Positions 1 to 54,776 of a DNA stretch of 54,776 nt are shown piece by piece. This stretch comes from a virus. Each line of letters opens with the position of its first letter. The stretch's first letter is position 1. The DNA lies in the IMG/VR virus record IMGVR_UViG_3300046514_000372, positions 1 through 54,776 of that record. One strand, written 5' to 3'. Both the position numbers and the translations under genes were made by a program. The notes under the pieces were generated by a model that saw only the letters and a program-made list of their open reading frames with translations, did not search any database and was not told the DNA's origin.

Positions 1-284
1 GCCAGCTCGTCCTTCTCCTCGGTGGCCGGTTCCTTGGCCGGTTTCTCCTCGACTGGCGGCTTGACCTCGGGGACCGGTTCAACGACCGGTTCCTCCTCGA
101 CCACGGGTTCCTCGGCGGGAGGCTCGTCTGCAACGGGCGCCTCGTCTTCGATGGGGTCGGTGGTGTCTTCGAGGGGTTCGCCAAACTCGTCCGCTCCAGG
201 AAGGTCGGCGTCGTCGGCGGGCGGTTCGTCGCCGGCATTCGCCAGCGAGTTCTTGATGAGGTCTACGGTGTCTTCAAAAGCCAT
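1..284 (-). CDS. Scaffold-like acidic protein, N-terminal part (cut by window edge)
   Basis: The 94 visible residues begin MAFEDTVDLIKNSLANAG and then become almost entirely Asp, Glu, Pro, Val and Ala. No structured domain is visible. The start has a GGAG Shine-Dalgarno about 10 nt upstream. Its place downstream of terminase and portal, with a probable capsid C-terminus at the other window edge, is where tailed phages keep the scaffolding protein that guides procapsid assembly. Composition and position are seen; the role is inferred. The C-terminal part lies outside the window. Confidence 0.6.
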   Translation of the reverse strand, partial: MAFEDTVDLIKNSLANAGDEPPADDADLPGADEFGEPLEDTTDPIEDEAPVADEPPAEEPVVEEEPVVEPVPEVKPPVEEKPAKEPATEEKDEL

Positions 285-326
285 GTGCGTGATGCTCCGT
301 TACGAGGTGGCGTGCGGGGTGGACGA

Positions 327-758
327 TTACTTCTCGGCGTCGGCTAGCTCTCGGGCGAACTCCTCCTCGCGCGCCTTGGCGATTTTCTCCCAGGCCGCAG
401 CGCGCTGCTCGCGAACGCCTTGCGTGCGCTTCAGTTCCTGCGACACCGGGTCCTCGCCAGGCGCGTAGACGGGGATGTTGCCCTTGTCCATTGCCCACGA
501 CTGGAGGTTGGCGACGATGAAGCTGATGGTGGAGACGGGCTCGTTGGTGGTGTCGTCGCGGAAGACCAGGCGGATTTCCACGAGCGACTTGTCGATGGGG
601 TTCTGCACCATGAGCGCTTTCTCGTTGCGGTCGGTGCGAATCGGGTAGACGGCGCTGCCGCCGTTCTGGAACACGAACGTCCACACCTCGACCGGCTCGG
701 TCTTCTGTGGCTGCGGAATCGGGTCAGCGGTGTCGAGTGCGTCGGTGAGCTTTATCAT
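327..758 (-). CDS. Hypothetical structural-operon protein, 143 aa
   Basis: Unrecognised. It starts MIKLTDALDT and overlaps the stop of the preceding gene by ATGA, which fixes the start. The middle looks like a beta-rich domain (segments such as EVWTFVFQNG and ISFIVANLQ), followed by a charged alpha-helical tail rich in Glu, Arg and Ala. It lies between portal and scaffold-like gene, so a minor head role is possible but not shown. Confidence 0.7.
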   Translation of the reverse strand: MIKLTDALDTADPIPQPQKTEPVEVWTFVFQNGGSAVYPIRTDRNEKALMVQNPIDKSLVEIRLVFRDDTTNEPVSTISFIVANLQSWAMDKGNIPVYAPGEDPVSQELKRTQGVREQRAAAWEKIAKAREEEFARELADAEK

Positions 759-1126
759 TTGTTGTTTGTCCCCAGGACGCCGCGCTTCGCCCGTTCGTCG
801 GCGCGCTCGCGTGCCCACATTTTGCATTCCTGCAGTTTGGTGAGCTGCATCGCGCCTTCTTTCGACGGATACGGCCCCCTCTGGAACCCATCGAGTCGGT
901 CGATGAGGATGGCGTAGAGCGCTGCTTCGGTCGCACCGGGCAGCGAGCCCTCGACATTGCGCGGGCCCTTTTGGAACTGGATGGTTGCGATGGTCTCGCC
1001 GTCGATGCTCAAGATATAGAAGTGCGCGGCGCCACTACCATCTGGGGCATCCGTTCCGATGCTGATGGATTCGTTGAGCCCGTGTCCGTCGTGGTGCGTG
1101 GTGAGGCTGCGAACAATCTCGTTCAT
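755..1126 (-). CDS. Hypothetical protein, 123 aa
   Basis: Unrecognised. It starts MNEIVRSLTTHHDGHG with an AAAGGA Shine-Dalgarno. It overlaps its upstream neighbour by ATGA and its downstream neighbour by ATGA, so it is translationally coupled on both sides. The N-terminal two thirds have beta-strand-like segments (FYILSIDGETIATIQF); the C-terminus is a charged helix. It is part of the head-gene operon. Confidence 0.65.
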   Translation of the reverse strand: MNEIVRSLTTHHDGHGLNESISIGTDAPDGSGAAHFYILSIDGETIATIQFQKGPRNVEGSLPGATEAALYAILIDRLDGFQRGPYPSKEGAMQLTKLQECKMWARERADERAKRGVLGTNNK

Positions 1127-1275
1127 TTGCCGAATCCTTTCAGCCAGGAGACCAGGGCCCGCCACTTGCTGCCCTTCTCGCCGGCTTGTGGTGTGGGGTC
1201 TGTGGCCCCGTTCAGAATGCTGTTCGAGTTGGCCGGGATGTTGCTCGGGAGATTGGGGTTGGTGCTGTCACTCAT
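1123..1275 (-). CDS. Small hypothetical protein, 50 aa
   Basis: A 50-residue frame starting MSDSTNPNLPSNIPANSN, low-complexity Asn/Ser/Pro at the N-terminus and basic/aromatic at the C-terminus (KWRALVSWLKGFGK). It begins with ATGA overlap on the zinc-ribbon gene and ends with ATGA overlap on the 123-aa gene, filling exactly the gap between them. That coupling is the main evidence that it is real. No function is assigned. Confidence 0.6.
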   Translation of the reverse strand: MSDSTNPNLPSNIPANSNSILNGATDPTPQAGEKGSKWRALVSWLKGFGK

Positions 1276-1793
1276 ATATGCGCCTTGATGATTTCCTTGG
1301 TGGCACCCTTCGGGTCGCGGTTCGCGCCCATCGAAATGCCGCGCGGTTTCTCCGCCGGCTTCGGCGGCGCGAAGCCCTCGGCTTTCTCATGCTCGTGCCA
1401 GGCCGCGATGCGCCGCGCTTCGTCCTCGGGGTTCAGTGCGGCCGGGAGACCGATGAACCGCTGCGTGTAGGGGTTCTTGTCGCTGCCGCTCGCCGGGTCT
1501 ACCTCGTGTGTGACGTAGGGGATGAGCCCGCGCTTCTCCTCCTCGCGCCGAATCTCGGAGTAGGAGTCGTAGCGGCGCGGCGTGCCGTCCTCGTTGCAAA
1601 GCCCGTGCTTGATGTAGAGCCCGCCGGGGATGCTGTCCACATGGACGTCCGAGGTCTTCCTTCCAGCCATCTGGAAGATGCGCTCCATCTCCCCGCCGCA
1701 GGACGCGCACGGAGCAATGGAGCCGCCGTCTTTCTGGAGGGTGTCTTCACGAACCGCCGCGCACACGCGGCATCGAGCGTCAACCATCTTCAC
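1272..1793 (-). CDS. Zinc-ribbon protein (FmdB-like N-terminus), 173 aa
   Basis: The N-terminus carries CRVC, then CASCGGEMERIF, two CxxC knuckles about 25 residues apart. This is the layout of FmdB-type zinc ribbons found in many phage head operons. The rest is charged, with several Lys/Glu/Pro segments. A GTG at 1793 sits 7 nt after an AGGGA Shine-Dalgarno and is preferred over the ATG at 1787, which is too far away. The specific function is unknown; structural-operon membership is seen. Confidence 0.65.
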   Translation of the reverse strand: MKMVDARCRVCAAVREDTLQKDGGSIAPCASCGGEMERIFQMAGRKTSDVHVDSIPGGLYIKHGLCNEDGTPRRYDSYSEIRREEEKRGLIPYVTHEVDPASGSDKNPYTQRFIGLPAALNPEDEARRIAAWHEHEKAEGFAPPKPAEKPRGISMGANRDPKGATKEIIKAHI

Positions 1794-1809
1794 GGTGGAG
1801 TCCCTTCGC

Positions 1810-1986
1810 TTACTGGATGGGCTGGTTGGTCGCGAACCGCAGGAGGATGTTCGCAATGGCGCCGGCAGAGACGACAGCCGGGGCATACTTGGGCGGGAGG
1901 TAACCGGTGGCGAGCGCGCTGCCCGAGGCAATGCCGCCCAACACGTTGACCCAGAACGTTTTCGACGCGAAGATTGATTTACCCAT
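1810..1986 (-). CDS. Small membrane protein, holin-like candidate, 58 aa
   Basis: It starts MGKSIFASKTFWVN and is mostly hydrophobic, with two candidate membrane segments (roughly residues 10-28 and 33-50) separated by a Pro/Lys turn. The size and two-span pattern fit small class II holins, but many phages carry similar peptides of unknown role. It sits right after the portal gene. No endolysin is adjacent, so a lysis role is only a suggestion. Confidence 0.5.
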   Translation of the reverse strand: MGKSIFASKTFWVNVLGGIASGSALATGYLPPKYAPAVVSAGAIANILLRFATNQPIQ

Positions 1987-2113
1987 GTTTGGCCTTTGGT
2001 GCGCGCCCGCAGTCACAAGGAAGGGGCGGCGGAATCGGTGCGGGCTTGGACGCCGGGAACCCCGGACATCCAGCCCACCCACACTTCAGTGTCATGCAAG
2101 CCTCGTGCCAGCG

Positions 2114-4336
2114 TTACCTGCCGTCCTGCATTCGCTTGTTCACCCTGCCGGCCATGTCGATTTCCGGGTGGTGGTCAACCTGCGGTGATGCCACGTGAGG
2201 CGGCGGGACCGGCGGACCCGGAGGCGGGGGTGCCCCTGGTCCCGGAGGTGGCGGCGGAGCGCCAGGCCCGCCAGGGCCGGCTGGCCCACCGGGTCCACCA
2301 GGCGGCATGCCGGGCGGCGGCGGGGGCGCCGGCAGCTGCTTCGAGCTGAGGATGGCTTGCTTCGCGGCCTCGATAGCCTGCGCGTTCGGCAGCGTGCCGG
2401 AAGCAATCATGATGGCGACGGCCACCGGGTTGTCGAGGTCCTCGCCCTTGAACGAGTAGGTGACCTTCGGCGGGTCTGGCGGTTTCGGCGCGGGGTTCTT
2501 CACCGATTCCTCGTCCACGTCGATGAGGGACGCCATCTCCTGGAGCGGGCCCTCCTGGTCAACCATGCCCGACTTGGCCGTCATGTTCCACCACTGTTCG
2601 AGCCGCTGGTAGCGCTGGTTCGAATCGAGCAGCACCGTTGCATCCGTGCGGATGTTGTAGGTGTAGTAGCCGGGGAGGTGCAGCAGGCTCATGTCGCCCA
2701 GCGCTGCGGTCTCTTCCTCGTCCCAGTCGCCGTAGAGGCAGAGCAGACCCGCAACAATCTGGCCCACGTTCGCCACGAGCTGCGCGACTTGGGCGCGCTC
2801 GAAGCTCACGCGGGTGGTCATGTTCGCCTGCGCGTTGTTCGCCTCCGCTGCGGTGCGGATTTGCGTGTTCGAGCCGCCGCCGTTGCCCTGCGAGCTGAGC
2901 CCCCACGTCTGCTGCAGCTCCGTCTTGGCGATACGGTCGAACATGTCGTTCTCTTGCGGGTAGGAGGCGCGAGCAATCTCGCCAACCGCCCGGTCGCCGC
3001 TGCCGTTCAGCGGAATCGCCCCCTGCCAGGTGCCGCGCATCAGTGCGGTCGCGATTTCCGGGGAGACCAGGATGTTGTTGAACCAGCGCATCGGCCGCGA
3101 GTGCCGGCGCTGCAGCATCATGTCGGTCCGCCCCTGCATCAGCTCCTCGACTTGCGGCCGGCCCATCGCGGTGTCGGACGGCGGGATGGCTTCATCGCTC
3201 AGGTAGGTGAGCGTGAGGAACTGGATGGGGAACAAGCACGCGCCCACGATGACGGTGCCCTCGGGGTCTTCCTTGCCGCTCACTTCGCTGAGCCGCTTCT
3301 GGCCGTTCCACGGCTCGTTGATGGCGGGCTCCTGCTTGCCGCGCACGAACACCATCCGCTGGATGGCTTCGAACGAGGTTTCGTCGTCATGGAACAGGTA
3401 GCGCCAGTAGAAAATCTCGTCGTATTCGACCATCTCGGTCTCGACGTAGCGGTCGCGCTCTTCATCGTTGGTCAGCCGGTCGTAGCTCGACTTCACGCCC
3501 GTGCCGCAGACCGTGGACTTCTCACTCGGCTTGAGTTTGAACTCCTTCGAGGCGCGCGACCAGTGCATGCGCCCGGTCTCTCCGACCCACGGGCAGCGGT
3601 TGAAGTTCGAGCCGCTGAACGTCAGGTCCCACAGCCCGTCGCTCGGGCTTACCCTGGACATGATAATTCGCTTGGCCGTGGTATACGGCGTCGGCGTGAC
3701 CTTCGGTGGTGCCGGCGGCGCTTGCGGTCCCTCGCCGGGCTCCTGGTTCTCGACGGGAGCGCCGGGCTCGCCGGGCTCCTGCATCGCGTCGGCGTCGAGC
3801 GGCGCCATCTCGGCGGGCGCTGCCGGTGCGGTCGTCTCTTTCTCCGCCAGGTCGCGCATCTCCTGCCGTGATTCGTAGGCCACCTTCACCATGCCGAACC
3901 CAGCGGCGTTGATGACGTCGGGCATCACCTCGTTCATCGCCGTGCCGAGCCCGCCCGTGGCGAGCGCGTCGTTCACCTTGCGCGCCAGCGTCGGCATCGC
4001 AGCCTTGAACGCCTTCTTCTTCGCCTTCAGGCGCACCTGCGGGACTTGGCTGAACAGCTGCGCGTGCTTGTCCTTGGTCGCGCTCCAGTCGTAGGTGATG
4101 GCGACTCGGTCGTCGTCGCTGTCGCTGTCGTAGACCTTGCCGCGCCGCCGGTCGATGTTCTCGCGCCAACCTTCGATGAGCTGGCGTTTGTAGTTGCGTG
4201 AGCGCGCGATGCGGGCTCGGAACAACTTGGGCTGAGCGTTGGCGTCCGGTGCCGACGCGCTGACATCCGGGGCTACACTGGTGCCCTCGGCTGGCGTGTT
4301 CTCGGCATCGAGCGGTTCGGGTGCGTAGTTATCCAT
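2114..4336 (-). CDS. Portal protein, 740 aa
   Basis: The large protein immediately downstream of TerL in the packaging operon. Length (740 aa) fits podovirus portals such as P22 gp1 (about 725 aa). The central part has the mixed helical/Trp-rich character of portals, and the C-terminal third contains an Asn/Gln/Ala-rich helical region consistent with the portal crown or barrel. Residues about 655-715 are an unusual Pro/Gly-rich tail with long PPPP and PGGPG runs, followed by a basic end. The start has a GAGGA Shine-Dalgarno and lies 7 nt after the TerL stop. The portal forms the dodecameric DNA channel at the capsid vertex. The call rests on position, length and overall pattern, not an alignment. 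Confidence 0.8.
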   Translation of the reverse strand: MDNYAPEPLDAENTPAEGTSVAPDVSASAPDANAQPKLFRARIARSRNYKRQLIEGWRENIDRRRGKVYDSDSDDDRVAITYDWSATKDKHAQLFSQVPQVRLKAKKKAFKAAMPTLARKVNDALATGGLGTAMNEVMPDVINAAGFGMVKVAYESRQEMRDLAEKETTAPAAPAEMAPLDADAMQEPGEPGAPVENQEPGEGPQAPPAPPKVTPTPYTTAKRIIMSRVSPSDGLWDLTFSGSNFNRCPWVGETGRMHWSRASKEFKLKPSEKSTVCGTGVKSSYDRLTNDEERDRYVETEMVEYDEIFYWRYLFHDDETSFEAIQRMVFVRGKQEPAINEPWNGQKRLSEVSGKEDPEGTVIVGACLFPIQFLTLTYLSDEAIPPSDTAMGRPQVEELMQGRTDMMLQRRHSRPMRWFNNILVSPEIATALMRGTWQGAIPLNGSGDRAVGEIARASYPQENDMFDRIAKTELQQTWGLSSQGNGGGSNTQIRTAAEANNAQANMTTRVSFERAQVAQLVANVGQIVAGLLCLYGDWDEEETAALGDMSLLHLPGYYTYNIRTDATVLLDSNQRYQRLEQWWNMTAKSGMVDQEGPLQEMASLIDVDEESVKNPAPKPPDPPKVTYSFKGEDLDNPVAVAIMIASGTLPNAQAIEAAKQAILSSKQLPAPPPPPGMPPGGPGGPAGPGGPGAPPPPPGPGAPPPPGPPVPPPHVASPQVDHHPEIDMAGRVNKRMQDGR

Positions 4337-4343
4337 GTTGTCC

Positions 4344-5924
4344 TCAGAGCGAATCGTATACCGAGTTGGCGCGGCGGCGCACGTTGTTCGAACCCATCAC
4401 ATAGGCTTTGCCCTGGGTGGTCTTCATCCAGGGACGCTCGCGCGTCAGCTTCGGCACGCGAGTCGGTGGCGGCGCCGCCATCGAGAGATAGCCCAGCGAG
4501 ATGGGCATGTGGTCAACTTTCGAGTCGGCCAAACGGCCGGGGTGTTTCTTGTCGATGCGCATCGAGCGCAGCGTTTTCACCAGCGTGGGGCATCCCGGCT
4601 CATAGATTACCATAGCCGGCAACCCATCGCTAAGTCTGCTCTGCAGCAGCTCCTGGGTGGCGAAGCCGTTCGCGGTGCGGTCGTTGATGCCAGCCGTGAG
4701 CGGCATGCCGGCGTCCTCGAAGATGTGCGCCATGCAGTGGCCCATCTCCTTCTCGCCTTTCCACAGCGTCGGGTCCGCGATGGTGCCCAGGATGTTCATG
4801 TCCTCGGACAGGCGCTCGATGTCGGGGATAATTTCCTGCGCCGTCTTGTGGACCCAGCTCGCCTCTTGGAACGGCATGTAGCGTCCGTTCGGCAGCACCA
4901 TCACCCACACACAGACGGCGGGGTCATGGAAGCCGTAGTCGAACACGCGGTAGATGTTCATCCAGGGCCAGTGCCGCGCCATGCGTGCGGGCTCGTCCTC
5001 GCTGCCCATCACCATCGGGATTTCCTGGGTGAGGTTGTCTTCCTCGATGGTGAAGTAGGCGCCCTCGACTCCCCACTTCCCTTCGAGCCAGGCATCCTGA
5101 TACGCCTGCGACAAGCCGCTGAACTGCTTGTCGTATTGTTCGAAGTCTACGTGCGAGGCGTCCGCGCGCTCGATGTGCAGGGCGCCCCAGTCGTTGGGCT
5201 CATACTTGCGGTCCTCCTCGGGGAGGACATCGCGTGCGATGAAGTAGTGGTAGACTTCGTCCGCGCTCACGCCGATGGGGTTGGTCCCGCCGCGAATGAT
5301 GGCGGTGAGCCCGCTGCCTTCGAGCACACGGCAGCTCGTGCTGATGCGGGTCACCATGTCCCAGTCGAAGGTGGTTATCTCATCGAAGCAGATGGCGTCG
5401 AACTGCGCCGACAGATACTTCAGAACGTCGGCCTCGGTCTCGCAGTGCCCGAACAGTCCCAGCGAGCGCAGCCCGCCCACCTTGGGGTAGTGGGCCTCGA
5501 CGTTGCCCGACCGCACGCCGAGCGCCACCCCGCCCATCTTCTCCATGTCGTGTTCGAGGAACAGGAGATGTGACTTGCGCAGCTCGGGCATCGTTCGCCG
5601 GAGCATCAGGTATTTGAAGCCGGGGTAGCTCATCGCGCGGATGTGGAAGTCCCACCGCATCGTATGCGACTTGCCGGTGCCGCGCCGGCCTTCCATGATG
5701 AGCTTCGGGATGCTGCTGCGGTGGTAGACCTTGTGCTTCTCGGAGTCGGGCCGATACAGCACCTCGACCATGCCGTCTGCCCGGCGCACGCAGAACGCGT
5801 CGCTCGGGATGTCGGGGTCGCCCGGCAGGAACACCGTCTTGCGGAGGTCAGGGCGGACAGCCTTCGAGGCTTCCGTCTCGATGCGTTCGAGGATGTGCGG
5901 CGGAATCGGGACGACGCCAGGCAT
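4344..5924 (-). CDS. terL: Terminase large subunit, 526 aa
   Basis: DNA-packaging motor ATPase and nuclease. A Walker A motif is seen at residues 79-86 (GRRGTGKS) and a Walker B at about 176-182 (FDAICFDE). Candidate nuclease acidic residues are D329 (DYGFHDP), D384 (TIADPTLW) and D471 (VDHMPISLG), in the order expected for the RNase H-like C-terminal domain. Its ATG overlaps the TerS stop as TGATG, so the start at 5924 is secure and the longer upstream frame is not used. It acts at the portal with TerS to cut and translocate DNA. Confidence 0.93.
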   Translation of the reverse strand: MPGVVPIPPHILERIETEASKAVRPDLRKTVFLPGDPDIPSDAFCVRRADGMVEVLYRPDSEKHKVYHRSSIPKLIMEGRRGTGKSHTMRWDFHIRAMSYPGFKYLMLRRTMPELRKSHLLFLEHDMEKMGGVALGVRSGNVEAHYPKVGGLRSLGLFGHCETEADVLKYLSAQFDAICFDEITTFDWDMVTRISTSCRVLEGSGLTAIIRGGTNPIGVSADEVYHYFIARDVLPEEDRKYEPNDWGALHIERADASHVDFEQYDKQFSGLSQAYQDAWLEGKWGVEGAYFTIEEDNLTQEIPMVMGSEDEPARMARHWPWMNIYRVFDYGFHDPAVCVWVMVLPNGRYMPFQEASWVHKTAQEIIPDIERLSEDMNILGTIADPTLWKGEKEMGHCMAHIFEDAGMPLTAGINDRTANGFATQELLQSRLSDGLPAMVIYEPGCPTLVKTLRSMRIDKKHPGRLADSKVDHMPISLGYLSMAAPPPTRVPKLTRERPWMKTTQGKAYVMGSNNVRRRANSVYDSL

Positions 5925-6460
5925 CAGTCCTTCACCGTCTCGGCGTCGATGACCGGGGGCAGCGCCTTGACCGCCGGCATCCCGCCCACCACGAAGCCCA
6001 GCGTAAACGTAGGCGCCTGCTGGACTTTGTTCTCCTCGGGCGCATCCACGATGCGCTCGCCGTCTTCCGCGATGCGCTCCATAGCCCACTGGGCTGGCTT
6101 CGCGTCGCCGGCCAACGCAGCCACAGCGGTGGCGGCAGCGTGGGCCTCGACATAGAACTCGGCTCGGGACGCCAGGCTGGCGCGAGCCGCCTTGATGACG
6201 GTGCGCACGGCGCGCGGGTCCACTTCCGCCTTGCGCGCTATCTCGGCAGCGGTCAGCTTGTCCATCAGCCGCATGGTCAGCTGGGTGATGGCGTCGGCAT
6301 CCTCGGCAGACTTGGGTCCGCGCTTGCGGTCCTCCCGCTCACGGTCACGGTCCTCGGACCGGCGCAGCCGGGACGAGGGAGCGCGCAGTTCCACGCTGGC
6401 CGGCGGAGACTGCCGCTGTTCGTCGGTGACCACTGCGTTGGCGATTCGTGTGGAGGGCAT
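5924..6460 (-). CDS. terS: Terminase small subunit, 178 aa
   Basis: Located directly upstream of TerL and overlapping it. The middle holds a helix-turn-helix-like stretch (TAAEIARKAEVDPRAV, about residues 80-96), followed by helices and an acidic segment, as in DNA-recognition subunits of terminase. An AAGGA Shine-Dalgarno 5 nt before ATG fixes the start. The N-terminus MPSTRIANAV is shared with two unrelated proteins at 15712 and 16785. It recognises phage DNA to start packaging; the site is probably near this gene. Assignment is by position and HTH pattern. Confidence 0.75.
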   Translation of the reverse strand: MPSTRIANAVVTDEQRQSPPASVELRAPSSRLRRSEDRDREREDRKRGPKSAEDADAITQLTMRLMDKLTAAEIARKAEVDPRAVRTVIKAARASLASRAEFYVEAHAAATAVAALAGDAKPAQWAMERIAEDGERIVDAPEENKVQQAPTFTLGFVVGGMPAVKALPPVIDAETVKD

Positions 6461-6558
6461 CAGTCCTTGTAAGTCGTTGAATCCGGGCGGGTTAGGTGTT
6501 TGAACCAGCAACCAGCGGCGAACCCGAGGCACAGGAACACCAGCCGGAAGAGGCCCAT
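6460..6558 (-). CDS. Small single-span membrane peptide, 32 aa
   Basis: A frame starting MGLFRLVFLCLGFAAGCW: one hydrophobic segment followed by a polar C-terminal tail. Its TGA overlaps the TerS ATG (TGATG), suggesting translational coupling. No strong Shine-Dalgarno is visible. The predicted span and coupling support a real gene; no function can be given. Confidence 0.5.
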   Translation of the reverse strand: MGLFRLVFLCLGFAAGCWFKHLTRPDSTTYKD

Positions 6559-6579
6559 GCACCAAGGTTAGCATACCGT

Positions 6580-6608
6580 TTGCATGCACGCAACACATCG
6601 CCTATAAT
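6580..6608 (+). promoter_or_regulatory. Sigma-70-like promoter, TTGCAT-17-TATAAT
   Basis: TTGCAT (6580-6585), 17-nt spacer, perfect TATAAT (6603-6608), pointing right. No plus-strand gene follows; the next 590 bases are non-coding and rich in hairpins. It may drive a non-coding transcript or antisense RNA, or be fortuitous. Confidence 0.5.
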
Positions 6609-6834
6609 TGCAGTGACATCGCAGGTCCTACTTCCCGTCCTAGCCCACCACACCCACCACACCCCCTAGAAATTGGCCGGGGGTAGCTAACCCCTTTCCC
6701 TCCAGCCGTTTGCCCTGGCGAAGTCGGGCCGGGTTTTTCCAGGGGAGTCCCACACACGAACGACGTCGCTACGCTCGCCGCGCGCCGGCAGGGCCTGGCG
6801 GACGGCGTGCGGCCGGCGTTTTCAAACCACTGCG

Positions 6835-6889
6835 AGCATGCTTAAAGCATGCTACGCGCGACAGTTAGCACGCGATGCGCGCACTAACT
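6835..6889. repeat. Two adjacent inverted repeats
   Basis: AGCATGCTT-A-AAGCATGCT (6835-6853) is a perfect 9-bp inverted repeat with one central base. Ten bases later, AGTTAG-CA-CGCG-ATG-CGCG-CA-CTAACT (6863-6889) is a symmetric hairpin. Either could be a protein-binding operator, part of a packaging site or an RNA hairpin. Confidence 0.6.
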
Positions 6890-7040
6890 TTGCCTTGCGA
6901 GTTGATTGTTACGTGTGGTAGGGGCACGCCCCGTGTGGACGGAGCGCGCTAGTTGGTAGGGTATGGGCGGAACGCGATGCTACCGCAAATCGAAACGATG
7001 CGCGAACGCCCGCGCGTCGTCTAACTCTGCTCGCAGTAGT

Positions 7041-7054
7041 GCGCGCATGCGCGC
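7041..7054. repeat. 14-bp perfect palindrome GCGCGCATGCGCGC
   Basis: A perfect palindrome flanked by AGTA (7035-7038) and TACT (7055-7058), which extend the stem past a 2-nt bulge. A second palindrome, GGGGCGCCCC, lies at 7099-7108. Both are in the non-coding stretch downstream of the leftward small-gene block, where they could also slow or end transcription. Confidence 0.5.
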
Positions 7055-7196
7055 TACTCTCAAATTGTGCAAACGTCGCGCGCGTTTACGCGTGGGGCGG
7101 GGCGCCCCTTGCGCGGTAGCGCGTCGCGCGCGAGAGGGGCGGAGGTAACCGCCTGAAGGCATATCGGTATCGTCTAGGGCGAACCGTGACGCTAAG

Positions 7197-7391
7197 CTAG
7201 TCTGCACTGGTATCCTCCAGTTTGAGCGCATGCGCCAGTCGTTCCGCGCGCAACATGGTAGCGCGGATAAGCTCGCAAGCGCTATCGTTACCGCGCGACT
7301 TGTGACGCGCGTTCAACGTATCGGATAGCAAGCCGTGATACGCTTGGAGCGCAAATCGCGTTAGCGCTCTGTCCTCTGCAGCGTCGTTCAC
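7197..7391 (-). CDS. Hypothetical protein, 64 aa
   Basis: Last gene of the CGCG-rich leftward block. GTG start (VNDAAEDRALTRF) overlapping the previous stop as GTGA and preceded by a near-perfect GGAGG. Predicted helical, with many Ala, Arg and Leu. Unrecognised; possibly an early host-takeover protein, judged only from its position beside the divergent promoters. Confidence 0.55.
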   Translation of the reverse strand: MNDAAEDRALTRFALQAYHGLLSDTLNARHKSRGNDSACELIRATMLRAERLAHALKLEDTSAD

Positions 7392-7657
7392 TTGGTTACC
7401 TCCGCGCGCGGGGCGCATGCTCCACGGTCAATCGGCAGAACGCCGTATGCGTTACCCACGTCCCGCAAGGTTTCGCGCCCCTCTCGCAGCGTTCGAGCGC
7501 TCCGCCAAATACGCGCCCCTCCAATGGGCGCGAAGCCTACCACGTGGTAAACGCCGTGCTCACGATAGAGCTTAAACGGTCCGTCCGTTTCAAGGTAACC
7601 GCAAGCAAACGCATATGCGGTTAGCCTGCCGTTTGCCGTGTAAAACTTCGGTGTCAT
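7388..7657 (-). CDS. Hypothetical protein, 89 aa
   Basis: Starts MTPKFYTANGRLTAYAFACGYLE, aromatic and beta-rich, with a Gly/Arg-rich middle (GGARIWRSART). Coupled by ATGA overlap to the 68-aa gene and by GTGA to the next. Small proteins beginning with this Phe/Tyr-rich pattern are common in phage early regions, but I cannot assign a function. Confidence 0.6.
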   Translation of the reverse strand: MTPKFYTANGRLTAYAFACGYLETDGPFKLYREHGVYHVVGFAPIGGARIWRSARTLREGRETLRDVGNAYGVLPIDRGACAPRAEVTK

Positions 7658-7860
7658 TGTGCTTCACTCCAGACTAGGCGCAATGCGTCTATCGCGTTTT
7701 CCACGTTGAACCGTTTCAGCCGAGTAGCGTCGCCACGTTTCCACGGTTCGCTATCCAATGGCGACGCGTCCGTAGTGCGCAAATGTCGTTCTAGCGTCGC
7801 GAGTCTATCGCGTTCGCCCTGTAGTTCTGACATCACAACGTGCCATGATTCGAACGTCAT
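7654..7860 (-). CDS. Hypothetical protein, 68 aa
   Basis: Starts MTFESWHVVMSELQGERDRL, mostly charged helix, probably a short coiled coil. ATGA overlaps couple it to both neighbours. Unrecognised. Confidence 0.55.
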   Translation of the reverse strand: MTFESWHVVMSELQGERDRLATLERHLRTTDASPLDSEPWKRGDATRLKRFNVENAIDALRLVWSEAQ

Positions 7861-8513
7861 ACCTCCGCCTTTCGCGCGCGTTTGATAGCGCGTTTGCGCT
7901 CGGGACTATAGCGCCGTTTCCACGCGCACCAGACGATTGCTTGAAAATCGCGTGGGTCAATGCCTAGCTCGTCTGCTACCGCGCGGTAGCATTCGGCAAA
8001 AACGACATACGCTGCAGGGCGGACCGTGCTTACGTTAAGGTTGTTTGTTGCAGCTTGCGCCGCGTGCGCATCCACGGTTACCGCGCGACGCGCCCCGCTA
8101 AGGTTCTGCGAAAACGCGGTAACCTTAGGCGCAACCTTGAAATAGTTGGTTACCTCAGTCGCGCGGTTTGCGAGTATCGCGCGTGCTTTGTAGACGTTCG
8201 CGCGGAGTGCTCCGCCGGTTACCGTGGTTTGGCCTGAGATAAGCTCGAACGCGATGCGAAGGTTAGACGTCCAATCGCATTGCGGGCTGATAGCGGCAAT
8301 GACACAAGCCACAGTCCGCGCGTCCAAACCGAAACCTTGCGCCCATGTCTCGCATCCAGCTTGCGCGGTAGGATACCAAGCCATACCCTCTTTTTTGTCC
8401 GCTTCGGTAGCACGCGCGTAAACCTTGCGCAGATTACGCTTGTAACGCGCGACGTTGCGCGCATGCGGCGATTTGTTCAAGCGCGCGCGACGTAAGGGAA
8501 GTTTATCAGGCAT
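7857..8513 (-). CDS. Phage protein resembling the DUF7178 family, 218 aa
   Basis: Starts MPDKLPLRRARLNK after a GGAGGA Shine-Dalgarno. Key segments are AWYPTAQAGCETWAQ, VIAAISPQCDWTSNL, GALRANVYKARAIL, AVTVDAHAAQAA and AIVWCAWKR. This order is familiar from a widespread uncharacterised phage family (I believe DUF7178) whose helical layout recalls helix-hairpin-helix glycosylases. Family resemblance is from memory; the enzymatic idea is speculative. The C-terminus is strongly basic (RKRAIKRARK), consistent with nucleic-acid binding. Confidence 0.6.
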   Translation of the reverse strand: MPDKLPLRRARLNKSPHARNVARYKRNLRKVYARATEADKKEGMAWYPTAQAGCETWAQGFGLDARTVACVIAAISPQCDWTSNLRIAFELISGQTTVTGGALRANVYKARAILANRATEVTNYFKVAPKVTAFSQNLSGARRAVTVDAHAAQAATNNLNVSTVRPAAYVVFAECYRAVADELGIDPRDFQAIVWCAWKRRYSPERKRAIKRARKAEV

Positions 8514-8517
8514 TTGT

Positions 8518-8703
8518 CTAGTCCTCCAGAATGAGCGTAGCAAGCTCAATCGCCAGCGTAGCGATACGCTCACCATAGGTAATGCCATCACTGGACGCGT
8601 CGATAAGGGTTCTATGGCTTTCGCGCATCGATGTTTCAAGCGCGGCGATTTGCTCTGCTAAACTCTCTTGCTTTGCGATGTAGGCGCCATGGGAATATGT
8701 CAT
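8518..8703 (-). CDS. Hypothetical helical protein, 61 aa
   Basis: Starts MTYSHGAYIAKQESLAEQ with an AGAGGGAC Shine-Dalgarno. Almost entirely predicted helix with Leu/Ile heptad spacing, so probably a small coiled coil. Unrecognised. Confidence 0.6.
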   Translation of the reverse strand: MTYSHGAYIAKQESLAEQIAALETSMRESHRTLIDASSDGITYGERIATLAIELATLILED

Positions 8704-8755
8704 TGTGTCCCTCTGTTAAAGTGGCGCCCGTAAGGGCGCCCGATTAACCGCCGTG

Positions 8756-9136
8756 CTATCGTCCGAAAACGGTAACCGTTTCGAACGTGCGCGCGTTCTG
8801 CCACGTCACCAAAACTTCGGCCTGTTTCCAGCCGTGCGCAAGGTCCGCCGCGAATCGAACGACCTTGTTACGGTCCGCAAACGTGCCGATAATTTCAACG
8901 ACGTTCGAGCGCTCCACGCTACCCTGCCAAATGCCTGTAGCGCTGAGGATTGTTGCCCCTTCGATGCCGTTTGCCGTGAGATACGGCAGGAAGGGCGCAT
9001 AGTCCACGTTCGCGACGTAAACGCGGTAGACGGTAGCGCGCGAATCGAGCACTGGAGGATTCGCATACGCTTTGAGCGTTTGCGCGGTAGCAAGGGCGCG
9101 CGTGATAGCGTTCGAGCTTTGACCGTGGTTTTTCAT
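8756..9136 (-). CDS. Early-type hypothetical protein, 126 aa
   Basis: First gene of the leftward arm. ATG at 9136 follows a GGGAGA Shine-Dalgarno, so the in-frame extension further upstream is not used. The C-terminal half (GIWQGSVERSNVVEIIG ... QAEVLVTWQNAR) matches a pattern I recall in small early proteins of several phages: an alternating beta/alpha domain ending in a strand with VLVT. Function unknown. A sigma-54-like site at 9185-9200 lies upstream and would give a 38-nt leader. Confidence 0.65.
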   Translation of the reverse strand: MKNHGQSSNAITRALATAQTLKAYANPPVLDSRATVYRVYVANVDYAPFLPYLTANGIEGATILSATGIWQGSVERSNVVEIIGTFADRNKVVRFAADLAHGWKQAEVLVTWQNARTFETVTVFGR

Positions 9137-9184
9137 TGTCTGATTCTCCCTGTTAGCGGTTACCGTGAGCACGGCAGACAATAG

Positions 9185-9200
9185 AGCACGCGCTATGCCA
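9185..9200 (-). promoter_or_regulatory. Sigma-54-like promoter, leftward
   Basis: On the minus strand TGGCATA-GCGC-GTGCT, with GG and GC exactly 10 nt apart. Predicted start near 9174, 38 nt before the ATG at 9136, leaving room for the Shine-Dalgarno. It would drive the leftward arm. Confidence 0.5.
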
Positions 9201-9295
9201 AGCAAAACACGCGAAAACACTAGGGAAAACGCGCGACACTACCGCGCGCGTGCTCTAAACTGGCGCATCGTGTCCCAAATCTGTGGCACACAAGC

Positions 9296-9311
9296 CGGCA
9301 TGCACCTTGCA
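9296..9311 (+). promoter_or_regulatory. Sigma-54-like promoter, rightward (site 1)
   Basis: CGGCATG-CACC-TTGCA, GG-N10-GC. Predicted start near 9322, 3 nt before ATG 9325. The bases after it (GCAGACTA ... GACATGC) closely match those after the site at 16757. Confidence 0.45.
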
Positions 9312-9324
9312 GACTAACGATGAC

Positions 9325-9600
9325 ATGCGAAAACGTAATCGCGATGCGCGCGACGCTGCAAGCAAGGTTCATGCCAGACCAATCCAGTCGGACTTGGAAG
9401 GGCTGCGCAGAGCGCTGCGCCGTGCGCCCCTCAGCAAACACGATGCCATCTTCGCCGCGCATCGCGCCTACGAGGCTGCGACCTCGAATCAGGACATGCA
9501 ATCAGGACAGGCGTCACCGAATCAGGACGGCTGCGGACGCTGCGGCGGCGCCTACCCGTGCAATGGCGTGCTCTGGGGCACGCACCGCTTCGAGCGCTGA
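9325..9600 (+). CDS. Hypothetical basic protein with Cys-rich C-terminus, 91 aa
   Basis: First frame of the rightward arm. Starts MRKRNRDARDAASKV; a basic helical N-terminal half is followed by a low-complexity part with repeated Asn-Gln-Asp and a C-terminal CGRCGGAYPC knuckle. No Shine-Dalgarno is visible. The predicted sigma-54-like start would leave an almost leaderless message. An in-frame ATG at 9283 would lie upstream of that promoter. Moderately supported. Confidence 0.45.
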   Translation: MRKRNRDARDAASKVHARPIQSDLEGLRRALRRAPLSKHDAIFAAHRAYEAATSNQDMQSGQASPNQDGCGRCGGAYPCNGVLWGTHRFER

Positions 9601-9616
9601 TGGCACGCGCGTTGCA
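9601..9616 (+). promoter_or_regulatory. Sigma-54-like promoter, rightward (site 2), consensus match
   Basis: TGGCACG-CGCG-TTGCA, a full match to the -24/-12 consensus. Predicted start near 9627, 5 nt before ATG 9632, which would cut through the Shine-Dalgarno. Confidence 0.6.
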
Positions 9617-9631
9617 CAATCAGGAGGCACA

Positions 9632-9859
9632 ATGAGTGAACAAGTCACCGGCAAGGGCGGACGGAGCATCGCGCGGCGGAAGCTGACGATGTCTATGCTT
9701 GTGAACGCGGTGAAACGGGACGACGGCACGGGGTTCTGCGTTCACTGCCGCGCGACGCGCAAGGGCTGCGAGCCCGACGCCAAGAACTACCCGTGCGAGC
9801 GCTGCGGCGAGCCGGCGGTGATGGGCGCAGAAGAGATGCTGATGCGGGTGGCAGGCTAA
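9632..9859 (+). CDS. Small zinc-ribbon protein, 75 aa
   Basis: Starts MSEQVTGKGGRSIARRK. It contains CVHC and CERCG separated by about 18 residues including another Cys, typical of a zinc ribbon. Short proteins of this layout are common in phage early regions and usually bind nucleic acid or act as adaptors. A strong AGGAGG precedes the ATG. Specific role unknown. Confidence 0.7.
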   Translation: MSEQVTGKGGRSIARRKLTMSMLVNAVKRDDGTGFCVHCRATRKGCEPDAKNYPCERCGEPAVMGAEEMLMRVAG

Positions 9860-9864
9860 TTGCA
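9849..9864 (+). promoter_or_regulatory. Sigma-54-like promoter, rightward (site 3)
   Basis: TGGCAGG-CTAA-TTGCA spanning the stop of the 75-aa gene. Predicted start near 9875, three bases before the first stem of the three-way-junction fold at 9878-9930. Confidence 0.55.
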
Positions 9865-9877
9865 ATCAGGAAGCACA

Positions 9878-9930
9878 GCCGCCGAGTAGCCCGAAAGGGT
9901 GATGGGTTCGTATAAATCCGAACCGGCGGC
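9878..9930 (+). ncRNA. Candidate structured RNA (three-way junction) in a 5' leader
   Basis: P1 pairs GCCGCCG (9878-9884) with CGGCGGC (9924-9930). P2 is GCCC-GAAA-GGGT (9889-9900), a GNRA tetraloop hairpin. P3 pairs GTTCG (9906-9910) with CGAAC (9919-9923) around an 8-nt A/T-rich loop and abuts P1. AATCAGGA direct repeats flank the fold on both sides, and the right copy is the Shine-Dalgarno of the gene at 9947. It could be a cis-regulator or a stable small RNA. Pairing is seen; function is inferred. Confidence 0.5.
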
Positions 9931-9946
9931 ACAATCAGGAGAGCAC

Positions 9947-10300
9947 ATGGAAACCATACAGAAGCAGACGTTCAAGGCGGCGCTCGAAGACTTCATCGCT
10001 GAGGTCAACCGTGTTCGCAACAAGAATCAGGAGAGCTTCAGCCGCCTGGCGCAAGGCTCCTCGTTCATCGACTTCACCATCGGCCCGAAGTATACAAGGC
10101 TGATGTCGGGCGACGCCACGGGCGGGCGCAGCTACTACGGCTTCGTCCGTAATCAGGATGGCGCGGTGCTGTATGCCGGCGGGCCCAAGCCGTTCATCGG
10201 CAAGAGCGAGGCGACCACGGTGCGCGGCAACATCTTCGACAGCACCACGTGGGCGCGCTGCATCGGCCCCTACGGCGTGCTGACGCTGAGCCGGCGATGA
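9947..10300 (+). CDS. Hypothetical protein, 117 aa
   Basis: Starts METIQKQTFKAALEDF with a CAGGAGAG Shine-Dalgarno, so the in-frame ATG at 9899 is not used. Helical N-terminus, then a Gly/Tyr-rich beta-like domain (GGRSYYGFVRNQDGAVLYAGG) and a compact end (ARCIGPYGVLTL). Unrecognised. Its leader contains the structured RNA. Confidence 0.65.
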   Translation: METIQKQTFKAALEDFIAEVNRVRNKNQESFSRLAQGSSFIDFTIGPKYTRLMSGDATGGRSYYGFVRNQDGAVLYAGGPKPFIGKSEATTVRGNIFDSTTWARCIGPYGVLTLSRR

Positions 10301-10509
10301 GGCCCGCCTGGACGAAGCGCCGCTGTGCGCACAAGGACGACGACCCCAGCATGGGGCGCTACTTCCACGCCTGCTGGCAGCATGCGAGCAAGCTGGAGGA
10401 CGACACCTTCGACGTGCCCGACCACCAGCCGGCGGAGGGTTCGAGGGTCGAGGACATCGGCCACAACGAGCGCGACAGCGCGGGCGTGTGGTGCGGATTT
10501 TGCAACTAG
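10297..10509 (+). CDS. Small Cys/His-rich protein, 70 aa
   Basis: Starts MRPAWTKRRCAHKDDD, coupled by ATGA. Cys/His pairs (CAH, HACWQHA and CGFC near the C-terminus) suggest a metal-binding mini-domain. Unrecognised. Confidence 0.55.
   Translation: MRPAWTKRRCAHKDDDPSMGRYFHACWQHASKLEDDTFDVPDHQPAEGSRVEDIGHNERDSAGVWCGFCN
10489..10504 (+). promoter_or_regulatory. Sigma-54-like promoter, rightward (site 4, weaker)
   Basis: TGGTGCG-GATT-TTGCA, correct GG-N10-GC spacing but two departures in the -24 element. Predicted start near 10515, 3 nt before ATG 10518. Confidence 0.35.
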
Positions 10510-10517
10510 GAGCTGAT

Positions 10518-10736
10518 ATGGCAAAAGGCTGGCGTAAACAAGTCCTCGCAACCGGCAAACAACGGACGAGCGACGGGCACGACTACACGACGTTCGAGGA
10601 GTTCTGCGAAGCGCAGCGCGTCCGCGTCAGCATCGCACCGCTAAGCGACAGAGCGCTGTCCCTGATTCAGGACAACAACGACGACATGCTGCTGGCAGCG
10701 GTCTTGCACGAGACCACGGTCGAGGTGAGACGATGA
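10518..10736 (+). CDS. Hypothetical protein, 72 aa
   Basis: Starts MAKGWRKQVLATGKQR with an AGGAG Shine-Dalgarno. Basic N-terminus, then a helical acidic half (LSLIQDNNDDMLLAAVL). Its tail overlaps the next gene by ATGA. Unrecognised. Confidence 0.6.
   Translation: MAKGWRKQVLATGKQRTSDGHDYTTFEEFCEAQRVRVSIAPLSDRALSLIQDNNDDMLLAAVLHETTVEVRR
10693..10708 (+). promoter_or_regulatory. Sigma-54-like promoter inside a coding sequence (site 5)
   Basis: TGGCAGC-GGTC-TTGCA within the 72-aa gene. Predicted start near 10719, 14 nt before ATG 10733. Confidence 0.45.
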
Positions 10737-10939
10737 GACTCTTGACTGCGTTCATCCTGGCGTTCGCTATCGTGGTAACGGTGGCTGTCATCTCCACACT
10801 CGATAATAACGCCACGCTTAAAAGGCTGAATGAGGAGACGTTCGCTGTGGAGAAGGACGCACAGTGTGCCAAACGCGGCGCCAACTTTTTCGCCGTGAGC
10901 CTGCTTACCGGGCGCATCGGCTGCGTGGAGATACACTGA
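10733..10939 (+). CDS. Small membrane protein, 68 aa
   Basis: An N-terminal hydrophobic helix (LLTAFILAFAIVVTVAVI, residues 3-20) is followed by a 45-residue tail with two Cys. Either a signal anchor with an exported tail or a cleaved secretory peptide. ATGA overlap with the previous gene. No lipobox. Function unknown. Confidence 0.65.
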   Translation: MRLLTAFILAFAIVVTVAVISTLDNNATLKRLNEETFAVEKDAQCAKRGANFFAVSLLTGRIGCVEIH

Positions 10940-11118
10940 TGAAACAAGGCATGAAGCGCAAGCTCGCACCGAAAGACAAGCACGAGAAACCATCCTGGAA
11001 CAAGCGCCGGCTCGCTCGCGCCGACAAGCAGGCCGCGCACGCTGCGGCATCTGTAAGCGTAGTGAGCGACAGCGGAGCGAACGAAGCGGCCACAACGACA
11101 GGAGACAGCAATGAGTAG
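10939..11118 (+). CDS. Small basic protein, 59 aa
   Basis: Starts MKQGMKRKLAPKDKHEK. The first half is Lys/Arg-rich, the second Ser/Ala/Thr-rich. TGATG overlap with the previous gene. Probably unstructured, possibly nucleic-acid binding. Unrecognised. Confidence 0.5.
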   Translation: MKQGMKRKLAPKDKHEKPSWNKRRLARADKQAAHAAASVSVVSDSGANEAATTTGDSNE

Positions 11119-11281
11119 CAGCAGCAGCAACGCACGCGACGCAGCAAAGAAGGCGCTGCAGTGCGCCTTGGACGACCTGAAGAAGGACAACAGCGCCAGC
11201 AACGGCATCACCGTGGGCATTGGCGTGGCTATCGTCTCGGCGCTCCTCTACATCGGGGACGTCATCAAGGAGCGGTCGTGA
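11111..11281 (+). CDS. Small single-span membrane protein, 56 aa
   Basis: Starts with a Ser run then NARDAAKKALQCALDD, an amphipathic helix, followed by a glycine-rich hydrophobic segment (GITVGIGVAIVSALLY, about residues 32-48) and a charged end. The frame overlaps the stop of the previous gene. It ends GTGA into the next gene. Confidence 0.55.
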   Translation: MSSSSSNARDAAKKALQCALDDLKKDNSASNGITVGIGVAIVSALLYIGDVIKERS

Positions 11282-11475
11282 CACGCGACGAACGACGCAA
11301 GCTCCTGTTCGCGCCCATCACCGTGGGCATCCTGGCGACGGTGGGCGACCGCACGAGCGGTGGCATGGCGGGCGGCTGCAGCGGACCCTCGTCCGATGTC
11401 GCCAAGCTGCCCGTCTACAACATCCACACGGGCAGCGCAGCCGGCAAGCAGACGGCCACGGGGCCCAAGTCGTGA
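11278..11475 (+). CDS. Hypothetical protein, 65 aa
   Basis: GTG start (VTRDERRKLLFAP) overlapping the previous stop as GTGA, with AAGGAG upstream. Contains a short hydrophobic/Gly-rich stretch (APITVGILATVG) that may be a weak membrane segment, then a Gly/Ser/Thr-rich tail. Unrecognised. Confidence 0.5.
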   Translation: MTRDERRKLLFAPITVGILATVGDRTSGGMAGGCSGPSSDVAKLPVYNIHTGSAAGKQTATGPKS

Positions 11476-11642
11476 GCTGGCGCCCTACGGAGAACTGCCC
11501 CTGCTGGCGCTGCTGCGAAGCGCGAGCGCGCTGGACGGCGGGCTCCGCTGTCGCGATGTATGAGCGCCTCGATAGAGGCGCCCGCTGGAGTAGTCGGCGT
11601 GTGGTGCTGCGTGCGCTGCGAGCCCTGCTGAAAGGACGCTAA
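11472..11642 (+). CDS. Cys/Arg-rich mini-protein, 56 aa
   Basis: GTG start (VSWRPTENCPCWRCCEAR) with GTGA overlap. CPCWRCC near the N-terminus could bind metal; the C-terminus is an Arg/Leu helix. Unrecognised. Confidence 0.45.
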   Translation: MSWRPTENCPCWRCCEARARWTAGSAVAMYERLDRGARWSSRRVVLRALRALLKGR

Positions 11643-11643
11643 C

Positions 11644-12714
11644 GTGCCATCGCATCTCGCAGCCTTCGCGGTGAACGACCTGGTGGACGACATCGAGCAG
11701 GCTGAAGACTTCAGCTACAGCATCACGCTGTTTGCCGGCGACGGCACCGCGTATCAGCTGCGGCTAGCTGAGCCCTACTGGGTGAACGCGGCACTGTTCA
11801 GCAAGGCGCTGCTGGTGGATATGCGCACGAGGCGCACGACACTCAGCACCAAGGTGGATTTGCTGGACCTCGGTGCGCGCGAGCGACTGCTGCGCAACCT
11901 AGCGGTGTTCGAGGGCGAAGCCAGCTGGTCGAAGGACATCCACAGTTTGTTCGCGCGCGTCGCGCTGCACGTGGGCCAAGCGGAGGCCCCGGTGGTGCTG
12001 TCGAGCGTGGCGCCGCGCGAGGACGAGCGCTTCCTCGAAGTGGCGGGGTTTCCACTGCTCATCGAGGACCCCACGATTCTGTTCGCTGACGGAGGCGCCC
12101 GCAAATCGCTGCTGGCGCTCTACTGGGCCGCACAACTCAGCGCGACCGTGCCCACCCTCTACCTCGACTGGGAAATGCGCGGAGAGGACCACCAGGAGCG
12201 CTTGGCGTCGCTGTTCGGAGACCAGCCGTTCCCCGACCTCTACTACCTCAGCGCGCGGGCGCCGCTGCCCGTCATCGAGGATTCGCTGCGCGGCTACATT
12301 GACCAGCGCGGCATCGAGTTCCTTGTCATCGACAGCGCAGCGCCGGCAGCGGCGACCGAGGGGCCCGAGATACCCACCGAGTTCTTCGGGGCGCTGCGCC
12401 GGCTGAAGTGTGGGGCGCTGATACTCGCGCACATGAACCGGCTGAAGGACACCGAGAAGCCGTTCGGCAGCGCGTTCTGGCATAACTACGCGCGCAGCAG
12501 CTGGTATCTCGAAGCCCAAGAAGGCAACCGCCTGGAGCTGACCAACCGGAAGAACAGCTTCGGGCGACTGCTGTCGCTGGACCCCAAGGGTGTCCTCCAA
12601 TTGAGATACCGCGTGTTCCGAGAAGGGGACGCCACCGAGATAGTGCTCGACGGCAAGCGCACGTTTGTGGTGGAAACCAAGGTGGCACCGGACGTGCAGG
12701 AGGATGAGCCATGA
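11644..12714 (+). CDS. RepA-like RecA-fold ATPase (AAA_25 type), 356 aa
   Basis: Probable replication or recombination ATPase. The Walker A region reads FADGGARKSLLALYWA (about residues 147-162), with Arg where the canonical GKS/GKT motif has Gly. A first acidic strand is YLDWEMRGEDHQERL; Walker B is LVIDSAAP. LILAHMNRLKD and GSAFWHNYARSSW match the later motifs of hexameric RepA-like helicase ATPases often seen in phages. GTG start with AAAGGA upstream. The N-terminal 120 residues are unassigned. Confidence 0.7.
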   Translation: MPSHLAAFAVNDLVDDIEQAEDFSYSITLFAGDGTAYQLRLAEPYWVNAALFSKALLVDMRTRRTTLSTKVDLLDLGARERLLRNLAVFEGEASWSKDIHSLFARVALHVGQAEAPVVLSSVAPREDERFLEVAGFPLLIEDPTILFADGGARKSLLALYWAAQLSATVPTLYLDWEMRGEDHQERLASLFGDQPFPDLYYLSARAPLPVIEDSLRGYIDQRGIEFLVIDSAAPAAATEGPEIPTEFFGALRRLKCGALILAHMNRLKDTEKPFGSAFWHNYARSSWYLEAQEGNRLELTNRKNSFGRLLSLDPKGVLQLRYRVFREGDATEIVLDGKRTFVVETKVAPDVQEDEP

Positions 12715-12751
12715 GATATGAAGAGGGCCGACCGACAGGGAGGACCGACTA

Positions 12752-13048
12752 ATGGCACCGCGTGAAGTGTTCGACACCGAGATGCAAAAGCGGCTGCGCC
12801 AGGAAGCTATCGACATTGCGGCGGCTGCACGCAAGCGTGTGGCGGAGCGCAAAGAAGCTGAGCGGCTGTTCTGGGTGCGCATACTGAAAGAGAACATCGC
12901 AGCTATCCACGTGAACCCGGATGACCAGCGGCTGCGCATCACATTTGCGAGCGGTCGAGCGCTCTACATCGAGCCAACGGAATACGCCCACTACAGCAAC
13001 ACCGACGACTACCCGGAGTCGGCGCGCTGGGAGGATACAACCCGATGA
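12752..13048 (+). CDS. Hypothetical protein, 98 aa
   Basis: Starts MAPREVFDTEMQKRLRQEAID with a strong GGGAGGA Shine-Dalgarno. The first 45 residues are a charged helix, the rest a small alpha/beta domain (NPDDQRLRITFASGRALYIEP). Follows the RepA-like gene and overlaps the next by ATGA. Unrecognised. Confidence 0.6.
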   Translation: MAPREVFDTEMQKRLRQEAIDIAAAARKRVAERKEAERLFWVRILKENIAAIHVNPDDQRLRITFASGRALYIEPTEYAHYSNTDDYPESARWEDTTR

Positions 13049-13245
13049 ACGCGATTACGGCGACCGTGCGCGAGACAACCGAGACTCACGCAGCGGTGGT
13101 GGGCCCGCTGCCCGACATCACACGAGTGGAAGCGCTGCGACAGCTACTCGCAGCACACGAAGCCCCATATACAGTAGAGGACGTTAGCACTACGTGGTAT
13201 TCCGTAGTCGCTCGCGCCTTCCGGCGCGGCTCCCTGTCCCTCTAG
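13045..13245 (+). CDS. Hypothetical protein, 66 aa
   Basis: Starts MNAITATVRETTETHAAVV; C-terminal half is helical with aromatic residues (TVEDVSTTWYSVVARAF). ATGA coupled. A hairpin overlaps its stop. Unrecognised. Confidence 0.55.
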   Translation: MNAITATVRETTETHAAVVGPLPDITRVEALRQLLAAHEAPYTVEDVSTTWYSVVARAFRRGSLSL

Positions 13246-13265
13246 TGGTAACTACTAACCACTAG
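13242..13265 (+). terminator. Hairpin between gene block and HNH gene
   Basis: CTAGTGGT (13242-13249) pairs perfectly with ACCACTAG (13258-13265) around an 8-nt loop. No T-run follows. May be a weak terminator or mark the edge of the inserted HNH gene. Confidence 0.4.
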
Positions 13266-13315
13266 AATAAGGGGTAACCCTCAACGTCTACGCGATTATA
13301 TACAGCGGAGCGACC

Positions 13316-13618
13316 ATGTCAAACGATGGACGAGAATACCAACGAAACCGCCGAAGCGAGGCGCGCCAGCTTGTGGAAGCGGCCAAGCGTGAGAAGCCTT
13401 GCCCCGACTGTAAGAGGCGCTACCCTTCGTGGTGCATGGATTTCGACCATGTGGATGGGCGGAAAGTTTGCGCCATCAGCACGATGGTGACCCGTGGGCT
13501 TGCACTGGAGCGGCTTATCGAGGAGCTGGCAAAGTGTGAAGTGGTGTGCGCGAACTGCCACCGGACGCGAACGCACGAACGGCGGAAAGCAGCCGGAGCG
13601 AGAGTAGCAACCGATTGA
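13316..13618 (+). CDS. HNH endonuclease, 100 aa
   Basis: Site-specific or homing-type DNA nuclease. A zinc knuckle CPDCKRRYPSWCMDFDHVDG gives the first Cys pair and the HNH His; CEVVCANCHRTRTHERR gives the second Cys pair and final His. This spacing is typical of small phage HNH enzymes. GGAG precedes the ATG. It is the only gene of the arm with clear untranslated flanks (70 bases upstream, 30 downstream) and no stop/start overlap, as expected for a mobile insertion. Confidence 0.85.
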   Translation: MSNDGREYQRNRRSEARQLVEAAKREKPCPDCKRRYPSWCMDFDHVDGRKVCAISTMVTRGLALERLIEELAKCEVVCANCHRTRTHERRKAAGARVATD

Positions 13619-13648
13619 TATCTTGTAACCTTCTGGAGAATGCAAACG

Positions 13649-14071
13649 ATGGCTAAACTTGTGAAAGTCGTTCCGGCGAAAGACACCCGCTATCTGACGC
13701 GCCATCCCTGGTATCTCGCGGACGCACTGCTGACGATTCGACAGCTGCAAGCGCTCGTGTGGCCGATGGGCTACCACGTGGCCCTGGGCGGCGGCGTGCT
13801 GAACCACGGCTACAGCGACAAGGACCTCGACCTCTACGTGCTGCCGCTCGGCATCGAGCAAGCGGTCTCCCCGGACGATGCGTTGGCAGCGCTCTCGAAG
13901 CATTTCAAGTCTGTGCCCTTCGACTACGATGGGAGCGCTGAGACTGTGAAGGAGTTCGAGGCGTTGCACGGCGCCGGCAGCTGGGAGCGAAACACCTACT
14001 TCGCGCATTCGGTCTCTTACAAGCTCGTGGGGCTCAAGAGTATCGACGTGTTCATCGTGAGCCCCAAGTGA
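13649..14071 (+). CDS. Nucleotidyltransferase-fold protein, 140 aa
   Basis: The segment YHVALGGGVLNHGYSDKDLDLYVLPL (residues about 46-71, quoted in part) holds the GG...SDxDLD signature of the polymerase-beta nucleotidyltransferase fold, with two acidic metal ligands one residue apart. The rest (FDYDGSAETVKEF; YKLVGLKSIDVFIV) supplies a probable third acidic residue in IDVF. Substrate unknown; candidates include tRNA or protein nucleotidylation. ATG 13649 has better Shine-Dalgarno spacing than ATG 13640. Confidence 0.65.
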   Translation: MAKLVKVVPAKDTRYLTRHPWYLADALLTIRQLQALVWPMGYHVALGGGVLNHGYSDKDLDLYVLPLGIEQAVSPDDALAALSKHFKSVPFDYDGSAETVKEFEALHGAGSWERNTYFAHSVSYKLVGLKSIDVFIVSPK

Positions 14072-14160
14072 TGACGCGCCGGCCCGGTGCGGGCTTCGAC
14101 GTGTGGTTCCTGCTGGGCGCCCTGCTGGGCCTGGTGGCATGCTTTTTGCTCTGGTGGTAA
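14071..14160 (+). CDS. Membrane micro-protein, 29 aa
   Basis: Starts MTRRPGAGFDVW, then one hydrophobic span (FLLGALLGLVACFLLWW). TGATG overlap with the previous gene. No function known. Confidence 0.45.
   Translation: MTRRPGAGFDVWFLLGALLGLVACFLLWW
14135..14150 (+). promoter_or_regulatory. Sigma-54-like promoter inside a coding sequence (site 6), consensus match
   Basis: TGGCATG-CTTT-TTGCT. Predicted start near 14161, just after the stop of the micro-protein and immediately before the GGAGG of the gene at 14171. Confidence 0.5.
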
Positions 14161-14170
14161 TGGAGGACTG

Positions 14171-14272
14171 ATGGCAAAGCCTGTTGTGCAAACCCCGCGT
14201 GAACGGCTGATTCCCGGCAACGAGCGTGTTATCGCCCCGAGCGGTAAGACGACCTGGAAGGTGAAAGCGTGA
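14171..14272 (+). CDS. Small hypothetical protein, 33 aa
   Basis: Starts MAKPVVQTPRERLIPGN after TGGAGGACTG. Short, basic and polar; ends with GTGA overlap. Supported mainly by the Shine-Dalgarno and coupling. Confidence 0.45.
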   Translation: MAKPVVQTPRERLIPGNERVIAPSGKTTWKVKA

Positions 14273-14400
14273 ACGCCTTAACCGACACTCTCCTGTGGAT
14301 GCTGTTCGCGGCTGCGTTCGGCAGCTTTCTCATTGCCCTGTTCGTAGTGGGCTCCGTTGCGCTGCTGGTGTCTCTCGCCCGGCTCGGACGCCGGCAGTGA
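14269..14400 (+). CDS. Membrane micro-protein, 43 aa
   Basis: GTG start, VNALTDTLLWMLFAAAF, then a long hydrophobic segment (about residues 8-36) and a basic end (ARLGRRQ). One or two membrane passes. GTGA overlaps at both ends. Confidence 0.5.
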   Translation: MNALTDTLLWMLFAAAFGSFLIALFVVGSVALLVSLARLGRRQ

Positions 14401-14819
14401 AGCGCATTCTCTCGACCGAGGAACAGCAGCGCCTCGACGCGCACGCAGCGGACACCCTGGCGAACCCGCTGAGCGACGCTGAGGTCCAGGCCTGGCTGGC
14501 CTCCCTCAACAGCCTGGACGCCGCTGCCGGCAAGCCCGAGCAGCTGCGCGTGTGCGAGGAGCTACTGCGGCACGCGCCCGAAGACGACATGCTGGACAGC
14601 GACCAGCGCATCATCAAGCTGGCGATTGAACAACTGGCCGAGGAGCTGAAACGTGAACCGAGAACTTCGACACGCGTGGCGCGACGCACTGGGCTTTACG
14701 TGCGCGGTGTCCCTGATGGCGTGTGCGGCGAGCGTGACGACGAAGACGCCGACGACGACCGCAGTCCAGAGGACCCCTTTCTCGGTTACGACGAGCCAGA
14801 CGAGGGGAGCGGTGCCTAG
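14397..14819 (+). CDS. Acidic helical hypothetical protein, 140 aa
   Basis: GTG start, VKRILSTEEQQRLDAH. The first 85 residues are regular acidic helices; the C-terminal 55 are low-complexity with an Asp/Glu run. Its last 167 nt overlap the N-terminus of the lipoprotein frame at 14653 (+1 frame). Either the overlap is genuine or this protein ends functionally before it. Unrecognised. Confidence 0.5.
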   Translation: MKRILSTEEQQRLDAHAADTLANPLSDAEVQAWLASLNSLDAAAGKPEQLRVCEELLRHAPEDDMLDSDQRIIKLAIEQLAEELKREPRTSTRVARRTGLYVRGVPDGVCGERDDEDADDDRSPEDPFLGYDEPDEGSGA

Positions 14820-15036
14820 TGTCATCACGGCGCGCGGGCACTACGACCCTGCGACCACACGCGGCGCAGTCTGCTTTCTGGTTAGCGGACCGGAGGACCA
14901 CCGCAGCTGCTGGATTGAGGATGGGCTGGGGCCCGCGCTCCGAGTGGAACCGTTCTATCTGGGCACGCCAGGTGTCTATACTTTCGAGCTTGTCGGGGAG
15001 CGCCAGCGGGCGCGAACCGAAGTCGTCATCTACTGA
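14653..15036 (+). CDS. Predicted lipoprotein, 127 aa
   Basis: GTG start, then a basic stretch, a hydrophobic core (ALGFTCAVSLMAC) and a lipobox LMAC with Cys at residue 24. The mature part is a small beta domain (GAVCFLVSGPEDH; GVYTFELVGERQR) with two further Cys. The signal peptide lies entirely within the upstream gene in another frame. A later GTG at 14812 would give a signal-less form. If exported it would sit in the outer or inner membrane of a Gram-negative host. Confidence 0.55.
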   Translation: MNRELRHAWRDALGFTCAVSLMACAASVTTKTPTTTAVQRTPFSVTTSQTRGAVPSVITARGHYDPATTRGAVCFLVSGPEDHRSCWIEDGLGPALRVEPFYLGTPGVYTFELVGERQRARTEVVIY

Positions 15037-15045
15037 GGAGCACAC

Positions 15046-15192
15046 ATGAAGCTGGGTAAACTGTTGGGAATGCTGGTCTTACGGGTAGTCGTGTTGGCCC
15101 TGGTGCTGGGCCTGGGCTTCGCGGCAACCACCGTGGCAGCGTCCCTTTTCGTGGACAGGACACTGTCCACCGGGAGTGACAGTGGACGATAA
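15046..15192 (+). CDS. Membrane micro-protein, 48 aa
   Basis: ATG after TGAGGAG. MKLGKLLGMLVLRVVV begins one long hydrophobic segment to about residue 34, then a polar tail. Could be a signal anchor. The next gene begins inside its end. Confidence 0.5.
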   Translation: MKLGKLLGMLVLRVVVLALVLGLGFAATTVAASLFVDRTLSTGSDSGR

Positions 15193-15706
15193 CCAAGGGT
15201 TGAAGGAGCTGGTGGAGGCGAGCACCGGCTCCGCTGAAGTGGTCGAGCCCAAGCGGGAAGACCCCGAGGCGCCGGCCAAGCGGCGTATCGCGGAGGCCAT
15301 GCAGTCCCGCCAGCTCAGCGAGGCGCGTCCTCCAATGGGGACGGGTGTCCGCTACCAGCCACGACGTCAGGGGACAGTCTACGAGGTCTACGACGACGGG
15401 AGCATCCGCAAGCTGTGGCAGCGCGCCCCTGGCGTCTCTGGCCGGCAGTTCCGCAAAGCCCGCAAGGAAGCCCAGCGCGCAGCCGCTGAGGCCAACCGCA
15501 AGGCACTGGCGCCTATTCTGGCCCTCCTGCCGCCCATCGCCGGCCACCGGCACGCGATTGGTAACAACCTGCAGCCGTCCTGCGGCTGCGCCTACACCCC
15601 CGAAGCGCTGGGGGAGCTGCGGCGTCTTGTCCAGGCCCAAGTGGGCACCCAAGCTGGCACGCCGCTTGCAGAAGAGTCTGTGAACCCGGAAACCTCAGAG
15701 GAGTAG
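15176..15706 (+). CDS. Hypothetical protein, 176 aa
   Basis: GTG 15176 (or GTG 15182, which has better GGGAG spacing). Acidic N-terminus, central Arg/Tyr-rich segment (RYQPRRQGTVYEVYDDGS), a basic helix (FRKARKEAQRAAAEANRK), and a Cys pair (CGCAY). Unrecognised. A consensus sigma-54-like site lies within its 3' end. Confidence 0.55.
   Translation: MTVDDNQGLKELVEASTGSAEVVEPKREDPEAPAKRRIAEAMQSRQLSEARPPMGTGVRYQPRRQGTVYEVYDDGSIRKLWQRAPGVSGRQFRKARKEAQRAAAEANRKALAPILALLPPIAGHRHAIGNNLQPSCGCAYTPEALGELRRLVQAQVGTQAGTPLAEESVNPETSEE
15655..15670 (+). promoter_or_regulatory. Sigma-54-like promoter (site 7), consensus match
   Basis: TGGCACG-CCGC-TTGCA. Predicted start near 15681, giving a 31-nt leader with GAGGAG before ATG 15712: the most conventional arrangement of the set. 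Confidence 0.6.
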
Positions 15707-15711
15707 AACGA

Positions 15712-16608
15712 ATGCCTTCAACTCGTGTTGCGAACGCTGTCGGTGGCGGCGGAATCCTCCGTCGCAAGGACGGGACGGTCCTCGACCTCCAGTTCACCAC
15801 CAAGAACCCGCTCTTCAAGGGTGAAGAGCGCGCCGCGAAAATCGACCCGAAGACGGGTAAGCCCGTCTCGAAGCCGCTTTACGCGGTGTTCACCATCCTG
15901 GAGGACGGCAAGCAGCCGACGCTCCAGCCGATGCGCGTGGCCTACGAAGGCGACTTCGAAGTCGTCTGCGACGGTCGCGGCCTCAAGGGCACCAAGCAGT
16001 TCAACAAGAACTCGCAGTTCATGGTGTTCTACGCTTCGCTCGTGTCGCCCATCGACGGCGGCGCCGGCTTCAACGAGAACCTGTTGCCGGAAGACCCGGA
16101 ACAGCTCGTGGCCGACTACTCGAACCTGCGCGGCGCGCGTGTGCAGTTCGACTGGGTGAAGGACACCAGCAAGTGGGCGCTCGAAAACCCGCGCGTCCAG
16201 AAAGACAAGGAAGGCAAGGAAGTCGTGAAGGACGGGAAGAAAGTCACCCATCCCCGCGAAAACCTGGTCGTCGCTGTCTACTACGGCCAGCAGGACCTCT
16301 CGAAGGTCAGCGTGCCGGCGGTTGCTGGTGCGGCGACTGCGAAGACGGCGGCTGCGGCGGCGCCTGTCGCCATCGACGCTGCGGTCATCACGGCCACTGC
16401 GGAGGACAACGTCGTGTCGGTGCTGTCCGAAGCAAAGGACAAGACGCTGACCATCAAGCGCTTGAACGTCAAGCTCTTGTCGGCCCTGGCGGACGTGTCC
16501 GACGAGCTGCGCGAAGCCGTGCGGCTCTACTGCATGAGCGGGGAGAACCTCGCTGCCATCCCTGGCGTGTCCTTCGACAAGGCCACGCAGATGGTCAAGC
16601 TCGCCTAA
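15712..16608 (+). CDS. Hypothetical DNA-metabolism protein, 298 aa
   Basis: Starts MPSTRVANAV, the N-terminus shared with TerS and the helicase. Residues about 20-200 look like a beta-rich domain (LDLQFTTKNPLF; NSQFMVFYASL); a Lys-rich loop follows, then an Ala-rich linker and a C-terminal helical domain (LTIKRLNVKLLSALADVSDELREAV, quoted in part) resembling a winged helix. This arrangement recalls uncharacterised phage proteins encoded near Sak4-type recombinases, and a single-strand DNA binding role is possible. It has its own promoter-like site and a terminator hairpin, so it appears to be a separate unit. Confidence 0.65.
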   Translation: MPSTRVANAVGGGGILRRKDGTVLDLQFTTKNPLFKGEERAAKIDPKTGKPVSKPLYAVFTILEDGKQPTLQPMRVAYEGDFEVVCDGRGLKGTKQFNKNSQFMVFYASLVSPIDGGAGFNENLLPEDPEQLVADYSNLRGARVQFDWVKDTSKWALENPRVQKDKEGKEVVKDGKKVTHPRENLVVAVYYGQQDLSKVSVPAVAGAATAKTAAAAAPVAIDAAVITATAEDNVVSVLSEAKDKTLTIKRLNVKLLSALADVSDELREAVRLYCMSGENLAAIPGVSFDKATQMVKLA

Positions 16609-16618
16609 CTACCGGGTC

Positions 16619-16658
16619 AGCCCCTGGTGTGAGCGGGCGGACCGCTCTGCCAGGGGCT
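16619..16658 (+). terminator. Two-part hairpin terminator
   Basis: AGCCCCTGG (16619-16627) pairs with CCAGGGGCT (16650-16658); inside, GAGCGG (16631-16636) pairs with CCGCTC (16642-16647). TCGTTT follows. Strong stem between two genes; probable terminator. Confidence 0.7.
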
Positions 16659-16756
16659 TCGTTTATGCGGGGTCAGTTGTTCGGCTCGACGCTGTGGTAG
16701 CGCTGCAGAGCGCGCAGCCGGCTCGGAGAGTTCCCGAGGACCCTGCTCCATTTCGT

Positions 16757-16772
16757 TGGCACGCAGCGTGCA
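16757..16772 (+). promoter_or_regulatory. Sigma-54-like promoter (site 8)
   Basis: TGGCACG-CAGC-GTGCA in the gap after the terminator. Predicted start near 16783, 2 nt before the helicase ATG. No sigma-70-like alternative is obvious in this gap. Confidence 0.55.
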
Positions 16773-16784
16773 GACTACTAGGAC

Positions 16785-18302
16785 ATGCCATCAACCAGAC
16801 TGAACGCCGCCGTCGATAACACCCCGGTTGCCCCGAGCTTCGCGCCGAGCGAGGACCAGCAGAACATCTTCAACTGGTTCCGCGACGGCAAGCCGGGCGA
16901 CAACCTTGTCGTGCAGGCGCTGGCCGGCACTGGCAAGACCACAACCATCCTGAAGGCGATTGAGTTCGCCCCGGAGAAGGACATCCTCCTGGCGGCGTTC
17001 AACAAGCGCATCCAAACCGAGCTGAGCGACCGGCTGACGAACCCGAACGCGCAAGCCCTCACGCTGCACGCGCTCGGCTACCGCATGCTGCGCAACGCTA
17101 TCGGCTTCATCCCGACCAACAAGCGCTACGAGCGCGAGGAAGCCATCGGGCTGAAGTTCGCCGGCTCGCTCGGCTACGGCGCGTCACGCCTCATCGGCAA
17201 GATTGCCACCAAGGCGCGCGAAATCACCCCGTTCGACCACAGCATGGACACGCTGCTGGAGCTGGCCGAGGAGTTCGACCTCATCCCGACGCCGCGCGAC
17301 AGCTACACCCTGGCGCAGATTGTCAGCGCTGTGCAGCGTGCCCTCGACTGGGCGAAGAACCCCGAGTCGGCGCGGGCGACCGGCATCGACTTCGCGGATA
17401 TGATTTACCTGCCGCTCGTGAACGACATGGTGCAGGGCGTGTTCGACCTCGTGGTGGTGGACGAATACCAGGACATGCACAACTCGCAGCTCACGCTGGC
17501 ACTGCGCAGCTGCAAGCCCGGCGGGCGTATCGCGCTCGTGGGCGACACACACCAGGCCATCTACAGCTTCCGGGGCGTGAGCGCCGAGTCGCTGGCTATC
17601 ATGAAGGACTCGCTCTCGCCGCTGGAGCTGCCCCTTGCGAAAACCTACCGCTGCCCCAAGTCGGTCGTCGCTCTCGCTCGCCAGTTCGTCCCGCACTATC
17701 AGGTTGATGAAAGCGCGCCTGATGGTGTGGTCGATAGCGTCGAGACCCTTAACGATGTGGTATCCCGCGCCCAGGCCGGCGACTTCGTCCTCTCGCGCAA
17801 GAACGCGCCCCTCGCGAAAGCCGCGATGCGCTTCCTCGTGAACGACAAGCCGGCGCGCATCGTGGGCCGCGATATCGGCGCGACGCTGCGCAACTTGGTC
17901 AAAGTGCTGAGCGTGGGCGACGCTGCGCACAGCATCCCCGCGTTCCTCCGCAAGCTGCAGGCATACGAGGCGCAGCAAGTCGCGCGGCTCACCGCTGAGA
18001 AGCATTTCCACCGCATTGATGAGCTGGCCGACAAGTGCGACACGCTGCGCATCTTCGCGGAGAGCGCCAAAGGCGTGCCCGGCCTCATCGAGAAAATCGA
18101 CATGATGTTCGTGGACAACCCCGGCGCCTATGTCATCTGCAGCACGGTCCACAAGGCAAAGGGGCTCGAAGCGCAGAATGTCTTCCTGCTGAACACCACG
18201 TTCTTCATGCCGAAGGGCGAACCGCAGGAAGAGGCGAACATCTACTACGTGGCGGTTACCCGTGCGAAGGCGCATCTGACGATGTGCATGGAGAAGTTCT
18301 GA
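16785..18302 (+). CDS. UvrD/Rep-like SF1 DNA helicase, 505 aa
   Basis: ATP-dependent DNA helicase or translocase for phage replication or repair. Motif I AGTGKTT (47-53); motif II DEYQD (about 226-230); motif III GDTHQAIYSFRG; motif IV region KTYRCPKSV; motif V TVHKAKGLE (about 453-461); motif VI AVTRAKAHL. All SF1A motifs are present in order. At 505 aa it is shorter than cellular UvrD (about 720), so the accessory 1B/2B domains are reduced. The N-terminus MPSTRLNAAV matches two other phage proteins. It starts after a terminator and a sigma-54-like site. Confidence 0.92.
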   Translation: MPSTRLNAAVDNTPVAPSFAPSEDQQNIFNWFRDGKPGDNLVVQALAGTGKTTTILKAIEFAPEKDILLAAFNKRIQTELSDRLTNPNAQALTLHALGYRMLRNAIGFIPTNKRYEREEAIGLKFAGSLGYGASRLIGKIATKAREITPFDHSMDTLLELAEEFDLIPTPRDSYTLAQIVSAVQRALDWAKNPESARATGIDFADMIYLPLVNDMVQGVFDLVVVDEYQDMHNSQLTLALRSCKPGGRIALVGDTHQAIYSFRGVSAESLAIMKDSLSPLELPLAKTYRCPKSVVALARQFVPHYQVDESAPDGVVDSVETLNDVVSRAQAGDFVLSRKNAPLAKAAMRFLVNDKPARIVGRDIGATLRNLVKVLSVGDAAHSIPAFLRKLQAYEAQQVARLTAEKHFHRIDELADKCDTLRIFAESAKGVPGLIEKIDMMFVDNPGAYVICSTVHKAKGLEAQNVFLLNTTFFMPKGEPQEEANIYYVAVTRAKAHLTMCMEKF

Positions 18303-19690
18303 TGAGACTGAAGCAGTTGTTCGGAGGACTCGTATGCTCTTTGATGCTGACTGCGTGCGGCGTATCGCTGCCGCCAGCGCGTCCGCCTATCGTGACGCCG
18401 CCGCCGGTCGTCACTCCGCCGCCTACCGCCCCTACTTCGGTTGCCCTCGATTTGGTAGCCTGCAAGACGGTGCCGGCGGACAACTATTGCGACGGGATGC
18501 CCGGTGCGACCTTTGCCATCGAGACAGCACCGAACGTCTGGATGACGGTCAAGGGCGATGACAACGGCTACGTCTTCGTCCCGAACGCACCGAACGTCCC
18601 CGATTCGCGAATCACGATTGCCGCGCCCGGCTACATCACGCTAGGCCCGCAGCATATCAGCATCAACCACACGCCGCCCCAGGCGGACGACCTCGTGGCG
18701 GTGAACGCCGCCGGCAAGCACAACATGTGGTTGCTGACGCCGCTGGAGCCGCCGTTCCCGGCGCCCAAGTCGCGCGCCGACACCCTGAACCTGCACATCA
18801 CCGGGCAAGGCATGATGGTGAACACGCAGCAGTTCGGCACGCTGCCGTGGTGGGAAGCTGCGCTCACCTACTTGGGCCCGAGCGACCGAGCCGAAGTCTA
18901 CCGCATGAAGCACGCCTCGCAGGCGTGGCCCGGCGGCGACACGCACGCCATCATCGCGGTGCCCAGTGGCCGTGCGCTCTACGACGAACCGAACCAGCCC
19001 TACAGCGCGGACCGCTTCCCACCGCTCGACTGGACGAACGGCGCGACGTCGATGGTGCCCGAGTTCAACGAGCTGGTCATCGAGCTGATTACCAACGGCT
19101 TCACGCCGATGATTTTCCTCGATGAGACGATGGCGACGTCGAACGCGACGCTGCCGGTTGTCATCAACGCGCTGCAACACTCTCGGAAGGGTGACCTCAC
19201 GCCGTATGTCGTCATCGGCCCAGGCTGGGACGGTGTCTTCTACGGCTGGGAGCCCTCCCACGAAGTTATCCCTGCGTGGGCTGCGAAGGGCCGCTCGCTC
19301 TGCGCCAACTGCTATTTCTTCATTGAGCATAACGTCGGACATATCCCGGTGGGCGAGGGCCCGAGCGACTGGACGCCAGTCGGGCTCATGCGCGACTTCG
19401 ACATGCTGCTCTCGGAGTTCTTCGACGGGCAGTTCGATGACACCGTCTACCAGATTGCCGGGCGCACCATCCGTCCCTACTTCCGGCCGGCGGACCAAGT
19501 GGGCGACCCGAACCCGCCGATGTATATGACGGGCTCGAAGCTCCACCCCAACGAGGTGCAGCCGGCGTGCGCGTTCGAGTTCGCGATGTATGGGTTTGTC
19601 CACGGGAACGGACAGGGAACGTCCAATCCCGAGAACATTGTCCTCTGGAGGAACCGCCTGAAGGCCCTGGGGTATACCTGTGGCGGGTAG
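18302..19690 (+). CDS. Large predicted lipoprotein, 462 aa
   Basis: The signal MRLKQLFGGLVCSLMLTAC ends in a lipobox (LTAC, Cys at 19), followed by a Pro/Val-rich linker, a small beta domain (about 50-140) and a 300-residue alpha/beta domain. Segments such as GFTPMIFLDE, YVVIGPGWDGVFYGW, CYFFIEHNVGHIP and CAFEFAMYGF suggest a TIM-barrel, glycosidase-like fold, but I cannot name a family. ATG overlaps the helicase stop (TGATG). It is probably exported to the cell envelope during infection; superinfection exclusion or surface-glycan action are possibilities. Confidence 0.6.
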   Translation: MRLKQLFGGLVCSLMLTACGVSLPPARPPIVTPPPVVTPPPTAPTSVALDLVACKTVPADNYCDGMPGATFAIETAPNVWMTVKGDDNGYVFVPNAPNVPDSRITIAAPGYITLGPQHISINHTPPQADDLVAVNAAGKHNMWLLTPLEPPFPAPKSRADTLNLHITGQGMMVNTQQFGTLPWWEAALTYLGPSDRAEVYRMKHASQAWPGGDTHAIIAVPSGRALYDEPNQPYSADRFPPLDWTNGATSMVPEFNELVIELITNGFTPMIFLDETMATSNATLPVVINALQHSRKGDLTPYVVIGPGWDGVFYGWEPSHEVIPAWAAKGRSLCANCYFFIEHNVGHIPVGEGPSDWTPVGLMRDFDMLLSEFFDGQFDDTVYQIAGRTIRPYFRPADQVGDPNPPMYMTGSKLHPNEVQPACAFEFAMYGFVHGNGQGTSNPENIVLWRNRLKALGYTCGG

Positions 19691-19856
19691 GGCGAAGCGA
19701 CCCGGCCGGCGTCGTCCACTTGGGGGCGGCGTCTACCACTGTGCGCACTGCCACCGAGACTTCTGGCATGACTCCCGCAAGTGGTGGATTACGAGCTGGT
19801 GCTCGGATACGGCACAATACGTGCATCTCACTAGACTGAAGGAACCGAAACAATGA
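19680..19856 (+). CDS. Small Cys/His/Trp-rich protein, 58 aa
   Basis: GTG start within the end of the previous gene. An Arg-rich N-terminus is followed by VYHCAHCHRDFWHDSRKWW, a CxxCH zinc-finger-like segment, and one more Cys. Its TGA overlaps the next ATG (ATGA), giving exact coupling between two lipoprotein genes. Confidence 0.5.
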   Translation: MAGRAKRPGRRRPLGGGVYHCAHCHRDFWHDSRKWWITSWCSDTAQYVHLTRLKEPKQ

Positions 19857-20683
19857 AAACACTGTGTGTGCTTCTCGCGTCGGCGCTTCTCCTGGTCGGT
19901 TGTTCTACGCAGCATACGGTCGGCGCCGGCAACCCCAGCTTGGGTGTGGTCAGCATCACCGGACCGAGTGACACCGTTGTCCCCACTTCTGGACGGTTGT
20001 CGGTCAGCGACGCCGCGACCCTGATGGGCGCGCCGTTCGTGGGCCCGACGTCGCCAGTCCTGGTGATGCCGTCCAACGCCAACGGCGTCGTGACGGTGAG
20101 CTTCACCTCGAACAGCTCGACGGGCGTGCAGGCGCAGCTGGGCCTGACGGTGGGCGCGTATGCGTTCAACTTCACGACCTCGAACATCAGCGGCGCGCTC
20201 GGCGCCGGCAACACGGTGACCATCATCTACGACGGGCTGCACTTCGGTGAGAATGGCAGCTGCACCACGTGGGTGGCGTCGAATGTGGTGTTCACCCAGG
20301 GGCCTGTGGGTGGCTACGACACGCTCGCCGGCAGCTACGAGGCGACGTGCCATAACTCGCAGAACGCCAAGGACGGCGACCGTGGGACCTTCCTGCTGAA
20401 GCGCCCCGGCACGCTCGCGCCGCCGCCGCCGCCTCCTCCGCCACCACCGGTTGTGAAGCTGGATTGGTGCCACTACGACGAAGGCAAGAACACCGAGAAC
20501 CAGCTGAACATCACCCAGGAAGCCATCACGAACGGCCACGGTGGGCACGCCCACGACTACGCCGGCTTGTGCGACGGCCGCTCCATCACCCACGTTGACC
20601 CTCCGCCGAACAACGGCGGCGGCAACGGTGGGAACGGTGGTGGTAACGGTGGCGGCAACGGCAACGGTCACGGTAACAACTAA
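19853..20683 (+). CDS. Predicted lipoprotein with polyproline and Gly/Asn tail, 276 aa
   Basis: The signal MKTLCVLLASALLLVGC carries lipobox LVGC (Cys 17). The middle is a Thr/Ser/Gly-rich beta domain. A run of ten prolines (about residue 190) precedes a small His/Asp-rich module (NITQEAITNGHGGHAHDY), and the last 25 residues are Gly/Asn repeats. Looks like a surface-exposed envelope protein. Last gene before a terminator. Function unknown; with its neighbour it may form an envelope-modifying or exclusion pair. Confidence 0.65.
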   Translation: MKTLCVLLASALLLVGCSTQHTVGAGNPSLGVVSITGPSDTVVPTSGRLSVSDAATLMGAPFVGPTSPVLVMPSNANGVVTVSFTSNSSTGVQAQLGLTVGAYAFNFTTSNISGALGAGNTVTIIYDGLHFGENGSCTTWVASNVVFTQGPVGGYDTLAGSYEATCHNSQNAKDGDRGTFLLKRPGTLAPPPPPPPPPPVVKLDWCHYDEGKNTENQLNITQEAITNGHGGHAHDYAGLCDGRSITHVDPPPNNGGGNGGNGGGNGGGNGNGHGNN

Positions 20684-20690
20684 CTAGGGA

Positions 20691-20714
20691 GGGTGGGCCC
20701 TTCGGGGCCCGCCC
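20691..20714 (+). terminator. Hairpin terminator with UUCG tetraloop
   Basis: GGGTGGGCCC (20691-20700) pairs with GGGCCCGCCC (20705-20714, one G-U) around TTCG. It lies 7 bases after the lipoprotein stop. Very stable; likely ends the 16.8-20.7 kb unit. Confidence 0.75.
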
Positions 20715-20721
20715 ACTGCTT

Positions 20722-21018
20722 ATGAACATCAACGTCACACGCGAACACAGCGACCGACTGTATCGAACCACGTGGCGCTTTCTCGTGGACACCCGAACGC
20801 AGCGGTTTATCCTCATCCTGACGGGGCGCACTATCGAGACCCGTGCCACGCTGCGCCACAAGTATCGAGAGCACGAAGGCGCTAGCTGGTCCGCCTACTC
20901 GTATCGGAAGTCCTACGAGAAAGCCGCGACTCCCGCGTATGTGCCGGCGGACGTGCTCGCGGACGCCTACCAGGAGTCGATGGTGGGGAGCACTGTGCAG
21001 ATTGGGTTCGGCCGATGA
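20722..21018 (+). CDS. Hypothetical protein, 98 aa
   Basis: Starts MNINVTREHSDRLYRTTW directly after the terminator, without a visible Shine-Dalgarno. N-terminal beta hairpins (WRFLVDTRTQRFILILTGR), then Tyr/Ser/Arg-rich helices. Overlaps the next gene by ATGA. How it is transcribed past the terminator is unclear. Unrecognised. Confidence 0.55.
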   Translation: MNINVTREHSDRLYRTTWRFLVDTRTQRFILILTGRTIETRATLRHKYREHEGASWSAYSYRKSYEKAATPAYVPADVLADAYQESMVGSTVQIGFGR

Positions 21019-21281
21019 AACTACGACATGGAATGGCGCGCAGTGTTCTCCTCTACGTGATGGCGCACCCTGGTTGCATTAGTGTGGACATCGCCAACGC
21101 GATTCCTGTCGAGTCAGTAACGTATGGCCGGCAGCGCGCGGCATCCCAGGCGATAGCACGTCTGCGGTTTCTACGTCTCCTCAAGGACTGCCCGCGCTGC
21201 CCACACTGCCGCCGGGCGCTTTCTCGCAACGAGCGAAACGTTAAACTCTACGCTACCGACAACGCAGCTGCGGCACTATGA
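21015..21281 (+). CDS. Winged-helix-like protein with zinc knuckle, 88 aa
   Basis: VLLYVMAHPGCISVDIANAI then QAIARLRFLRLLKDC looks like a winged helix-turn-helix; CPRCPHCRRAL adds a CxxCxxC metal site. Probably a small DNA-binding protein. ATGA-coupled both ways. Confidence 0.55.
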   Translation: MKLRHGMARSVLLYVMAHPGCISVDIANAIPVESVTYGRQRAASQAIARLRFLRLLKDCPRCPHCRRALSRNERNVKLYATDNAAAAL

Positions 21282-21934
21282 TACACCGCCCCTGGCCTTA
21301 CACACGCCGGCTCATCGACCGCATGGCCGACAGCTCGCTGCTGGACGCCGGCTTCGAGCTGAGCAAGCGCCCGCCGCGCTCCCCTGGCCTGCACTGCTCG
21401 ACGCTGCTGCACCAGCTGCACCCGCGCAAGAAGCAGAGCGGTGAGGGCATCAGCGAGGACGAGCTGCGGCTCTACGGGCTCATGGGGCTGGCGTTCGAGG
21501 ACCGGGCTGAGCTGGCGCTGCTGTCGCTCTCGCAGGACGCCGACTGGCCCTGGCACTGCTTCCGCACCCCTGAGGTTGAGCAGGACGGTATTGCCTGCTC
21601 CCCGGACATTCTGTTGGTTCCGAAAGACTTGGGCGAGACGAAGGAACTGAGCATCAAGGTAGGCTGGGACAGCTGCAAACGTCTGCCGCGCACCGAGGAG
21701 GGCGAGGACGGCTTCCCCGGCGCCCCGACCAAGTGGCCGTATCGCATCGACCAGTGTCTGGCTTACTGCACGCCGCTCGACACGCTCAGCGCCGTGCTCG
21801 TGTGCTTCTTCGTCAACGGCGACTACGACGGCAACCGTGTGCCCCAGGTGCATGGGTGGGAGTTCGAGTTCAGCGAGCAGGAGCGCAGCGAAACATGGCA
21901 GGCGCTGCTGGGGCTCGCGGAGGACCAGAGATGA
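21278..21934 (+). CDS. PD-(D/E)XK nuclease-like protein, 218 aa
   Basis: Residues about 70-135 match the phage exonuclease version of this fold: GLAFEDRAELAL gives the early acidic residue, GIACSPDILLV the core Asp, and ELSIKVGW the Glu/Lys strand in somewhat altered form. A later helix (KWPYRIDQCLAYC) supplies the Gln seen in many members. Likely a recombination or DNA-degradation nuclease, in keeping with the nearby Sak4-like and ERCC4-type genes. The catalytic strand is imperfect, so activity is uncertain. Confidence 0.6.
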   Translation: MIHRPWPYTRRLIDRMADSSLLDAGFELSKRPPRSPGLHCSTLLHQLHPRKKQSGEGISEDELRLYGLMGLAFEDRAELALLSLSQDADWPWHCFRTPEVEQDGIACSPDILLVPKDLGETKELSIKVGWDSCKRLPRTEEGEDGFPGAPTKWPYRIDQCLAYCTPLDTLSAVLVCFFVNGDYDGNRVPQVHGWEFEFSEQERSETWQALLGLAEDQR

Positions 21935-22080
21935 CCAAGAGTGAGCTACTGTGGAAAATCGCAAGGAAGTGGGCGCGCAAGGAACCGGGCAAGCCGGTGC
22001 TGGTGGTCTCAAAGGCCGGCGCCTTCGAGCTGACGTTCAAGCCCGTCTCCGTAGAGCTGCTGCCGGTGCGCCGCAAATGA
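21931..22080 (+). CDS. Small hypothetical protein, 49 aa
   Basis: Starts MTKSELLWKIARKWARK, a basic amphipathic helix, then two beta-like segments (KPVLVVSKAGAFELTFK). ATGA overlaps at both ends. Unrecognised. Confidence 0.5.
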   Translation: MTKSELLWKIARKWARKEPGKPVLVVSKAGAFELTFKPVSVELLPVRRK

Positions 22081-22433
22081 CAGCCGGCGCCCGCACCCGA
22101 CAACTCCGAGAACTACCGAAATGGGAACTGTTTGGTGACTCCTGCACGATATGGTCCCATCCCGACCCACCTGTGAAGCGCGAGAACTATTGGCACGCAG
22201 AAGACCGGGGCAAACGGAGCGATGAACGATGGGTCAAGTGGTCTGATATTCAGGCCGTGCTGGACACCGAGGGGGACCAGCCGACGCTCCAGCCGCAGGC
22301 CGGCGTGACTCGACTTGAGGTCATCGGGCCGAAGGGTCGTATCTTTACCCAGTGGGACTGTGCGGTCGAGCTGTCGTATCAAGATGCAGGCAGAACGTTG
22401 AAAGTATTCGTGGATTGGCCGGCGAAGCAATGA
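22077..22433 (+). CDS. Hypothetical protein, 118 aa
   Basis: Starts MTAGARTRQLRELPKWELFG. Trp/Asp-rich with beta-like segments (RLEVIGPKGRIFTQW; RTLKVFVDW). ATGA-coupled. Unrecognised. Confidence 0.55.
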   Translation: MTAGARTRQLRELPKWELFGDSCTIWSHPDPPVKRENYWHAEDRGKRSDERWVKWSDIQAVLDTEGDQPTLQPQAGVTRLEVIGPKGRIFTQWDCAVELSYQDAGRTLKVFVDWPAKQ

Positions 22434-22510
22434 CCGCTACCGAACGGTTCGAGCAGTGGAAGGCGCGCTGGGCGCACTGGGTGTGGCGTATCGTGGTGGA
22501 GGGCCAATGA
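22430..22510 (+). CDS. Trp-rich micro-protein, 26 aa
   Basis: A frame starting MTATERFEQWKARWAHW that begins and ends with ATGA overlaps and exactly links its neighbours. May exist only to couple translation. Confidence 0.35.
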   Translation: MTATERFEQWKARWAHWVWRIVVEGQ

Positions 22511-22809
22511 CCGTTCGCGAGTGGTTCCGCGCGATGCGCCGCGACGACTGGGAGCGCGCCCCGCACACCCTGCTGGACGTGGTGACCATCATCCACAGCG
22601 GGCAGCTGCCGAGCTTTGTGCCCCATCTGCGGCACGTGGGCGGATTCCCGCTGTGGCGCTCGGTGCGCCTGGAGACCGACAACGAGCGCAAGGTGCGCCT
22701 GGTTCGCGAGCTGATGGACAACGCGATACGGGAGATGGAACGGAAGTTGCAAGAGGAAGATGCGAGAGAGCTTGCCGAGTGGCATCGCTTTGTTAAGGGA
22801 GACAAATGA
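22507..22809 (+). CDS. Hypothetical protein, 100 aa
   Basis: Starts MTVREWFRAMRRDDWERAP. Entirely charged helices, with a coiled-coil-like end (MERKLQEEDARELAEW). ATGA-coupled to the Sak4-like gene. Unrecognised. Confidence 0.6.
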   Translation: MTVREWFRAMRRDDWERAPHTLLDVVTIIHSGQLPSFVPHLRHVGGFPLWRSVRLETDNERKVRLVRELMDNAIREMERKLQEEDARELAEWHRFVKGDK

Positions 22810-23546
22810 GCAACCCGCTTGACCGTTTCACGCTGTCGTCGCCGTCCACGCCAACCGCTCCGCGCATCATCTGTGCGCAAGTCGGCGGGCCTGGCAGCGG
22901 CAAAACCGAGTTCGCGCTCACCGGACCGGGCCCGATTGGCCTGCAGTCGCTGGACCTCGGCCACGAGGGTGTCATCGAGAAGTTCAACGGCAAGAAAGAG
23001 ATTCGTGTAGCCAACTACGACTGGGCGCCCACAAAAGAGGACGAACAGTCGGAGGGCTTCCAGCTCAAGGCGAAGCTGTTGCGCGACAAGTTCATCGAGG
23101 ACTACATCTTCCTCTGCCAGCACTGCCGCACGGTCATCTGGGACAAAGAGACCGACGTGTGGAACCTGTTCCGGTATGCCGAGTTCGGCACGCCGAAGGG
23201 CGACAAGCCGCGCGACTTCGACAAGGCCAACCAGGCCATGCGGAAGTATGTCAACTGGCCGAAGAAACTCACGGTCAACGCTTGCTTCATCGAGGACGTA
23301 AAGGAAGAGTGGGTCTCCCAGAACGCCAAGTCGGGCGGCTACAAGCGCGCCGGCTTTCGCGAGCTGGAGGGGCTTGTCCACGTAGACTTGTTCCACTACC
23401 GCGAAAAGGGCAAGTTCTACACGACCGTGAACAAGGCGCGTGGCATGGGCTCTGCGCTCGTCCAGGACAAGACGTTCGAAAACCTGACGCTGCCGATGCT
23501 GGGCATGATGCTCTTCCCGGACAGCGAAGAAAGTGACTGGGAGTAA
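22806..23546 (+). CDS. Sak4-like RecA-core ATPase (AAA_24), 246 aa
   Basis: Single-strand annealing or recombination ATPase. Walker A GGPGSGKT at 27-34; the first beta strand and Gly-rich turn (IGLQSLDLG) follow. TVIWDKETDVWNLF is the Walker B-like strand, and INK-like later motifs are replaced by YTTVNKARGMGS. The size (about 220-250 aa) and lack of extra domains fit phage Sak4 proteins. It sits with nuclease genes, as expected for a recombination module. Confidence 0.75.
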   Translation: MSNPLDRFTLSSPSTPTAPRIICAQVGGPGSGKTEFALTGPGPIGLQSLDLGHEGVIEKFNGKKEIRVANYDWAPTKEDEQSEGFQLKAKLLRDKFIEDYIFLCQHCRTVIWDKETDVWNLFRYAEFGTPKGDKPRDFDKANQAMRKYVNWPKKLTVNACFIEDVKEEWVSQNAKSGGYKRAGFRELEGLVHVDLFHYREKGKFYTTVNKARGMGSALVQDKTFENLTLPMLGMMLFPDSEESDWE

Positions 23547-23548
23547 CC

Positions 23549-23767
23549 ATGAAGCACACACCGCCCGGCCCACTGGCTGACCGAGTCTACGCGCTGCTGC
23601 TCAGCGCGAACGGCTACACCAGCTACGACATCGCGCGCATTCTCGACGTGCCGGCGCCCAGCGTGCGCCGAGCCCTCTCCGACTTGCGTAACTCGGGCCA
23701 CACCATCGGCCGCATGACGTTCGAGCATGCGCCGAACGCGGCAGGCGTCTACCGGCTGTTCCGCTAA
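23549..23767 (+). CDS. Winged-helix DNA-binding protein, 72 aa
   Basis: DRVYALLLSANGYTSYDIARILDVPAPSVRRALSDLRNSG (quoted for orientation: helix 1 near 10-18, recognition helix near 33-45) followed by a beta wing (RMTFEHAPNAAGVYRLF). Classic winged HTH. May regulate phage or host genes. Confidence 0.65.
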   Translation: MKHTPPGPLADRVYALLLSANGYTSYDIARILDVPAPSVRRALSDLRNSGHTIGRMTFEHAPNAAGVYRLFR

Positions 23768-24258
23768 TGCCGGCGAAAAAGTTCTCTTACCAGTATCGCC
23801 TCGTGTGGCGCTACAAGGGGGAGAAGCGTAACCGCTACTACGTCAGCGACAACCCCGGCTCAGTGCTCGCTATGCTGTGGAGGGTGGGCACCGACAAGCC
23901 GTATCGCGGTGTCACGCAGACCCAGTTCCGGCGAGCTTGGGCCTGGTATGCGCGCCGGCTGAACGTCAGCATCGAAGCAGTCAAGGCTATCTCCCCGCTG
24001 GACATCCTGACGCGGCTGCAAGAGAGCTTCCCGGTGCTCGACTTCGTGCGCGTTGAGCAGCGCCAAGTCGCCCCCTGGGTGGAGATGCTGGACCCGGTGA
24101 CCAACATCCATCTGCTGCGACCGAAGACCATTACCGCCGAGGAGAAGCGACATGCCTTCTGGGTGAGCGTCGCGCGAATGACGCCCGAGGAGCTGGATGC
24201 GTGGCGCTGGCTTCCCGACGAAGCGACACAAAAGCTGCGCACCCGGGGCGACAAATGA
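23767..24258 (+). CDS. Hypothetical protein, 163 aa
   Basis: TAATG overlap with the previous stop. Starts MPAKKFSYQYRLVWRYKG; basic and aromatic N-terminus, then mixed alpha/beta with Trp-rich helices (FRRAWAWYARRL; LDAWRWLPDE). Unrecognised. Confidence 0.6.
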   Translation: MPAKKFSYQYRLVWRYKGEKRNRYYVSDNPGSVLAMLWRVGTDKPYRGVTQTQFRRAWAWYARRLNVSIEAVKAISPLDILTRLQESFPVLDFVRVEQRQVAPWVEMLDPVTNIHLLRPKTITAEEKRHAFWVSVARMTPEELDAWRWLPDEATQKLRTRGDK

Positions 24259-24368
24259 CCCTCATCAAGCTCGATGAGCTGGGCATTCTTGCGATGATGC
24301 TGCTCATCTTCGTGGCGACTGTGGTAGAGATTATCGGGATAATCTACGAGACCCGCGAGCGCAAATGA
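24255..24368 (+). CDS. Membrane micro-protein, 37 aa
   Basis: Starts MTLIKLDELG, then a long hydrophobic segment (ILAMMLLIFVATVVEIIGIIY) and a charged end. ATGA overlaps at both ends. Confidence 0.5.
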   Translation: MTLIKLDELGILAMMLLIFVATVVEIIGIIYETRERK

Positions 24369-24553
24369 AGCTGCTCACAGCCGACCCGCGCGTGGAGCTA
24401 GTGCTGTCGCTGTTGAACAGCGGCATCGACGCTTGCATTGCGGGCACGTGCATCCCTGGCTGCATCTTCTGCCGACGACATCGGGAGACAAATGACACTG
24501 TCAAAAGTGATGTGGGTGGACTCCCGCGTAGGGTCCAAGGAACTGCTGAATGA
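24365..24553 (+). CDS. Cys-rich mini-protein, 62 aa
   Basis: Starts MKLLTADPRVELVLSLLN. The middle has ACIAGTCIPGCIFCRRH with four Cys. The last 62 nt overlap the next gene in another frame, so the true C-terminus beyond about residue 43 may be non-functional. Confidence 0.45.
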   Translation: MKLLTADPRVELVLSLLNSGIDACIAGTCIPGCIFCRRHRETNDTVKSDVGGLPRRVQGTAE

Positions 24554-25316
24554 CCTTCAAGCCCGAGGCGTCCCTGCGAAACTTGCGGCGCTCGATGCGG
24601 GAGACTTTGTCTTCACCGGACATGGCCCTGACGGAGACGCTGAGGTGGCCGTCGAGCGCAAGGCGCTCTCCGACCTCACTGGCTCACTCCGCAGTGGGCG
24701 TCTGCAGGGATTGTCTACAGAGGAAAGTGCCTCTCAGCTCGACCGGCTCCACGCCAGCTTCGAGTTCGTGTGGCTGCTCGTTGAGGGCCTATACACAACC
24801 GACTCGAAGGGGAAGTTCGTAAAGCTCGAACGCCACGGGAACATGCGGCAGATACCCGGTGGGTTCAGCGAGGACTCCCTGGAGAAGTCGCTGCTCTCGC
24901 TGGACCTCCGGGGCGGGCTGCGCATCAAGCAGACGGCGAACCAGTCGCAGAGCGTGCGCTGGTTGGCTACCCTCTTCCGGTCCTTCACCGACAAGGAGTG
25001 GGACCAGCACACGACACTCAAAACGATGATTCGTCCTGAACGGATGACAGGGCCGCACCCCGTGAGCCCGTTCCGGCTGGCGGTGATGGACCTGTGCCCT
25101 GGCATCGGTCTTGCAGCTTCCAAAGCGGTAGAGAAGTTCTGCAGCGCGCTCTGGGTAGATGACCCGCGCGAGGTGACGCTCCTCGTGAAGCTCGAACGAC
25201 TCGGCAAGATGACCCTGGCAAACTGGGAGACGCTGGAAGTGCTGACGCCGGCCGGGCCCCGTAAGCTCGGCACGGCGAAGGCGCTCAAGGTGCTCGAAGC
25301 ACTGAGGAAACGCTAA
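24492..25316 (+). CDS. ERCC4-type (XPF/Mus81-family) nuclease, 274 aa
   Basis: Structure-selective DNA endonuclease. The catalytic signature is complete: GDF (37-39) and VERKALSD (54-61), the ERKxxxD motif of XPF/Mus81. A C-terminal helix-hairpin-helix (LCPGIGLAASKAVEKF, about 198-213) provides DNA binding. GGGAG precedes ATG 24492. It probably resolves branched replication or recombination intermediates with the Sak4-like ATPase and polymerase encoded nearby. Confidence 0.85.
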   Translation: MTLSKVMWVDSRVGSKELLNDLQARGVPAKLAALDAGDFVFTGHGPDGDAEVAVERKALSDLTGSLRSGRLQGLSTEESASQLDRLHASFEFVWLLVEGLYTTDSKGKFVKLERHGNMRQIPGGFSEDSLEKSLLSLDLRGGLRIKQTANQSQSVRWLATLFRSFTDKEWDQHTTLKTMIRPERMTGPHPVSPFRLAVMDLCPGIGLAASKAVEKFCSALWVDDPREVTLLVKLERLGKMTLANWETLEVLTPAGPRKLGTAKALKVLEALRKR

Positions 25317-25317
25317 C

Positions 25318-25662
25318 ATGTTCAAGCTCGAAGAGCTGCCGTTGCGTCAAATCGTCGTGATGGGTGCAGGCACCGGTCCCGAGCGCTACGAGGCTCACTC
25401 GGTGCAGACAGTCGGCGGCTCTGCCGGCCCGCTGAGCATTCTGCGCTACGTGGGCGATTCGCTGTTCACCGTGAAGACGTTTGCCGTGGGCGCCTGGTCC
25501 TCGGTGCAGCTGAACATCCCGTCCCTCCAGGACATCGCGCTCATGGACACCATCTTTGCGGAGCAAGCCGCGAAGCAGAAGTCCCAGCAAGCCGAGGGTA
25601 GCGAGCCCGAGGGCGCGCAGTTTCTGCGTGCGTTGAAGTCGGCGTCGAAGCTGTCGAACTGA
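25318..25662 (+). CDS. Hypothetical protein, 114 aa
   Basis: Starts MFKLEELPLRQIVVMGAG, beta-rich for 70 residues, then a Gln/Glu/Ala helix. It ends on the first base of the polymerase ATG (TGATG). Unrecognised; location suggests a replication accessory. Confidence 0.6.
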   Translation: MFKLEELPLRQIVVMGAGTGPERYEAHSVQTVGGSAGPLSILRYVGDSLFTVKTFAVGAWSSVQLNIPSLQDIALMDTIFAEQAAKQKSQQAEGSEPEGAQFLRALKSASKLSN

Positions 25663-28334
25663 TGGACGAGAGCGTTCGCCCCGTTCACGGCACGGGCCCC
25701 GAGCCCTGCAAGCTGATGCTTGTGGGCAACGAGCCCGGCTGGAAGGACATGATTCGGGGCAAACCGTTCGAGGGGCCAGTCGGCGCCGAAGTAGACCGTC
25801 TGCTTGGGCGCATCGGCTGGCCCCGCGAGCGTTGGTATCTCACGAACTACTTCCGCCGGCCGGCGCCCGACAAGGGTGTGCCGCATCCGCAGGAAGACTA
25901 CGAGGAAGCCGGCCATCATCTGAAGCTGGAGCTTGAACGTGTTCAACCTAAAGTCATCGTTCCTCTCGGCCGTGAAGCCATACGGTATTTCCTTGGCGAC
26001 GTGGATGTGGACGAAGTGTGGGGGCTGCACCTACTGCCTCCATCTGATGTGCGGGCCCGACTCCCAATGCTCAGGCCCGATGTGTCAGTCGCTCCACAAG
26101 TCCACCCTGCGGCAGGCTTCCATTCTCCTGAGTCCTCCAATCAGGTCCTTGTCGGATTCCAGCAGCTTGGGCTCATCCTCGCTGGCAGAATCCCCGTCCG
26201 AGGGCTCCACGAAGACCCCATCCCCGACCCCCTCTACCGGGAGCTACGGACCGTTCGAGAGTTTGAAAGCTGGGTTAGAAGCGCAGACATCACACGAGCG
26301 GCAAGTGGAGTGGGTGAAGTCACTCTCGCCAACGACACTGAGGGCTACCCGCACGCCCCGTGGAGCATCCAGCTCACGCTTGTCCCAGGTGAAGGCGTCA
26401 TCCTCCGCACGCCGGAAGTCATCGAAGCGTTCGCCCGGTGGGCCCGCGAAGCGAGGCCCACGCTAGTCTTCCACAGCGCGCTACACGACGCTCGCATGAA
26501 CCGCATCATGACGGGCATCGACATTCTGGGTGAGGGGTTCGACGTCGAGGACACGATGCTCATGGCGTATGAGCTGGGCGTCATCCCGCAGGGGCTCAAG
26601 GCGCTCGCCGTGCGCGAGTGCGCCATGCCCATGATGGGCTACCAAGAGGTCCTGGGCGACGCGCAGGAGCGCCACACGCTGCGCTACTTGAACGAGCTGT
26701 GGGGACGGGAGAACGCGCGTTACCAGCGCATGCGGGACGAAGACTTCCGGTTCCAAAAGGACATCCTGAAGCGGCGCATCAAGGTGCGCCCGAAGCTGCC
26801 GAAGCTGCCGCTGATGTCCGCCGCCGAGCGCGTGCTGGGCTCAAAGGACCCCTACAAGCTCTGGAACAACCAGAACGACGACATCCTGGCCGGCGCCTAC
26901 AAGGTGATGCGCGCCGAGGTTCCCGAGGCATCGCTGAGCGACGTGGACCCCGACCTGGCTATTCGGTATGCCGGGCGCGACCCTGACGCCACCCTGCGGG
27001 TCGCACACGCCTTGCTGCCCCGTGTGAAGGCTATGGGCCTGGAGCCCGTCTACCGGCTGGATATGAGCACCCTGCCCATTATCGCCCGCATGATGGACGT
27101 CGGCATCAAGCCCGACCCCGAGGCGTTCGCCAAGCTCAGCACACTGCTCGACAAGGAGCTGCTGGTGCTGCAGCGCAAGCTCGCTGACGTCACCACGTGG
27201 GGCGACTTCAACCCGAACAGCGGGGACCAAGTCGCGGAATACCTCTACGGGGTGCTGGGGGTCGAGCAGCAGGGCAAATCTACGGACAGCGGCAGGGGCT
27301 CGACCAACGACAAGGTGCTGGAAGCCCTCCAGCGCATGTATCCCGAATACCCGCAAATTGCGGATATCCGCAGCTATCGCGAATACCACAAGCTGCGGTG
27401 GACCTTCGTGGAGCGCCTACCAGAGCTGGTGGAGCGGTGGCCCTTCGACCAGCGCATCCACTGCGAGCTGATGCTGAACCGCACGCCGAGCGGCCGGCTC
27501 GCGGCGAAAGCGCCGAACCTGCTCGCGATGCCGAAGCACGGCAAGTTCGCCAAGGCGTTCCGCGCATGCTTCGTGCCGCGCGACGGCTGCATGTTCCTGT
27601 CGCTGGACGAATCCCAAGTCGAGCTGAGGGTCGGGGCGCACCTCTCGCAGGACCCCGTGATGCTCGCCATCTACCGGGGCGAGCGCCGCAACCCCGATGG
27701 CAGCGTCATCGACATGCACACCAACATGTGCGTGCGCATCTACGGCCGGCCCGAGAAGAACAGCGGCGAGCGCACCGCAGCGAAGGCCATCAACTTCGGC
27801 TACTGGATGGGCCAGACCCACATCGGGCTCGTGCTGGAGCTGCGCAAGGCGGGGCTCGACGTGGACGAGGACGACGCGCAGCGCATGATTAACGAGGCCA
27901 ATGCCCTCTACGTCGGTGCCGGCAGCTACAAGCAGGCGATGATTGCCGAGGCGGAGAAGAACGGCTATGTGCGCTGCATGAGCGGGCGCATCCGCTACGT
28001 GGGTGGGATTCGCTCGAAGGACCCCCGCGTGAAGGCTGAGGCCGAGCGCTTCGCCTACTCGACCCCCATCCAAGAGGGCGCCCAATACATCGGCAAGCAG
28101 GTGCTCGCTGCGGCCTGGAAAGAGGTCTATGTCCCCGAAAGGCGACAGGGCAACTACGTCGAGCCGCTGCTGTGGACGCACGATGACCTCCTGTCAGAGG
28201 TGGACACCAGGCGCATCCTACACGTGGCGCCGAAATTGCAGGAGATAATGACGAGAGCACCGGAAGGCTTCAGCGTGCCGCTGGAGACCAAGCCGGAAGC
28301 GGGGCTGAACTGGGCAGACATGGTGGAATTATGA
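25662..28334 (+). CDS. UDG-like domain fused to family A DNA polymerase, 890 aa
   Basis: Replicative polymerase. Residues about 15-175 resemble a family 4/5 uracil-DNA glycosylase (GNEPGWKD at 22-29, FEGPVGAEV at 36-44, HPAAG at 148-152). The 3'-5' exonuclease domain starts about 220 with DTE at 225-227. The polymerase domain has motif A SLDESQVELR (about 647-656), motif B RTAAKAINFGYWMG (about 704-717) and motif C HDD (about 840-842) where most family A enzymes have HDE. The Cys residues that bind Fe-S in family 4 UDGs are absent. A UDG-like N-terminal domain on a phage polymerase is known from SPO1. Confidence 0.92.
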   Translation: MDESVRPVHGTGPEPCKLMLVGNEPGWKDMIRGKPFEGPVGAEVDRLLGRIGWPRERWYLTNYFRRPAPDKGVPHPQEDYEEAGHHLKLELERVQPKVIVPLGREAIRYFLGDVDVDEVWGLHLLPPSDVRARLPMLRPDVSVAPQVHPAAGFHSPESSNQVLVGFQQLGLILAGRIPVRGLHEDPIPDPLYRELRTVREFESWVRSADITRAASGVGEVTLANDTEGYPHAPWSIQLTLVPGEGVILRTPEVIEAFARWAREARPTLVFHSALHDARMNRIMTGIDILGEGFDVEDTMLMAYELGVIPQGLKALAVRECAMPMMGYQEVLGDAQERHTLRYLNELWGRENARYQRMRDEDFRFQKDILKRRIKVRPKLPKLPLMSAAERVLGSKDPYKLWNNQNDDILAGAYKVMRAEVPEASLSDVDPDLAIRYAGRDPDATLRVAHALLPRVKAMGLEPVYRLDMSTLPIIARMMDVGIKPDPEAFAKLSTLLDKELLVLQRKLADVTTWGDFNPNSGDQVAEYLYGVLGVEQQGKSTDSGRGSTNDKVLEALQRMYPEYPQIADIRSYREYHKLRWTFVERLPELVERWPFDQRIHCELMLNRTPSGRLAAKAPNLLAMPKHGKFAKAFRACFVPRDGCMFLSLDESQVELRVGAHLSQDPVMLAIYRGERRNPDGSVIDMHTNMCVRIYGRPEKNSGERTAAKAINFGYWMGQTHIGLVLELRKAGLDVDEDDAQRMINEANALYVGAGSYKQAMIAEAEKNGYVRCMSGRIRYVGGIRSKDPRVKAEAERFAYSTPIQEGAQYIGKQVLAAAWKEVYVPERRQGNYVEPLLWTHDDLLSEVDTRRILHVAPKLQEIMTRAPEGFSVPLETKPEAGLNWADMVEL

Positions 28335-28762
28335 GCAACATCAGCGGTCCCGACATGAGCTACGACACCATTCTGCTGGAGCATTTACAGCTGGGCCTGA
28401 ACCACACCATGACGCGGCGGATGATGCCGAAGCCGACTGACCTTCGGATGACCCAGCAAATGGCGATGGCGAACGCAGACAATTTGGTCCACAGCATCGT
28501 CATGACGTGGACCGGGCTGAAGTCCTCGCACCACGTGCATTATCCGATGAACTGGGTGGAAGCCGTCAAGGCGCGCTTCCTCCCCGAGTGGGCGAAAAAG
28601 AGATGGCCTGTGCGCTACACGCAGTGGAACGTAGACGCCTGGCGGCTCTGGGAGGACCTCCCGCCGCACATCAAGGATACCTTGGGCAAGTGGGGGCGCG
28701 AGGTGCGCGTGGTGATTCCGCGCCCGTTCGACCCGAGCGAGTGGCTGAGGGAGGACCGATGA
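28331..28762 (+). CDS. Hypothetical protein, 143 aa
   Basis: Starts MSNISGPDMSYDTILLEH, ATGA-coupled to the polymerase. Met/His-rich first half, Trp-rich second half (WVEAVKARFLPEWAKKRW). Unrecognised. Confidence 0.6.
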   Translation: MSNISGPDMSYDTILLEHLQLGLNHTMTRRMMPKPTDLRMTQQMAMANADNLVHSIVMTWTGLKSSHHVHYPMNWVEAVKARFLPEWAKKRWPVRYTQWNVDAWRLWEDLPPHIKDTLGKWGREVRVVIPRPFDPSEWLREDR

Positions 28763-29205
28763 GCGACAAGCTGACTGAGGCGGTGTTCTACGTCAAAGCG
28801 GAAGTCGAGCGCGCCAAGCGCAAGCACCCCGGCGACTTCCACAGCCCGCACGAGGGTTACGCCATCCTGCTCGAAGAGGTGGACGAGCTGAAGGCGGAGG
28901 TGTGGAAGTCCAAGCACGACAAAGCTGCGATGCGCACCGAAGCCATCCACGTGGCCGCGATGGCGGTGCGGTTCGTGGTGGAGCTGTGCGACGAGCGCGA
29001 GACGTTCCACGAGATGGACAAGCGTATCGAGAAAGAGATGCGCGAGGAGCACGAGGAGGACACGTCCACGATGACCATTGTTCGCGAAGTAAGTGAAGCG
29101 TTCGTTAAGGCCCAGCAGAGCGCCCAGAACTGCGGCTGCGACATGGGTTGCAAGCCACGCCCACACTATTGCGAGCGCCACGCGCATTTGGAGCTGTGCA
29201 AATGA
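28759..29205 (+). CDS. MazG-like nucleotide pyrophosphohydrolase with Cys-rich tail, 148 aa
   Basis: KHPGDFHSPHEGYAILLEEVDEL then AMRTEAIHVAAMAVRFVVEL follows the all-alpha NTP pyrophosphatase pattern, with the acidic EEVDE and EA...AA helices that bind Mg-nucleotide. The C-terminal 30 residues (CGCDMGCKPRPHYCERH) add a Cys/His cluster not normal for MazG. Likely tunes dNTP or alarmone pools during infection. Confidence 0.65.
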   Translation: MSDKLTEAVFYVKAEVERAKRKHPGDFHSPHEGYAILLEEVDELKAEVWKSKHDKAAMRTEAIHVAAMAVRFVVELCDERETFHEMDKRIEKEMREEHEEDTSTMTIVREVSEAFVKAQQSAQNCGCDMGCKPRPHYCERHAHLELCK

Positions 29206-29600
29206 GAATGATGTTTGGACGGAAAGACGGTGGGCCCGAGTCGCACGTCTACGCCTACGGGCTCGAAGTGAAGTCGCTGTTCTCGGTGCTGGTGCTGCGG
29301 TTCGAGGACGGCACACGCCCAGCGTTCCACTCGCACGCCTTCAACAGTTTGAGTTGGCTGCTGCATGGCCGGCTGCACGAGACCCTCCGTTCGTTTGACT
29401 ATAACGAGGCAAACGAGGAGGTCGGGTATTACACGCCATCTCTGCGTCCCATCTTCACCATGCGAGAGACGTATCACCAGGTGCGCTCAATGGGCCGCAG
29501 CTGGGTGCTGAGCTTCAGAGGGCCCTGGCATGACAGCTGGTTCGAGGTATCAAAGGGTCGCGAGCGTAAACTCACACATGGCAGACAGGACTACCGATGA
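29202..29600 (+). CDS. Cupin-like protein, 132 aa
   Basis: RPAFHSHAFNSLSWLLHGRLHE has the HxH...E/H arrangement of a cupin metal site, and YHQVRSMGRSWVLSFRGPWH could supply the second cupin motif. All-beta predicted. Catalytic role and substrate unknown. ATGA-coupled. Confidence 0.55.
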   Translation: MRMMFGRKDGGPESHVYAYGLEVKSLFSVLVLRFEDGTRPAFHSHAFNSLSWLLHGRLHETLRSFDYNEANEEVGYYTPSLRPIFTMRETYHQVRSMGRSWVLSFRGPWHDSWFEVSKGRERKLTHGRQDYR

Positions 29601-30025
29601 GCCCGAGGCTCACGCAGACAGTCGAGACCACCGTCGAAGTCGAGGTTGACCAGGAGCTACTGCAGCTGCTGGTGACCGAGACCAGCGCCTACGAGGAGCT
29701 GAAGGCGGAATCGGACGACATGCTGGAGGACCTCGACGTCCTCAAGGCCCGCATCGAGTCGATTCGCGCTGAAGCCGGCGTGAAGAAAATCGAGCTGCCC
29801 GATGGCTACGGCGTCACCCGAGTGGACGGTGGGACCACGCGCACGCTGAGCAAAAAGAAAGTCTACGCGCTGGGTATCACCGCGAAGCAGCTCGAAGACT
29901 GCTACGTGAACAAGCCGAAGAAAGGCCACACGCTGGTCATCACGCCAAAGTCTACCGCGAAGGCCGAGGCTGCGAAGAAAAAGCAGGCGCCGCGTGACGA
30001 GCGGGACGTCGAGGACGATGAATAG
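29597..30025 (+). CDS. Hypothetical coiled-coil protein, 142 aa
   Basis: Starts MSPRLTQTVETTVEVEVD. Residues about 20-60 form an acidic coiled coil, followed by a small domain (YGVTRVDGGTTRTLSKKKV; HTLVITPKS) and a charged Lys/Asp/Glu tail. Unrecognised. Confidence 0.6.
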   Translation: MSPRLTQTVETTVEVEVDQELLQLLVTETSAYEELKAESDDMLEDLDVLKARIESIRAEAGVKKIELPDGYGVTRVDGGTTRTLSKKKVYALGITAKQLEDCYVNKPKKGHTLVITPKSTAKAEAAKKKQAPRDERDVEDDE

Positions 30026-30215
30026 CGTGCCCGCGTGGGATTGCAAGACGCAGTGTTGGGACTGCGGGACGCGCCCTGGGCGTTATTCCGTTGTCAAGAC
30101 ATCGGACGGTAACCTCTGGTTCGTCTGTCAGCCATGCTGGAAACGCCACTGGCGCCGCTGGCTCTCACGGGGTATACCGGGCTCGACCGAGTGGACGGTA
30201 GCATTCGACACATAA
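30018..30215 (+). CDS. Small zinc-ribbon protein, 65 aa
   Basis: CKTQCWDCG and CQPCWKRHWRRW give paired Cys in a zinc-ribbon arrangement, then a Trp/Arg-rich end. Overlaps the previous gene by 8 nt. Function unknown. Confidence 0.6.
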   Translation: MNSVPAWDCKTQCWDCGTRPGRYSVVKTSDGNLWFVCQPCWKRHWRRWLSRGIPGSTEWTVAFDT

Positions 30216-30260
30216 CCCGCTGGGTGGTAAAATAGCAGGACCACCACCCTGGAGGATTCC

Positions 30261-31394
30261 TTGTCCATACCTGAACCGAAACATCGCCGCTACCAGACGA
30301 AGCGCTGCCCGACGTGTCCCAACATGATTGACCCGCGCTCGAACATCTGCGCGGCGTGCCGAGCCGGCCGCACGGTCACGGCTCCTGCCGGCCTGAACGC
30401 CGCTGAGCAGCTTGCCCTCGACCGGGCGAACGCCAGGAACGCCAGCGAGAAGCGAGGGCTCCAGGAGCGCTACAAAGCCGCACAGACCACCATCGAGCAG
30501 CTCGAAGGGGAGCTGCGAGTCGTCAAGGAGCTGAAGGATGGCTTGGACGTTCGCATCATCAAAGCCGGCGAAGCCTCGGGCGGTAACGAGGGCACTGTGG
30601 TTGTGGTCGCCTCTGATTGGCATTATGCCGGCCATGTGGGCGCCGAAGTGGGTGGGCTCAACCTCTTCAACCCCACAATCGCCCACACGCGCATCGAGCG
30701 GTTCTTCCAGAAAGCGCTCAGCCTCACCGAGCTACTCGCAGCGGGTCTGCCCATCAACCACATGGTGCTGGCTCTGCTGGGTGATTTCATCACGGGGCAT
30801 ATCCACGAAGAGTTCCAAGAGACGAACACCCTGCCCCCTATGTTCGAAGTTATCGCTGTTCAGAACGAGATTGTGAGCGGCATCCAGTTCCTGCTGGACA
30901 ACAGCGAGCTGCAGCTCACCATCCCGTGCCACAGCGGCAACCACGCGCGCACGACGAAGACCACGCGCTTCGGTGCGGAGAACGGCCACTCGCTCGAATA
31001 CCTGATGTTCCTGAACCTCAAGGACCACTTCCGGGACGAGCTGCGCGTGACGTTCATCGTGCCCGAGGCGCCGCACAGCTACCTCGACATCTACGGCACG
31101 ATGATTCGCTTCCAGCACGGCCACATGGTGAAGTATGGCGGCGGCGTCGGTGGGCTCACCATTCCGCTGAACAAGGCGATTGCGCAGTGGAACCAGGGCC
31201 GGCACGCTGACCTCGATGTGCTGGGCCACTTCCACCAGCTGTTCGACGGCGGGCGCTTCATCGTCAACGGCTCGCTCATCGGCTACGACTCGTTCGCGCT
31301 CAGCATCAAGGCGAGCTACGAGAAACCGAAGCAAGTGATGTTCCTGATGGACCGGAAACGCGGGCGCACGTTCACGTGCCCCATCTTCCTGTGA
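30261..31394 (+). CDS. Calcineurin-like metallophosphoesterase with N-terminal zinc ribbon, 377 aa
   Basis: N-terminal Cys pairs C16/C19 and C30/C33, a coiled-coil linker (about 50-95), then a phosphoesterase domain: SDWH (118-121), GDFITGH (174-180), GNHAR (226-230), GHMV (287-290) and GHFHQ (322-326). The first motif has SDWH where the family usually has DxH. Related to SbcD/Mre11-type or phage phosphoesterases; likely a DNA or nucleotide phosphodiesterase. TTG start with a good GGAGG. An inverted repeat GGGTGGT/ACCACCC lies just upstream. Confidence 0.85.
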   Translation: MSIPEPKHRRYQTKRCPTCPNMIDPRSNICAACRAGRTVTAPAGLNAAEQLALDRANARNASEKRGLQERYKAAQTTIEQLEGELRVVKELKDGLDVRIIKAGEASGGNEGTVVVVASDWHYAGHVGAEVGGLNLFNPTIAHTRIERFFQKALSLTELLAAGLPINHMVLALLGDFITGHIHEEFQETNTLPPMFEVIAVQNEIVSGIQFLLDNSELQLTIPCHSGNHARTTKTTRFGAENGHSLEYLMFLNLKDHFRDELRVTFIVPEAPHSYLDIYGTMIRFQHGHMVKYGGGVGGLTIPLNKAIAQWNQGRHADLDVLGHFHQLFDGGRFIVNGSLIGYDSFALSIKASYEKPKQVMFLMDRKRGRTFTCPIFL

Positions 31395-31416
31395 GTCACA
31401 CATGCGTGTTCGCGAT

Positions 31417-31440
31417 AACCGGCCCCTACGGGGGTCGGTT
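31417..31440 (+). terminator. Hairpin terminator with UACG tetraloop
   Basis: AACCGGCCCC (31417-31426) pairs with GGGGTCGGTT (31431-31440, one G-U) around TACG. It is 23 bases after the phosphoesterase stop and just before the next Shine-Dalgarno. No T-run. Confidence 0.65.
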
Positions 31441-31462
31441 CTGTGGACACTGCGGAGGACGC

Positions 31463-31786
31463 ATGCGAAAGCCGAGACCGAAGTATAAGCAGCTCTACCG
31501 GGAGATGCAGGCAGCGGAGTATAAGGCTCGGCATCGTGCCGAGCTTGCCGAGCGTCGCCTTAAGTTTGTGAATCAATCGCTCGTGAGCTTCGGCAGGCGC
31601 ACGCTGGAACAAATCAAGCCGCCAGAGGACCCCACACACACCATCGGGTTGCTGGCACACGAGTATGTGGCGGCGGAGGCGTTCCTCAGCTCCGTCGCGC
31701 GCTACGAGTCCGAGGACGCGCTGAATGGTTGGAACAACATCGCGTGGCGTGGCCGGCCCATCGGCTGGCTGGGAGAGATGGAATGA
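31463..31786 (+). CDS. Hypothetical helical protein, 107 aa
   Basis: ATG after GGAGG (MRKPRPKYKQLYREMQ). Basic coiled-coil N-terminus, then a helical domain ending in Trp/Gly (WRGRPIGWLGEME). An alternative GTG at 31391 would add a CxxC segment (FCGHCGG) but would translate through the terminator hairpin. Unrecognised. Confidence 0.6.
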   Translation: MRKPRPKYKQLYREMQAAEYKARHRAELAERRLKFVNQSLVSFGRRTLEQIKPPEDPTHTIGLLAHEYVAAEAFLSSVARYESEDALNGWNNIAWRGRPIGWLGEME

Positions 31787-32085
31787 ACCAGCTGGACCTC
31801 TACCAGGCGCGAGCGATGATGGAGCGCTCCTACCGCGAGTTCACCTACTACCGCAATGTTCCGAAGCGGCAGATGACGAACATCGTCGTCTACGCCGAGC
31901 GCGACATCTTCAAGGCGATAGTGGACTCTCTGGAGTGGCAGGAGACCATCACCAACAACGTGAGCCTGACGCCCACGACTCCCGGCGTGCCGAACTTCTA
32001 CTACAAGGACGCGCTGGTGTTTCGTGTAGAGCGCGACGGCTGGGCGCTGAAGTTCATGGCCCATATCGAGGAGACCTACCGTTGA
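31783..32085 (+). CDS. Hypothetical protein, 100 aa
   Basis: ATGA overlap. Starts MNQLDLYQARAMMERSYRE; helical first half, beta-like second half (FYYKDALVFRVERDGWALKF). Unrecognised. Confidence 0.6.
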   Translation: MNQLDLYQARAMMERSYREFTYYRNVPKRQMTNIVVYAERDIFKAIVDSLEWQETITNNVSLTPTTPGVPNFYYKDALVFRVERDGWALKFMAHIEETYR

Positions 32086-32303
32086 GCCGGCGCGCGGTGC
32101 TGCGCTGGCAGGACGGGCTCGACCAAATAATCGGGGTGTTCGACAAGGGTGAACCGGTCCACGACAGTGTGGTTATCGAAGGTAACCTCTTCCGCCTCTT
32201 CCAGTGCAGCGACCGCTACGCCCACTTCGAATACCAGGGGCCGGCGCCCATCCCCGAGAGCTGGCAGCAGTTCGTGGCACAGCCCTTGCAGGAGAAGCTG
32301 TAG
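32082..32303 (+). CDS. Hypothetical protein, 73 aa
   Basis: TTG start overlapping the previous stop (TTGA), GAGGAG upstream; GTG 32097 is an alternative. Small beta-rich protein (VLRWQDGLDQIIGVFDKG). A consensus sigma-54-like site overlaps its 3' end. Unrecognised. Confidence 0.5.
   Translation: MSRRAVLRWQDGLDQIIGVFDKGEPVHDSVVIEGNLFRLFQCSDRYAHFEYQGPAPIPESWQQFVAQPLQEKL
32275..32290 (+). promoter_or_regulatory. Sigma-54-like promoter (site 9), consensus match
   Basis: TGGCACA-GCCC-TTGCA inside the 73-aa gene. Predicted start near 32301, 3 nt before the SPFH gene ATG. Confidence 0.55.
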
Positions 32304-32852
32304 ATGGAAACCGCCTTCGCCTGGATAGGACAAATCGTCGCCTGGTTCGGACAGTTCATCCCCCGCCTGGTGATTCTGGACCCCACACAAGGCGCCATCA
32401 AATACAAGCGCGGCAAGAACCCCATTGCCCTCGACGCCGGGCTGCACGTCTACTGGCCCCTGGTGACCACGTTCGAGATATACCCCACTGCCCGTCAGAC
32501 GGACCGGCTGGAGACCCAAGTCATGGAGACCAAGGACGGCAAGACGTTCCTGGTCAGCGGCACGCTCACCTACGCTGTGGAGGACATCAGCAAGCTGCTG
32601 CCGTTCGTGGCGTTCCCCACACGTAACACCATCGACGTCGCGATGACTGCGCTGCACGACGTGTGCTGCGACTTCGACTGGGCAGAGCTGCAGAGCGAGC
32701 AGCGCCGGGGCACGCTCAAGACCAAGCTGCGGAACGAAGCCCAGCATCAGCTGGGCGAGTATGGCATCAAAGTCGTCAAGCTGCAGCTCAACACACTGGC
32801 ACGCTGCAGAGTCCTGAAGGTCAGCCAGTCCACTGCCAGCGAGGAGAACTAA
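32304..32852 (+). CDS. SPFH/Band 7 (stomatin-like) membrane protein, 182 aa
   Basis: An N-terminal hydrophobic stretch (AFAWIGQIVAWFGQFIPRL) anchors it, then the SPFH pattern: VILDPTQGAIKYKRGKNP, LDAGLHVYWPLVTT, and DRLETQVMETKDGKTFLVSG. The coiled-coil extension of cellular stomatins is short. Such proteins form rings on the inner membrane and modulate proteases or membrane integrity. A phage copy might protect against superinfection or remodel the host membrane (inference). Confidence 0.75.
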   Translation: METAFAWIGQIVAWFGQFIPRLVILDPTQGAIKYKRGKNPIALDAGLHVYWPLVTTFEIYPTARQTDRLETQVMETKDGKTFLVSGTLTYAVEDISKLLPFVAFPTRNTIDVAMTALHDVCCDFDWAELQSEQRRGTLKTKLRNEAQHQLGEYGIKVVKLQLNTLARCRVLKVSQSTASEEN

Positions 32853-33847
32853 TGCTGATAGGCTTGTGCGGCGTCGCGCGTTCGGGCAAGGACTCGGCGG
32901 CTCAGCATCTTATCGACAACTTCGGCTTCACTAAGATAGCGTTCGCTGACGGTGTCCGCCAAATGGCGCTTGGCATCGACCCCTACGTCCACACCGAACA
33001 GCCGCGCCACTACACCGAGGGCGGTGCCCCGATGGCGCGCTACAGCGACGTGTTGAAGAACATCGGCTACGAGAATGCCAAGGCGTTGCCCGACGTGCGC
33101 CGGCTGCTGCAGCGCTGCGGGACCGAGGGTGGGCGGAAGATTTTCGGGGACGACGTGTGGGTGAGTGCGATGGCGCACCGCATCGGCGCGCTCGCGCGCC
33201 GCGACGCGAACATCGTCATCAGCGACGTCCGCTTCCCCAACGAGGCGGAGTTCATCCGCCGCGTGGGCGGCTACGTCATTCGGATGCTGAGGCCGGGCTA
33301 CGTGAATCCCGACGCCGCCATCATGCTGCACGAGAGCGAGACCCAGGTAGCTTCGATGGAAGTGGACGCCGAGGTCAGCGCGACGAACTTGGACGAGCTG
33401 TTCGCCGCCATCGAGGACACACACTACATGTTGCTCGACCAGCACCATATCCCGCAGGGGAACGAACTACAGCAGCCGGCGCCCAGGGTCTACCTGGCCG
33501 GCAGCTGGAAGGACATCGTGCCGATGGGCAAGCTCAAGCAGCGGCTCGTTGCTGCCGGCATCGAGGTCGTCAGCGACTGGACGGAGCGCGAGGCCGACGA
33601 GGACCAGAACCTTGTGAGCCGGCGGCAAGCCGCGCTGCTTGACTTCGAGCAAGTTCGCCAGTGCAACACGCTGGTTATCGTGAACGCGATGAGGTCCGAG
33701 GGCAAGGCATGCGAGATGGGCATGGCCCTGGCGAGCGGCAAGCGCGTCATCCTCATCGGACCCCGCGACACCAACGTGTTCTACGACCTCCCGCAAGTCG
33801 AGCAAGTTGCGAGCGCCGACGAAGCCATCGCGCTGTTGACGAAATGA
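32852..33847 (+). CDS. dNMP kinase fused to deoxyribosyltransferase-like domain, 331 aa
   Basis: Residues 1-205 resemble phage deoxynucleoside monophosphate kinases: GVARSGKDS P-loop at 7-15, then RRLLQRCGTE and IVISDVRFPNE. Residues 212-331 match the nucleoside 2-deoxyribosyltransferase fold: VYLAGSW (213-219), DW near 242, and GKACEMGMAL with Glu 288 as candidate nucleophile region, then GKRVILIG. The two domains would act on the same dNTP pool. The second domain could also be a related nucleotide-binding fold. Ends by ATGA. Confidence 0.75.
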   Translation: MLIGLCGVARSGKDSAAQHLIDNFGFTKIAFADGVRQMALGIDPYVHTEQPRHYTEGGAPMARYSDVLKNIGYENAKALPDVRRLLQRCGTEGGRKIFGDDVWVSAMAHRIGALARRDANIVISDVRFPNEAEFIRRVGGYVIRMLRPGYVNPDAAIMLHESETQVASMEVDAEVSATNLDELFAAIEDTHYMLLDQHHIPQGNELQQPAPRVYLAGSWKDIVPMGKLKQRLVAAGIEVVSDWTEREADEDQNLVSRRQAALLDFEQVRQCNTLVIVNAMRSEGKACEMGMALASGKRVILIGPRDTNVFYDLPQVEQVASADEAIALLTK

Positions 33848-33990
33848 GCCTATCGCACCGGTTTTTCCTCTGCTTGTGGTGCAAACGCCTGGTCTCGGGG
33901 TGCCCTCCGGGGTGCCCCGAATCCGGCCACAAGATTGAATACGTCGAGAGTTGCGCGGTGTGTGCCTCCCATGCCAAACTATCCGTGTAG
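33844..33990 (+). CDS. Cys-rich mini-protein, 48 aa
   Basis: Starts MSLSHRFFLCLWCKRL; CLWC, CPPGC and CAVC give six Cys in three pairs. Probably zinc-binding. ATGA overlap with the fusion gene. Confidence 0.5.
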   Translation: MSLSHRFFLCLWCKRLVSGCPPGCPESGHKIEYVESCAVCASHAKLSV

Positions 33991-34339
33991 CTGCCCGACC
34001 CACTACTTCAACGACGTGACCGGGCAGTGTTCGAGGTGCGGCTGGACGCGCCACGAGCGCAGAATAGGGGCTCAGATGGACTGGAACAGCATGGGCGAGC
34101 AGTCACAAGACAACCGGGCGGCTGCGAACCACACCAGCCGTATTGCGGCCGGCTACTTCACCGAGGAGATGCTCGTCCACGCAGAGGACGGCACGCTCCT
34201 GGGCAAGCTCATCACCAACACGAGCGTGTCCGCCACGCGCGCCTACTTCGCGGTGCCGGCGCTCTCAGTGACGTTCGGGAATATGGAGATAGTGCGCGAG
34301 GAGCTGGTGAAAAGGATGTCCGGTGGATTTCAAGTCTGA
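33971..34339 (+). CDS. Zinc-ribbon protein, 122 aa
   Basis: ATG 33971 gives MPNYPCSCPTHYFND then CSRCGW, a ribbon with C-x-C and CxxC. The rest is a helical/beta domain (AAGYFTEEMLVHAEDG). No Shine-Dalgarno at 33971; ATG 34075 has AGGGG and would lack the ribbon. Function unknown. Confidence 0.5.
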   Translation: MPNYPCSCPTHYFNDVTGQCSRCGWTRHERRIGAQMDWNSMGEQSQDNRAAANHTSRIAAGYFTEEMLVHAEDGTLLGKLITNTSVSATRAYFAVPALSVTFGNMEIVREELVKRMSGGFQV

Positions 34340-34520
34340 AAAAGAGTGGATGCTGAACACCACGAGCTGCTGCGTCGTCTGTGGGTTCCCTCTTGACAAG
34401 GGAACACACATCGCCCTCGCGAAGCTGCAGCCGAATCCCGCCGAGGTGCGCTTCGAGTGCCGTGTGCCGGTCATCACTATGAGCCGGCTACGGCTCGGCG
34501 TCGTGCGCTCAGAAGTTTGA
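34323..34520 (+). CDS. Small zinc-finger-like protein, 65 aa
   Basis: GTG start (VDFKSEKEWMLN) with AAGGA. CCVVCGFPLDKG is a CxxC turn; one later Cys. Last gene of the rightward arm; its end overlaps the convergent gene by 12 nt. Confidence 0.5.
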   Translation: MDFKSEKEWMLNTTSCCVVCGFPLDKGTHIALAKLQPNPAEVRFECRVPVITMSRLRLGVVRSEV

Positions 34521-34736
34521 CATCGCCTTGTCGTGCTCGTGCTCGACGTCGATTTCGGGATAGCGCTTCTTCACCTTCATCTGCACCACAGCCTGCTCGT
34601 GCTCGTCGCCGTTTGCGGCTACCCGCGCCAGTGCGTCGCGTGCGTGGTTGATGTCGTGGATGGGGTAACGACGGCCGGGCAGCGCGAACGCTGAATCGGG
34701 CAGCGCGTTACGGGTCTCGGTGGTCAGTTTCGCCAT
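34509..34736 (-). CDS. Conserved small virion-operon protein, 75 aa
   Basis: MAKLTTETRNALPDSAFALPG then RRYPIHDINHARDALARVA matches a motif seen at the end of many phage head proteins and as stand-alone small proteins (SAFALPG-RxYPIxD-HARxALARV). Function unknown. It is the last gene of the leftward arm. Confidence 0.65.
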   Translation of the reverse strand: MAKLTTETRNALPDSAFALPGRRYPIHDINHARDALARVAANGDEHEQAVVQMKVKKRYPEIDVEHEHDKAMSNF

Positions 34737-34745
34737 TGTCTTACC

Positions 34746-35405
34746 TCAGTGCCCTAGAGCAGAATAAAGAAACACCCGGATGATTTCAGTGTTCATTCCA
34801 CAGGACACTCCGGTAATGCCCCGCGAGACGATGGAAATGAGATGCCCCCGCGCGTCGATGACGGGCCCACCCGACATTCCCGGAATACCGATGTAGCTCG
34901 CGATGACGCACGGCGCGATGTCCGAGCTGGTCTCCGCTGCCTGGAGCATCAGCGTGCCGCGCATCTGAACTAGGAACGTGGCGCCGCCCGCGTAGCCAAT
35001 GGCGGTCATGTGGTCGCCCCGGAACATCGGCGCATCGCTGATGCTGATGGCCGGCCGGCGCTCACTCTGAGCCGCAGGACTCGTCAGCAGCGCTAGGTCG
35101 AAGTGCTCGTCCACAGCAACCACCTGGGCCGGCGCGTCGTCGGCGTTGATGCTCACCACGTTCTCATCGGTGCAGTGTGCTGCGGTGAGGATGAGCTTGT
35201 CCGCGATGACCACCCCGGTGCAAACACCCTCACGTCCGTCATTGAGGAACAGTGTCAACCGCACGATGCTGTTCTGCGCGCGGTCGGCTACATGCCGTGC
35301 GTGGAACGCTGCGATATCCGGTGCGTAGAACGCAATGAACGTCGCCCAGATGAACAGCGCGAGCGCGAGGATGTGGGAGTGCTGTTTCTGTGACGACTTG
35401 GGCAT
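34746..35405 (-). CDS. Membrane-anchored trypsin-like serine protease, 219 aa
   Basis: N-terminal membrane or signal segment (ILALALFIWATFIAFYA, 12-28), then a chymotrypsin-fold domain: LTAAHC with His 77, DLALL with Asp 103, and GMSGGP with Ser 178. The triad is complete. It would sit at the periplasmic face of the host inner membrane or in the virion. It lies at the end of the structural operon, after the ejection proteins. Roles could be virion protein maturation, cleavage during entry, or lysis. Confidence 0.8.
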   Translation of the reverse strand: MPKSSQKQHSHILALALFIWATFIAFYAPDIAAFHARHVADRAQNSIVRLTLFLNDGREGVCTGVVIADKLILTAAHCTDENVVSINADDAPAQVVAVDEHFDLALLTSPAAQSERRPAISISDAPMFRGDHMTAIGYAGGATFLVQMRGTLMLQAAETSSDIAPCVIASYIGIPGMSGGPVIDARGHLISIVSRGITGVSCGMNTEIIRVFLYSALGH

Positions 35406-35416
35406 GGGGTCCGCCG

Positions 35417-35686
35417 TTAGGGTTTGAAGTGGGTTCCGACGTAGCTGCAGCCTGCCTGGGCGATAACCCCGACGAGCGCGACGAAGCCGGTGGCACTTGC
35501 CCACCGGAAGGTCTTGCGCAACGACTCCACGGGTTCGAGACGCTGGTCGATTTTGCCGAACGCCTGGGAGTCTGCGAGGTTGTGCGCGGCCATCTGGGAG
35601 TTGATTTGGCCGATAGCTGCAAGGGTAGCCTCGTGGTTCTTCTCCATTTGCTCTTGCATCTTGATGAGGATGGTTTCTGTTCTCAC
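35417..35686 (-). CDS. Small coiled-coil membrane protein, 89 aa
   Basis: GTG start overlapping the previous stop (GTGA). The first 60 residues are a Gln/Glu coiled coil (MQEQMEKNHEATLAAIG); one C-terminal hydrophobic segment (ASATGFVALVGVIAQAG) follows. Could be a holin-like or virion membrane protein. Unassigned. Confidence 0.6.
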   Translation of the reverse strand: MRTETILIKMQEQMEKNHEATLAAIGQINSQMAAHNLADSQAFGKIDQRLEPVESLRKTFRWASATGFVALVGVIAQAGCSYVGTHFKP

Positions 35687-38244
35687 GGCTGACGTCTCAC
35701 ATACTGTTCGCGGAACAGGCGCAGTCTCTCTGCTTGATTCATGGCTCCCGCGCCACGGTTACCAATAAGGTCTTTCTCCTGGGGTGACATCGCGCCACCC
35801 TTCGTGCCGTGCGCTCGCACGACTTCGTTGCCGTCTTTGTCTACTGCGATGAGCTTCTCGTTCGGTTTCAGCCAGCCCTCGGGGTCGGCAATCGCCTTGG
35901 GGTCGCTCACCTTCCGGTCGATGGGCTTGCCGCCTGGGTTGTTCTGGCGCACGATGAATTCGCCACCCTTGTCGGTGACTTCCTTGACACGCGCGATTTC
36001 CTCGGCGCTCACTTCGTGCCCACCGCTACCGTTGGTCGTGGTCTTGCCGGCCGGCGCGACCTCGACGTTCTTGCCGGCCTCGGGGTTCGCCATCTGCGCC
36101 TTGAGGTAGTCCTGCAGCTCCCGAGTCTTGCGTGCTACAATGCTCTCGGTTGTGGGGTTCTCGGGTTTCTGCAACCACTCCGGTGGGATGGCTGACTCGG
36201 AGCGCACAGAGCCAAAGTGGCTCTCGTCGGGTTTCAGTCTACCGACTTCGGCGGGCGGGACGTAAACCTCCGCAACATGGGGTTCCCCACCATGAGCCTT
36301 CGCCGCGAGACGGGCGTATGCTTCGGCGTCGGCTTTGGACGTCGTCAGATATACTGATGGCTTGCGCTCTCCGCCGGCTGAGAAGTTGGCAGCTGTGTCG
36401 GCTCCCGGCGAACCCGCAGGCGTGATGCCCTTTTCACCGAATCCCGCAGCGGCATTCGTAGTCGTCCCGTGATAGAGCGGTTTGCCTGCTGCGGCGTGCT
36501 CCTCGTAGTGCCGCATGAGCTTGAGATTCAGCCCCGAGCGTTCGACAGGCGCCTTGCCGGCTTCCGCGATAACCGCATGGTCCTCGGCGTTGCCGAGCGC
36601 GGCGTTGGCCTTCAGCGAGTCCTCGTTGCCGAGCGCCGGCTTCACGTTCTCGGGGTTCAGGCCGCGCAGCTCGGGCGGCAGCAAGCCAGCCTTCTGCTGC
36701 ACAAACGCACCACGAGGTCCGCTGAAGTTCGCAGCACCCTGGCCCAGCGTCTCGGTGGCGAGCGCAGCCTTCGCATCTGGTGAGAACAGCTTTGCGTGTT
36801 CGAGGTAGGCGTTCAGTTCGCCGTTGGGCCCGAACTGGTGTCCGCCCTTCGCATGCGCCATGTAGTCGTGGACGATGCGGAACATGTCGTTGTAGTTCAT
36901 CTCGCCAGGTTTGCCGTCTGGTCCGGTCTGCAGCGTCTCAAGCATTGGGTGGTTGGGCGCGAAGTTCCCCGCTGCCGCAGTCGGCTTGTAGGACAGGTGA
37001 TTGTTCTCGTTGATATCCTTGAACATCTCGGCGGAGTTCTTGTAGGGTTCGCCCAAGCCCGTGTAAGGTTCGGTCTGCAGGCCCGTGTGCGCTTTGATGT
37101 AGTGAAACTGGTCAGCCGTCTCGCGCTGCAGCGCCTGGTAGGCTTGCCGCACGCGCGGGTCATCGGGGTTGTGCTGCATCTTCTCGTAGGCAGCAGCGAT
37201 GAGCTTCTGCTGCTCTGGGTCCACCTTCGCGGCAGGGTGTGGCTCAGGCGCCGCAAGACCCTTGGACTCGGCATACTTCGCAGCGATTTCCTGTGGCGTG
37301 GCGCCGGCCGACAGCGGGTCCACTGAGGCGGCGTTCGCGTCGAATGCGGCGTTCTTCGACTCGCGCTCCTTCGCCATCGCATCCAGTAGTTCCTTGCGAT
37401 AGGCGTCGGGGATGGTCTTCTCGGAGGGAGGCGTCTCGTTGCCCACGACACCGGTGCCCGGCACGCTCTCTGCGCTCGGCGCAAACAGCTGGCGCTCAGC
37501 GGCGTCGGGCGACACGTTCGGCATGTTGCGGTCAATGACGGGCAGGCCCACTGCACCCTTCGGCGTCTGCCACGGCACGTTGCGCTTGAGGAGCTTGCCG
37601 GCCATCTCGTTGGCGAGCGGGTTCTGCGCGACTTCCACAGCCGCACCGGCCTGTGGGCCGAGTATCATCGACGCCGCAGCAGCCGGCGCGTGCGAGCGCT
37701 GGAACGCGGGGATTTCCTTGAGACGCGCGGCGCGCTCGATGAGTGCATCACCAACCGCCGGGCCATACTTCGCAGTGCCCTCGCCGCCCACGACGCCACC
37801 GAGGAGCCCGCCGACGTCGCCGGCTACATCCTGGTAGTCGGGGTTGTCGGTGACCAGCGACGCAGCCTTGCGCCCGCCGTAGTCGCCGGCAGCGCCGAGC
37901 AGCAGACCGCCAGCAGCAACCGCAGGCGCCGCAACAACCGCCGGCAGCGCAGCCGGGGCCAGCACCTTCGAGACACCCTTGACGATGCCGTGGGTGGCGC
38001 CCGCGTAGTTGCCCTCGTGGCCTTTGTTCAGGCCCTGCATGACATCGCCCATCGGTCCGCTGTTGGCGAAATCCGAGAGGAGGTCCTGCTTGCCGGCATC
38101 CTTCTGCTTCGCCATGTTGCCGAGCATGATGGCGTTCTGCTTCTTGACGTCGAAGGGCTCCGCCTTGACTTCTTCGAAGCCAGCGGGAAGCTCGGTAGAC
38201 TTGACTTCTTCGAAGCCCGGCGGGAGGTCGTTTACTTGTGCCAC
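35683..38244 (-). CDS. Large internal/ejection protein with ART-like domain, 853 aa
   Basis: The N-terminus has two LPxGFEEVK repeats (LPPGFEEVK, LPAGFEEVK), typical of podovirus internal virion proteins. A Gly/Ala-rich hydrophobic segment lies about 80-125. Residues about 450-520 carry FRIVHDYMAHAKGG and ATETLGQGAANFSGPRGAF, a motif set known from phage polyvalent proteins. Residues about 585-685 read LYHGTT, PSVYLTTSKADAEAYA and RSES: the H-Y-E pattern of ADP-ribosyltransferase folds. Probably carried in the virion and injected with DNA. The multidomain call is partly from recall. Confidence 0.65.
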   Translation of the reverse strand: MAQVNDLPPGFEEVKSTELPAGFEEVKAEPFDVKKQNAIMLGNMAKQKDAGKQDLLSDFANSGPMGDVMQGLNKGHEGNYAGATHGIVKGVSKVLAPAALPAVVAAPAVAAGGLLLGAAGDYGGRKAASLVTDNPDYQDVAGDVGGLLGGVVGGEGTAKYGPAVGDALIERAARLKEIPAFQRSHAPAAAASMILGPQAGAAVEVAQNPLANEMAGKLLKRNVPWQTPKGAVGLPVIDRNMPNVSPDAAERQLFAPSAESVPGTGVVGNETPPSEKTIPDAYRKELLDAMAKERESKNAAFDANAASVDPLSAGATPQEIAAKYAESKGLAAPEPHPAAKVDPEQQKLIAAAYEKMQHNPDDPRVRQAYQALQRETADQFHYIKAHTGLQTEPYTGLGEPYKNSAEMFKDINENNHLSYKPTAAAGNFAPNHPMLETLQTGPDGKPGEMNYNDMFRIVHDYMAHAKGGHQFGPNGELNAYLEHAKLFSPDAKAALATETLGQGAANFSGPRGAFVQQKAGLLPPELRGLNPENVKPALGNEDSLKANAALGNAEDHAVIAEAGKAPVERSGLNLKLMRHYEEHAAAGKPLYHGTTTNAAAGFGEKGITPAGSPGADTAANFSAGGERKPSVYLTTSKADAEAYARLAAKAHGGEPHVAEVYVPPAEVGRLKPDESHFGSVRSESAIPPEWLQKPENPTTESIVARKTRELQDYLKAQMANPEAGKNVEVAPAGKTTTNGSGGHEVSAEEIARVKEVTDKGGEFIVRQNNPGGKPIDRKVSDPKAIADPEGWLKPNEKLIAVDKDGNEVVRAHGTKGGAMSPQEKDLIGNRGAGAMNQAERLRLFREQYVRRQP

Positions 38245-39686
38245 GGGCCACCGTTGTCGGAGTAGAGGACCTCACCCGTCGTGGGGTTCTTCGCCGTGCG
38301 ACGGTTAGCAGGCGCAGCGCCAGCTGCAGCCGTGGGCTTGATGCCCATGCGCGTTTCAAACATCTTGAGGTCGTTCTCCCGCTGCTTTGCCAGGATGTCC
38401 CGAACCTCGGGAGCCGATTTGCCCACCAGGTCCTGCTGGGCCTGGGTGATGTTGTCGCCCTGGTCGATGCGGTGCTGCGCGACCCGACCGACGAAGTCCG
38501 CCATCTGGCGCTTCTGCTCGTCGGTCAACGCACGGTAGCCGTTTTCGTTGATGCCGATGACGTTGCCGGCTTTGATGAGTAGCGAATCCAGCAGCGGGCG
38601 GGAGTTCTGCACCATCTGCAGTTCGGACTGCGTCATGCGGAGACCGGTGCCCATGCCGCCCGTGAGGACCGAGAGGAACTTCGGGATAGCCACCGTCTCT
38701 ACGACGCCACCGGTCTGCTTCAGCTCGTCCATCATGTCTGCAATGGCGGGGAGGTTCAGCTTATCGTATTTCGCGGAGAGGTCCTTGTAGGCACTCTCCT
38801 GCGCAGCGTTCGAGAACTGGTTGCCCTGGCGCGCGTTCGCGCCGGTTTGCGTGATGTTCAGCTTGATGACGGCATCGCGCTGCTTCGTCGCTTCGTCGGG
38901 GTGCTGCTTCGCGTAGGCGTTCACATACGCCTTTTCCTCGGGCGTGACGCTGTTCGGGTCGGTCGCCGTCTTCACCATCAGCGCGTAGAACTTCTTCTCG
39001 GGCGTGTTGGTCTCGCTGCCCGCACCCTTGGGTGTAACGACGCCAGCCGGCACGGTGCTCGACTTGCCCGTCATGAGGATGCTGTTGCCCTGAAAGAGCG
39101 CTTCCTGCTCGACCGGCGTGAGGTCCTCGCCGTTGTCCTGCTTCTTCGTGAGCTTGTCCACCACACCCTGGGCGTAGTCCTTGTGCGCCTGCAGCAGCTG
39201 CTGCTCGGGCGTGCCCTTGTAGGTTTCCTTGGTGGTTTGAGGAACCTCACCCGACGCAGCCGTCTGCGCATCCGGGGCCTCCGCAAACTGCGAGGGGACA
39301 CCAGCCGTCATCGGGGTGCCGAGGATGAGCCCGCCGCCGCCCGCTGCCTTGATGGCTGCGCTCTGGTCGGGTGCGATATCCGAGCCCGGCATCATGGTGC
39401 CTTCGGCATTCGCGAGCACAGCCTTGTTCGCCGCAGCCTTGCGAGCTTCGGCGTTCGCAGCGGCTACCGTCTTGGCGTTCTCCAGCTCCGCCATCTTGAT
39501 TTGCGCGTTCTGCTTGTCGAGCGCATCCTGACGCGCCTGTGCTTCCGCATCAGCCTGCTGCGCCTGGCGCCGCAGAAGCTCCTGCTGGAAGCCCTGGTAG
39601 GCAGCGGCGCCCGGCGACACCATGCCGCCCGAGCCCTCAGCGAGGACGTTCGGTTGCCCGTAGAGTGCGGTGTTGTCCACAGCCAT
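38232..39686 (-). CDS. Internal virion protein, helical, 484 aa
   Basis: Starts MAVDNTALYGQPNVLAEGSG. Residues about 30-85 form a long Gln/Ala/Glu/Lys coiled coil (ELLRRQAQQADAEAQ). The rest is Ala/Gln/Lys-rich, mostly helical. Position between tail proteins and the 853-aa protein fits ejection/core proteins of T7- or P22-like phages. Confidence 0.6.
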   Translation of the reverse strand: MAVDNTALYGQPNVLAEGSGGMVSPGAAAYQGFQQELLRRQAQQADAEAQARQDALDKQNAQIKMAELENAKTVAAANAEARKAAANKAVLANAEGTMMPGSDIAPDQSAAIKAAGGGGLILGTPMTAGVPSQFAEAPDAQTAASGEVPQTTKETYKGTPEQQLLQAHKDYAQGVVDKLTKKQDNGEDLTPVEQEALFQGNSILMTGKSSTVPAGVVTPKGAGSETNTPEKKFYALMVKTATDPNSVTPEEKAYVNAYAKQHPDEATKQRDAVIKLNITQTGANARQGNQFSNAAQESAYKDLSAKYDKLNLPAIADMMDELKQTGGVVETVAIPKFLSVLTGGMGTGLRMTQSELQMVQNSRPLLDSLLIKAGNVIGINENGYRALTDEQKRQMADFVGRVAQHRIDQGDNITQAQQDLVGKSAPEVRDILAKQRENDLKMFETRMGIKPTAAAGAAPANRRTAKNPTTGEVLYSDNGGPWHK

Positions 39687-40465
39687 TATTGGTCACCGAA
39701 CATGTCATTGTTCGAGTTGTCGCCGGTATCGGTGTAGTCAGTCGTCGGCGCTACGAACGCAGTGCTCGGCCCAGTCGTGGGACCGGTGAGCATCGGGTTC
39801 TGCGGCTGTCCGCCGTTCTTGAACAGGTCTGCGAACTTCTTGCCATACTGGAGGTAGCCAACACCCTGGTTGATGGCGTTCCCCACCGTGGTGAGCTTCG
39901 AGTTGAGCCCAGTGCCCACGCCAGCGGCGTCGAGCGCCTTCTTGTTGGCGTCGATTTCCTCTTGCGAGGGCGCCGGCACGCCGCTCAGCGTGAGCGACTG
40001 GCCGTTCTTGATGCGGTCCGCCATCTTCTGCTGGAAGAGGTTCGCGAAGTCGGTGCCCGCAGTGGTCGGCGTGAGGTCGGGGCTCGCAATCATCTGGCCG
40101 TTGGCGAGGCGTAGACCCGGCAGCTGGATGGGGTTCGCGCCCATGCGCGCCGCGAGCCCAGCGCGGAACTGGTTCTGCATCGCGAGTCGGTCGGCAGCGG
40201 GCCCACCCTGGTCGATGGTCGCCTGCTTCGCGCGGTTGTTGATGAGCGCCTGTGCCTCGTTGGCGTTCGCCTGGTTCGTCGGCGCGTTGACGGGATTGCC
40301 GTTCGCGTCCACACCAACCTGCGGCATGCCCTTCGACTTGTCCACGATGGCAGAGATGCCGTTGTCGATGGGGTCCACCAGCGGCAGACCCGCGAGCGAA
40401 GCCCCGCCCGTGAACGGCGCGGCGCCGATAAGACCGATTTTCGCGAGTTTGCCCCAGAAGCTCAT
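39686..40465 (-). CDS. Internal virion protein candidate, 259 aa
   Basis: Starts MSFWGKLAKIGLIGAAPFTGG, an amphipathic/hydrophobic N-terminus, then Ala/Asn/Gln-rich helices and a Thr/Asn/Asp-rich end. First of three consecutive candidate ejection proteins. No family recognised. Confidence 0.6.
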   Translation of the reverse strand: MSFWGKLAKIGLIGAAPFTGGASLAGLPLVDPIDNGISAIVDKSKGMPQVGVDANGNPVNAPTNQANANEAQALINNRAKQATIDQGGPAADRLAMQNQFRAGLAARMGANPIQLPGLRLANGQMIASPDLTPTTAGTDFANLFQQKMADRIKNGQSLTLSGVPAPSQEEIDANKKALDAAGVGTGLNSKLTTVGNAINQGVGYLQYGKKFADLFKNGGQPQNPMLTGPTTGPSTAFVAPTTDYTDTGDNSNNDMFGDQ

Positions 40466-40473
40466 GGCTACCT

Positions 40474-41406
40474 TTACGAGTAAGTGAAGCCGCCGACTGC
40501 GGTCGCCGTCGTGCCGTCCAGGTTGGTGAACACGACGTTCACCGCGCCGGCTGCGTGCGCCGGGGTGATAACCGCGCAGCTGAGCCCGCCAGCCGCCGGC
40601 ACAACACCGGTTGCCGCGACACCGCCGAACGTCACAACCACGCCAGCGCCGAAGTAGTAGCCGGCGAGGGTGCGCGCCTGTCCGCCAGCCGCGCTGCCGG
40701 TGTTCGCGGTGACCGAGGTCAGCACGTAGGCCGACTCCGTCCAGGTGTAAGCGCCAGCCTGGGTGATGACCGAGCCGTCCGCCTGGGTGAGCACTACATC
40801 CTTGAGACCCGTGCCGAGGTGGCCGGTGGCCGGGAACGAACAGGTGATGCTGGAGCTGGAGACGCGCACGACGCTCGTCGCCGCTACTCCGCCTACCGTC
40901 ACGCTGGGGGAGCCGTCGAAGAAGAACGTCCCCGCGCCAGCCGTCAACGTGATGGCGTGCGCGTCGTGGACGTCGCCGCTCGCAGAGCTGAGCGTGAAGC
41001 TGCCGGCGAGGTCGGTCGCCGTGCGCTCCTGGAAGCCCTCGATGGTCAGCGAGACCGCCGCGCCGGCTGCGCTGATGAGCGCTTCGAGGTTCTCGTTCGT
41101 CTCAATCGCCACACCCTGCGGCCCGAAGTCGTATTCGTATTTCGTGCCCGCCGTCGTCAAGTCCATCGCAGGCGTGATGACCGTGTGGGTCGTGCCGCTG
41201 CGCAGCTGGAGCGTGTGCGCCGCACCCGTGGTCACCACGAGCGTGACGCGCTGCACGTGGATGGTGTGCTTCTTGGGCGAGTAGAGCGGCGTCGTCTGCT
41301 TGACTGCGATGGCAGTCTGAGTCGTGGCGCCCGTGCCCAAATGCAGCGTGGTGGTGAACCCACCACTGAACGCGCGCTTTGGTTGCTGATAGCGGTCGAA
41401 TGACAT
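40474..41406 (-). CDS. Virion protein with IPT/TIG domains, 310 aa
   Basis: The N-terminal 130 residues (IHVQRVTLVVTTG; YEYDFGPQGVAIETNE; LTIEGFQERT) are homologous to the next gene (217 aa). Then come about two IPT/TIG immunoglobulin-like domains (SVTVGGVAATSVVRV; VVTFGGVAATGVVPAA). Likely a surface or tail decoration protein. IPT domains commonly bind glycans or give rigidity in phage adhesins. Confidence 0.7.
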   Translation of the reverse strand: MSFDRYQQPKRAFSGGFTTTLHLGTGATTQTAIAVKQTTPLYSPKKHTIHVQRVTLVVTTGAAHTLQLRSGTTHTVITPAMDLTTAGTKYEYDFGPQGVAIETNENLEALISAAGAAVSLTIEGFQERTATDLAGSFTLSSASGDVHDAHAITLTAGAGTFFFDGSPSVTVGGVAATSVVRVSSSSITCSFPATGHLGTGLKDVVLTQADGSVITQAGAYTWTESAYVLTSVTANTGSAAGGQARTLAGYYFGAGVVVTFGGVAATGVVPAAGGLSCAVITPAHAAGAVNVVFTNLDGTTATAVGGFTYS

Positions 41407-41415
41407 GGCAGTCCT

Positions 41416-42069
41416 TTACGTGAACGTGAAGCCGGCAACCTCGATGATAGGTTTCAGCAGCGAGGGGCAATGGACCGTGACGTCCACCGCTCCCGCTGCG
41501 TGCGCTGGGGTCGTGACGGTCACGAAGTAGTCGCCGTAGGAGACCACGGTGGCCTCGGTGGTGCCGAAGAACACGCGCAGCCCCTGCTCGTTCGGCCACA
41601 CGTCGATGTTCACTGAGTCGCCGCCCGCTGCGGTGCCCGTCGCCGGGTCTATCAGGCTAATGTCCGGGGCGACCACGCGCTGCGACTGGAAGCCCTCGAC
41701 CACGATGTAGCCGACCGCACCCGCGACGCCGAAAAACTCCAGGTCGTTGTCTTCGGTGAGCGGGGTGCCCTGCGGACCGAAGTCATACGTGTAGCGCGTG
41801 TTGGACGTCGCCGCCGACTTCGTGCCCGTGAGGTCGGTCGCCGTATCCGTCGAGTTGCCGACGCTCCACGTCTTGCCGCCCGAGCCGGTGACAATCACCA
41901 TCTCGATGCGCTGGACGTGGATGGTGTATTTGGCAACCGTCTGGACGTCGCCCGTGTCTACGGGCTGTTTCACCGCGAACAACACCTTTGCGGCGTCGCC
42001 CACTGCGATAGGAATCACCAGGTTGAAACCACCACCCAGCTGACGTTTGCGCGCTGCGTATTCATCCAT
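41416..42069 (-). CDS. Virion protein, paralogue of the 310-aa gene, with IPT domain, 217 aa
   Basis: KYTIHVQRIEMVIVTG, RYTYDFGPQGTPL and VVEGFQSQRV align with the 310-aa protein's N-terminal domain; one IPT domain (GLRVFFGTTEATVVSYG) follows. The two genes lie side by side on the same strand and probably arose by duplication. Confidence 0.7.
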   Translation of the reverse strand: MDEYAARKRQLGGGFNLVIPIAVGDAAKVLFAVKQPVDTGDVQTVAKYTIHVQRIEMVIVTGSGGKTWSVGNSTDTATDLTGTKSAATSNTRYTYDFGPQGTPLTEDNDLEFFGVAGAVGYIVVEGFQSQRVVAPDISLIDPATGTAAGGDSVNIDVWPNEQGLRVFFGTTEATVVSYGDYFVTVTTPAHAAGAVDVTVHCPSLLKPIIEVAGFTFT

Positions 42070-42075
42070 GTGTGG

Positions 42076-43101
42076 TTACCCGAACAGCGTCTGATACTGG
42101 TTTTCCCACGCCTGCTGGTTGGCAGCGTTGTCGGTGCCGCGCTCGGTGTTCGCGAGCCCACGGTTGCCGAGCTGGGACTGGATGTCCTGGCCGCGCGCCT
42201 GGAGGGCTTCGTCTTCGCGGTGCAGCGCTGCCTGCTGGTCGAGCGACAGCACGCCGAGCTGGCCGGAAAGCGCCTGCGCGATTTCCGCACGGCGGGCATC
42301 CACTTCCTTCTGCATGAGGTTCGCCTGGAAGCCTGCGGTGGCCTCACCAGCCTGCTCATTGCCCATCCGGGTCTCGTTCGAGATGTTCCCGTTCGGGCCC
42401 GCTGCTTCTGCCGCCGCCGACAGTCCCGAGCGGAGCTGGCGCTGCTGGGCGACGTTGAACGCGTCCGTCTGCCCCTTGATGATGGGGTCGTTGGGGTTGA
42501 CTGCCAGCGACTGCGTCGAGCGCTTCAGCAGCTGGTCGTAGAGCGCCTGCGAGCGTGGGTCCGGTCCGCCGGCTCCGCCCCATCCGCCAACGCCGCCGCC
42601 GGCCCCTGAGCCGCCGCCGCCCGTGCTGTAGTCACCGACGCCACCGCTGGCCGCCGCCATGCGCTGAGCCCATGTGCCCGAGCCGCCCGTGTTCTGGTAG
42701 CCGTTCGCGAGCCCACCGCTCTGGTTGATGTGGTCTACCCAGTATTGGAAGTCCGCCTGGTCACGGGGCTGGATGCCCTTGGCCTGGTAGGCTTGCCACA
42801 CAGCTTGGTGGACCGGGTCGCTCGCGTTGTAGTAGCTCGGCGTCATGCCGCCTGAGCCACCCGACTGCTGCGGGGGTTGTCCCTGGGGGTTCAGCCACGA
42901 GGGCGCCCCACCCTGGTATTGCTGGGTGTAGCTCTTGTCGGCGTTCTGGGTGTAGTAGTTGCCGCCGTTCTGGTAGACGGGCACGCCGTCCGGTGCGGTC
43001 GCCACCTGGGAGTAGCCGTCCGCCGGCTGCGCTGCCTTGGTGGGCTGCACCTGGGGCTGGCTGTTGTCAGCCCCCGAGTCGTATGTCTGGTCGGCGGTCA
43101 T
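42076..43101 (-). CDS. Gln/Gly-rich virion protein, 341 aa
   Basis: ATG 43101 (MTADQTYDSGADNSQPQ). First 130 residues Gln/Tyr/Pro/Gly-rich; a Gly run at about 160-185 (GGGGSGAGGGVGGWGG); then a 130-residue Gln/Ala/Glu helical part (MGNEQAGEATAGFQANLMQ; LSLDQQAALHRED). Probably a minor structural or tail-associated protein. Unrecognised. Confidence 0.6.
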   Translation of the reverse strand: MTADQTYDSGADNSQPQVQPTKAAQPADGYSQVATAPDGVPVYQNGGNYYTQNADKSYTQQYQGGAPSWLNPQGQPPQQSGGSGGMTPSYYNASDPVHQAVWQAYQAKGIQPRDQADFQYWVDHINQSGGLANGYQNTGGSGTWAQRMAAASGGVGDYSTGGGGSGAGGGVGGWGGAGGPDPRSQALYDQLLKRSTQSLAVNPNDPIIKGQTDAFNVAQQRQLRSGLSAAAEAAGPNGNISNETRMGNEQAGEATAGFQANLMQKEVDARRAEIAQALSGQLGVLSLDQQAALHREDEALQARGQDIQSQLGNRGLANTERGTDNAANQQAWENQYQTLFG

Positions 43102-43102
43102 G

Positions 43103-43375
43103 TTACTGCCCGCCACCCATGTGCGCCTGCAGAGCCGCCAGGAGCGCGCCACGGTCGTCCCCACCCATCGGGGCGCCCATCGGCGCAGCCATCGGCGGAG
43201 GAGCCGCTGGCATGGCCTGCGGGGCGGCGCCCATCGGGCTCGGCACGGCGCCGGCCTTCGTCGCGTTGTCCATGAAGGACCCGCCGGCCGTTTTCGGCTG
43301 TCCCTTGTGGAACGACAGGGTCATCTTGTCGCCGGGCTGGAGAGCTTGACCGAGGCTGGTCGGGTCGAACATCAT
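43103..43375 (-). CDS. Pro/Met/Ala-rich small protein, 90 aa
   Basis: Starts MMFDPTSLGQALQPGDKMTL; a short beta part, then a low-complexity PMGAAPQAMPAAPPPM stretch. First gene after the 43.5-kb promoter, with a 118-nt leader containing a hairpin. Unrecognised. Confidence 0.55.
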   Translation of the reverse strand: MMFDPTSLGQALQPGDKMTLSFHKGQPKTAGGSFMDNATKAGAVPSPMGAAPQAMPAAPPPMAAPMGAPMGGDDRGALLAALQAHMGGGQ

Positions 43376-43500
43376 GGCTGTAAGTCCTTGAGGGGCCGGA
43401 GCTTACGCGCCGGTAGGCGGGGTTGAGGGGTGAGGGCCTTGCACCCTCTCGGCAGGTTCAGTCGAGCGCCCTCATCCGTGGCGCTCGGCCTACTGCAACT

Positions 43501-43539
43501 ATTCTACCGTCAAAGGCTTGACGGTGTCAATCGGTTGAC
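43501..43539 (-). promoter_or_regulatory. Sigma-70-like promoter with two operator-like dyads
   Basis: On the minus strand: TTGACA (43530-43525), 18-nt spacer, TAGAAT (43506-43501). Two dyads GTCAA-N4-TTGAC lie at 43526-43539 and 43509-43522, centres 17 bp apart; the first overlaps the -35, the second fills the spacer. The leader then holds an 8-bp hairpin (CGAGCGCC/GGCGCTCG, 43463-43487). It reads toward the genes at 43375 and below. The sequence match is strong; the regulator is unknown. Confidence 0.65.
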
Positions 43540-43541
43540 GC

Positions 43542-43895
43542 TTACGCGGTGTAGTTCGTGATGGTCTCGCCCATGACGGTCGCCACGATGGCAGAGGCCG
43601 CGCTCGCGATACCCGTCAAGAAGTCGGTGGACGTCATCATCAGCCCCTGGCCGGGAGCATACCAGGTGTAGCTTTCACCAGCTTGGAGGGCCTTGGCTGC
43701 GATAAGCTCGGTGCCGCCGGCAGAGCCGCCCGTCGCACCCACGTAGATGGTGAACGTGCGCGGCACGCTGTCCTTGTTCGTGAAGTGCATCCCCTTGATG
43801 AGGTAGTTGATAGTCGAAGCCGCTGGCGTGTAGAGGTTCCCGATGCCAACGCCGATATATGCGGGTCCAGAGATGCGCTTGGGGGTGCCTGGCAT
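43542..43895 (-). CDS. Small beta-rich virion protein, 117 aa
   Basis: Starts MPGTPKRISGPAYIGVGIG. Strand-rich (TFTIYVGATGGSAGG; SYTWYAPGQGLMM; AIVATVMGETI). The later part resembles the N-terminal domain of the 310- and 217-aa proteins (Y-x-Y-x-x-x-G-Q-G, then V-x-V/GE). Likely a capsid or tail decoration protein; role inferred. Confidence 0.6.
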   Translation of the reverse strand: MPGTPKRISGPAYIGVGIGNLYTPAASTINYLIKGMHFTNKDSVPRTFTIYVGATGGSAGGTELIAAKALQAGESYTWYAPGQGLMMTSTDFLTGIASAASAIVATVMGETITNYTA

Positions 43896-43944
43896 GATTC
43901 TTGCTCCTGCGGTAGTTTACCGCGTTTTGAGGTCCTACGCAACC

Positions 43945-44148
43945 TTAGATGGGTGCGATGGTGAACATAAACCAGTCATCGTGACCGGTGGGGAACGGTG
44001 GCGAGCCCGTCATGATGGCTGCGGCCGTCTGGCCGTTGAGCCAATACTTCTGCTTGCCTGGGTCGGGCGGAGAGGTGCCCTTCTGGGCGCCCTCGAAGGA
44101 CTCCCCGTTGAACCAATACTGCTGTGTGCCGCCGGCTTGGATAGGCAT
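43945..44148 (-). CDS. Small protein with YWFNG/YWLNG repeats, 67 aa
   Basis: ATG overlaps the beta-helix gene stop (TGATG). Contains QQYWFNGESFEG and KQKYWLNGQTAAA, two copies of a YWxNG motif, and ends DWFMFTIAPI. Probably a small tail-associated or fibre-tip protein. The motif function is unknown. Confidence 0.55.
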   Translation of the reverse strand: MPIQAGGTQQYWFNGESFEGAQKGTSPPDPGKQKYWLNGQTAAAIMTGSPPFPTGHDDWFMFTIAPI

Positions 44149-46721
44149 CAGCTCATCGTCCATTCCGCCACGTAGGCGTTGCCGGCCGTGCCGGTGACTT
44201 CCACCACAAACTCCATCACGCCGGCAGCGGTCGCCGCCGCAGTCGCCAGCGTGAACGCCTCCCACGTGGCCGAGCCCACCGTCATCGTGTAGAGCACGGT
44301 GTCCACCAGAATACCTATCGCTGGGTTTGCGAGCAGCACCAGACGCGGCTGCACGGCGCCGTTGTAACTGCCATCCTTGAGCACGAACACGTTCGGCGTC
44401 ACGGTGTCGCCGCTGTTCACCGCGACACGCTTGATGCTCGACCGCAGCACGGCGCCCGTGCTGAAGTTGCCCGTGATGGTCGGCGTGAGCTTCTCACTGA
44501 AGCCCGAGGTGTGAACGGTGCCGGTCTCGTAGGCCACGGTGCCGATGCCCCAGAACTTCCGGTCGTGCGCCACGGTGCCGTCGATTTGCTGACGCGAATA
44601 CATGTTGCCCGGAATGATGGACGCACCCGCCTGGGTGAGCTTCGTCGCGCTGGACATCGTGGTGTTCACGAAGAACATGCGCACGACGTTGTTCGTGGTG
44701 CCGGCGAACGCCACGTCGGTCGTGGAGTGCGTGGTTTTCGTGCCGCTCGCGACACCGAACGAGCAGTTGCGGAAGATGACTTCCGACATGCCCTGCGCAG
44801 CGGCTTGGTGCGAGAATCCCGTCGCTGTTGAGAACGTGGTGTCACCCGCGAACGTGCAGGTATCGAAAATGAGCGGCGCGCCCAGCGGGCCCTGCATGGT
44901 TACGTTGGTCGTGAGGTTGCCGAAGAACAGCCCGTTCTTGAAAACCGCGTTCGCTGCAATGAAACCGCTGACCAAACTGACCTGGCCGTTGTTACGCCAC
45001 GCTTTGAACCCCTGAACCGTCTGGTTGAGAATGTAGACGGTGAGCGTGGGAGAGCCCGCGCACGAGTGAACGACCGTGTTGTCGATGAGCCCAGGCGTCA
45101 TCTCCACACCGGATTCTACGATGCTGAACGCCGTGCTGCCGATGCAGCGGTTGCCCGAGGCCGCAACACCCTGTGCATCACTTATCGCCATCGTGCCGCC
45201 GAGTGGGGCGATGATAACGTTGTTGCGCGCCGTCCAGGTGATGTTGGTGGTGCCCGCAATCTGCAGCGCGGTGCCCGCGCCAGAGCCGATACCGACGAGG
45301 ACGTTGTTGTCGGCGGTGATGGTGGTGCCGCCCGACGTCGAGCTGAAGTTGACGCCCGGCTGGCCGGCTGTGCCGTAGTCGCGCAGCGTGCAATACTGCA
45401 TGTCGAACACTGAGCTGGTGCCGTAGCCGCCCGAGGAGACCAGGAGGATAGCGGTGTTCGAGCTGCCGAAGTAGCGGAAGCCGCACCACCGCAGTATCAC
45501 CGAGGTCGTGCCGCCCGCGCCGCTGGCCTGCCCGACGATGTCCATCATCGAGAAGCGTGCGCTGTTGTTCGAGCGAAACTCGACGTTGCGCGTGATGAGT
45601 GCGACCTCTGCGACGACATCGTTCGCGCCGCCATGCGCGTTGGTGAGCCCCACCGTGGTGACCATCGACGTGGCGCCCGCGTTCGCGTTGAGGATGCGCT
45701 CTTCCGACTCGCCCGTGGTGCGGGTGGTCGAGGCAATGGCGATAGTATCGGTAGCCAACCACCCGGTGTCGTCGTTCACGTTCAGCGTGGTGGCGGCGGC
45801 TGCGGCGTTCGCACTCAGCGTCGTGTAGTAGATGTCCTTGCCGGCCGTGCGCGACAGTCCACGAATCTCGACCGTCGCACCAGGGAGGATTTCGAAGCGC
45901 GAATCCATCGACGTCGTCATCACAAACTCAACGATAGCGCTGGAGTTGCGCGGAATCTCGTTGCCGCCCGAGGACCCACAGGTGTAAGTGCCGCCCGAGT
46001 AGACCACGATACTCCCGGTGAGCGAGAGGAAGTAAGCAATGCCGCCCGTGTTGCCCCACGTCAGCGTGCCGCCGTTGCAGATGTTGAGCGCCGCGTTCAC
46101 GTTCGCGTTGCGCGTCGTGCTGATGCCGGTCGCATTCCCGAACGTCGTGGCAGCGGTGTTGTCCATCGTCACCGCGCGGTTGTTGCCCGTGCCGGCGCCC
46201 GTCAGCTCGCGAGCGATAATCATGCGGTCGCCAGCGCCCGGCGCTGAGGTCGTGGTGGTGCGCACCTGGCGCGCCCAGTTGGCAGCGGTGCCGTTCGTCC
46301 ACAGCGTCACTGCCGTGGTGGTCGCGCTGATGTTCACTCGGATGAGGTAGCTGTCGGTGCCATTCGGGGTCACCGTGGCGCCGAAGTTGATGAAGAACCA
46401 GCCGCCCTCTTTGTTCGTGCCGTCGCACGTCACCAAGTCGGAGACGTTGACCGTCTTGGTAAGCGCGTTGGTTGCCGTGGTGCTGTTGCGCAGCACAACC
46501 GTGAGCGTGTTCGACGGCGAGCCCGCCGCACGCGCCTGGAGCTTCAGATAGACGCCGTCCACCGCAACCGCTGCGAGCACGAACACCGCAGAGTCCTGGG
46601 TGGCGACGGTGAGCGCCGTCTGCCCGCCTTCGGAGTCGAGCGCCGCCGTCGCGTCACACACGCCCCACGTCGCCGCCGTCGTGAAGGTGTTGTTCGCCGT
46701 GCAACCGAGGATTTTAGCCAT
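44148..46721 (-). CDS. Tail spike/fibre with beta-helix-like core, 857 aa
   Basis: Starts [20 protein letters not shown]. Ser/Thr/Asn/Gly-rich throughout. Residues about 230-560 have short repeating beta segments with Asn ladders (CNGGTLTWGNTGGIAYFL; LPGATVEIRGL; NNVLVGIGSGAG), as in right-handed beta-helix tail spikes. A C-terminal beta domain ends VAEWTMS. Likely receptor-binding or polysaccharide-processing spike. No catalytic residues can be named. Confidence 0.65.
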   Translation of the reverse strand: MAKILGCTANNTFTTAATWGVCDATAALDSEGGQTALTVATQDSAVFVLAAVAVDGVYLKLQARAAGSPSNTLTVVLRNSTTATNALTKTVNVSDLVTCDGTNKEGGWFFINFGATVTPNGTDSYLIRVNISATTTAVTLWTNGTAANWARQVRTTTTSAPGAGDRMIIARELTGAGTGNNRAVTMDNTAATTFGNATGISTTRNANVNAALNICNGGTLTWGNTGGIAYFLSLTGSIVVYSGGTYTCGSSGGNEIPRNSSAIVEFVMTTSMDSRFEILPGATVEIRGLSRTAGKDIYYTTLSANAAAAATTLNVNDDTGWLATDTIAIASTTRTTGESEERILNANAGATSMVTTVGLTNAHGGANDVVAEVALITRNVEFRSNNSARFSMMDIVGQASGAGGTTSVILRWCGFRYFGSSNTAILLVSSGGYGTSSVFDMQYCTLRDYGTAGQPGVNFSSTSGGTTITADNNVLVGIGSGAGTALQIAGTTNITWTARNNVIIAPLGGTMAISDAQGVAASGNRCIGSTAFSIVESGVEMTPGLIDNTVVHSCAGSPTLTVYILNQTVQGFKAWRNNGQVSLVSGFIAANAVFKNGLFFGNLTTNVTMQGPLGAPLIFDTCTFAGDTTFSTATGFSHQAAAQGMSEVIFRNCSFGVASGTKTTHSTTDVAFAGTTNNVVRMFFVNTTMSSATKLTQAGASIIPGNMYSRQQIDGTVAHDRKFWGIGTVAYETGTVHTSGFSEKLTPTITGNFSTGAVLRSSIKRVAVNSGDTVTPNVFVLKDGSYNGAVQPRLVLLANPAIGILVDTVLYTMTVGSATWEAFTLATAAATAAGVMEFVVEVTGTAGNAYVAEWTMS

Positions 46722-47671
46722 TAGTTGAAGTTCTGCGCGAATGCACCCAGATAGTTCGTGCCGTTATACATGAGCGACACGAGGTCAGTCTTCGAGGCGC
46801 CAGCCGAGATGACGGGCGCGGTGCCCGAGGGCCACTTGACGTTCGCCGGCCAGGTCACCGTGAAGCCGCCCGCGCCGGTCTTGAACTCGAACACGTAGCG
46901 CCCGCCGTCCACCGGGTTGCTCAGCGTGATGGTGACGTTGCCGGTCAGCGTGACGGTGTGCATGTTCGCCAGCGACAAGTCGATGGTGATGGCCGTGCTG
47001 CTGTTGCCATCGTCCACGCGCGGCGTATACGCCATCGCGGACTGTTCCAGTAGATTCCCTGTGGTGTCCGCGAAGCCGGCGAGCCGGTGCGCGGTGACTG
47101 TGCCCGGTCCCACCACGTTGCCGCCACCACCGCTGCCACCGCTCGCCGCCGGTCCCGGAGGACCCATCGGGCCCTCCTCGCCATCAGCGCCCGGCACGCC
47201 GCGCTCGCCCTGCGGTCCGATAGGTCCGCGCTCTCCCGGAGGACCCTGTGGGCCGGGCTCACTCCCGCCACCGTCGCCACCGTTGCCGATTTGGATAGCG
47301 CTCAGCACCTTGCCCGAGAGCTGCAGACCGCTGCCCACGAAGATTTCCTGGAACGGTCCGGGGAGCGTGTTCTCTCGCCCTATCAGCACACCAGGGCGCG
47401 TGGCGGGAACGAGCCCCGACAGGGGCAAGTGACCTTTGACACCATTCGACAGTTCGACTTGGTCCCACTGCGGGGTGTGGCCGGCGCCCGTGTTCGCCAC
47501 GTAGCGCGTGTCCTGCGTGGAGTCGCCGCCGAACACCGCAGGGTCGATTTTCCCGCTGTCGGTGAACTTCGACTGCACCGTGTTGACAGCGTTCTCGATG
47601 CTCTCCAGGTCCTTCAGGAGATAGTCGCGAACATCTTCCCACGCGCCGAGGACGTATTTGAGAAGGTTCAC
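46721..47671 (-). CDS. Collagen-like tail fibre, 316 aa
   Basis: GTG start ([18 protein letters not shown]) overlapping the previous stop as GTGA, with GGAG. Helical N-terminus; about residue 145-185 a run of Gly-X-Y triplets ([16 protein letters not shown] and on), a collagen-like shaft; then a C-terminal beta head ([30 protein letters not shown]) resembling fibre tips. Assembles probably as a trimer. Host recognition inferred. Confidence 0.75.
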
Positions 47672-47991
47672 GAGGTCTGCTCCGGTCGCGCCTTGAGGGT
47701 GAACGCGTGAATCTCCCACCCCATCGTGTAGGTGAAGTCGAGCGCCGCCGTGCAAACGCCCGTGTCAGGATTCGTAACAACGATGGGGGCATCTCCAACA
47801 TGTGCGCCAGCCGGCGTGACACACGTTAGGTTCGTGCTGTTCACCCACACCACATCGGTGCAGGGGATGCCGCCAATCGTCACAGTCGGCGTCGCCACGA
47901 ACCCGGTGCCGACGACCGTGATGGCCGTGCCACCAAGCACCGTGCCGCTCGACGGAACGGAAGCGGACTGAACTGGCGTGGAGATAGGCAT
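47668..47991 (-). CDS. Single IPT/TIG domain protein, 107 aa
   Basis: TAATG start. One immunoglobulin-like domain (GTAITVVGTGFVATPTVTIGG; VVWVNSTNLTCVTPAG) and a tail [11 protein letters not shown]. Both domain and tail copy the end of the 791-aa protein encoded immediately upstream (LKARVEQES), so this is a tandem duplicate of that C-terminus. Confidence 0.75.
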   Translation of the reverse strand: MPISTPVQSASVPSSGTVLGGTAITVVGTGFVATPTVTIGGIPCTDVVWVNSTNLTCVTPAGAHVGDAPIVVTNPDTGVCTAALDFTYTMGWEIHAFTLKARPEQTS

Positions 47992-50366
47992 TAGCTCTCC
48001 TGCTCCACGCGCGCCTTGAGGTCCACGCGCTTGACGTTCCACTGACCGGTGGTGACAGGGTTCGGCACGAACGTGAACACCAGCGGCGTCGAGCACACTT
48101 GCGCGTCGGGATTGGTGACCGCTACCGCGTAGGTGCCGACTGCCATGCCCACCGGGACGTTGCACGTAATCCGAGTCGAGTTCACGAACACCACATTGGT
48201 GCAGGGCACGCCGCCGATGGTCACCGTGCAGCCCGTGACGAAGTCGGTGCCGGTGATGACCACCGCTTCACCACCCACCACATACGCAGTCGGCGGCGCG
48301 ATGCCGGTCTGCACGGGCGGCGGCAGTGGCGGAACCGGCGGGTCATCGTGTCCACCCGCGAGCATCAGGTAGGTGTAGATTTTCCCGGTCGTGTTGAGGT
48401 TCGCATGCACCGTGAAGGTGTTCGCACCGACAGCGGTGATAGCGGTCGCATCGAGCTGCGCGGTGTCGAAGCGCCGGCACACGCCACCAATCCAGATGTT
48501 GCGCTGGCGTGCGTCGTTGTGTCCGAGTATCACGCACGTGGGCGTCAGCGCGGACAGCGTGTCGGTGATGACGCGCGCCCCGGTGCCGTCGCCCGTGTAG
48601 GTGCCAATCGCCATGAGGTGCGTCGTCGTGAACACGCCCGAGGTGTTGAACCCGACGAAGTCGCAGCCCCACGCAGGGTAGGACAGCAGTCCGCCGAACT
48701 GGATAGAGCCGGCAGAGACGTCCTGGATGGCATCCGAGGCGAAGGCGCCCGTAGTTGAGATAAGGTCGCACGCCTGGTCGCCGCTCTGCCCAGGGCCCCG
48801 GAAGAAAGCAGCGGTGAACGACGTCGAGCCGTAGACACCGTTCTGAGCGAGCACCAGCTCGGGCGTCAGCGTGCCGAATCCGCTGCGGAAGTTCGCCGTG
48901 TGGTTGTCACTGGACGTCGGATACGGGCGCCCGTCGCGATACAGCATGCGCTGCGAAGGGTCGAACACTGCGACCACAGCGTAGGTGATGCCCGCCTCGT
49001 TGATGTTCGCCAGCGCCGAGGAGATGTGGAAGCCGCCGCGATACGCAATAATCGACGTGACGCTGTTCGAGTCGCTCCAGTGGCTGCGGCTCGCCGGCTG
49101 CGAGTCCCACCAGATTTGACCGGCAGAGCCCACCGAGTCCAGCCGCGAGATAACCATGAAGCTCGGCTCTTGGTCCGCCACAGCGATGTCTACCGCCGAG
49201 AGGTCAATCGTGTTGTAGTCGCCCGTGCCCACGTAGGTGGTGTTGAGCACGCGAATCACCCCGGTCGGCACAGCGTCGCCAGCGGTGTCGTGCTCGACAA
49301 TCGCGATGAGCCCCGAGATGCGCTGCGTGGTCGCGCTGGTCGTCTGCACGCCGACTTCGATGGTGTCGCTCGTTGACCAGCCGGTGCAGTCCACCAGCAC
49401 GCTGTTGTAGTTCGCCCCCACCACCGCAGGCGCGTAGACCGTGTCCACCCCGTTGCGGCGGATGACCATGCTCGTGGCCGAACCGTTGGTCTGATACATA
49501 CCCACGCGAATCGAGTTCAGCGTGCCCGTGATGCCGAGGCTCGCGAACGTCGCAAGCGTGAACGTCTGGACCGCGCCGCTGGAGCTAGCCGCGAGTGTGC
49601 CCGGTGGCGAGCTGCTCTGGGTGGAATACGGCATGTCCAGCATCGCGCGATAGTCGCGGCTCGCGTCTACCGTCCAGTCGTTGTGCGCGCCGAACCCCGT
49701 GAGAGGAATCTTCGTCGTGCGCGTGCTGCCAATGCGGGTGTTGCTGTCGATGCAGATTTCCGCCAGGTTCCAGAAGCACGTCGGCTCGACGCTGTTGTCG
49801 CCATACGAGATGATGTTGAAGCCAGCGCCCGTGAAGGTGTTGCCGCCCCACGAGCCCGTGAACGTGGTGCCCAGCTGCACGCTGTCCACGAAGATGTCCC
49901 ACGACCACGTATCCGTCGAGACAACCTGCGCCGTCTGGTAGTGAAACTCAATCAGGTATTTCGTGCCTACCACAAGCGCGCTGGTCGCTACCACATCCAC
50001 GTAGGTGCTGACGTTGTCCCACACCTGGAAGTGCAGCTTGGCATCGGAGGAGAAGCGAACGCGGACAGACTCGTGCGCGCCGCCGCCCACCCAGTTGACG
50101 TTGATAACCGTCATGCTGGAGACCGGCAGCGTCTCGTAGTCGAACCAGCAGCGGAACCACGCTTCGGTCTTCGTCGCCGCCGCCTGGTTGTCCAGCGGGT
50201 TGAGCCGCATCGAGCCCAGCGTCGAGGACTGCCGGCGCGCCCAGCCCATGCGGTTGAAGATAGCGGAGACAGGATTGAGCCCGGCGCTGGCGGACGCGAC
50301 GTCCGCAGACATGGACGTCACCTCGCCCGAGCGCATGAGCCCTGACCAGTAGGCGAGACGCGCCAT
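47991..50366 (-). CDS. Tail fibre with LamG-like and IPT domains, 791 aa
   Basis: Starts MARLAYWSGLMRSGEV. Residues about 70-220 look like a concanavalin/LamG jelly roll (EAWFRCWFDYETLP; WSWDIFVDSVQLGTTF), and a second such part lies about 390-560 (GQIWWDSQPASRSHW; QRMLYRDGRPYP). A Pro hinge precedes one IPT domain (about 690-770) and the end LKARVEQES. Likely a host-binding fibre or tail appendage. TAATG links it to the duplicate gene. Confidence 0.7.
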   Translation of the reverse strand: MARLAYWSGLMRSGEVTSMSADVASASAGLNPVSAIFNRMGWARRQSSTLGSMRLNPLDNQAAATKTEAWFRCWFDYETLPVSSMTVINVNWVGGGAHESVRVRFSSDAKLHFQVWDNVSTYVDVVATSALVVGTKYLIEFHYQTAQVVSTDTWSWDIFVDSVQLGTTFTGSWGGNTFTGAGFNIISYGDNSVEPTCFWNLAEICIDSNTRIGSTRTTKIPLTGFGAHNDWTVDASRDYRAMLDMPYSTQSSSPPGTLAASSSGAVQTFTLATFASLGITGTLNSIRVGMYQTNGSATSMVIRRNGVDTVYAPAVVGANYNSVLVDCTGWSTSDTIEVGVQTTSATTQRISGLIAIVEHDTAGDAVPTGVIRVLNTTYVGTGDYNTIDLSAVDIAVADQEPSFMVISRLDSVGSAGQIWWDSQPASRSHWSDSNSVTSIIAYRGGFHISSALANINEAGITYAVVAVFDPSQRMLYRDGRPYPTSSDNHTANFRSGFGTLTPELVLAQNGVYGSTSFTAAFFRGPGQSGDQACDLISTTGAFASDAIQDVSAGSIQFGGLLSYPAWGCDFVGFNTSGVFTTTHLMAIGTYTGDGTGARVITDTLSALTPTCVILGHNDARQRNIWIGGVCRRFDTAQLDATAITAVGANTFTVHANLNTTGKIYTYLMLAGGHDDPPVPPLPPPVQTGIAPPTAYVVGGEAVVITGTDFVTGCTVTIGGVPCTNVVFVNSTRITCNVPVGMAVGTYAVAVTNPDAQVCSTPLVFTFVPNPVTTGQWNVKRVDLKARVEQES

Positions 50367-52576
50367 TACAGGTCCCCGAACTCGATTTGGATGGAGCGCG
50401 ATTCGCTCATCACCAAGTCGGGCATATCCACCACGAGGAAGTCCACGTTCGCGTCAGTGCTCGGCGCATTCGCCGGGTCGCAGTCGATGACCGTCGCCGC
50501 GCTTGTCTCCTGCCCCAGGTCGCGGATGAGGAAGAACGCCATCGTCCCGCCGGTCACGCTTGCCACGAACGCGCTCGCGCACATCGTGCCCCAGTTGCTC
50601 ATCAGCCCGGCGCTGAAGAACGCCTTGGTGCGCACGCGTGCGGAGTAGGCGACGTTGGCGTCGTCCGTCACCGCTTCGCCGTCGCAGCGCTGGAGCAAGT
50701 CGCCCGCGTTCAGTCCGATGAACGGCCGTTTGCGCAGCGACGTTACGCTATCCACTGTAATGGCTTCGCTCAACAGCGTAATGCACAACGCCTCGGTGAT
50801 GCGCCCCTCGACCGTTGCCCAGCCGCGATACACGCTGCCGGCGTCCTTCGGTCGCAGCTCGCCCACTTGGAGCTTGATGCCGAAGTTCGGGGTGTTGTTC
50901 CCATCTACCGCCAGATACCAGATAGCCTGTTCCTTCTCGTGGTAGTAGACGCCACGCGCGACGATGTTCGTCGCCTTGAGGTTCACACGCTTCCAGGTGT
51001 TGCGCAGCCCCATGATTTGCAGCATGCCGCCCGCGCCCAGCATGAACGGTCCGATATGCGGGTCGGTGAAGAACAGGCAGGCCGCGCCGTTCTGGTCGAG
51101 CCCCGAGAACAGCGAGCCCTCGACGCAGCCACGCTTGTCGGTGATGCACGCAATGGTGTAGGCCCGGTCCACGTTGTTCGGGTTGTGGTTCGCCTTGTAG
51201 ATGTGCTCGTATTTGAAGGCATACCAGCTGCCGTTCACGCCGGCCGACAACCCGGTGACGGGCCCGCCCAAGCCGTTGTCGAGGTCCTGGTTGTTCGTGA
51301 TGTCGCCCGGCAGGCGCTCGTCGGCGCCCGGCAACGGGTCGTTGTGGACTGGTGTCCAGTAGACGCTCGACTGCTTCGTGACGTCGCTGAAGTGTCCACC
51401 GCTCACGAGCCGGTTGTCCACGCCAGCGAGGAACTTGTTGTTCCCCTGCAGCAGATACTGACCGATGCTGTCGCTCAGCGTGCCGGTGTCGCTGTAGGAG
51501 GTGAAGTCGGTTGCCGCCTTCTCCGCCAGTAGTGCGATGTCCTGCGAGGCGAGCGCGGTGTCGGTCAGCGACGGTGGGTTGTGCGAGTGCAGGTTCGCCT
51601 GGGTGATGAACGTGCCGCTCACGTCATACATCGCCCAGCCGCTCACCGGGAAGTTGGTGGCGCTCGGCGCGTAAGCGCCGGCAGGAACCTCGCCCGACAG
51701 AATCGCCTGGATGGCGTGCGAGGAGAGCTGCACGTAGCCTGGCGGAATCGTCACGTTCGAGGGCAGCGGGATAGCAGCGGTGTTCGTCGTGACCGTCAAG
51801 TCGTCCTGGATAGTGATGGCGACGGTTGTATACTGCATCCGGTAGAAGGTGACGTTGTCGCTCGACGCCTCCAGCTCCCAGTGGGTGGCGGCTTGGTCGC
51901 TGTAGGTCACCGGGCGCGTGATGCGGATGCTGCCCTCGGCGCCGGTCGGGATGACACTGACGCTCTCGGACGGTTCCGAGCGCACCAGGACGTTGTCGCT
52001 CGCGTCGTGGATGACGAAGCGCACACGGTAGTAGCGAATGCCCTGGAGGCCCGAGCCTGAGCTGAAGCTCGCAGCAGTCGGCGCGTCGGGCTGTTCGAGC
52101 CCCGCGCGGCGCAGGTTCGTCCCGTCCCACACGTGCATGCGGTCTTCGGTGCTGGGGTAGGCGACGAACAGCTTGCCGTTGATGCTGCACGCCTGGATAG
52201 CGTAGATGGCCGGCGCTGCGGTGAGCACGGCGTCGTCCAGCGGCGTGATGGTGTGCCAGGTGCCGGTGTTGTCCCGGCGCGCGATGCTCACCGAGGTGCC
52301 GGGTGTCGCCGCCACACAGAACCACTCGGGCAGCGTCGTGCCTCCGTCTGGGAACCACTCGACGGCGAACACCAGCGAGGTCTCATCTTCGAGCCCGCTG
52401 CCGGTGAGGTCCACGGGCGCGCAGCCCAGCCGGCGCTCGCCCATCGTGGAGTTCCAAAACTCGATGTTTCGTGCGAGCGTGCATTGGTCAGCTTCGAGTT
52501 GGTGCGGCGAGTTGAGGTCATCGAACCCACCCGTCAGGTCCTCGATGACCAGGGGCTTCAGCAGTGCGTCAGCCAC
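50366..52576 (-). CDS. Tail hub/tubular protein B-like, 736 aa
   Basis: The N-terminus VIEDLTGGFDDLNSPHQLEADQCTLARN matches the opening (GG-N/D-SP-x(4)-Q-x(4)-N) of T7 gp12 and P22 gp10-type tail hubs. The rest is beta-propeller-like with many Trp/Tyr strands. It forms the short tail nozzle below the adaptor. Length is close to T7 gp12 (794). Its gene follows the adaptor gene with the usual spacing. Confidence 0.75.
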   Translation of the reverse strand: MADALLKPLVIEDLTGGFDDLNSPHQLEADQCTLARNIEFWNSTMGERRLGCAPVDLTGSGLEDETSLVFAVEWFPDGGTTLPEWFCVAATPGTSVSIARRDNTGTWHTITPLDDAVLTAAPAIYAIQACSINGKLFVAYPSTEDRMHVWDGTNLRRAGLEQPDAPTAASFSSGSGLQGIRYYRVRFVIHDASDNVLVRSEPSESVSVIPTGAEGSIRITRPVTYSDQAATHWELEASSDNVTFYRMQYTTVAITIQDDLTVTTNTAAIPLPSNVTIPPGYVQLSSHAIQAILSGEVPAGAYAPSATNFPVSGWAMYDVSGTFITQANLHSHNPPSLTDTALASQDIALLAEKAATDFTSYSDTGTLSDSIGQYLLQGNNKFLAGVDNRLVSGGHFSDVTKQSSVYWTPVHNDPLPGADERLPGDITNNQDLDNGLGGPVTGLSAGVNGSWYAFKYEHIYKANHNPNNVDRAYTIACITDKRGCVEGSLFSGLDQNGAACLFFTDPHIGPFMLGAGGMLQIMGLRNTWKRVNLKATNIVARGVYYHEKEQAIWYLAVDGNNTPNFGIKLQVGELRPKDAGSVYRGWATVEGRITEALCITLLSEAITVDSVTSLRKRPFIGLNAGDLLQRCDGEAVTDDANVAYSARVRTKAFFSAGLMSNWGTMCASAFVASVTGGTMAFFLIRDLGQETSAATVIDCDPANAPSTDANVDFLVVDMPDLVMSESRSIQIEFGDL

Positions 52577-52579
52577 GGG

Positions 52580-53272
52580 TTACCGCCAGGTTCCGCGCAA
52601 CCGCCGCCGGTTTGCGCCGTATTTGTTTTGCAGGATGTCCTGATGCGCGCCGATGACCGCCTTGAGGGACAGCTCGTTCATGCCGTCTTCGAAGTCCTTG
52701 AGAAACTCGCGTGCGAGCGTCGGCTTTTCCATCTTGCGCAGCTCATCGCCCTTCGCGCCAATCACCAGTAGCTCGTGGAACTCCTCGCTAAACTCGGGCA
52801 CGTCGCTGCCGCTCAGCGTAGACTTACTCAGCTCGCATTCGAGCACGAGCGTCAGCGGGTCCGGGACCATCGAGTCGAGCTTGAACGTCACCGTGTCCGA
52901 GCCCTCCTTGAACCTGCACCACTTCGTTGGGATGTCGTTGGTCGCCAGCGTCGTGCGCATCTCGTCCGCCGAGATTTGGTCGAGCGCACGAGCGCGCGGG
53001 TTCGGGTCGTCCACAGTTGCCGGCGAGTGGTAGAAGATGCTCACAATCCGGGTGATGACCGGGTCGTTGTCGGCCGCAACCGTCTGCAGGTTCGTGCTCT
53101 GCGTGCAGTCGAAGTCAAACTCCGCCCGCGAGAACACGTTGAGCCCGAGCCGCCGCATGATGACGCGGTAGCGCCGATTGACGTGGGTGCCGATGCGCGT
53201 GATGGACTCGGTCTTGGTGGTGGCGATGTTGAGGTCGAGCGCCACCATGTCCACGATTTCGGTGAAGGTCAT
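52580..53272 (-). CDS. Head-tail adaptor, tubular protein A-like, 230 aa
   Basis: MTFTEIVDMVALDLNI then THVNRRYRVIMRRLGLN gives the helical start typical of gp11/gp4-type adaptors, followed by a beta domain and long C-terminal helices. Position before the tail hub and size support the call. It forms the ring between portal and tail. Confidence 0.65.
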   Translation of the reverse strand: MTFTEIVDMVALDLNIATTKTESITRIGTHVNRRYRVIMRRLGLNVFSRAEFDFDCTQSTNLQTVAADNDPVITRIVSIFYHSPATVDDPNPRARALDQISADEMRTTLATNDIPTKWCRFKEGSDTVTFKLDSMVPDPLTLVLECELSKSTLSGSDVPEFSEEFHELLVIGAKGDELRKMEKPTLAREFLKDFEDGMNELSLKAVIGAHQDILQNKYGANRRRLRGTWR

Positions 53273-53646
53273 TTGCTGAAGTATCCACCGCTGACGACGG
53301 GAACGCGGCTACCAGGAACGATGGCGCTCGCGGCTTTCGCAACGACGGCACGGGTGTCCATCGTCTGGGGCGCCGGCAGGGGTTTCGCTGCCTTCGCCTT
53401 GAACGGGGCCGGCGCCTTCGCGCTGTTGAACGGGTGCATCGGATGCAGATTCGGGTGCTTGAGTGGCGTGCCCATCTTCGGCGCCTTCTTCACGCGCGCC
53501 GCGTGACCGTGGGCAACCTTCTTGGCGTGCTTGTCTGCGTTGTGGAGCGCTGCCGCTACAGCCTGGTCCTGGGGGTGACCAGATGCCACCATCTCCGAGA
53601 TGTTGTTGGAGATGATGTCCCGTGTTGAGCCTGACTGTAGCGGCAT
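53269..53646 (-). CDS. Small basic virion-operon protein, 125 aa
   Basis: MPLQSGSTRDIISNNISEMV then GHPQDQAVAAAL is a motif common to small phage proteins (PLxSGxS-IxxNI-GxPxxQAxAxAL). A His/Lys/Pro-rich basic middle follows. Function unknown; DNA binding possible. ATGA-coupled to the adaptor gene. Confidence 0.65.
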   Translation of the reverse strand: MPLQSGSTRDIISNNISEMVASGHPQDQAVAAALHNADKHAKKVAHGHAARVKKAPKMGTPLKHPNLHPMHPFNSAKAPAPFKAKAAKPLPAPQTMDTRAVVAKAASAIVPGSRVPVVSGGYFSK

Positions 53647-53650
53647 GATG

Positions 53651-54139
53651 TTAGTCCTCTTCTGCCCGGCGCTTGGCGCGAGCTTCCACTTTCTGCTTGT
53701 CGGCGTCGGCCAAGATGGTCTTGAGCATCGACGTGAGGTCGGGGCCCGCCTTGACCATGAGCTGCATGCGCTGGTCCTGCGTGCCGTTGGAGTAGCGAAG
53801 GTGAATGCCCCGGTAGGAGCCGCGCTTCACGTCCACGACTTCGAAGAGGTAGCCCTCTTTGCCATCGGGAACAAAGCTGCCTTCGCGGAGCTTCGGGATG
53901 AGCACGTATTCGTCGTGCAGGAGGTCCTGCGGGTCCACCTTGGTGAAGTTCTGATAGAAGTCGCGCTCGAACTTGCGGACCTCGTTGGTGGGGTTCAGCG
54001 GGTTGCGCGGCACACGGTTCGCCACCGTGATGCGCGCTTTCGGCTGCACAGACACCAATGCGTCGGAGAATGCACGCGAGAGCGCCTCTACTGTCACTGT
54101 CGGACCGGGTTGTTCTTTGGGAGTATCGTTGGAAGCCAT
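53651..54139 (-). CDS. Hypothetical structural protein, 162 aa
   Basis: ATG 54139 (MASNDTPKEQPGPTV) after GAGGG; the longer in-frame start lies upstream of this site. An N-terminal disordered part, then a mixed domain (YLFEVVDVKRGSYRGIHLRY) and a basic coiled-coil end. First gene after the 54.2-kb terminator-like hairpin. Unrecognised. Confidence 0.6.
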   Translation of the reverse strand: MASNDTPKEQPGPTVTVEALSRAFSDALVSVQPKARITVANRVPRNPLNPTNEVRKFERDFYQNFTKVDPQDLLHDEYVLIPKLREGSFVPDGKEGYLFEVVDVKRGSYRGIHLRYSNGTQDQRMQLMVKAGPDLTSMLKTILADADKQKVEARAKRRAEED

Positions 54140-54209
54140 TGGCTTACCCTCGTGTGCTGGGTTGTCGAAGGTGAGAGTGGCACACAAACTTCCCACACCC
54201 TAGAGTGAA

Positions 54210-54229
54210 GCGGGGCCCGAAGGCCCCGC
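54210..54229 (-). terminator. Hairpin terminator with UUCG tetraloop
   Basis: On the minus strand GCGGGGCC-TTCG-GGCCCCGC, perfect 8-bp stem (54229-54210), then TTCACTC. It lies 13 bases after the 121-aa gene. Stable; may reduce read-through after the capsid-region genes. Confidence 0.7.
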
Positions 54230-54242
54230 CCCATGTCGAGTC

Positions 54243-54608
54243 TTACACGGTCGCCTGGTAGCCCTCGGCGGTGCAGATAACAACGGACCCGCTGCCGCCC
54301 GCGTCGCCGTGAATCTGGAACGACTTCCCGATGGCGAGACGAATCCCGCGCCGGCCGAAGTCCCAGTTGATGGTCCCGCCCTGGCTCGCACCCGCCGCCA
54401 CCGTCAGGTCGCTGAACCCGAAGTAGGAGGTCGGCGTGCTGTCGATGAACGAGGTGAGCTTGGCGTTCGCGTGCGTGAGAACGGCCAGTGCAACCTTCGT
54501 CACGTAGACGTAGTCGGTCGCGGAGTCGGCCGCTTTGATGGTGAACGCCGCGTTCGTGCCGTCGCACGTCTGTTGCGCTGCCCAGCGTCGGAGATTCGGA
54601 GTTGACAT
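54243..54608 (-). CDS. Small beta-rich head protein, 121 aa
   Basis: Starts MSTPNLRRWAAQQTCDG. Its end (TINWDFGRRGIRL ... SVVICTAEGYQATV) resembles the DFGPQG...VEGFQ pattern of the 310- and 217-aa proteins, so it may share their fold. Directly follows the probable capsid gene; perhaps a capsid decoration protein. Confidence 0.6.
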   Translation of the reverse strand: MSTPNLRRWAAQQTCDGTNAAFTIKAADSATDYVYVTKVALAVLTHANAKLTSFIDSTPTSYFGFSDLTVAAGASQGGTINWDFGRRGIRLAIGKSFQIHGDAGGSGSVVICTAEGYQATV

Positions 54609-54650
54609 GATGATTTCCTTCTTCGAGATTTACGTCCCTAGTGCGAAGAG

Positions 54651-54680
54651 ACCCGGCTGGGGGACGGTGTCCAGCCGGGT
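54651..54680 (-). terminator. Hairpin after capsid gene
   Basis: ACCCGGCTGG (54651-54660) and CCAGCCGGGT (54671-54680) form a perfect 10-bp stem with a 10-nt loop, 7 bases after the capsid-region stop codon. Strong stem, no T-run. Confidence 0.65.
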
Positions 54681-54687
54681 GTGAGTG

Positions 54688-54776
54688 TTAGCCCTTGACC
54701 AAGCGGCCGAGGCGCGAGCGGTTGTTCGTGATGGCCTGGAGGGCCGAGTAAATCTTGAACACGAACCCTTCCGACG
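54688..54776 (-). CDS. Probable major capsid protein, C-terminal end (cut by window edge)
   Basis: The 28 visible residues end SALQAITNNRSRLGRLVKG and stop at TAA. They are too few for a family match. The assignment rests on position: it is followed by a strong hairpin and small head genes, and the scaffold-like gene at the other window edge is on the same strand. Most of the gene is outside the window. Confidence 0.45.
   Translation of the reverse strand, partial: SEGFVFKIYSALQAITNNRSRLGRLVKG

Follow-up and report, generated by a model that had tools for sequence, protein, structure and literature searches.

The rightward region of the window, by which we mean the whole 54.8-kb virus record IMGVR_UViG_3300046514_000372, contains a real, selected and directional two-box element of the -24/-12 type, YGGCAY-N5-KTGCA (that is, GG-N10-GC). 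This conclusion is drawn from direct observations, namely the enrichment of the element, its strand bias, its single fixed spacing, conservation confined to the two boxes, and sites that lie between unrelated genes. Its sequence and geometry appear to fit sigma-54 promoters better than anything else known to us, and we give a probability of roughly 0.5, marginally on the favourable side, to the reading that the sites are about nine or ten host-read sigma-54-type promoters at the gene starts of the replication module and at the divergent left start. The family of sigma-54-like promoters put forward in a preliminary description of this DNA is thus upheld as a real, directional set with fixed spacing that is retained in diverged phages, all of which -24/-12 promoters would lead one to expect; its use by sigma-54 itself carries the probability just given.

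The rightward genes, a region that may be early, as the preliminary description has it, span about 9.3 to 34.5 kb of the window and encode, on the plus strand, a UvrD-like helicase (start 16785), a Sak4-like protein (22806), an ERCC4 nuclease (24438), a DNA polymerase (25662), an exonuclease (30261) and an SPFH protein (ATG 32304). Leftward genes comprise packaging genes at the left and virion genes at the right. An ORF at 32663–33844 joins deoxynucleotide monophosphate kinase and nucleoside 2-deoxyribosyltransferase domains, a fusion that hints at modified bases in the phage DNA. A tRNA search of the window found none; a search for the host found no phage record matching the window by DNA and, in genome contigs, only distant DNA polymerases (29–30% identity). 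Two relatives were used for comparison: a near relative (L017/L001), about 94% identical to the window in DNA over much of its own length, and a diverged relative (G001, 56.7 kb) with 63–81% protein identity. Between 9398 and 15257 the window and the near relative differ by many small gene insertions or replacements, and several of the breakpoints coincide with a -24/-12 element and its start codon.

Matches were scored with a matrix spanning positions -26 to -11, written as an approximation to the general sigma-54 consensus. On the plus strand of 9185–34620, 11 matches exceeded 13 bits against 0.5 expected from dinucleotide shuffles and 15 exceeded 12 bits against 1.15 expected, and none of 60 shuffles reached either count; the enrichment over shuffled controls on which the preliminary description had staked its proposal was therefore found. 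The minus strand of the same region held three matches above 13 bits (0.57 expected), and the left and right arms of the window had one such match per strand each, with no significant excess. All ten listed 16-mers were located at their positions and strands, as were the six plus-strand copies with TGGCA-N6-TTGC (9601, 9849, 10693, 14135, 15655 and 32275), to which a seventh, missed earlier, is added at 25100; the accompanying chance figure of about 0.1 agrees with the base composition. The spacing is single-valued: TGGCA..TTGCA was found six times at N6, and the remaining gaps between 0 and 20 together yielded two cases. A matrix-free check, in which all 4-mer pairs at gaps of 1–18 were ranked in the window and in both relatives, placed GGCA-N7-TGCA first in the window and GGCA-N6-TTGC first in the diverged relative; in the near relative both were among the top four, the motif pair ranking second to GAAT-N1-AGGA, which comes from another local repeat. 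As in sigma-54 promoters, GG at -24 and GC at -12 lie 10 bp apart in a TGGCAC/TTGCW context. Position -20 is mostly G, matching the consensus, and all 18 sites have A or T at position -11, although they were picked with a matrix that favours A/T there. The excess over chance and the conservation of the boxes in relatives support the assignment to this promoter class and do not define it.

With the expected start placed 12 nt after the GC, as predicted from sigma-54 geometry, six plus-strand sites (9296, 9601, 10489, 12683, 16757 and 32275) have 12–15 nt between the 16-mer and the ATG, which falls at +3 to +6. The earlier statement that most sites lie just before a start codon holds for these six, and less so for 10693, 14135, 15655 and 9849. 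Site B (9296..9311, +; CGGCATGCACCTTGCA) precedes the first rightward gene (ATG 9325, at +4), is kept in both relatives and is without a clear Shine-Dalgarno sequence. Site C (9601..9616, +; TGGCACGCGCGTTGCA) has its ATG at 9632 (+6). Site E (10489..10504, +; TGGTGCGGATTTTGCA; ATG 10518, at +4) is kept ahead of three different genes in the window and the two relatives. Site F (12683..12698, +; TGGCACCGGACGTGCA; ATG 12712, at +4) is identical in the near relative and has CGGCACGCGCGTTGCA as its partner in the diverged one; it was absent from the preliminary list and should belong in it. Site M (32275..32290, +; TGGCACAGCCCTTGCA) stands before the SPFH-protein ATG at 32304 (+4), its diverged partner being CGGCATGCCGATTGCA.

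Site I (16757..16772, +; TGGCACGCAGCGTGCA; partner in the diverged relative TGGCACGCCGAGTGCA) follows a terminator-like hairpin at 16619..16664 (+; CCCCTGG..CCAGGGG with a T-rich tail), which lies between the ORF at 15712–16608 and the helicase gene; the hairpin was read by eye, folds, and is the same in the near relative. The helicase ATG at 16785 falls at +3, with little or no Shine-Dalgarno sequence. The window and the near relative share the terminator, then carry unrelated DNA, and exact identity resumes at the TTGG of the -24 box and continues into the helicase gene. A scan of 6400–20000 for the sigma-70 consensus TTGACA-N16-18-TATAAT gave none at the sites in their direction, so that the helicase gene, directly after a terminator, is without such a match in the scan, and the position of site I is where a promoter is needed.

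The other sites are less regular in their distance to a gene. Site A (9185..9200, -; TGGCATAGCGCGTGCT; diverged partner TGGCACGCCGCGTGCT) is divergent and leftward with an expected +1 at about 9174, and it alone has a sigma-70-like feature, overlapping a conserved TATTGT that resembles a -10 box. Site D (9849..9864, +; TGGCAGGCTAATTGCA) has its next ATG at 9947; its partner in the diverged relative has an ATG at +6, and the site is lost in the near relative. Site G (14135..14150, +; TGGCATGCTTTTTGCT; ATG about 14171, at about +11) is kept in the near relative although the DNA upstream is unrelated, and is missing at the moved gene in the diverged relative. Site H (15655..15670, +; TGGCACGCCGCTTGCA) lies inside the end of the upstream gene, with the ATG at 15712 (+32) and a Shine-Dalgarno sequence after the expected start; both relatives keep it, and the codon changes in the near relative leave the boxes intact. 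Its position within a gene is no objection to a promoter, since in Salmonella the majority of sigma-54 sites fall inside genes and some of these work as promoters (PMC3844500).

Four further matches, at 10693, 22736, 25100 and 28225, are all inside coding sequence. The first (10693..10708, +; TGGCAGCGGTCTTGCA; ATG 10733, at +15) was listed in the preliminary description and is identical in the near relative, yet the coding sequence there is identical too; its membership, like that of 22736, is doubtful, so that the earlier list stands for most sites, with this one questioned and 12683 omitted. The matches at 25100 and 28225 are explained by codons of conserved peptides. These two, together with TGCAGGAG-like joins at sites F and M, are what could be expected if the family were due to chance or were a by-product of ribosome-site and codon composition. 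For the family as a whole we find that account hardly credible, given the strict spacing, the matrix-free rank, the box-only conservation and the lack of a ribosome site at B and I; the comparison with both relatives already contradicts it. Ribosome-site composition as the cause was rejected on the fixed spacing and on the little or no Shine-Dalgarno sequence at B and I.

Both the near relative and the matching part of the diverged relative have the same strand-specific motif excess as the window. Nine pairs (A, B, C, D, E, F, H, I and M) were compared between the window and the diverged relative; the -24 box is 89% identical and the -12 box 98%, whereas identity falls to 44% in the spacer, 45% upstream of the element, 53% between the box and +5, and 35% beyond that. 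The box values are inflated, because the same matrix served to find the partners in the diverged relative, as it first did for most of those in the near relative. Nearly all of the diverged partners nevertheless sit at the corresponding gene boundary, and chance would give such a match only about once in 20 kb. Site C is the most telling case for selection: the element, the Shine-Dalgarno sequence and the ATG are all kept in the diverged relative amid unrelated genes, with TGGCAC-N5-TTGCACAATCAGGAGGCACAATG common to the two phages and both the DNA before it and the gene after it unrelated. The element and its start codon would seem to form a module that stays put while flanking genes are swapped.

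Thirteen loci from phages and genomes that are related distantly or not at all showed no such motif excess. When all viral contigs were scanned for the cassette at site C, the known relatives came up together with two matches judged to be chance, and nothing else. Distant relatives (L027–L042) have the exonuclease in common and not the motif family, which appears to be limited to the phage group of the window. A single GGTACCGACTGGCATCNGCGTTGCA occurs in two of them, at L027:9949 and L038:9949, about 50 bp before the exonuclease gene, which leaves room for a normal leader and ribosome site.

Stoperators in some mycobacteriophages stop transcription from dispersed sites, and the asymmetric element, present in the same orientation at short gene junctions and many times per module, might similarly be an operator or roadblock on which a repressor or an inactive sigma-54 holoenzyme stops transcription through the module. 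We regard this as distinctly improbable: no repressor gene was identified, the element is not palindromic, and the recurrence in the left and right arms that stoperators should show is missing.

The near-leaderless geometry at the six regular sites is a peculiarity that the preliminary description missed. Many partners in the relatives have the start codon at the same offset as in the window, and at many sites the predicted start is only 2–5 nt ahead of the start codon, beyond any Shine-Dalgarno sequence present. With the ATG at +3 to +6, the mRNAs from the six sites would be nearly leaderless. At B and I the Shine-Dalgarno sequence is weak or missing (in the diverged relative, ATCGCACGGCCCATG and ATAGCTATATCCACAATG), which suits leaderless initiation; at C, E, F and M it is present and placed before or at the expected start, so that read-through messages alone could make use of it. 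For ordinary sigma-54 promoters such a geometry is odd, and to our knowledge leaderless sigma-54 transcripts are not a usual arrangement. Our literature search found no report combining leaderless mRNA with sigma-54 promoters. Some bacteria with sigma-54 are known to make leaderless mRNAs, e.g., Sinorhizobium meliloti (PMC3616915).

The near-constant start geometry keeps two other explanations alive. One is that the element acts in RNA, a UGGCA-N6-UUGCA just upstream of the ribosome site that is bound by a protein of the phage or the host and governs translation of the downstream gene. The fixed 12–15 nt to the ATG at many sites, the shared strand of element and genes and its retention before unrelated genes all suit such a signal, as do the start-associated sequences with a presumed translational role in cluster K mycobacteriophages. 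The latter are likewise short, oriented repeats that precede many start codons and persist next to differing genes; they differ in being a contiguous 13-mer, GGGATAGGAGCCC, that is usually 3–9 bp from the start and overlaps the ribosome site (PMC3203893, PMC11373665), whereas the element in the window has two boxes, lies upstream of the ribosome site and shows no such 13-bp sequence at that distance. Sites A, H, D and G are 20–80 nt from starts, site A faces the opposite way, the element recurs right after a terminator, where a promoter is needed, and by inspection the boxes could pair merely in a weak three-base stem; we therefore consider an RNA-level signal improbable.

The other explanation is that a phage-encoded protein redirects host RNA polymerase to a two-box element that merely resembles -24/-12. 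Many phages use promoter motifs of their own. Besides the nearly constant start codon offset, this possibility draws on small HTH and zinc-ribbon-like ORFs of unassigned role, on the record of phage YuA, in which a 28-bp repeat is entered as a promoter that requires a phage cofactor, and on the search for activator sites, which found no shared enhancer-like site within 260 bp upstream of the sites. Set against it, the two boxes, the distance between them and the preference at -11 all match a known host factor. No phage protein emerged as a candidate: searches for sigma-54 were negative, and that for a single-subunit RNA polymerase had no positive control. We judge a phage-specific factor unlikely, if the most serious of the competing accounts.

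On the sigma-54 reading, sigma-54 would bind the GG/GC pair. It counts against this reading that neither the window nor the diverged relative has a recognisable gene for sigma-54 or for an enhancer-binding activator (PF00158), and that no common upstream site was found; the activator would therefore have to be the host's. Such a host-supplied ATPase, for example a phage-shock, nitrogen or envelope-stress ATPase, would allow transcription to start about 12 nt downstream. At the six sites the message would begin 2–5 nt before the start codon and be translated as near-leaderless mRNA, and the Shine-Dalgarno sequence at some starts would serve read-through transcripts from upstream promoters. That the replication module is run in this way, from distributed host sigma-54 promoters that give near-leaderless messages and are active only with a host activator, is a tentative proposal with the odds somewhat against it. 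Bacterial sigma-54 (RpoN) promoters share with the set the GG-N10-GC spacing, the TGGCAC and TTGCA boxes, A/T at -11 and commonly intragenic sites (PMC3844500); unlike them, the set is on a phage, is repeated along one module, has ATGs at +3 to +6 and is without a detected upstream enhancer. If true, gene expression in this phage group would be tied to host stress or nutrition through the activator; the link to nutritional state made in the preliminary description is speculation.

The usual view is that phages depend on sigma-70-type factors or on polymerases or factors of their own. Our literature search brought up no paper describing a set of sigma-54 promoters in a phage, and the YuA genome paper did not surface either. 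The YuA record (NC_010116), which the preliminary description had invoked as a precedent, does contain three phage promoters assigned to the sigma-54 type, annotated as '-24/-12 consensus', and notes their high reporter activity. Under our approximate matrix the best matches in the three stretches reach no more than 7.4, -0.7 and 3.4 bits, the same matrix detects no enrichment in the YuA and PaMx25 genomes, and the YuA promoters lie in the virion-gene region, whereas the present set runs along the rightward replication module. YuA is a weak precedent and the present set a much stronger sequence case; a conserved set of -24/-12 promoters across a replication module would be the best such case known to us for a phage using sigma-54. 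The set would also allow leaderless translation from sigma-54 promoters to be tested and, even if read by another factor, is a clearly defined, unexplained regulatory signal.

Several other sequence features lie near these sites. Two strong leftward matches, at 9361–9376 (-; 18.0 bits) and 9433–9448 (-; 16.5 bits), are within the first rightward gene, which counts against their belonging to the set; that at 9361–9376 is identical in the near relative, and leftward matches close by in the diverged relative are weaker. Upstream of site B, GTGTCCYAWWTYTGTGGMACAC at 9265–9290 is a near inverted repeat kept in all three phages, and could be an operator. The octamer AATCAGGA has eight copies on one strand within 0.7 kb (9487–10158), in coding sequence and ribosome sites, and none elsewhere in the window; the near relative has nine, and a comparable cluster in the diverged relative shares the 13- and 20-bp spacings. 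A perfect TTGACA-N16-TATAAT at 13295–13322 (-) is opposite to the direction of transcription, at the edge of an ORF (13316–13618) that is HNH-like by eye and without a Pfam hit; since this ORF is missing from the near relative, the sigma-70-like element spans an apparent insertion junction.
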